Assembly: GCA_947442255.1 (NCBI GenBank)
Contig: CANEVO010000066.1
Coordinates: 1 to 23,839, forward strand
Length of the DNA: 23,839 nt
Origin: Opitutia bacterium
Lineage (GTDB): Bacteria; Verrucomicrobiota; Verrucomicrobiae; Opitutales; Opitutaceae
Direction: 5' to 3'
A model generated the notes under the pieces. It ran no database searches. It was not told where the DNA came from and saw nothing but the letters and a program-made list of their open reading frames with translations. Below, one piece after another: positions 1-23,839 of the stretch (its first letter is position 1; every line of letters starts with the position of its first letter). The position numbers and the translations under genes were made by a program.

Positions 1-1
1 C

Positions 2-418
2 TCCTCGGGCGGCAAGAGCCTGCGCGAGAAGGCCACGATGGCCCTGATGGGCCTCGCGATTGTCGGCATCAACAACTTCACCATCTGGTTTCTGACAAAG
101 CCGCCGCGCAGCCTCGTCGGCGACTATCGCGCCCTGCCGGCCGAGCGCGCCGAGCGCGTCATCACCCAGGTCGCCGGGACCTAATAGACGGGCAAGAAGC
201 CGGGCGATCGCCGCCTGGAGATCGTTACTCCCGCCACCGGCAAGCGCCTCAAGTATGCCTCCGGCGGCTCCGTGAAGGACGTGTAGACTTTCGAAGTAAA
301 ACCGGTGGAAGCCGGCGGCAACGTCGCCCTGCTGACGAGCCGCAAGTCCCTGATCAAGGTGAAGGACAACGTCTCGGTGGTGCTTTACGGGGACACCTAT
401 ACCCGCATGCAGAACTGA
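2..418 (+). pseudogene. 3' part of an unrecognised membrane-anchored protein gene, broken by three in-frame stops
   Basis: One frame runs from the window edge to TGA at 416-418 and is interrupted by TAA at 182-184, TAG at 185-187 and TAG at 284-286. The first part contains a likely transmembrane helix (about codons 13-32, around AIVGINNFTIWF) followed by a soluble segment. After the stops, codon use stays strongly G/C-ending and the peptide still looks like a folded domain (for example GNVALLTSRKSLIKVKDNVS). All three stops can be explained as C-to-T changes of glutamine codons (CAA, CAG, CAG). That is an inference, and a shorter functional protein ending at 184 is also possible. I do not recognise the family. 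The 5' end lies outside the window. The gap that follows (419-629) holds one repeat pair and no gene. Confidence 0.5.
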
Positions 419-454
419 AGAGTTCCTCGGTTGAGGTGGGGAGATGACAGCGTT

Positions 455-532
455 GCAGGGGTGCAGTCGCGCTGCGCCCCAACCGGAACCAAGTCCCTTC
501 ACGTCGCGAACGTCCACGACTGCGCCCCTACG
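455..532. repeat. Inverted pair of REP-like palindromes (class A, GGGCGCAG type)
   Basis: The left unit starts at 455 with GCAG, followed by a near-palindrome (GGGTGCAG, TCGCG, CTGCGCCC). The right unit (517-532) reads, on the minus strand, as CGTAGGGGCGCAGTCG. The two arms match at 13 of 15 positions in inverted orientation. A similar pair with a related linker (shared ACGTCGCG) lies at 17134-17206, so this is a dispersed element and not a local regulatory hairpin. It fills most of the gap before the phospholipase D gene. Confidence 0.65.
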
Positions 533-629
533 AATCGGGATGGCGGTTGGCCGCGAAGCCCGCGCGGATCGTTTCGTCTTTCACCGCTGACTTGTGGTCC
601 AACATCGGGAATCAGTCCTCCGCCCCGCA

Positions 630-1778
630 ATGTCCGCCCCGTTCTCTTCCAGCTCCGACCTGTCTCCATGCCACCGCTTCGAGTGGTTCGGGACGGGCCG
701 CCAGTTCCTGCGGTCCCAACTCGAAGCCATCGGGTCGGCGAAGCGTGAGATCCAGCTGGAGATGTATCTGTTCACCGACACGGCCGTCGGACGGGCCTTT
801 CGCGATGCGCTTGCCGCCGCGGTCGAGCGCGGCGTGACGGTCGCCCTGCTGGTGGACGGGGTGGGCTCGGCCCGGTTGCCCGACGATTTCTTCGGGCCGC
901 TCATCGCATTCGGCGGCGAGCAAAAATGGTTCAACCGCCCGCGGCCGGGGCGCTGGGCGCTGCGAAATCACCGCAAGGTGCTGCTCGTCGATCAGGCCCG
1001 GGCCTTCGTCGGCGGCTGCAATATCTCCGATGAGTACGATGGCGATGGCGTGGAGCAGGGGTGGCGTGACGGCGGGGTGGCCGTCGAGGGCCCCTTGGTG
1101 GCGGCGCTGACCCGCGAGTTCACCGCACAATGGCAGCGGGCCGGCCTGCCGCGCTGGCGGTTGATGCGCAGCGGATACGCCGAGGCCGTGGGTTCGCGCC
1201 TGGATCTGCAGGCGCTGTTCATCAGGCCGGGTTTCGGCGCCAGTCCGCTGCGGACCTCGCTCCGCGAGGATCTCGAGCAAGCCCAGAACGTGGCGATCAC
1301 CTCGGCATATTTTTTGCCCACCCACCGGCTGCGGGAGCAGATCGTCCAGGCCGATCAACGCGGCGCGCGGGTCCGCCTCCTCCTCGCCGGCAAGTCCGAT
1401 GTCCGGCTGATGTCCCTCGCCACCCAGTCGCTCTACCGCGGGCTCGTCCAGAGCGGGGTCGAGGTGTTCGAGTACCAGCCGCAGATTCTCCACGCGAAGA
1501 CGATGGTGCTGGATGACATCGTTTACATCGGCTCGTCGAACCTCGATCCCCGCAGCCTGCGCATCAATTTCGAGATCATGCTGCGGATCAAGGATCCCAC
1601 GCTCGCGGCCGTGGCCCGGGCCCAGTTCGAGGCGGATCTCCTCCATAGTCGCGCGGTCCGGCTCGCGGACACCACCCGGTTCAGCTGGTGGTCGCGGGTG
1701 CAGCAGCGAGCCGCCTATTTTTTCCTGGCCAAGTTCGATCCCTGGATCGCCCGCGAGCAGTTGCGTCGGATGGAGTGA
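630..1778 (+). CDS. Phospholipase D-family protein, cardiolipin synthase-like (ClsA/ClsB type)
   Basis: The 382-residue protein has two HKD phosphatidyltransferase motifs. The first is H114, K116, D121 in NHRKVLLVD, followed by GGCNISDEY. The second is H288, K290, D295 in LHAKTMVLD, followed by GSSNLDPRS. In the family these two motifs form one active site that transfers a phosphatidyl group between phospholipid molecules to make cardiolipin at the inner membrane. There are no N-terminal transmembrane helices, unlike ClsA, so the layout is closer to ClsB or ClsC. ATG 630 was chosen because homology-like sequence (FEWFGTG) begins soon after it. A GTG at 594 would add 12 residues with no resemblance to the family. 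No clear ribosome binding site is visible. A different phospholipase D activity cannot be excluded. The YchJ-like gene follows 54 bases later on the same strand. Confidence 0.85.
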   Translation: MSAPFSSSSDLSPCHRFEWFGTGRQFLRSQLEAIGSAKREIQLEMYLFTDTAVGRAFRDALAAAVERGVTVALLVDGVGSARLPDDFFGPLIAFGGEQKWFNRPRPGRWALRNHRKVLLVDQARAFVGGCNISDEYDGDGVEQGWRDGGVAVEGPLVAALTREFTAQWQRAGLPRWRLMRSGYAEAVGSRLDLQALFIRPGFGASPLRTSLREDLEQAQNVAITSAYFLPTHRLREQIVQADQRGARVRLLLAGKSDVRLMSLATQSLYRGLVQSGVEVFEYQPQILHAKTMVLDDIVYIGSSNLDPRSLRINFEIMLRIKDPTLAAVARAQFEADLLHSRAVRLADTTRFSWWSRVQQRAAYFFLAKFDPWIAREQLRRME

Positions 1779-1832
1779 GCGGCGGCGGTGATTCCGCTCG
1801 CCTCGACCGCCGCGCCGGCTACCCCTCGCACC

Positions 1833-2351
1833 ATGGCCTCGACGCCCACCGCCCTCCCCAAGCCCCAGCCCGGCCAGCCATGTTCCTGCGGGAGCGGGCG
1901 CGCCTACGAAGCGTGTTGCGGTCCACTGCTCGCCGGCACACGCCGGCCCGACACCGCGGAGGAACTCATGCGCTCGCGCTTCACGGCGCATGTCGCCCGC
2001 GATTACGCCTACCTGCACCGGACCTACCAGCCGACCGCGAACCTGCCGTATCAGCCGGAGGCGAATCCGTGGACGCAGGACTGGACGCGCCTCGTCATTC
2101 ATGCCCATGAGCCCGGCGCGAATCCCGACACCGCCTACGTGGATTTTTCCGCTTACTTCGTCGATCAAGCCGGCGAGCACCTGCATCCCGAGAAGTCCGA
2201 GTTTAATCGGGTCGATGACCAGTGGCTTTACACCCGGACCATCCGGCAGGGTCCCGCGCCCGCGAAGGCCGCCGCCAAGGTCGGCCGTAACGACCCCTGC
2301 CCCTGCGGCAGTGGCAAGAAGTACAAGCACTGCTGTCTGGCGAAGGCCTAG
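1833..2351 (+). CDS. YchJ family protein with two SEC-C zinc-binding motifs
   Basis: The 172-residue protein has an N-terminal SEC-C motif (C17, C19, C28, C29 in CSCGSGRAYEACC), a central YchJ-type domain of the NTF2-like fold (about residues 35-140, with ELMRSRFTAHVARDYAYL), and a second SEC-C motif at the C-terminus (CPCGSGKKYKHCC, cysteines 156, 158, 167, 168). SEC-C is the zinc-binding tail also found on SecA. The molecular function of YchJ (UPF0225) is not established to my knowledge. ATG 1833 was preferred over an in-frame ATG at 1788 because the extra 15 residues are low-complexity (PLASTAAPATP). Length and motif order match the family. It may be co-transcribed with the upstream phospholipase D gene. 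Confidence 0.88.
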   Translation: MASTPTALPKPQPGQPCSCGSGRAYEACCGPLLAGTRRPDTAEELMRSRFTAHVARDYAYLHRTYQPTANLPYQPEANPWTQDWTRLVIHAHEPGANPDTAYVDFSAYFVDQAGEHLHPEKSEFNRVDDQWLYTRTIRQGPAPAKAAAKVGRNDPCPCGSGKKYKHCCLAKA

Positions 2352-2413
2352 CTCCCGTCGATCGCCCTCCCCGCGCGCTTCGACCCGATGCTTCCGGGCG
2401 GGGTCGATGGGAG
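2352..2413. terminator. Possible hairpin between two convergent genes
   Basis: CTCCCGTCGA at 2352-2361 pairs with TCGATGGGAG at 2404-2413 with one mismatch. An inner TCGACCC/GGGTCGA pair lies near 2380-2407. The site sits between the convergent YchJ and aldo/keto reductase genes, where a bidirectional terminator would be expected. There is no T-tract, so termination is only inferred from position. Confidence 0.3.
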
Positions 2414-2427
2414 AATGAGGTCCGACT

Positions 2428-3456
2428 CTACCCCGCGCTCGACGCCGCCCAGAGGTTGATGTCGCCGTCCCGGGCGTAGCGATCGATCCGCGCGAGTTCG
2501 TCCGGGGTGAAAGTCGTGTTCTTCAACGCGGCGACGCAGTCCTCGATCTGCGACACCTTGCTCGCGCCGATCAACGCGGTGGTGACGCGCGGATCGCGCA
2601 ACACCCAGGCAATCGCCATCTGCGCCAGCGTCTGGCCCCGGCCTTGGGCAATGTCGTTCAGCGCGCGGATGTTCGCGAGATTCTCGTCGGAGAGAAACGT
2701 GCCCCGCAGCGTCGTGCCGGCCTTCCCGCGACTGTCCTCCGGCGTGCCGGCGAGGTACTTGTTTGTCAACATGCCCTGCGCGAGCGGCGAGAAAGCGATG
2801 CAGCCGATGCCCTCGTGGGCCAGCGTGCCAAACAGCCCGTCCTTCTCGACCCAGCGGTTCAGCATCGAGTAACTCGGCTGGTGAATCAGGCAGCGGTGCC
2901 CGAACTGCTTGAGCAACGCGTTCGCCTCCTTGGTGCGAAGGCTGTTGTAGGAGGAGATGCCGACATAGAGCGCGCGGCCGGAACGCAGCGCGGTGTCGAG
3001 CGCGCCCATCGTTTCGTCGAGCGGCGTCTTCGGGTCGAAGCGGTGCGAATAAAAGATGTCGACGTAATCGAGGCCCATTCGCTTCAGGCTCTGGTCGAGG
3101 CTCGAGAGCAGGTACTTCCGGCTGCCCCACTCGCCATACGGTCCCGGCCACATCCGGTAGCCGGCCTTGGTGGAAATGATCAGCTCGTCGCGCAGACCCG
3201 CGAAGTCCGTCCGCAGGATCTCGCCGAAATTTTTCTCCGCCGAGCCCGGCGGCGGTCCGTAGTTGTTCGCGAGATCGAAATGGGTGATGCCCAGATCGAA
3301 GGCCCGGCGGCACATCGCGCGGGCATTCTCCGGCACCGTGGTCCCGCCAAAATTATGCCACAGCCCCAGCGAGATCGCGGGCAGCTTCAGGCCGCTGCGA
3401 CCGCAGGAATTGTAGGTCATCGACGCATAGCGGTTCTCCGCGGGGACATAGGTCAT
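2428..3456 (-). CDS. Aldo/keto reductase, YghZ (L-glyceraldehyde 3-phosphate reductase) type
   Basis: The 342-residue protein has the aldo/keto reductase TIM-barrel hallmarks: D61 and Y66 in DLANNYGPPPGSAE, K97 in ISTKAGY, and H138 in YSHRFD, which form the catalytic tetrad, and a C-terminal NADPH-binding region (LIGASKVSQIEDCVAAL). The N-terminus (YNSCGRSGLKLPAISLGLWHNFG) and length match E. coli YghZ, which detoxifies small aldehydes with NADPH. The actual substrate here is unknown. ATG 3456 was chosen because the family's N-terminus begins right after it; the open frame continues upstream but covers repeat DNA. The gene stands alone and converges on the YchJ-like gene. Confidence 0.9.
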   Translation of the reverse strand: MTYVPAENRYASMTYNSCGRSGLKLPAISLGLWHNFGGTTVPENARAMCRRAFDLGITHFDLANNYGPPPGSAEKNFGEILRTDFAGLRDELIISTKAGYRMWPGPYGEWGSRKYLLSSLDQSLKRMGLDYVDIFYSHRFDPKTPLDETMGALDTALRSGRALYVGISSYNSLRTKEANALLKQFGHRCLIHQPSYSMLNRWVEKDGLFGTLAHEGIGCIAFSPLAQGMLTNKYLAGTPEDSRGKAGTTLRGTFLSDENLANIRALNDIAQGRGQTLAQMAIAWVLRDPRVTTALIGASKVSQIEDCVAALKNTTFTPDELARIDRYARDGDINLWAASSAG

Positions 3457-3610
3457 GGCGGTGCAACCTATCACGCGAATGCCCACGGCCAACAAGCTCG
3501 ATTCCGCCCCATTCTTGCACGCGAACCAAGGATCGGCAGCGATGGGGTCGCGCCTGGTGGAGCGGAGCCCTCCCCAGGGCGGTACCGGAAAGCGGCGCCT
3601 TTGGCCAGGC

Positions 3611-3636
3611 GTGGCACGGGTCTCCCGGCCCGTGCC
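3611..3636. repeat. Single REP-like palindrome, class B (GTGG + CACGGGTC stem)
   Basis: GTGG is followed by a stem CACGGGTC, loop TCCC and GGCCCGTG, with one T:G wobble. It is the half-unit of the paired elements at 6205-6274 and 7433-7508. The surrounding 360-base gap (3457-3816) contains no credible gene; besides this repeat it holds the class A palindrome at 3789-3815 and a methyltransferase-like peptide fragment. Confidence 0.7.
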
Positions 3637-3658
3637 AACCGTACCTGAACGCGGATCC

Positions 3659-3769
3659 GCTCGCCCGCGCCAGGGGACCCATGAATCGTCCCTTGCCGCA
3701 GCCGATGTCGCGCAGACCGCTTTCGAACTGTTGGCTCGCAAGGCCCCGAATCTCAGAGTGCCGGCACAC
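3659..3769 (-). other. Possible remnant of a SAM-dependent methyltransferase gene
   Basis: Read on the minus strand, 3683-3709 encodes DIGCGKGRF inside SGLRDIGCGKGRFMGPLARA. DIGCGKGRF is the glycine-rich SAM-binding motif I as found in TrmB-like and other class I methyltransferases. The flanking sequence does not extend the match: downstream it runs into a class B repeat, upstream there is no recognisable domain and no plausible start. It may be a leftover fragment of a deleted gene or chance. Confidence 0.2.
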
Positions 3770-3788
3770 GCCCTGCCCGGACGGAAGA

Positions 3789-3815
3789 CGGCCCGTCGAC
3801 GAGCGACGGCCCTAC
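3789..3815 (-). repeat. REP-like palindrome, class A variant, directly after the enolase-like stop codon
   Basis: On the minus strand, GTAG at 3812-3815 is followed by a stem GGGCCGTCG, loop CTCGT and CGACGGGCC (8 of 9 pairs). The enolase-like gene ends at 3817, so the palindrome begins within two bases of its stop codon. In other bacteria REP hairpins at this place can protect the mRNA 3' end or help terminate transcription. Here that is inference. A near-identical copy is at 19104-19126. Confidence 0.7.
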
Positions 3816-3816
3816 A

Positions 3817-5115
3817 TCAACTGCCCGATCCCGGATGAGTTCTTCCCGCCAGGATCCCCGCGCCCTCGAACCGCGCGCGGCTCCCGAGGTCCCGCTCGAT
3901 CCGCAGGATCTCGTTCCACTTCGCCATCCGCTCGCCGTGGGCAAACGATCCGACCTTCAACTGGCCGGCGTTCGTCGCCACGGCGAGATGAGCGATGAAC
4001 GCGTCCTCCGTCTCCCCGGAGCGTGCCGAAATCACCGGCCGCCAGCCGGCCGCCTGCGTCGCGCGAATCGCGCGGAGGGTCTCGGTCACGGTGCCGATCT
4101 GGTTCAGCTTGATCAGAACGGCATTCGCGACGTTCGCCGCGACCCCGCGCGCAATCCGCTCGAGGTTGGTCGTGAAGAGGTCGTCGCCGACCAACTGGCA
4201 CCGGCCGCCGATCGCGGCGCGCACGCGTTGCCACCCGTCCCAATCGTCCTCGGCCATCGGGTCCTCGATCGAGACGATCGGATAACGTTCGACCCAGCCG
4301 ATCATCAGCGCCGCGAACTCCGCCGACGTGAACTTCCGGCGTTCGAGTCCCAGCTCGTAACCGCCGTCGTGAAACAGATCCGTCGCAGCAATATCGAGCG
4401 CGATCCCGATGTCGCGGCCGGCAACGTAACCGGCGTCCGCGATGGCCTCGAGCAGCGTCGCAAACACCGCCTCGTTCGTGTCGAACATCGGCCAGTAGCC
4501 GCCCTCATCCGCGCCACCCGCGAGCCGGCCCTGTTTCTTCAACCGCCGTCCGGTGGCATGGAACACCGCATGCGTCATCTCGAGGGCCTCCGCGTACGTC
4601 TTCGCCCCGAGCGCGACGATCATGAAATCCTGCACGTCGATCCGGCCCGCGGCATGCCGGCCGCCGCCAATGATCTGAATCTGCGGGAGCGGCAGCAGCG
4701 CGCCCGCTCCGCCCCCGAGCCAGGCATGCAACGGCTGCCGCGCCGCAGCGGCCGCCGCCTGCGCGACCGCCATGGAGACTGCGAGCACCGCGTTGGCACC
4801 GAGCCGGGATTTGTTCGGCGTGCCATCGAGCGCGATCAGCGCCTCGTCGAGCCCGGCCTGATCCGCCGCGTCGCGACCGATGGCGGCCCGGGCGATCTCG
4901 CCCCGCACGTGCGCGATGGCGCGATCGACTGATTTCCCCAGCAACCGCCTGGGATCGCCATCCCGCAACTCCACCGCCTCGTGGCTGCCGGTCGAGGCGC
5001 CGGACGGCACCAGACCCCGGCCGCGCGTGCCATCGGCCAGGGTGACCACGGCCTCGATCGTCGGCTGGCCACGGGAATCATAGATCTGAAAGGCGTCGAC
5101 GCCGGCGATGGTCAT
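3817..5115 (-). CDS. Enolase (phosphopyruvate hydratase) homologue with altered active site
   Basis: The 432-residue protein covers the whole enolase family: N-terminal YDSRGQPT and PSGASTGSHEAVELRD, then the barrel. Family residues that are kept (yeast numbering in brackets): H154 (H159), E204 in DEGG (E211), D241 (D246), E284 in SIEDP (E295), D311 (D320), K336 in LIKLNQIG (K345), R365-S366 and K387 (K396). Two are changed: D163 in VQDFM stands where enolases have Glu (E168), and A364 in SARSGETED stands where they have His (H373). The metal ligands and catalytic lysine are intact, so it probably binds a 2-phospho-carboxylate, but normal glycolytic activity is doubtful. It is likely a paralogue. 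ATG 5115 overlaps the TGA of the upstream kinase gene by four bases (ATGA), implying translational coupling. Confidence 0.85.
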   Translation of the reverse strand: MTIAGVDAFQIYDSRGQPTIEAVVTLADGTRGRGLVPSGASTGSHEAVELRDGDPRRLLGKSVDRAIAHVRGEIARAAIGRDAADQAGLDEALIALDGTPNKSRLGANAVLAVSMAVAQAAAAAARQPLHAWLGGGAGALLPLPQIQIIGGGRHAAGRIDVQDFMIVALGAKTYAEALEMTHAVFHATGRRLKKQGRLAGGADEGGYWPMFDTNEAVFATLLEAIADAGYVAGRDIGIALDIAATDLFHDGGYELGLERRKFTSAEFAALMIGWVERYPIVSIEDPMAEDDWDGWQRVRAAIGGRCQLVGDDLFTTNLERIARGVAANVANAVLIKLNQIGTVTETLRAIRATQAAGWRPVISARSGETEDAFIAHLAVATNAGQLKVGSFAHGERMAKWNEILRIERDLGSRARFEGAGILAGRTHPGSGS

Positions 5116-6113
5116 GCGGAAGGAATCGCGGCTTTCCACTCCGCCGTAAAGCGCGCGAGCGTGGCGGGCGGAGCCGGAACCTGGGGGCTCAACGCCTGGG
5201 TCACGATCGCCTGGCGATCCGCGGCGAGATACTCGACCGGCGATTTCCCATGCACGCGGGCCAGCATCAACAGCAGCAGCAGCCGCACCGTGCGCGCCTC
5301 GAGCGCCGCGTCGGCCCGCGGGCCCAGCGCCGCGCGGTAGGCCATCCAGAATTCCGGTGCGAGCGCCAGCAGCGCGTCCGCCCGGTCGGGCCGGTGGAGC
5401 GCCTTCAGGTGCAGGTGCGTCAGTAGAAACGAGAGATCGAAGGCCGGATCGCCGAACCACGCGACCTCGGCATCAAGGACGACGAATCGACTCGGACCGA
5501 CCATCAAATTCTTCGGACTGAAGTCGCCATGCACGAGCGCCAGTTCAGTCGCGCCGAGCCGTTCCGCCTCGGCCACGAAATGGGATCGAAGCGCCGGCAA
5601 CCGCTCGCCCGCCGTCAGCAGATAGGGCGAGATCCGCAGCTCGTGAAAATTACGGCCGGTGGCGAAGGTGGTGCGCGCCACCGGATCGTCCCAAGTCGCG
5701 CGATGCACCGTGCCGAGAAACGTGCCCGCCGCGGAGGCGTGCGGTCCGTCGGCCCGGCCGGCCAGGAGTTCGCTCTTCCACAGGGTCAGGTCGCCCTCGA
5801 GGAACTCCATCGCGAACCAGTCCGTGTCCCGGTGCAGGAGCCGCGGGACCGCCGCCGGCCTCACGCGCCCGACCAGCGCAAACCAGTCCTGCTCCGCGCG
5901 ATTCCGGGCCGGATCCGCGAACCAGTCGTCCTTCACCTTAAGTTTCGGGAGCGCGCGTTTGACGACAAACGGCCGTCCCGCGGACGGGCGCACGAGCAGG
6001 ATGTCGCTCGAAACTCCGCCGCTCAGCGGACCGAACTCGGCCGTTTCGGTTTCTGCCAGCAGGCCCGCGGCGCGAAGTTGGGGCAGGAGATCGTGGTCCG
6101 GCGGGAGAGGCAT
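5112..6113 (-). CDS. Aminoglycoside/choline phosphotransferase-fold kinase
   Basis: The 333-residue protein matches the APH family (protein-kinase-like fold). Visible parts are a nucleotide-binding loop (LSGGVSSD, residues 30-36), K52 in VVKRAL with E74 as its likely partner, the catalytic loop H195-G-D197-F-S-P-K-N202, and the metal-binding segment LDAEVAWFGDPAFDL (D214). Members phosphorylate hydroxyl groups of small molecules such as aminoglycosides, choline, homoserine or methylthioribose. The substrate cannot be told from sequence. ATG 6113 was chosen; upstream in-frame ATGs exist but the extension runs into the repeat at 6205. Its TGA overlaps the start of the enolase-like gene, so the two proteins are probably made together and could act in sequence. 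Confidence 0.82.
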   Translation of the reverse strand: MPLPPDHDLLPQLRAAGLLAETETAEFGPLSGGVSSDILLVRPSAGRPFVVKRALPKLKVKDDWFADPARNRAEQDWFALVGRVRPAAVPRLLHRDTDWFAMEFLEGDLTLWKSELLAGRADGPHASAAGTFLGTVHRATWDDPVARTTFATGRNFHELRISPYLLTAGERLPALRSHFVAEAERLGATELALVHGDFSPKNLMVGPSRFVVLDAEVAWFGDPAFDLSFLLTHLHLKALHRPDRADALLALAPEFWMAYRAALGPRADAALEARTVRLLLLLMLARVHGKSPVEYLAADRQAIVTQALSPQVPAPPATLARFTAEWKAAIPSA

Positions 6114-6204
6114 CGAGAGCGAGCATCTAGAGTAAAGGCTGCGTCGGGGACGATCCGGAAATGGCAACATGCGGTGTCGGCTTCCGCCCCGCGCTGGTGG
6201 CCGC

Positions 6205-6274
6205 GTGGCATGGGTCTCCCGACCTGTGAGAACCGTTTCCGATCCGCGCTCATGGGTCGGGAGACCCATGCCAC
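6205..6274. repeat. Inverted pair of class B REP-like palindromes
   Basis: The arms 6205-6225 and 6254-6274 are reverse complements at 20 of 21 positions, with a 28-base linker. Each arm begins, read inward, with GTGG followed by CATGGGTC, loop TCCC. In the right arm the stem CATGGGTC/GACCCATG is perfect. It lies between the divergent kinase and amidohydrolase genes, so it sits near both promoters. The rest of the 6114-6378 gap shows nothing clear. Confidence 0.75.
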
Positions 6275-6378
6275 GATGCCCAACCGCCACGACACCGCCC
6301 TCCCGTTGACATCAAGCCCTCGCGAGGAACACCGTGAAACACCGGTCACGCGTGTCGCACCCGGCACCCCAATCCCTC

Positions 6379-7332
6379 ATGAATGCCTCCGTCCCCGCTC
6401 CGCGCGCCCTCTCCCGCCGCGAGTTCATCGCCTCCTCCTCCGTCGCCGCCCTCGCCCTCGCGTTGCCGCGGGCCGCGGCCCAGACGACACCCGCCCAGGC
6501 GCCGCTGATCGACATCCACATGCACCAGAACGCCGCCATGGTGTCCGGCGGTGCCGCCCCCGCGGGCGCCAAGGCCAGCCAGCAGCGGCTGCTCAGCGAG
6601 TTTCTCCAGCATCAGAAGATCCTCGGCGCCACCACGACGGTGTTCCTCGGCGCCAACGACGCCACCATGGCCTACGCGAAACAGGAACCCGCGCGCTGGG
6701 TTTGCTTCTGCAGCCAGGACCTCAAGGCGGCGGATGCCCATGCGAAGATGGAGTCCTCGCTCAAGCAAGGCGCCATCGGCATCGGCGAACTCAAGAGCGC
6801 GGTGGCCTGCGACTCACCCGAGATGATCCGCACCGCGGAACTGGCCAAGGCCTACAACGTGCCGATGCTGATCCACTTCGAGGAAGGCGCCTGGAATGAC
6901 GGCATCGCCCGGTTCAACCGCGTGATCGAAAAGTTCCCGACGGTCCATTTCATCGGCCATGGCCAGTCGTGGTGGACCCACATCAACAAGGACCACAAGC
7001 CCGAGGCAGGACTTTATCCCAAGGGGCCCGTGACCCCGGGTGGCATCGCCGACCGCTGGCTCGCTGACTACCCGAACATGCATGCCGATCTTTCGGCCGG
7101 CTCGGGCAACAACGCGATGATGCGCGATCCCGCGGTCGCGCGGGATTTTTTCCTCCGCCACCAGAACAAGATTATGTTCGGCTCCGACTGCCCGTGCCGC
7201 ACCGGCGTTGGCCCCACCTGCGTTTCGGCCGTGAAGCGCACCGCGCTCGACTCACTCAAGCTCGGCGATCCGGTCATGGCCAAGGTCCTCCGCGAAAACG
7301 CGAAGAAGCTGCTCAAGCTAAAAACCGCCTGA
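6379..7332 (+). CDS. Tat-exported amidohydrolase (Amidohydro_2, PF04909-like)
   Basis: The 317-residue protein opens with a twin-arginine signal (SRREFIASS at residues 12-20, then a hydrophobic stretch ending AAAQ), so it is likely folded in the cytoplasm and exported. The mature part is an amidohydrolase-2 TIM barrel with metal ligands H47 and H49 (DIHMH), H166 (LIHFEEG), H194 (FIGHG) and D270 (FGSDCPC). Family members hydrolyse or decarboxylate small carboxylic or aromatic substrates and lactones. The substrate here is unknown. ATG 6379 gives a normal-length signal peptide. A GTG at 6334 is an alternative because AGGAA lies 4 bases before it, and would lengthen the N-terminus by 15 residues. 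Downstream hairpins separate it from the convergent BNR gene. Confidence 0.83.
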   Translation: MNASVPAPRALSRREFIASSSVAALALALPRAAAQTTPAQAPLIDIHMHQNAAMVSGGAAPAGAKASQQRLLSEFLQHQKILGATTTVFLGANDATMAYAKQEPARWVCFCSQDLKAADAHAKMESSLKQGAIGIGELKSAVACDSPEMIRTAELAKAYNVPMLIHFEEGAWNDGIARFNRVIEKFPTVHFIGHGQSWWTHINKDHKPEAGLYPKGPVTPGGIADRWLADYPNMHADLSAGSGNNAMMRDPAVARDFFLRHQNKIMFGSDCPCRTGVGPTCVSAVKRTALDSLKLGDPVMAKVLRENAKKLLKLKTA

Positions 7333-7339
7333 TCCGCGC

Positions 7340-7392
7340 GGTTTGCGTGGGTCGATGACCCACGCAAACCGGAGGTGCTCATTCTGAGCACC
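7340..7392. terminator. Two tandem perfect hairpins between convergent genes
   Basis: The first hairpin has a 14-base perfect stem (GGTTTGCGTGGGTC at 7340-7353, complement at 7357-7370) with a GAT loop. The second has an 8-base perfect stem (GGTGCTCA at 7374-7381, complement at 7385-7392) with a TTC loop. They begin 8 bases after the amidohydrolase stop. There is no T-tract, so they may terminate weakly or mainly protect transcripts. The first stem resembles the class B repeat (GTGGGTC/GACCCAC) and may be derived from it. Confidence 0.55.
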
Positions 7393-7432
7393 AGGCATTC
7401 GTGGCCCGCGCGCGAGTGAAAACGCCAGCGCC

Positions 7433-7508
7433 GTGGCACGGGTCTCCCGACCCGTGAAAACCCGATCGAAGTCCGATTCGTTCTCATGGGTCCGGAGACC
7501 CATGCTAC
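7433..7508. repeat. Inverted pair of class B REP-like palindromes overlapping a stop codon
   Basis: The left unit (7433-7456) is GTGG plus a perfect CACGGGTC/GACCCGTG stem with loop TCCC. The right unit, read on the minus strand from 7508, is GTAG plus CATGGGTC/GACCCATG with loop TCCG. The C/G pair in one stem is a T/A pair in the other. The TAG of the right-hand GTAG is the stop codon of the BNR-repeat gene. Confidence 0.75.
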
Positions 7509-8590
7509 TTCCGCATCGCCTTCGGATCCAACACCACATGCCGGATTCTCTCCCGGCGCCAGGTGTAGGTAATGTGAATCAAGCCGTCGCTCGTCTGGAT
7601 GACGGCGGGATAGGAATAACCATGCTGCGCGCCGTCGGTCTCGAGTACCACGACATCGGTCCAGTCGCGGCCATTATCCGAGATCGCCACCTGCAGGGGC
7701 GAACGCGGCCCGTTCTTCCCATCCGGCTGCCGGTGCGTCGGATTGTACACGAGCACATGCCGACCGTCTGCCAGGGTCACCGCATCGGTGCCCGAGTTCG
7801 GATTCGCCAGCTTCGTCGACTCGACGCGACTCCACGTCCGGCCTTGATCCGCGGACCAGCTCGTGACGAGCACGTCGTCCTTGCTGCGCGCGAGAATCTG
7901 CAGCCGGCCGTCGCGATGCTGTAGAAAACTCGGCTGGATCGCGTTGAACTCCTGCTGCGTGTGAATCGGACCGATGACTTCCCACGTCCGACCGAGATCG
8001 CGGGTGCGCTCGAAGTGAATCGTCCAGCCCGTGTCCGGGCTTTCGTTGCTCGTCGGGCACAGGATGGAACCGTCGGCGAGTTGGACCGGCTTGTTCTTGA
8101 TCGGGCCCAGCACGCCTTCGGGCAACCGGCGCGGCTCGGACCAGGTCCGTCCGTCGTCGGTCGAGGTCGTAAGCATGCCCCACCAGGTCTGCGGCGTCGG
8201 ACCAGCCTTGTAGAAAAGCAGCAACGGCCCCTCGCGGGGCTGAAACAGGACCGGATTCCAGGTGGGCTGCCGGACGACCGTGCCATCGACGCGCCGATGC
8301 TGGATGCCGTTGGCCACTTCAACCGGCGCGCTCCAGCGCCCGCCCTCGTGGCGCGAGATCCAGATGCCAACGTCCGGGTGCTTCTCGTGCGTGCCGCCAA
8401 AGAACGCCGTCAGCAACGTGCCGGCCGACGACTCGACGAGGGTCGAGGCATGGCACTGCGGAAACGACGCGTGCTCGTAAATGAACTCACTCGTGCGCAC
8501 GACCGGCGACGTGGCCGCCATCAGACCGGACGCGAAGCCGGCCACCAGCAGGGCGGCGGGGAAGACCACCCATCGGGGAAGCAATTTCAT
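7505..8590 (-). CDS. Secreted BNR/Asp-box repeat protein (sialidase fold)
   Basis: The 361-residue protein starts with a Sec signal peptide (hydrophobic residues 8-24, then MAAT). The rest is a six-bladed propeller of the BNR_2 type with four Asp-boxes: STDDGRTW (143-150), TRDLGRTW (196-203), SADQGRTW (246-253) and SDNGRDW (304-310). This fold occurs in sialidases and other exo-glycosidases or lyases. The sialidase arginine triad is not obvious to me, so the substrate should be left open. Early residues (HASTLVESSAGTLLTAFFGG) are typical of the Planctomycetes/Verrucomicrobia branch. ATG 8590 was chosen; an ATG at 8602 adds four residues. The stop codon is supplied by a repeat element, so the original C-terminus may have been replaced. 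Confidence 0.82.
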   Translation of the reverse strand: MKLLPRWVVFPAALLVAGFASGLMAATSPVVRTSEFIYEHASFPQCHASTLVESSAGTLLTAFFGGTHEKHPDVGIWISRHEGGRWSAPVEVANGIQHRRVDGTVVRQPTWNPVLFQPREGPLLLFYKAGPTPQTWWGMLTTSTDDGRTWSEPRRLPEGVLGPIKNKPVQLADGSILCPTSNESPDTGWTIHFERTRDLGRTWEVIGPIHTQQEFNAIQPSFLQHRDGRLQILARSKDDVLVTSWSADQGRTWSRVESTKLANPNSGTDAVTLADGRHVLVYNPTHRQPDGKNGPRSPLQVAISDNGRDWTDVVVLETDGAQHGYSYPAVIQTSDGLIHITYTWRRERIRHVVLDPKAMRK

Positions 8591-8650
8591 CTGCGATCGC
8601 ATAAGCGATGCGGCGCGCAGGAAGAAGCCAGAAACCGCGGACTCCGAGAT

Positions 8651-8786
8651 GTAGCTGCGAGCGTGAGCGAGTGGCCCGAAACGTCCTAGATTGATTCCTG
8701 GCTTCGTGGCTTCGGGCTCAATCTGCTCCGGTGGCCGTCGCTCGCTTCGCCGCGTTTGAATCAATCCGGCTCACGCTCGCAGCCAC
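8651..8786. repeat. Composite repeat, class D inverted arms around a shared module
   Basis: GTAG at 8651 is followed by GCTGCGAGCGTGAGC from 8654; the reverse complement is at 8769-8783, where the element ends as GTGG on the minus strand. Between the arms lies a module (8684-8733) containing TCCTAGATT and a 21-base stretch that recurs at 23734-23754 with one mismatch. The element occupies half of the gap between the divergent BNR gene and the unknown secreted gene. I see no clear promoter in the remainder. Confidence 0.65.
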
Positions 8787-8852
8787 CGCAGAGCATCCGT
8801 TTTCGTCCTTTGTCCGTCCTGCTTCTTTCTTAAGCTGCGCTTCACCCCGATC

Positions 8853-9590
8853 ATGCTTCCCCGCGTGCGAATCTCCTTCCTCCCCCCGTTGTCCCGCATG
8901 CTGGCGGTGCTCGTCCTCGGGGCGCTTCAACCCGCGGGCGGAGCCGAAAGCGATGAGACCGCGGAGCCGCTCCAGACGATCCGCGTCGACGATCGCATCA
9001 TCCTCACCGTCGGTACCAGCAACCTCGGGCTGGTCGAGGCCATCGTCCTGAGTCCGATCGCCGTGAAGAAGGAAGCCGTGAAGCCGGGCCACACCAGCCT
9101 CGCCCATGTATTGATTTCGCCGCTGTGGATCAAGGAGGGCGATTCCGAGCGGCCAGCCTTCATCGTCGTCCGACCCTATATCAACGTGTCTCATGGCCGC
9201 GTCCGGCGCTTCGCCCTGATGCGGCCGGACGGCGAGACCATCAACCGGCCGGAACAGATGACGCCGGACTGTCGCTGGGTCCTCACCCTCGAGTTCAGTC
9301 ACGCGCTGCCGCAGCGGTTCACGGTGAACGTCACCATGGGCCAGCCCACCGGCATCGAGGCGAACGCGGAACTCCTCTACACGCCGAGCAATGACGGGCA
9401 GCCCCTGCGTTCCGGTCCGCCCGAGACGTTCCACACCGTGATACGCGTGAAGGCCGAACCCTCGCTCGATCCCTGGGAAATCCGGCAGGGTGACCAGGTC
9501 CTGCCGCGCGCCGATTCGTCATCCGTTAACCTCGAGCGCAATGTCGCGCATCGGATCCGCTTCGGGGTGGGCCAGCCGGCGCCGAATTGA
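8853..9590 (+). CDS. Predicted secreted protein of unknown function
   Basis: The 245-residue protein has an N-terminal signal peptide (hydrophobic stretch MLAVLVLGALQPAGGA) and an all-beta-looking mature part with alternating hydrophobic strands such as IRVDDRIILTVG and RFTVNVTMG. I do not recognise the family. There are no cysteines that would suggest haem binding or lipidation near the N-terminus. ATG 8853 or ATG 8898 could start it; either leaves a signal peptide. It precedes the DUF1549/1553 gene on the same strand, but a 214-base gap with a repeat pair separates them, so it is probably its own unit. Confidence 0.6.
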   Translation: MLPRVRISFLPPLSRMLAVLVLGALQPAGGAESDETAEPLQTIRVDDRIILTVGTSNLGLVEAIVLSPIAVKKEAVKPGHTSLAHVLISPLWIKEGDSERPAFIVVRPYINVSHGRVRRFALMRPDGETINRPEQMTPDCRWVLTLEFSHALPQRFTVNVTMGQPTGIEANAELLYTPSNDGQPLRSGPPETFHTVIRVKAEPSLDPWEIRQGDQVLPRADSSSVNLERNVAHRIRFGVGQPAPN

Positions 9591-9623
9591 AAGGCGGACC
9601 TGAACCCCGCACCGGAACGGCTC

Positions 9624-9722
9624 GGGTTGGTAGTTCCGCCTTCAGGCGGAAGCCAAACGCACACGAGCCCCATGAGCACTTGTTCTCCCGGCCCTTCCGC
9701 CTGAAGGCGGAACTACCAACCC
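9624..9722. repeat. Perfect inverted pair of class C REP-like palindromes
   Basis: Arms 9624-9652 and 9694-9722 are 29-base perfect reverse complements around a 41-base linker. Each arm has GTAG directly before a palindrome with stem TTCCGCC, loop TTCA. A diverged half-copy is at 21545-21572. The perfect identity suggests recent insertion or gene-conversion-like maintenance. The rest of 9591-9804 shows nothing clear. Confidence 0.85.
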
Positions 9723-9804
9723 GGAGGAAATCCGAGTCGGTTTCGCGGGCTCGCCAACCCCGGCGTTGCACGGCGCGAAATTTCGGTCGATGGTACTGCG
9801 CCCC

Positions 9805-12243
9805 ATGATCCCCGCTGCGTCCTTGCTCACCCTGCTGGCTGCACTTCTGGCCGACGCCGCCCGGGCCGCGTCGGTGGATTACGTTCACGACGTCAAACCG
9901 CTGCTCACCCAGCACTGCTCGCGCTGCCACGGCGAGTCGAAGATTGAGGGCGGCCTCCGACTCGACACGGCGGAAAGCCTGTTCGCGGGCGGCGACAGCG
10001 GCGACATCGTCGTCGCGGGTCAAAGCGGGTCGAGTCTGTTGATGCGCGTCATCACGGGCACCCACCGGGACATCCCGGCGATGCCGTACAAGAAGCCGCC
10101 GCTGGAGGACACGGAGATTGCGATTCTCAAGGCCTGGATCGACGAAGGCGCAAAAGGCGCCCCGGCGAACGAGGAGCCCGGGGTGTATCGACATTGGTCG
10201 TTCGAGCCCGCGGTTCATCCCGCCGCGCCGGTGGTGCAGCGCGCCGCCTGGCCGCGCAACCCGATCGACTCCTTCATCCTCGCCCGGCTGGAGGCGCAGA
10301 AAATTACGCCGGCCCCCGAGGCGGATCGTATTACGCTGCTCCGCCGGGTCTCCCTCGATCTCACCGGCCTGCCGCCGACACCGGCCGAACTCGAAGCCTT
10401 CCTCGGTGACGCCGCGCCCGACGCCTACGAGCGCGCCGTCGACCGGCTGCTCGCCTCGCCGCATCACGGCGAACGCTGGGCGCGCCCGTGGCTTGACGCC
10501 GCCCGCTATGCCGACTCCAACGGCTACAGCATCGACGCCCCGCGGCAGATTTGGAAATACCGCGACTGGGTCGTCGCCGCATTGAATCGCGACCTGCCGT
10601 ATAACCAGTTCGTCATCGAGCAGCTCGCCGGCGATCTCCTGCCCAAGGCGACGGTCGAGCAGAAGGTCGCCACCGGCTTCAATCGCAACACCCAGATCAA
10701 CCAAGAAGGCGGAATCGATCCCGAGCAGTTCCGGATCGAGGGCGTGCTCGATCGGGTGAACACGTTCGGCGCCTCGTTCCTCGGGCTGACCGTCGGTTGC
10801 GCGCAATGCCACGACCACAAGTTCGATCCGATCTCGCAGCGCGACTACTACCAGCTCTTCGCCTTCTTCAACAACACGGTCGACGACGGCCACGGCCAGA
10901 CCACGCCCGGCGGCACCCTGGCGTTTCCGGACGAGTCGATCAGCCGCGAATCCCAGGAGCGCGAACTCGAGGAGGCCCGGACCGCGATGGAGCGCTATGT
11001 CAACGGCCGCGGCCAGGCCGTGATCCAGTGGCTCGATGGCATGGCGCCCGAGGAGCGCGCCCAGGCGACGCGGAACGTGCGCGTCCTTTTCGGCATTCCG
11101 TGGGATCAGTTGACGCTCGGGCAGAAGCGGACGGCCTACGGCGCGTTCAAGCCCGACGACAAGGAGTTCGCGGCGATCGACAAAAAATTCGCTGAGTTGG
11201 AAAAAGCGAAGCCGCAGCCGGTCACGACCCTCGTGATGTCGGAGCTGCCGAAGTCGCGCGAAAGCTACCTCTTCATCAAGGGCGACTTCACCCGCCGCGG
11301 CGAACCGGTCGCGCCGCGCACGCCGGCCATCTTTCCGCCGGTTGCCGCCGCGCAACCGACGCGGCTCGATCTCGCGCAATGGACCGTGACCACGGCGCAG
11401 CCGCTCTCGACCCGCGTCATCGTCAACCGGATCTGGCAGCAGTATTTCGGCCGCGGCCTGGTCGAGACGGAGAACGACTTCGGCACACAGGGATCGCTCC
11501 CTTCGCACCCGGAGTTGCTCGACTGGCTGGCGACGGAGCTCGTCGCCCGCGAGTGGAGCCTGAAGGCGATGCACCGCCTGATCGTGACCTCGGCCACCTA
11601 CCGGCAGTCGTCGCGCGCCCGGCCCGATCTCGAGACCGTCGATCCCGTGAACCGTCTGCTCGCCCGGCAGTCGCGGCTGCGGCTCGAGGGCGAATTGATC
11701 CGCGATGTCGCGCTCGCCGCCAGCGGCCTCCTCACCCCGAAGCTCGGCGGACCGCCGGTCTTTCCCCCGCAACCCGACGGCGTCATGACGCTGGGGCAGT
11801 TGAAACGGAGCTGGGTGCCGAGCAACGGGCCCGATCGCTATCGGCGCGGCCTCTACACGCATCTCTGGCGGGCGACGCCGCATCCGGCGCTCGCCGTCTT
11901 CGATGCGCCCGACGGCTTCAGCGCCTGCACCCGGCGGCTGCGTTCCAACACCCCGCTCCAGGCGCTCACGCTCCTCAACGACGCCCAATTCTTCGAGTTT
12001 GCCGGCGCACTCGCGCAGCGCGTGCAAGCCGAGGGGCCGCCCGACCCGGCCGGAAAAATCGCGTTCGCCTTCCGGCTTTGCGTCGCCCGTCCGCCGCGGG
12101 CCACCGAGCTGGAGCGCTTGCAGACGCTGTTCGAGCACACCCTCGCGGACTCCACTGGCGAGCCCGCTCAGCGACAGGCCGAGGCGTGGACCACGGTGGC
12201 CCGCGTGCTCCTGAATCTCGATGAAGCCATCACCCGGGAGTAA
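9805..12243 (+). CDS. PSCyt1-DUF1549-DUF1553 secreted cytochrome-type protein
   Basis: The 812-residue protein begins with a Sec signal peptide (IPAASLLTLLAALLADAARA). The PSCyt1 domain follows, with a CxxCH haem site C38-S-R-C41-H42 and the usual GGLRLD continuation. DUF1549 (about residues 150-370) contains LDLTGLPPTPAELEAFL, WLDAARYADSNGY and a second CxxCH at C332-A-Q-C335-H336 followed by DHKFDPI. DUF1553 (about 530-790) contains RVIVNRIWQQYFGRGLV and RLRLEGELIRD. The architecture is abundant in Planctomycetes and Verrucomicrobia, often beside DUF1501 genes, and is suspected to act in polysaccharide use; the reaction is not established. ATG 9805 was chosen as the start that gives a clean signal peptide. 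The DUF1501 gene follows after 34 bases, so the two form an operon. Confidence 0.92.
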   Translation: MIPAASLLTLLAALLADAARAASVDYVHDVKPLLTQHCSRCHGESKIEGGLRLDTAESLFAGGDSGDIVVAGQSGSSLLMRVITGTHRDIPAMPYKKPPLEDTEIAILKAWIDEGAKGAPANEEPGVYRHWSFEPAVHPAAPVVQRAAWPRNPIDSFILARLEAQKITPAPEADRITLLRRVSLDLTGLPPTPAELEAFLGDAAPDAYERAVDRLLASPHHGERWARPWLDAARYADSNGYSIDAPRQIWKYRDWVVAALNRDLPYNQFVIEQLAGDLLPKATVEQKVATGFNRNTQINQEGGIDPEQFRIEGVLDRVNTFGASFLGLTVGCAQCHDHKFDPISQRDYYQLFAFFNNTVDDGHGQTTPGGTLAFPDESISRESQERELEEARTAMERYVNGRGQAVIQWLDGMAPEERAQATRNVRVLFGIPWDQLTLGQKRTAYGAFKPDDKEFAAIDKKFAELEKAKPQPVTTLVMSELPKSRESYLFIKGDFTRRGEPVAPRTPAIFPPVAAAQPTRLDLAQWTVTTAQPLSTRVIVNRIWQQYFGRGLVETENDFGTQGSLPSHPELLDWLATELVAREWSLKAMHRLIVTSATYRQSSRARPDLETVDPVNRLLARQSRLRLEGELIRDVALAASGLLTPKLGGPPVFPPQPDGVMTLGQLKRSWVPSNGPDRYRRGLYTHLWRATPHPALAVFDAPDGFSACTRRLRSNTPLQALTLLNDAQFFEFAGALAQRVQAEGPPDPAGKIAFAFRLCVARPPRATELERLQTLFEHTLADSTGEPAQRQAEAWTTVARVLLNLDEAITRE

Positions 12244-12277
12244 AAACCCGCCGCTCGCGCACGCCCGCAGCCACACC

Positions 12278-13732
12278 ATGAATCCTCTTTCCCCCGCCGA
12301 GCACGCGCAGCGCCTGACCCGCCGGCATTTCTTCAGCCGGTGCGGCATGGGCCTGGGAGGCATCGCGCTCGCGTCGCTGCTCGGTTCGAAACGATTGAGC
12401 GGCGGCGAGGCGTCCCCGCTCGTTAATCCGCTGGCGCCAAAGCGGCCGCATTTCGCGCCGAAGGCGAAGAACATCATCTATCTCTTCATGGCCGGCGGGC
12501 CGAGCCAGCTCGATCTCTTCGACTACAAGCCGCGCCTGCTGGAGCTGAACGGCCAGCCGATCCCGCCGTCGTTCATCGAGGGCAAGCGCTTCGCCTTCAT
12601 GGACACGAGCCACGGCACGAAGCTGCTCGGCTCGCGGCGCCAGTTCACGCGCCATGGCCAGAGCGGTGCGTGGGTCTCGGATCTCTTTCCCCACACCGCC
12701 GGGATCGTCGACGACATCACGCTGGTCCACACCTGCGCCGCCGACCTGTTCAACCACGCCCCCGCGAAATTGTTCATGAACACCGGCTCGGGCCAGTTCG
12801 GCCGGCCGAGCATGGGTTCGTGGGTCAACTACGGGCTCGGCAGCGAGGCGCAGGATCTCCCGGGTTTCGTGGTCCTGCAATCCGGTCCGCGCGGCCCCCG
12901 AGGCGGCGCCGTCAACTGGGGCTCCGGTTTCCTGCCCACGACGTTCCAAGGCGTGCCTTTTCGCGGCAACGGCGAGCCCATCCTCGATCTCACGACGCCG
13001 GCCGGGGTATCCGCGGCGCGGCAGCGGCAGACGATCGATGCGATTCGCGATCTCAACCTGCAACACGCCGTCGAGACCGGCGACGCGGAGATTCACACCC
13101 GCATCGCGGCCTATGAGATGGCGGCGCAGATGCAGACGAGCGCGCCGGACTTGATCGATCTCTCCGCCGAGAGCGCCGCGACGCTCCAGCTCTATGGCGT
13201 GGAAAAGGACGAGCCGTCCTTCGGCCGGAACTGCCTGCTGGCGCGCCGGCTGATCGAGCGCGGCTCGCGGTTCGTGCAGCTCTATCACAGCAGTTGGGAC
13301 AGCCACGGCGGTCCGGGCGAGAACCTGCAGGGCGACTTCGAGAAGACCTGCCGCGAGGTGGATCAGGGCCAGGCCGCGCTGGTGAAGGATCTCAAGCAAC
13401 GCGGGCTGCTGAAGGACACGCTCGTCGTGTGGGGTGGCGAATTCGGCCGGACGCCGATGGGCGAGAATCGCGACACCACCGGACGCAATCATCACATCGA
13501 TGCGTTTACGATGTGGTTTGCCGGCGGCGGCGTGAAGGCCGGCGCCCACCTCGGGGCCACCGATGAACTCGGCTTCAACCCCATCGAGGATCGCGCCCAT
13601 GTGCACGACATCCACGCGACGCTCCTGCACCTGTTGGGCATGGATCACACGCAGCTGACCTTCCATTTCCAAGGCCGCGACTTCCGGCTCACCGACGTCC
13701 ACGGCAAGGTGCTGACGAAACTGCTGGCTTAG
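12278..13732 (+). CDS. DUF1501 protein, Tat-exported, sulfatase/alkaline-phosphatase-like fold
   Basis: The 484-residue protein has a twin-arginine signal (LTRRHFFSRCGMGLGGIALASLLG, RR at 15-16). DUF1501 features follow: NIIYLFMAGGPSQLDLFDYK, SDLFPHTAGIVDDITLVH, FVQLYHSSWDSHGG, LVVWGGEFGRTP and GRNHHIDAF. The family is related to the alkaline phosphatase superfamily and the conserved D/H/E residues could bind metal, but no activity is established. DUF1501 genes usually sit directly after DUF1549/DUF1553 genes, as here, suggesting a shared exported complex or pathway. ATG 12278 was chosen over an upstream in-frame ATG at 12221, which overlaps the preceding gene and adds a non-signal extension. 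No ribosome binding site is visible. Confidence 0.92.
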   Translation: MNPLSPAEHAQRLTRRHFFSRCGMGLGGIALASLLGSKRLSGGEASPLVNPLAPKRPHFAPKAKNIIYLFMAGGPSQLDLFDYKPRLLELNGQPIPPSFIEGKRFAFMDTSHGTKLLGSRRQFTRHGQSGAWVSDLFPHTAGIVDDITLVHTCAADLFNHAPAKLFMNTGSGQFGRPSMGSWVNYGLGSEAQDLPGFVVLQSGPRGPRGGAVNWGSGFLPTTFQGVPFRGNGEPILDLTTPAGVSAARQRQTIDAIRDLNLQHAVETGDAEIHTRIAAYEMAAQMQTSAPDLIDLSAESAATLQLYGVEKDEPSFGRNCLLARRLIERGSRFVQLYHSSWDSHGGPGENLQGDFEKTCREVDQGQAALVKDLKQRGLLKDTLVVWGGEFGRTPMGENRDTTGRNHHIDAFTMWFAGGGVKAGAHLGATDELGFNPIEDRAHVHDIHATLLHLLGMDHTQLTFHFQGRDFRLTDVHGKVLTKLLA

Positions 13733-13780
13733 CAGAAGTTTAAACATCTGGGGTTTTAAGGATTGGGCCTTTGACCAATC

Positions 13781-13975
13781 AAGGCAGTTGAACCACCGAG
13801 ACACCGAGGTCGCCGAGTAACCCCCGGATTTTTTGCGCCTTCTGTGCCTCTTTGCGGCAGTGGAGGGTGGTACAGGGATTGTCTCCGTGTCTCCGTGTCC
13901 CCGTGTCCCCGTGTCTCCGTGTCCCCGTGTCTCCGTGTCCCCGTGTCTCGGTGGTTCGGTGGTTCAACTGCCTTG
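13781..13975. repeat. Inverted repeat enclosing an 8-base tandem array
   Basis: A 17-base perfect inverted repeat (13781-13797, starting AAGGCAGTTG, against 13959-13975) brackets an 8-base tandem array at 13882-13953. The array has eight units of TCTCCGTG or TCCCCGTG in the order 1-1-2-2-1-2-1-2 and a ninth degenerate unit TCTCGGTG. The inner left part includes CTTCTGTGCCTCTTTGCGGC. Intergenic runs of this kind (cacagagacacggag-like) are seen in many environmental bacteria. The 496-base gap 13733-14228 contains no credible gene. Confidence 0.8.
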
Positions 13976-14103
13976 AGCTCGAGCTCGGCCTTATCCTCGG
14001 CTCGACTCCTGTGAACCGATTGGGATTGGACCGGACTCCCTACCGCGTCGCCAACCCATTAAACGGGAGGCAAACCGAGGTCGGGCAGAGGACCAGTCCG
14101 GGC

Positions 14104-14133
14104 TCACGCGAAGCCGCGAAGATCGCGAAGCCG
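14104..14133. repeat. Short degenerate tandem of CGCGAAG
   Basis: CGCGAAGC, CGCGAAGA and CGCGAAG follow each other with 8- to 9-base spacing between 14107 and 14131. It resembles the widespread cacgcaaagacgcaaag intergenic repeat and shares the 8-base period of the array just upstream. Confidence 0.45.
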
Positions 14134-14228
14134 GAACCTTCCGGAAAATAATCGCCACCTCGTGCCGGACGGTTCATTTCTGCGCGGTCAGTGTTTGGCC
14201 CCCGCTACTCCCCTTCAACCCCCGTCTG

Positions 14229-15368
14229 ATGAAAAACTCCCTCCCGTCATCCCGCCGTGATTTTATCAAGGCGTCCCTCGCCGCCGCCGTGTGCAGCGGC
14301 AGCCTGGGCTCCCTCGCCCGTGCCGCCGCGACCCCGGCCGGCACGCGCCGCTACCTCTACGTCGCGGTCCCCGCCATCCGCAACTACCTCGAGCGCGGCG
14401 GCCATGGCATCCTGGTGTTCGATATCGATAACGGCCACAAGTTCGTGAAGCGCATCCCCGCCATGGGGCTCACCAAGGAGGGCCGGCCGCAGAACGTCAA
14501 AGGCTGCGTCGCCAGCGGCGTCACCGGCCGGATCTACGTCAGCACCCTGGATTTCATGGCCTGCACCGACATGGTGACGGACAAGATCCTCTGGGAGAAA
14601 AAATACGAGGGCGGCTGCGACCGCATGGCCATCACGCCCGACGGCAAGGTCATTTACATGCCGGGGCTCGAGAAGGACCACTGGCTCGTCCTCGACGCCA
14701 TGACGGGCGACCTCATCAAGAAGATCGATATCGTCGCCGCCTCGCACAACACCCTGATCAGCATCGACGGCAAATACGCCTTCCTCGCCGGCCTCAAGAA
14801 CCCGAGCCTGCGCGTCGCCGACACGAAGACGCACACGATCGTCAAGGAGGTCGGACCGTTCACCGCCGCCATCCGGCCCTTCACCGTCAACGGCAAGGGC
14901 ACGCTCGCGTACGTCAACGTCAACGGCCTCCTCGGCTTCGAGATCGGCGACATCACGACCGGCAAGTTCCTCCACCGCGTCGAGGTCAAGGGCTTCAACA
15001 TCGGCGTCCCGAAGCGGCATGGCTGTCCAAGCCACGGCATCGGCCTCACTCCGAACGAGAAGGAAGTCTGGGTCTGCGACGGCCCGAACCAGCGGCTGCA
15101 TATCTTCGACAACACCGTCATGCCGCCGAAGCAGGTCGCCAGCATCGAAGTGAGGGATGACCCAGGTTGGATCACCTTCAGCCTCGACGGGAAAGTGGCC
15201 TATCCGTCCACCGGCGAAGTCATCGACATCGCCACGCGGAAGGTCGTGGCGACCCTCACGGACGAAACCGGCGCCGCCGTGCACAGCGAGAAGCTGGTCG
15301 AGATCCACTTCGCCAACGGCAAGCCCGTGCGCAATGGCGATCAGTTCGGCATCGGCCGCGTGACCTGA
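14229..15368 (+). CDS. Tat-exported YVTN/NHL-type beta-propeller protein
   Basis: The 379-residue protein begins with a twin-arginine signal (SSRRDFIKASLAAAVCSGSLG, RR at 9-10). The mature part is a series of propeller blades with repeated patterns such as ITPDGKVIYMPG, SIDGKYAFLAG, TPNEKEVWVCDG and SLDGKVAYPSTGEVIDIATR, like YVTN and quinoprotein-amine-dehydrogenase-like propellers. No PQQ or haem ligand is evident. It may be a binding or scaffold protein in the periplasm. ATG 14229 gives the Tat signal directly. The gene is isolated, with a repeat-filled gap before it and an intrinsic terminator after it. Confidence 0.82.
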   Translation: MKNSLPSSRRDFIKASLAAAVCSGSLGSLARAAATPAGTRRYLYVAVPAIRNYLERGGHGILVFDIDNGHKFVKRIPAMGLTKEGRPQNVKGCVASGVTGRIYVSTLDFMACTDMVTDKILWEKKYEGGCDRMAITPDGKVIYMPGLEKDHWLVLDAMTGDLIKKIDIVAASHNTLISIDGKYAFLAGLKNPSLRVADTKTHTIVKEVGPFTAAIRPFTVNGKGTLAYVNVNGLLGFEIGDITTGKFLHRVEVKGFNIGVPKRHGCPSHGIGLTPNEKEVWVCDGPNQRLHIFDNTVMPPKQVASIEVRDDPGWITFSLDGKVAYPSTGEVIDIATRKVVATLTDETGAAVHSEKLVEIHFANGKPVRNGDQFGIGRVT

Positions 15369-15394
15369 GCCGTCCGCCACCTCTCGGTTTTACG

Positions 15395-15429
15395 AACTTC
15401 CCGGGCTCGCTGCCCGGGAAGTTTTTTTT
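15395..15429 (+). terminator. Intrinsic (rho-independent) terminator of the beta-propeller gene
   Basis: AACTTCCCGGGC (15395-15406) pairs perfectly with GCCCGGGAAGTT (15412-15423) around loop TCGCT, and a run of eight T lies at 15422-15429. It starts 26 bases after the beta-propeller gene's stop codon. It is the only textbook intrinsic terminator in the window. The remaining gap up to 15570 shows no gene. Confidence 0.93.
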
Positions 15430-15570
15430 GGCCCAGGCGTGGCGCGGGTCGCCATCCCGAACCTGGCCTCGGCGGAGCTCGGCCCTCCAGAGAACCTGAT
15501 TGGCCTCCCACCTCCTCTTCCGCCTTCCGTCCGGCATCGTCCTCGGACTTACTTGTGGCACCCTTCCCCG

Positions 15571-17118
15571 ATGCGCCCGCTCCTCCTGCTCTCCGCCTTG
15601 CTCGCCCCGCTGGCCCTTTCAGCCGCCGTCGTTCCCGTCCCGACCGAGATCGTGCCGCAGCGCATCCCCGGGGCGAAGCCGCGCAATGTCGTCTTCATCC
15701 TCACCGACGATCATCGCTACGACGCCATGAGCTTCATGGGGCACCCGTTCGCGCAAACCCCGCAGATGGATGCGATGGCGAAAAACGGCGTTCACCTGCG
15801 GAACGCCCTCGTCACCACCGCGCTCTGCTCCCCCAGCCGCGCGTCGATCCTCACCGGGCTCTACACCTTTCGTCACCGCGTCATCGATAACAACCGCGCC
15901 ATCCCCGCCGGCACGGTTTACTTTCCGCAGTATCTGCGTGCCGCCGGCTACGCCACGGCCTTCATCGGCAAGTGGCACATGGGCGGCGAATCCGACGCTC
16001 CGCAGCCGGGCTTCGATCACTGGGTGAGCTTCCGCGGCCAGGGCAACTACCTCCCCCCAACCCCCGACTACACGCTCAACGTGGACGGTCAGCGCGTGCC
16101 CCAGAGGGGCTACATCACCGACGAGCTCACCGACTATGCGATCGACTGGCTCAAGCAGCAGAAGCCGGCCGAGAAACCGTTCTTCCTCTATCTCTCGCAC
16201 AAGGCGGTCCACGCGAACTTCACCCCGGCACCACGCCACGAGGGCCGGGCCGCGAACCTTTCCTACCAGCGCCCCGCGACCGCGGCGCCGACCACCGATG
16301 GCTACGTGCCGCGCTGGGTGCGCGACCAGCGCAACAGCTGGCACGGGATCGACTTTCCCTATCACAGCGCCCTCGACATCGAGCAATACTACAAGCGCTA
16401 CTGCGAAACGCTCGGGGCCGTCGACGACGGCATCGGCCGCGTGATGGATCAGTTGAAGGCGATGGGCATCTATGACGACACCCTCGTGCTCTACATGGGC
16501 GACAATGGATTCATGTTCGGCGAGCACGGCCTGATCGACAAACGCGTCGCCTACGAAACCTCCATCCGCGTCCCGATGCTGATGCAGTGCCCGCAGCTCT
16601 TCCGCGGCGGCACCGTCGTCGATCAGGTCGTGGCCAACATCGATGTCGCCCCGACCGTCATGGAGGCCATGGGACTCGCCCGACCGCCGCACTTCGACGG
16701 CCAGAGCTTCCTGCCACTGGCCCAGGGGAAGACGATCCCCTGGCGCGACAGCTTTCTCTACGTCTACTACTGGGAGAAGAATTTCCCCCAGTCGCCCACC
16801 GTCTTCGCGCTGCGCGGCGAGCAGTACAAATACATCACGTATTACGGACTCTGGGACACCGATGAGCTTTACGACCTGAAGAACGATCCCGCCGAATCGA
16901 AGAACCTCCTCCACGATCCAAAGTTCCGGCCGATGGCGCGCGCGATGGAAACGAAGCTCTACGCGATGATGGACGAACTCGGCGGCATGGACATCCCGCT
17001 GAATCCGCCCGCCGGCAACTCGCAGAACCTGCGCCTGCGTTCCCGCGGCGGCGAAAACGCGGCCGACTTTCCCGCTCCGTTCGTCACCGACCAGCCGGTG
17101 AATTCGAACGCGAACTAG
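15571..17118 (+). CDS. Secreted type I (formylglycine) sulfatase
   Basis: The 515-residue protein has a Sec signal peptide (MRPLLLLSALLAPLALSAA). Sulfatase features: N-terminal metal ligands D46-D47 in FILTDDHRYD, the formylglycine signature C86-S-P-S-R90 followed by ASILTG, K134 and H136 in FIGKWHMGG, and the second metal site in YMGDNGFMFGEHG. Cys86 must be oxidised to formylglycine by a maturase (FGE or anSME) encoded elsewhere. The C-terminus (ELYDLKNDPAESKNLL) is typical of the PF00884 sulfatases that remove sulfate from polysaccharides. The substrate subfamily cannot be set by eye. ATG 15571 was chosen as the start giving the signal peptide. The gene appears to stand alone. Confidence 0.93.
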   Translation: MRPLLLLSALLAPLALSAAVVPVPTEIVPQRIPGAKPRNVVFILTDDHRYDAMSFMGHPFAQTPQMDAMAKNGVHLRNALVTTALCSPSRASILTGLYTFRHRVIDNNRAIPAGTVYFPQYLRAAGYATAFIGKWHMGGESDAPQPGFDHWVSFRGQGNYLPPTPDYTLNVDGQRVPQRGYITDELTDYAIDWLKQQKPAEKPFFLYLSHKAVHANFTPAPRHEGRAANLSYQRPATAAPTTDGYVPRWVRDQRNSWHGIDFPYHSALDIEQYYKRYCETLGAVDDGIGRVMDQLKAMGIYDDTLVLYMGDNGFMFGEHGLIDKRVAYETSIRVPMLMQCPQLFRGGTVVDQVVANIDVAPTVMEAMGLARPPHFDGQSFLPLAQGKTIPWRDSFLYVYYWEKNFPQSPTVFALRGEQYKYITYYGLWDTDELYDLKNDPAESKNLLHDPKFRPMARAMETKLYAMMDELGGMDIPLNPPAGNSQNLRLRSRGGENAADFPAPFVTDQPVNSNAN

Positions 17119-17133
17119 GCGGTTGGAGTTGAA

Positions 17134-17274
17134 GTGCAGGGGCGCAGTCTTGCGGCGCCTTTCCTCCGGTTCGGAACGTCGCGGGCGCGCACGAGGCGCG
17201 CCCCTACCCGCGTTTCGTAGGGGCGTGGCTCGTCCACGCCCGAATGGCTTTTGTAGGCCAGCGAGCTTGCTCGC
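17134..17274. repeat. Cluster of class A REP-like palindromes
   Basis: Four units lie in the 316-base gap before the sulfurtransferase gene. They are a GCAG-led degenerate unit at 17136-17160; GGGCGCGC/GCGCGCCC at 17183-17203 with GTAG on its minus-strand 5' side; GTAG plus GGGCGTGG/CCACGCCC at 17218-17241; and GTAG plus a GCGAGC/GCTCGC palindrome at 17253-17274. The second and third have the loop CTCGT (in opposite orientations). Nothing else was recognised in 17119-17434. Confidence 0.75.
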
Positions 17275-17434
17275 GCACGACTCTCTCCCGCTCGCGGCCA
17301 CCGACGGCGGAATCAAAACGCCCGCCGCCCGGCATACCGTCACTTCTTCGATCGAGTCTTCTGGGCGTTGGCGAGCTCAAGCTCCTCCGCGGAATTTCGC
17401 TTTTATCGAGGATGGGCGTTCGTAGCGTGGGCCC

Positions 17435-18271
17435 ATGCTGATCGCCGCGGCCGAGTTGCTCACTCACCTTCACGATCCCGCCTGGATGGTCTTCGACTGC
17501 CGGCATGACCTGACAGACTACGCTCGCGGGGCGCGCCTCTACGCGGAGGGCCATGTGCCCGGGGCGTTCTTTGCCCCAGTCGAGACGGCCCTCGCCGGCC
17601 CGAAGAACGGCCGGAACGGCCGTCATCCGCTCCCCTCGGCCGAGGACTTCGCCGCCTTTCTCAACCGCCACGGCGTCACCCCCGACACGCAGATTGTCGC
17701 CTATGACGATGTCGGCGGCCAGTACGCGGCCCGGCTCTGGTGGCTCGCCCGCTGGATTGGGCTCACCCGGGTCGGCGTGCTCGACGGCGGCCTGCCGAAA
17801 TGGATCGCCGCGGGAAATCCGGTGACCTCCGACGTGCCGCTGCTGCGCGGCCCGGGATCCGTCGTCGCGCGGCCCGATGCCGCACAGTGGATCGACACGG
17901 CGGGAGTCCTGCAGGGAATCAACGTCTCATCCTGCCTGGTGCTCGACGCTCGCACGCCGGAGCGCTTTCGCGGTGACGTCGAACCGATCGATCCGGTCGC
18001 CGGCCGGATCCCCTCCGCGCAGAATCGCTTCTTCAAGACCAACCTGAACCCCGACCTCACGTTGCGCCCGACCGCGGAACTGCGCCGCGAATTCGAGACC
18101 ATCCTCAGCGGGCGTCCGCCGGGACAGGTGATTCACCAGTGCGGCTCAGGTGTGACCGCGTGCATGAACCTCCTGGTGATGGAGCACGCCGGCCTCACGG
18201 GATCCCGGCTCTATGTCGGATCCTGGAGCGAATGGATTTCCGATCCCACGCGACCCATCGCGCGCGGTTAG
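17435..18271 (+). CDS. Two-domain sulfurtransferase (rhodanese / 3-mercaptopyruvate type)
   Basis: The 278-residue protein consists of two rhodanese domains. The N-terminal domain (about 5-130) includes FDCRHDLTDYARGARLYAEG and GHVPGAFF and has no active cysteine loop. The C-terminal domain (about 145-275) carries C236 in HQCGSGVTA. CGSGVTA is the active-site loop of 3-mercaptopyruvate sulfurtransferases such as E. coli SseA, while thiosulfate sulfurtransferases more often have CRKGVT; assigning the donor still needs an assay. Length matches the family. ATG 17435 lies in a small palindrome (GCGTGGG directly followed by CCCATGC, with GTAG at 17422-17425), which may affect translation. The gene is bracketed by inverted copies of a class A repeat. 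Confidence 0.88.
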   Translation: MLIAAAELLTHLHDPAWMVFDCRHDLTDYARGARLYAEGHVPGAFFAPVETALAGPKNGRNGRHPLPSAEDFAAFLNRHGVTPDTQIVAYDDVGGQYAARLWWLARWIGLTRVGVLDGGLPKWIAAGNPVTSDVPLLRGPGSVVARPDAAQWIDTAGVLQGINVSSCLVLDARTPERFRGDVEPIDPVAGRIPSAQNRFFKTNLNPDLTLRPTAELRREFETILSGRPPGQVIHQCGSGVTACMNLLVMEHAGLTGSRLYVGSWSEWISDPTRPIARG

Positions 18272-18296
18272 GGAATCAAGAAAGACATTAGCCAGC

Positions 18297-18422
18297 CGGG
18301 CGTGGACGAGCCACGCCCCTACACGGACTTGGGAGCGCTACGTCCGCATTTCGTTACGCCCGGATTCCGTTACGCCCGCTTTTCGTAACCCATTTCGTAG
18401 GGGCGTGCCTCGTGCACGCCCG
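18297..18422. repeat. Class A REP-like palindromes after the sulfurtransferase gene
   Basis: The first unit (18297-18322) is the exact reverse complement of the one at 17218-17242. The second (18397-18421) is GTAG plus GGGCGTGC/GCACGCCC with loop CTCGT. Between them are degenerate tandem pieces (TTTCGTTACGCCCG, ATTCCGTTACGCCCG, TTTTCGTAACCC). The segment 18465-18505 is A/C-rich with repeated AAAATCGAAAATCGAGA. The gap contains no gene. Confidence 0.75.
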
Positions 18423-18510
18423 GAACGGAGTGAGAGTGCCTCCACTAGCGGGCACCCGTGGCTACGGGTTGGGAAAATCGAAAATCGAGACTCCCAAATC
18501 CAAAATCTCT

Positions 18511-18945
18511 TTAGGCCTTCTTCTTGGCGCGCTTGAACTGCTTGTGCCCGTCTTCCTGCCCCTGCTTGAGCGTCTTCAGGAGCTCGGCGGCTTCGGCGTT
18601 CTTGTCGGCCTTGAGCGCGGCTTCGACCTTGTTCACCTGCTCGACGAAGTGCTTCATGCCTTCCTGGTAGGCGGCGACAAATTTTTCCTGCTCGGCCGCC
18701 GGCACGTCCGCCTTGCGCTTCGGATCGAATTTAACGGCCTCGAGGGAGCGCTCGCGCAGCGTGGCAATCGTCGCGAGGGAATCGGCATTCTTCGCCGGAT
18801 TGGAAATCTGGCGGGTCAGCTTCCGATAGGCGGTGTTCATCTGCTCCATCGTGTCGTCGAGTTCGGACGGCGAGCTGTCGGCGGCCTGCGTGAACAAGGG
18901 CGCGACACAACAAAGGAGGGTGGCCAGGAGGGTGCGGAATTTCAT
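18511..18945 (-). CDS. Cytochrome b562-type periplasmic protein
   Basis: The 144-residue protein has a signal peptide ending FTQA-A at about residue 21, leaving a mature domain of some 123 residues rich in Lys, Glu and Ala that reads as a four-helix bundle. The start of mature E. coli cytochrome b562 (LEDNMETLN) aligns with LDDTMEQMN here, and its C-terminal haem histidine region (NAYHQKYR) aligns with QEDGHKQFKRAKK. The two axial haem ligands would be M33 and H134, both present. There is no CxxCH, so haem would be non-covalent. Cytochrome b562 is a soluble electron carrier with no fixed partner known. The gene is alone, with repeats on both sides. The lysine-rich tail (KKKA) is longer than in E. 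coli. Confidence 0.75.
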   Translation of the reverse strand: MKFRTLLATLLCCVAPLFTQAADSSPSELDDTMEQMNTAYRKLTRQISNPAKNADSLATIATLRERSLEAVKFDPKRKADVPAAEQEKFVAAYQEGMKHFVEQVNKVEAALKADKNAEAAELLKTLKQGQEDGHKQFKRAKKKA

Positions 18946-19103
18946 GGGTTATCGAGCGGGAAATGTGGGCGGCTTGCTGCCGGATGCAAGAATTTGGGCC
19001 ATTCCCACCCACTTCCCGTTCCGCCTGCCGGCAAAGTTCCCAATTTCCCCAGCGCGCGCCGCAATGTTTCCGGGTCCAAGCTGGAATCGTGCCGTTGACT
19101 GTG

Positions 19104-19126
19104 GGGCCGTCGCTCGTCGACGGCCC
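19104..19126 (+). repeat. REP-like palindrome, class A variant
   Basis: GTGG at 19101 leads a perfect stem GGGCCGTCG/CGACGGCCC with loop CTCGT. It is nearly identical to the unit at 3789-3815. It lies in the 421-base gap 18946-19366, where I see no credible gene. Confidence 0.7.
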
Positions 19127-19274
19127 GTTTTACCTCGTGCAATTGGGGCCTGCCGACGAGCGCCAGCCCAACCCTGCTCGGTTTCAGTCCCCCCCTTTGA
19201 AACACTTCCGACTGCCCACTACCGAATGGCAGCCGACGTCCAAAAGAGGCGCCTTCCCTGCCCGCGGTGCAGTT

Positions 19275-19339
19275 GTAGCCACGAGCGCCCGCGAATGGAT
19301 GCACCGCCCGTCGTTCCACTCGCCCACGCTCGTGGCTGC
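19275..19339. repeat. Inverted pair of class D-like repeats
   Basis: GTAGCCACGAGCG at 19275-19287 is matched in inverted orientation by 19327-19339 (12 of 13). The right unit, read on the minus strand, continues CCACGAGCGTGGGCGAGTGG, which shares 17 of 20 positions with the class D arm at 8655. It ends about 28 bases before the stop codon of the Cu-ATPase gene. Confidence 0.6.
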
Positions 19340-19366
19340 GGAAAACCGGCCTTTCTAGACCGCCTC

Positions 19367-21469
19367 TCAGAGCCGCACGTGCCGCAGCCGCAGCGCATTG
19401 CTGATCACCGTGATCGAGCTCAGGCTCATCGCGACCCCCGCGAGCATCGGGTTGAGCAACCATCCGGTAAACGGATACAGCGCCCCGGCCGCGACCGGGA
19501 TGCCCGCGAAGTTATAGGCAAAGGCCCAGAACAGATTCTGTTTGATGTTCCGGAGCGTCGCCCGACTCAGCCGGACGGCCCGCGCCATCGCCGCGAGGTC
19601 GCCCTGCACGAGGACAATCCCGGCACTGTGCATCGCCACGTCCGTACCCGTGCCCATCGCAATGCCGACGTCCGCCGCCGCCAGCGCCGGCGCATCGTTC
19701 ATGCCGTCGCCGGCAAACACCACCGACTCGCCGCGGCCGCGATGCTCCCGCACCAGTTCCTGCTTTCGCGCCGGGGTCACCGCCGCGTGATAGCCATCCA
19801 GCCCCAGTTCCTTCGCCACGGCACGGGCCGTTTCCTCGCAATCACCCGTGACCATCACCACGCGCAACCCGAGTTGCTGCAACTCGCGGACCGCGGCCGG
19901 CGTGGTCGGCTTGATCGTATCCGCAAGCGCCATCGTTCCCGCCGCGCGGCCATCGACCGTTACCGCCACCAAGGTCGCGGATTCCCCCTCGCCCGCCGCG
20001 GCCGCCGCCCGACCGATCACGACATCCTGCCCGCCCACCCGCGCCCGGATGCCCAGGCCCGGTTCGGCGGAAAATTCGGTTGCCGGAAGGCGCGCCAGGC
20101 CGCGCTCGTCCGCCGCCGCGACGATCGCCCGGGCCAGCGGGTGCTCGCTCGGCGACTCGGCCGCCGCCGCCAGCGCCAACAATGCGTCCTCCGTGAAGCC
20201 CGCCGCCGGTGTAACCCGAATCACGCGCGGCTTCCCGGCGGTGAGTGTGCCCGTCTTGTCGATCAACAGGGTGTTGGCGTGAGCCAGCCGTTCCAGCGCC
20301 GCGGCATCCTTGATCAGGATCCCCGCCTGCGCACCGCGGCCAATTCCAGTGATCAGTGACACCGGCGTCGCGAGCCCCAGCGCGCACGGGCAGGCGATGA
20401 TCAACACGGCTACGGCATTAAGCAGCGCGTGCGGCAAGGCCGGCGCCGGCCCGACTAGCAGCCACGTCACGAACGTAATGACGGACACCGCGATCACGAA
20501 GGGGGTGAACCACGCCGAGACCCGATCCGCCAGCCGCGCGATCGGCGCCTCGCTGTTCTGCGCCTCCTCGACCAGCCGGACAATCTGCGCCAGCAGCGTT
20601 TCCTGGCCGACGCGATCCGCACTCACGATGACGGAGCCGGTCGTGTTCAGCGTCCCGGCACTGGCGCGATCGCCGGCGCGCTTGGCCACCGGCAGCGGTT
20701 CTCCGGTGAGCATGGATTCGTCGATCTCCGTCACGCCGTCCGTGAGCGGCCCGTCGACCGACACATGCTCGCCCGGTCGCACCCGCAGCCGGTCGCCGAC
20801 CCGCACGTCCGCGAGCGGGACGTCCGTTTCCCGTCCGTCGGCCTCGACGCGATGCGCCAGCTTGGGCGCGAGATCCATCAACCCGCGAATGGCGGCCTCG
20901 GTCCGGGCATGGGCCCGCTGCTCCAGAATCTGGCCCAGCAGCACAATCGCGGTGATGAATGCCACGGCCTCGAAATACAGCGGCAGACCGTGGGCCGTGC
21001 GCAGGGCGGCGGGAAAACGATCGCCCCAGCCCACCGCCGCCACGCTGTAGGCATACGCGGCACCCGTGCCGGTGACGACGAGCGTGAACATGTTCGTATC
21101 CCGATCGCGGATGGAGATCCACCACCGCCGGTTCAGCGGCGCGCCCGCCCAGAAAAAGATCGGCGTCGTCAGCGCGAGCTGCAGCCAGCCGGGCAGCCGG
21201 GGGTCGAAGCGATGAAAGGCCGCCGGCGCGATCATCTCCCCCATCGCCAGCGCCACGACCGGCAATCCGAGGATCAACGCCACCCAAAAACGCGGCCGGA
21301 GAAAACGCTCGTGCGGCAGCCCCATGTACACCGGTTGGTCCGGCGCCGGCATCTCCGTCCCGGTCTTCGCCCCGTGACCATGCCCGCCGTGGCCGGACGA
21401 ATGGCTTCCGGGAACCTCCGGCCTCGCTGGGATGGACGGTGCGACGGGCCGGAAACGGGAGAGCTTCAT
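19367..21469 (-). CDS. Cu(I)-type P1B-ATPase with His-rich N-terminus
   Basis: The protein of about 700 residues has the full P-type ATPase core: TGEP (255-258) in the actuator domain, CPC in the membrane (C360-P-C362), phosphorylation site D404-KTGT, the SEHPLA nucleotide-binding histidine (about 443), and GDGMNDAP (587). Y651-N652 in the seventh membrane helix and M680-x-x-S683-S684 in the eighth are the Cu(I)/Ag(I) selectivity residues of subgroup P1B-1. Instead of a CxxC heavy-metal domain, the N-terminus has a short His/Gly-rich stretch ([11 protein letters not shown], 23-33), as in a known branch of bacterial copper ATPases. Role: ATP-driven export of Cu(I), for tolerance or oxidase assembly. 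ATG 21469 was chosen. No copper chaperone or regulator is adjacent. Confidence 0.93.
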
Positions 21470-21544
21470 AGCAGGGAAACGGAGCGGATCTCGGGATCCT
21501 TACAGACCGCCCAAGGAAACGCGAGTGACCAGAGATCTCAGCCC

Positions 21545-21572
21545 GGGTTCGTCGTTCCGCCATCAGGCGGAA
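21545..21572 (+). repeat. Diverged half-copy of class C repeat
   Basis: The segment matches the 9624 arm at all but about three positions, including the TTCCGCC/GGCGGAA stem with loop ATCA. It lies in the gap between the divergent Cu-ATPase and secreted-protein genes; nothing else was recognised in 21470-21668. Confidence 0.6.
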
Positions 21573-21668
21573 TAGAATACCGATGGAAATTCCCTCCGTT
21601 GCGAAATCAACGTGACCGCGCACTCCGCCTCGACCTAGGCTGCGGCTCACCCCTTCGGTTTTCTCCCC

Positions 21669-22268
21669 ATGAAACTGCCCACCTGCCTTCTCCCGTTCGC
21701 TCTTCTCGCCACCGCAACCGCGGCCCAACCGACTCCGGCTCCCGCCGCCATCCCATCGAAAGAAGTTCAGATCAAGGCCGCCCTGCAGGCCGCTGCGCCT
21801 CAATTCCGGGACGGCGCCATGGTTTACGGCTACGACGAAAGGGGCCAGTTCGTGGTCCTTCGACCGGGCACCAACAAGCTGATCTGCCTCGCGGACGATC
21901 CCGCAATGAAAGGTTTCAGCGCCGCGTGTTATCATCAGGACCTCGAGCCGTTCATGGCCCGCGGCCGGGCGCTCCGGAAGGAAGGCAAGTCGATGAAGGA
22001 AGTCTTCGTGATCCGGGAAGCCGAGGTGAAGTCCGGCAAGCTGCCGATGCCCACCGGCGCCTCGACCCTCGCCGTGCTCGGGGCGACGGAGGAGAATTAC
22101 GATCGCACCACCGGCGAGGTGAAAGGCACGCTCCGCTACGTCATCTACATTCCCTTCGCCACGTCGGAGAGCACCGGCCTGCCCCTGAAGCCGGAAATGC
22201 CCGGCGGCCCGTGGATCATGGATTCCGGTACCCACCGCGCGCACATCATGCTGAATCCGACGATGTAA
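21669..22268 (+). CDS. Predicted secreted protein of unknown function
   Basis: The 199-residue protein has a clear Sec signal peptide (KLPTCLLPFALLATATAA) and a Pro/Ala-rich linker before the mature domain. The domain contains VQIKAALQAAAPQFRDGA, FVVLRPGTNKLICLADDP, HQDLEPFMARGRALRKEGKS and GGPWIMDSGTHRAHIMLNP. I do not recognise a named family. The conserved-looking His/Asp residues near the C-terminus (MDSGTHRAH) could be functional but this is a guess. It lies 59 bases before purC on the same strand, so it could be co-transcribed, though a link to purine synthesis is not expected. Confidence 0.62.
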   Translation: MKLPTCLLPFALLATATAAQPTPAPAAIPSKEVQIKAALQAAAPQFRDGAMVYGYDERGQFVVLRPGTNKLICLADDPAMKGFSAACYHQDLEPFMARGRALRKEGKSMKEVFVIREAEVKSGKLPMPTGASTLAVLGATEENYDRTTGEVKGTLRYVIYIPFATSESTGLPLKPEMPGGPWIMDSGTHRAHIMLNPTM

Positions 22269-22327
22269 GGGGGACAGATCCGATAAAACTTTGACGCCGG
22301 TCACCCGGGTCCGTTTGCCTCTCCACC

Positions 22328-23239
22328 ATGACGTCCGCCGAGATCGCCGCCGCCCTCCCCAAGACCGCTGTCACCACGATCGACCACCTGCCCTTCCCGC
22401 GCATCGCCTCGGGCAAGGTCCGCGAAATTTTCGATCTGGGCGACGCCCTCCTCCTGACCGCCTCGGATCGGCTTTCCGCGTTCGACGTGATCCTGCCCGA
22501 CGGCATTCCCGGCAAAGGCGCAATCCTCACGCAGATCAGCAACTGGTGGTTCGCCCAGACTGAGTCGATCATCCAGCATCATCTCCTGCCCGATCAGGCC
22601 GGGGAATTTGCCCGGCGCGGGATCACCGACCGCGACCTCCAGCTGCGCAGCATGATCGTCCGCAAGCTGAAGACGGTGCCCATCGAGTGCGTGGTCCGCG
22701 GCTATCTCGTCGGCAGCGGCTGGAGTTCGTACCAGAAAACCGGTGACGTCTGCGGCATCAAGCTGCCGGTGGGGCTGCGCCAGGCCGATCGGCTGCCGGA
22801 ACCCATCTTCACCCCGACCACCAAGGCCCCGAAGGGCCAGCACGACGAGCCGATCAACGACGCCCAGGGCATCGCCACCGTCGGCGCCGAGCTCTACGAG
22901 CGGGTGAAGTCCACCAGCCTTGCGCTCTACCGGTTCGGCCACGATCGCGCCAAGCAGGCCGGCATGATCCTCGCCGACACAAAGTTCGAGTTCGGCACCG
23001 ACGCCGCCGGCAATCTCTTCCTCATCGACGAGGTCCTCACCCCGGACTCGTCGCGCTACTGGCCCGCGGAGAGCTACGCGCCCAACCAATCCCCGCCGAG
23101 CTACGACAAGCAGTTCGTTCGCGATCATCTGCTCGCCATCAAGTGGAACCAGCAGCCGCCAGCGCCCCGGCTCCCCGCGGACGTGATCGACCGCACCAAG
23201 GACAAGTACCTGGCCGCGCTGCGCAACCTGCTGGGTTGA
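22328..23239 (+). CDS. purC: Phosphoribosylaminoimidazole-succinocarboxamide synthase (SAICAR synthetase)
   Basis: The 303-residue protein matches the long form of PurC, which joins CAIR and aspartate with ATP hydrolysis in purine biosynthesis. Signature segments: SGKVREIFDLGDALLLTASDRLSAFDVILPDGIPGKG, PIECVVRGYLVGSGW, FTPTTKAPKGQHDEPI, LADTKFEFG and LIDEVLTPDSSRYWP. The length matches the roughly 300-residue bacterial/yeast form, not the 237-residue E. coli form. ATG 22328 was chosen. Its TGA overlaps a TTG at 23236 that could begin the cupin remnant. No purine riboswitch was seen in the short upstream gap. Confidence 0.96.
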   Translation: MTSAEIAAALPKTAVTTIDHLPFPRIASGKVREIFDLGDALLLTASDRLSAFDVILPDGIPGKGAILTQISNWWFAQTESIIQHHLLPDQAGEFARRGITDRDLQLRSMIVRKLKTVPIECVVRGYLVGSGWSSYQKTGDVCGIKLPVGLRQADRLPEPIFTPTTKAPKGQHDEPINDAQGIATVGAELYERVKSTSLALYRFGHDRAKQAGMILADTKFEFGTDAAGNLFLIDEVLTPDSSRYWPAESYAPNQSPPSYDKQFVRDHLLAIKWNQQPPAPRLPADVIDRTKDKYLAALRNLLG

Positions 23240-23630
23240 ATCGGCGCCAGCGTCCCGCACTTCCCGCGGCCGCGCGAGTGGCACGGGTCTATCGCTTTCC
23301 CCACTACCACGGCACTGCGCACGAGATTCTTGGCGTCTATCGCGGCCAGGCGACGATCCGCCTCGGTGCCGGGACGGGCGTCACGATCGTGGCGGGCCCC
23401 GGAGACGTAATCGTCCTGCCGGCTGGCACGGGCCACGAGAATCTCGGATCGAGTCCTGAATTTCATGTGGTCGGCGGCTACCCGGCCAGTCGCCCGACCT
23501 CCTCCGGGGCTCCGCCCGCGAACGCGCCGCCGCGATCGAGCGCATCGCGCACGTGCCCCTGCCTTCCGCCGATCCGCTGTATGGCGCAACCGGCCCGCTC
23601 ATGGGTCAATGGAAGATCGGTCCCGCGTAG
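23236..23630 (+). pseudogene. Truncated and frameshifted cupin (YjlB-like)
   Basis: The cupin core is plain: YRFPHYHGTAHEILGV, then GDVIVLPAGTGHENLG and EFHVVGGYPA. Intact relatives such as Bacillus YjlB have about 60 more residues before this core and continue YPxGxxxDLLRG to a C-terminal LPxxDPVYGxxGPL. Here the first part is missing, because the frame abuts purC. The last part (DLLRGSARERAAAIERIAH to SADPLYGATGPLMGQW, TAG 23628-23630) is in another frame. A single-base deletion near 23485-23487 would restore it (PAQSPDLLRG). Possible starts are TTG 23236, overlapping the purC stop, or GTG 23278. A sequencing indel could explain the frameshift but not the missing N-terminus. Confidence 0.75.
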
Positions 23631-23654
23631 CGCAACGGGTCCGTGCCCTCGATA

Positions 23655-23754
23655 GCTGCGAGCGTGAGCGGGTGGCCCGAGACCGGAACCAGCCACCCGC
23701 TCACGCTCGCAGCCACTGATGGTTTCCTAGATTCGGGCTCAAGCTGCTCCGGTG
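23655..23754. repeat. Class D inverted pair followed by shared module
   Basis: Arms 23655-23676 and 23692-23713 are 22-base perfect reverse complements around a 15-base linker. After them comes a module (23725-23754) with TCCTAGATT and a 21-base stretch shared with 8713-8733. It lies between the cupin remnant and the convergent S4-domain gene. Confidence 0.75.
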
Positions 23755-23770
23755 CTTTGTGTCTTCGAGA

Positions 23771-23839
23771 CTACTCCAGAAAGCGCTCCAGCAACCGCCG
23801 GTCGCGCTTCGTCGGCCGGCCGCTGCCTTTTTCGCGCGC
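23771..23839 (-). CDS. C-terminal end of an S4-domain (Hsp15-like) RNA-binding protein, partial
   Basis: Only the last 22 codons and TAG (23771-23773) are in the window; the start lies beyond the right edge. The peptide ends KGSGRPTKRDRRLLERFLE. The Lys/Arg-rich GRPTKRDRR-L-x-x-F tail is characteristic of Hsp15/HslR-type S4 proteins, which bind stalled 50S subunits carrying peptidyl-tRNA. The S4 domain itself is not visible, so the call rests on the tail alone. Confidence 0.6.
   Translation of the reverse strand, partial: AREKGSGRPTKRDRRLLERFLE

Follow-up and report, generated by a model that had tools for sequence, protein, structure and literature searches.

Among described systems, the closest to the repeats considered here are the REP families of Opitutus terrae, a member of the same phylum. 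In PMC3733652 (2013), several such families are reported to coexist in that genome, one of them mostly GTGG-tagged, with head-to-head dimers among their units, and species with several REP families are described as having repeat-specific RAYT genes. PMC3686654 describes REPs of Pseudomonas and Stenotrophomonas that likewise fall into many classes, each beside its own RAYT and mostly arranged as inverted doublets (REPINs), with RAYTs that are monophyletic per group. The E. coli enzyme TnpA-REP (4er8; PMC8266576) is of the HUH/Y1 family, as are the RAYTs discussed below, and the E. coli REP has conserved mismatches inside its stem; when the GTAG of a substrate was altered to GTGG, cleavage is reported to have taken place at CC.

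The stretch analyzed here, called the window, comprises 23,839 bases from an Opitutaceae-like bacterium. Its palindromes are very probably REP elements, many of them arranged as head-to-head REPINs, which would belong to at least six classes of several separate RAYT (TnpA-REP) lineages. Judging from sequence comparison, these hairpin repeats are probably mobile. They add a rich example to a kind of bacterial repeat already described and do not make up a new kind. The likeness to the Opitutus terrae families extends to the phylum, the several families per genome, and the head-to-head dimers (classes A to F were set beside those families by description); turnover between genomes that are nearly identical is what the present analysis adds to that description. 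The Pseudomonas and Stenotrophomonas repeats differ in their sequences and hosts, and whereas the RAYTs described in PMC3686654 are reported as monophyletic per group, the classes of this one window trace to several clades. In the mechanism that we propose, a REP turning single-stranded would fold into a hairpin, its cognate HUH/Y1 RAYT would recognize the hairpin plus the GTRG foot and nick beside it, and the pair would move as a non-autonomous element.

Repeat units in the window

The units were compared with the nearest genome, G001 (a 580-contig draft, 94% complete), and with other genomes, a set drawn from outside the window's own assembly. They are as follows.

455-480, plus strand: class D-like REP, decayed, GCAG tag; partner of 507-531
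507-531, minus strand: class D-like REP, decayed, GTAG tag, 3' arm broken; partner of 455-480
3611-3634, plus strand: class A REP, single; 1 mismatch
3791-3815, minus strand: class E REP (GTAGGGCCGTCG...); 1 mismatch
6205-6228, plus strand: class A REP, left unit of head-to-head pair (REPIN)
6251-6274, minus strand: class A REP, right unit of the 6205-6274 pair; exact
7433-7456, plus strand: class A REP, left unit of head-to-head pair; exact; present in G001 too
7485-7508, minus strand: class A REP, right unit of the 7433-7508 pair, GTAG tag; exact
8651-8674, plus strand: class B REP, left unit; exact; the same gap in G001 holds a class A pair
8763-8786, minus strand: class B REP, right unit; 3' arm decayed
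9630-9651, plus strand: class C REP, left unit; exact; class A sequence at this site in G001
9695-9716, minus strand: class C REP, right unit; exact; retained in G001
17136-17160, plus strand: class D-like REP, GCAG tag
17183-17207, minus strand: class D REP; exact
17217-17241, plus strand: class D REP; exact
17253-17276, plus strand: class F REP, single; related units flank L032 and L035
18298-18322, minus strand: class D REP; exact
18397-18421, plus strand: class D REP; exact
19101-19125, plus strand: class E REP, GTGG tag; exact
19275-19298, plus strand: class B REP, left unit; exact
19316-19339, minus strand: class B REP, right unit, GCAG tag
21551-21572, plus strand: class C REP, single, decayed; 2 mismatches
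23652-23675, plus strand: class B REP, left unit, ATAG tag
23693-23716, minus strand: class B REP, right unit; 1 mismatch

All seven inverted pairs named in the sequence-only reading are present and could be assigned to classes: A at 6205-6274 and 7433-7508; B at 8651-8786, 19275-19339, and 23652-23716; C at 9630-9716; and, in decayed form, D at 455-531. That reading had counted at least four classes; the existence of several stands, and the count is now six (A to F). Several window units are decayed, for example 8763-8786, with 5 mismatches in its 3' arm, and the unit at 23652, whose tag reads ATAG. One 35-base unit, found at 8709 and again at 23730, was tried as part of class B but left out: some 179 kb of G001 contained it at the matching site, L367, and nowhere else.

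A scan independent of the classes found 10 hairpins in the window that have one of the tags GTAG, GTGG, and GCAG placed precisely at the foot, against a mean of 0.54 and a maximum of 3 in 100 dinucleotide shuffles, none of which reached 10. The tag noted 5' of the palindromes is borne out. All 10 are intergenic, and intergenic sequence makes up 3,697 of the 23,839 bases (15.5%) with gene limits set by the analyst from the list of open reading frames. Such placement would also be expected if the hairpins were immobile RNA signals that selection keeps at gene ends, whether intrinsic terminators of the usual sort or something else; the class A pair at 7433-7508 even sits between converging genes, where terminators are expected. 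We regard this as very improbable, given the hundreds of near-identical copies described below, with a fixed tag at one foot and fixed pair spacing, the RAYT genes that have the same class on both sides, the different classes that the same gap holds in the close relative G001, and the lack of an Rfam match anywhere in the window. The hairpins may have a secondary terminator role.

With 14 intergenic gaps of at least 60 bases, a unit no more than 2 mismatches from a class pattern occurs in 10, and the gap at 418-621 holds only the decayed class D pair, which lies beyond that limit. The pattern search gave no unit in 2352-2427, 13733-14228, or 15369-15569. Units are thus present in 11 of the 14 gaps, and the earlier statement that nearly every gap is filled is therefore slightly too strong. 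An 8-base tandem array is present in 13733-14228, and an A-like remnant was seen by eye in 15369-15569.

Copy number, fold, and pairing

Genome-wide counts, which cover classes A to E (intergenic position having been checked in the window alone), gave 347 copies of class A, 243 of B, 66 of C, and 206 of D and E together in G001, where reversed-pattern controls gave 0 to 1. A and B are the commonest classes of that genome. A 125-kb sample of G001 contigs, chosen by contig number, gave 37 hairpins with 74 feet; GTGG stands at 9 of these feet and GTAG at 4, where a 4-mer occurs 0.29 times on average. The enrichment anticipated from the window is found genome-wide in G001 and the GTRG flank in this sample, and as far as was testable, none of the contrary outcomes named beforehand (a genome lacking RAYTs, enrichment, or the GTRG flank) was obtained.

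Classes A, C, D, and E are plain hairpins, fitting a palindrome of 20 to 40 bases with a short loop, and for these the term palindrome used earlier is apt. It does not suit class B, whose hairpin is interrupted, having a G.A/A.G double mismatch in addition to a loop of 4 bases. The class F fold is weak, with an unpaired stretch after the tag. In the 100 listed copies of the 347 of class A in G001, an outer stem position is always paired (58 C:G, 42 T:A); a local sample of 94 copies with up to 2 mismatches gave 49 C:G, 44 T:A, and 1 unpaired. The two arms thus co-vary. The same 100 listed copies include 26 head-to-head, no tail-to-tail, and 1 tandem neighbor arrangement, with spacings of 45 to 47 or 52 to 56 bases. 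Further arrangements, tail-to-tail among them, occur around class B RAYTs.

RAYT genes matched to the classes

In agreement with the sequence-only reading, no RAYT gene was found in the window as far as it was read. RAYT genes bracketed by the window's classes do occur in the same genus: L123 for class A, L328, L330, and L332 for class B (which also brackets L210), L327 for class C, L004 for class D, and L002 for class E. L004 and L002 lie in G001, and the genes matched to classes A, B, and C come from further genomes in this genus. We pair RAYTs with classes because each gene lies among copies of its own class, and comparison of left and right flanks found a repeat common to both in 61 of 70 RAYT loci. 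This supports the RAYT link previously suggested for the window. For class F, the only related RAYT loci are L032 and L035, both of which have a stop codon inside the matched frame.

Against NF047646 (REP-associated tyrosine transposase; curated cut-off, 80 bits), L002 and L004 score above the cut-off (82 and 87.5 bits), and the RAYTs of A (75), C (74), B (41 to 52), and the extra class G (37) score under 80 bits yet with small E-values. Classes B and C had been taken for orphans from Pfam Y1_Tnp alone, an assignment that was overturned once NF047646 found their RAYTs. The RAYT alignment has both the HUH and the tyrosine motif columns in its rows for classes A to E, where the tyrosine that we take to be catalytic is assumed from E. 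coli TnpA-REP. The best solved match of both L004 (8e-9) and L123 (1e-7) is E. coli TnpA-REP 4er8. L210 gave no Pfam match, Y1_Tnp included, and no solved relative at E values up to 1; a RAYT missed by Pfam Y1_Tnp, together with the details of the double mismatch and loop, sets class B apart from the E. coli REP. In an alignment and tree of 86 proteins, the RAYTs of the window's classes fall into several separate clades. The proposal of several RAYT lineages in one genome accordingly holds at the level of the genus, with coexistence in one genome demonstrated for the repeats only.

G001 also encodes L001, L003, and L005, which are related to the TIRYT enzymes of PMC3733652. It is extremely unlikely that these longer Y1 transposases with terminal repeats, rather than REP-type RAYTs, move the units, even though three such genes are there. 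Their ends are by eye GGGGTCA- or GGGACAGG-like, unlike classes A to F, their flank comparison gives no repeat, and no REPs of the window's classes adjoin them, whereas short RAYTs with classes A to E on both sides exist.

Turnover between the window and G001

The window and G001 are 96.5% identical, and their repeat content differs in 4 of 9 common gaps, which indicates that the elements turn over fast. The differences are replaced stretches rather than clean insertions. In three gaps G001 has class A where the window carries something else; loss in the window is equally possible there.

RAYTs were detected in G001 only for D, E, and G, and none was found there for A, B, or C. One explanation, a special case of the REP/RAYT reading, is that A, B, and perhaps C are orphans of a lost RAYT that no longer spread, with only D, E, and G keeping their enzyme. 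The apparent decay of class C fits this, with 16 of 66 units exact in G001 against 369 in G011, a genome with a class C RAYT. We hold this to be possible though on balance doubtful: genes may be missing from a draft as fragmented and incomplete as G001, and class A is uniform there and occupies the three differing gaps, which points to recent change. A bolder idea, and to our minds an improbable one, is that in this lineage RAYTs of other classes mobilize A and B, which would spread in cells that lack the matching enzyme, and that classes replace each other at the same intergenic sites, the gaps being a shared landing ground for competing RAYT lineages.

Tags and implications

Flanks beside the units (13 to 90 copies per class) were examined for the predicted cleavage dinucleotides, CC beside class A and CT or CA beside the GTAG classes, and are only weakly conserved; the best conservation is in class C, where GTT just before the tag's neighboring base reaches 92 to 99%. 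By eye, no residue code for the tag was found in the WQ...R motif across the 86 aligned proteins. Neither GTGG nor GGAG marks a single clade, their common ancestors spanning 82 of 86 leaves on a tree whose tags were assigned by the analyst from the flanks (L053 and L120 being readable as GTGG or GGAG). Literature matches listed for GGAG together with RAYT included none on REPs.

The REP papers cited here deal mostly with proteobacteria, and here a single Verrucomicrobiota genus has many RAYT lineages with a separate hairpin for each. Together with the natural tag variants GTAG, GTGG, and GGAG, they are a ready panel for asking which RAYT residues read which hairpin and tag. Finally, because repeat classes change at matching gaps between genomes of 96.5% identity, the rate of REPIN turnover can be measured directly.

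Tagged hairpins in the intergenic gaps

The intergenic gaps of this GC-rich, 23.8-kb window contain short hairpins footed by GTAG, GTGG or GCAG. We read them as REP elements, many in head-to-head inverted pairs (REPINs), that are paired with RAYTs, the TnpA-REP transposases. A class-blind scan found 10 tagged hairpins, against a mean of 0.54 and a maximum of 3 in 100 dinucleotide shuffles, and all 10 were intergenic, the intergenic part being 15.5% of the window within limits that we set. Among the window's gaps, 14 are 60 bases or longer; eleven of them contain a unit, one of the 11 with a decayed pair only. Pfam matches were obtained for 8 of 10 reading frames scanned, with genes for a PLD-like protein, an aldo/keto reductase, an enolase, an amidohydrolase, an E1-E2 ATPase and a PSCyt/PSD1 protein, the last beside a DUF1501 protein gene, among them. 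Positions 1-417 have a coding look by eye, with no complete 100-aa ORF listed there on the + strand; a disrupted gene, an error in the sequence or a truncated frame may account for this.

Six classes and their abundance

The units were sorted by sequence into six classes, A to F:

Class A: mostly GTGG tag, 8-bp stem, TCCN loop
Class B: GTRG tag, interrupted stem
Class C: GTAG tag, TTCCGCC stem, short loop
Classes D and E: related stems, CTCGT loop
Class F: single unit at 17253

The nearest genome compared, the draft G001, has 74% of the window's sampled 31-letter words in common. It holds 347 copies of class A at up to two mismatches (control, 0), 243 of class B (control, 1), 66 of class C (control, 0) and 206 of classes D and E jointly at up to one mismatch (control, 0). 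Among 57 genomes searched, class A was found in 8, class B in 23 and class C in 10; class C is most abundant in G011 (369 copies), and class A is abundant in G005 too (146). A class B scan of named genomes matched at least 120 stretches; among the 80 matches listed, 78 are Verrucomicrobiota by name, one is Planctomycetota and one is Aeromicrobium.

Structure was sampled in 100 listed class A copies of the 347, all exact to the search pattern. That pattern would have admitted mixed pairs at the variable outer stem position, which is nevertheless paired in every copy (58 C:G, 42 T:A); a local sample of 94 copies with up to two mismatches gave 49 C:G, 44 T:A and one unpaired. Neighbors among the 100 listed copies were head-to-head in 26 cases, tandem in one and tail-to-tail in none, the head-to-head spacings being 45-47 or 52-56 bases. 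Class B folds with a G.A/A.G double mismatch between two short helices. This mismatch was a selection criterion, so its conservation in the 77 sampled units is circular; the four outer pairs, which played no part in selection, follow standard or G.T pairing in 61 to 66 of the 77.

Among 372 hairpin feet in 405 kb of G001, 63 have GTGG and 46 have GTAG (mean, 1.45 per 4-mer), but about two thirds of this sequence belongs to contigs selected for their repeats or RAYTs; a 125-kb set drawn by contig number has GTGG at 9 and GTAG at 4 of 74 feet (mean, 0.29). Palindromes footed by GGAG, not GTAG, were seen at loci L083, L071, L082, L055, L117, L154 and L115, and at L220, L226 and other loci of the class B named-genome scan, where GGAG stands at 12 of 460 feet (mean, 1.8 per 4-mer). 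Several adjoin RAYT genes.

A 25-base unit occurs twice in the window, at 8709-8733 and 23730-23754, each time beside a class B pair; within about 179 kb of G001 examined, it recurs only at the corresponding site, in L367.

RAYT genes and the repeats around them

G001 has five Y1 genes by Pfam Y1_Tnp and six by NF047646, the REP-associated tyrosine transposase profile. Three are short RAYTs, each bracketed by palindromes; the other three (L001, L003 and L005) are longer, with different ends, GGGGTCA- or GGGACAGG-like, and resemble published TIRYTs. Neither profile found a RAYT of class A, B or C in G001. RAYT loci bearing on the classes are as follows:

L004 (G001): short RAYT, class D on both sides
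L002 (G001): short RAYT, class E on both sides
L326 (G001): short RAYT, class G on both sides
L123 (G005, same genus): RAYT, class A pair as a 114-base repeat on both sides
L328 (G011), L330 (G004), L332 (G026), same genus: RAYTs amid class B units
L210 (genome titled uncultured Opitutae): RAYT amid class B units
L327 (G011, same genus): RAYT flanked by class C pairs

Scans of the window did not reveal class G, whose units are GTAGCCCTGCGCGTGAGCGCAGGG and its variants and which has a RAYT of its own at L326 in G001 and at L333 in G005. Relatives of the class F unit, at 2 to 4 mismatches, adjoin loci L032 and L035, whose frames each contain a stop codon. Comparison of left and right flanks at E 0.01 or better found a repeat common to both in 61 of 70 RAYT loci, two genes being counted twice; several of the nine misses are truncated by a contig end.

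The NF047646 cut-off of 80 bits is exceeded only by L002, L004 and a few relatives; below it score the RAYTs of class A (75 bits), C (74), B (41-52) and G (37). In a tree of 86 proteins, the A RAYT, the B and G RAYTs and the C RAYT occupy separate positions, while the D, E and F-like RAYTs share one larger clade. Judged from these positions, the window's classes can be traced to several RAYT lineages, as the sequence-only reading had proposed. The class G RAYTs adjoin those of class B in the tree.

Repeat turnover between the window and G001

Window positions 7418-21660 align with one G001 contig at 96.5% identity (13,874 bases), and 3709-6296 with a second at 98.2% (2,588 bases). Nine gaps 60 bases or longer fall within the span of the first contig. 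Five carry the same units in both genomes, point changes aside, and repeat content differs in four:

Gap at 8651: class B pair in the window; class A pair in G001
Gap at 9630: class C pair in the window; class A sequence and the right class C unit in G001
Gap 13740-14034: 8-base repeat array in the window; pair of GTAGCGCC units in G001
Gap near 15443: remnant in the window; intact class A unit in G001

These differences are stretches replaced, not clean insertions, so the change may have run in either direction. The gap of about 300 bases at 13733-14034 holds nine copies of an 8-base unit, TGTCTCCG, within a 30-base inverted repeat. At 18339-18379, a 16-base tandem repeat (2.6 copies) is flanked by two class D units.

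Relation to known REP systems

Classes A and B are abundant in G001 although a RAYT of either was not found there; the simplest cause is a gap in the draft assembly. By analogy with other TnpA-REP proteins, as described in passages of PMC8266576, these REPs would move by single-strand cutting. Passages of PMC3733652 report several REP families side by side in Opitutus terrae, one of them mostly GTGG-tagged, and RAYT genes specific to each repeat in multi-family species. Since REP families, the GTGG tag and repeat-specific RAYTs are already described in those passages, the window is a new and rich case of a known REP type.
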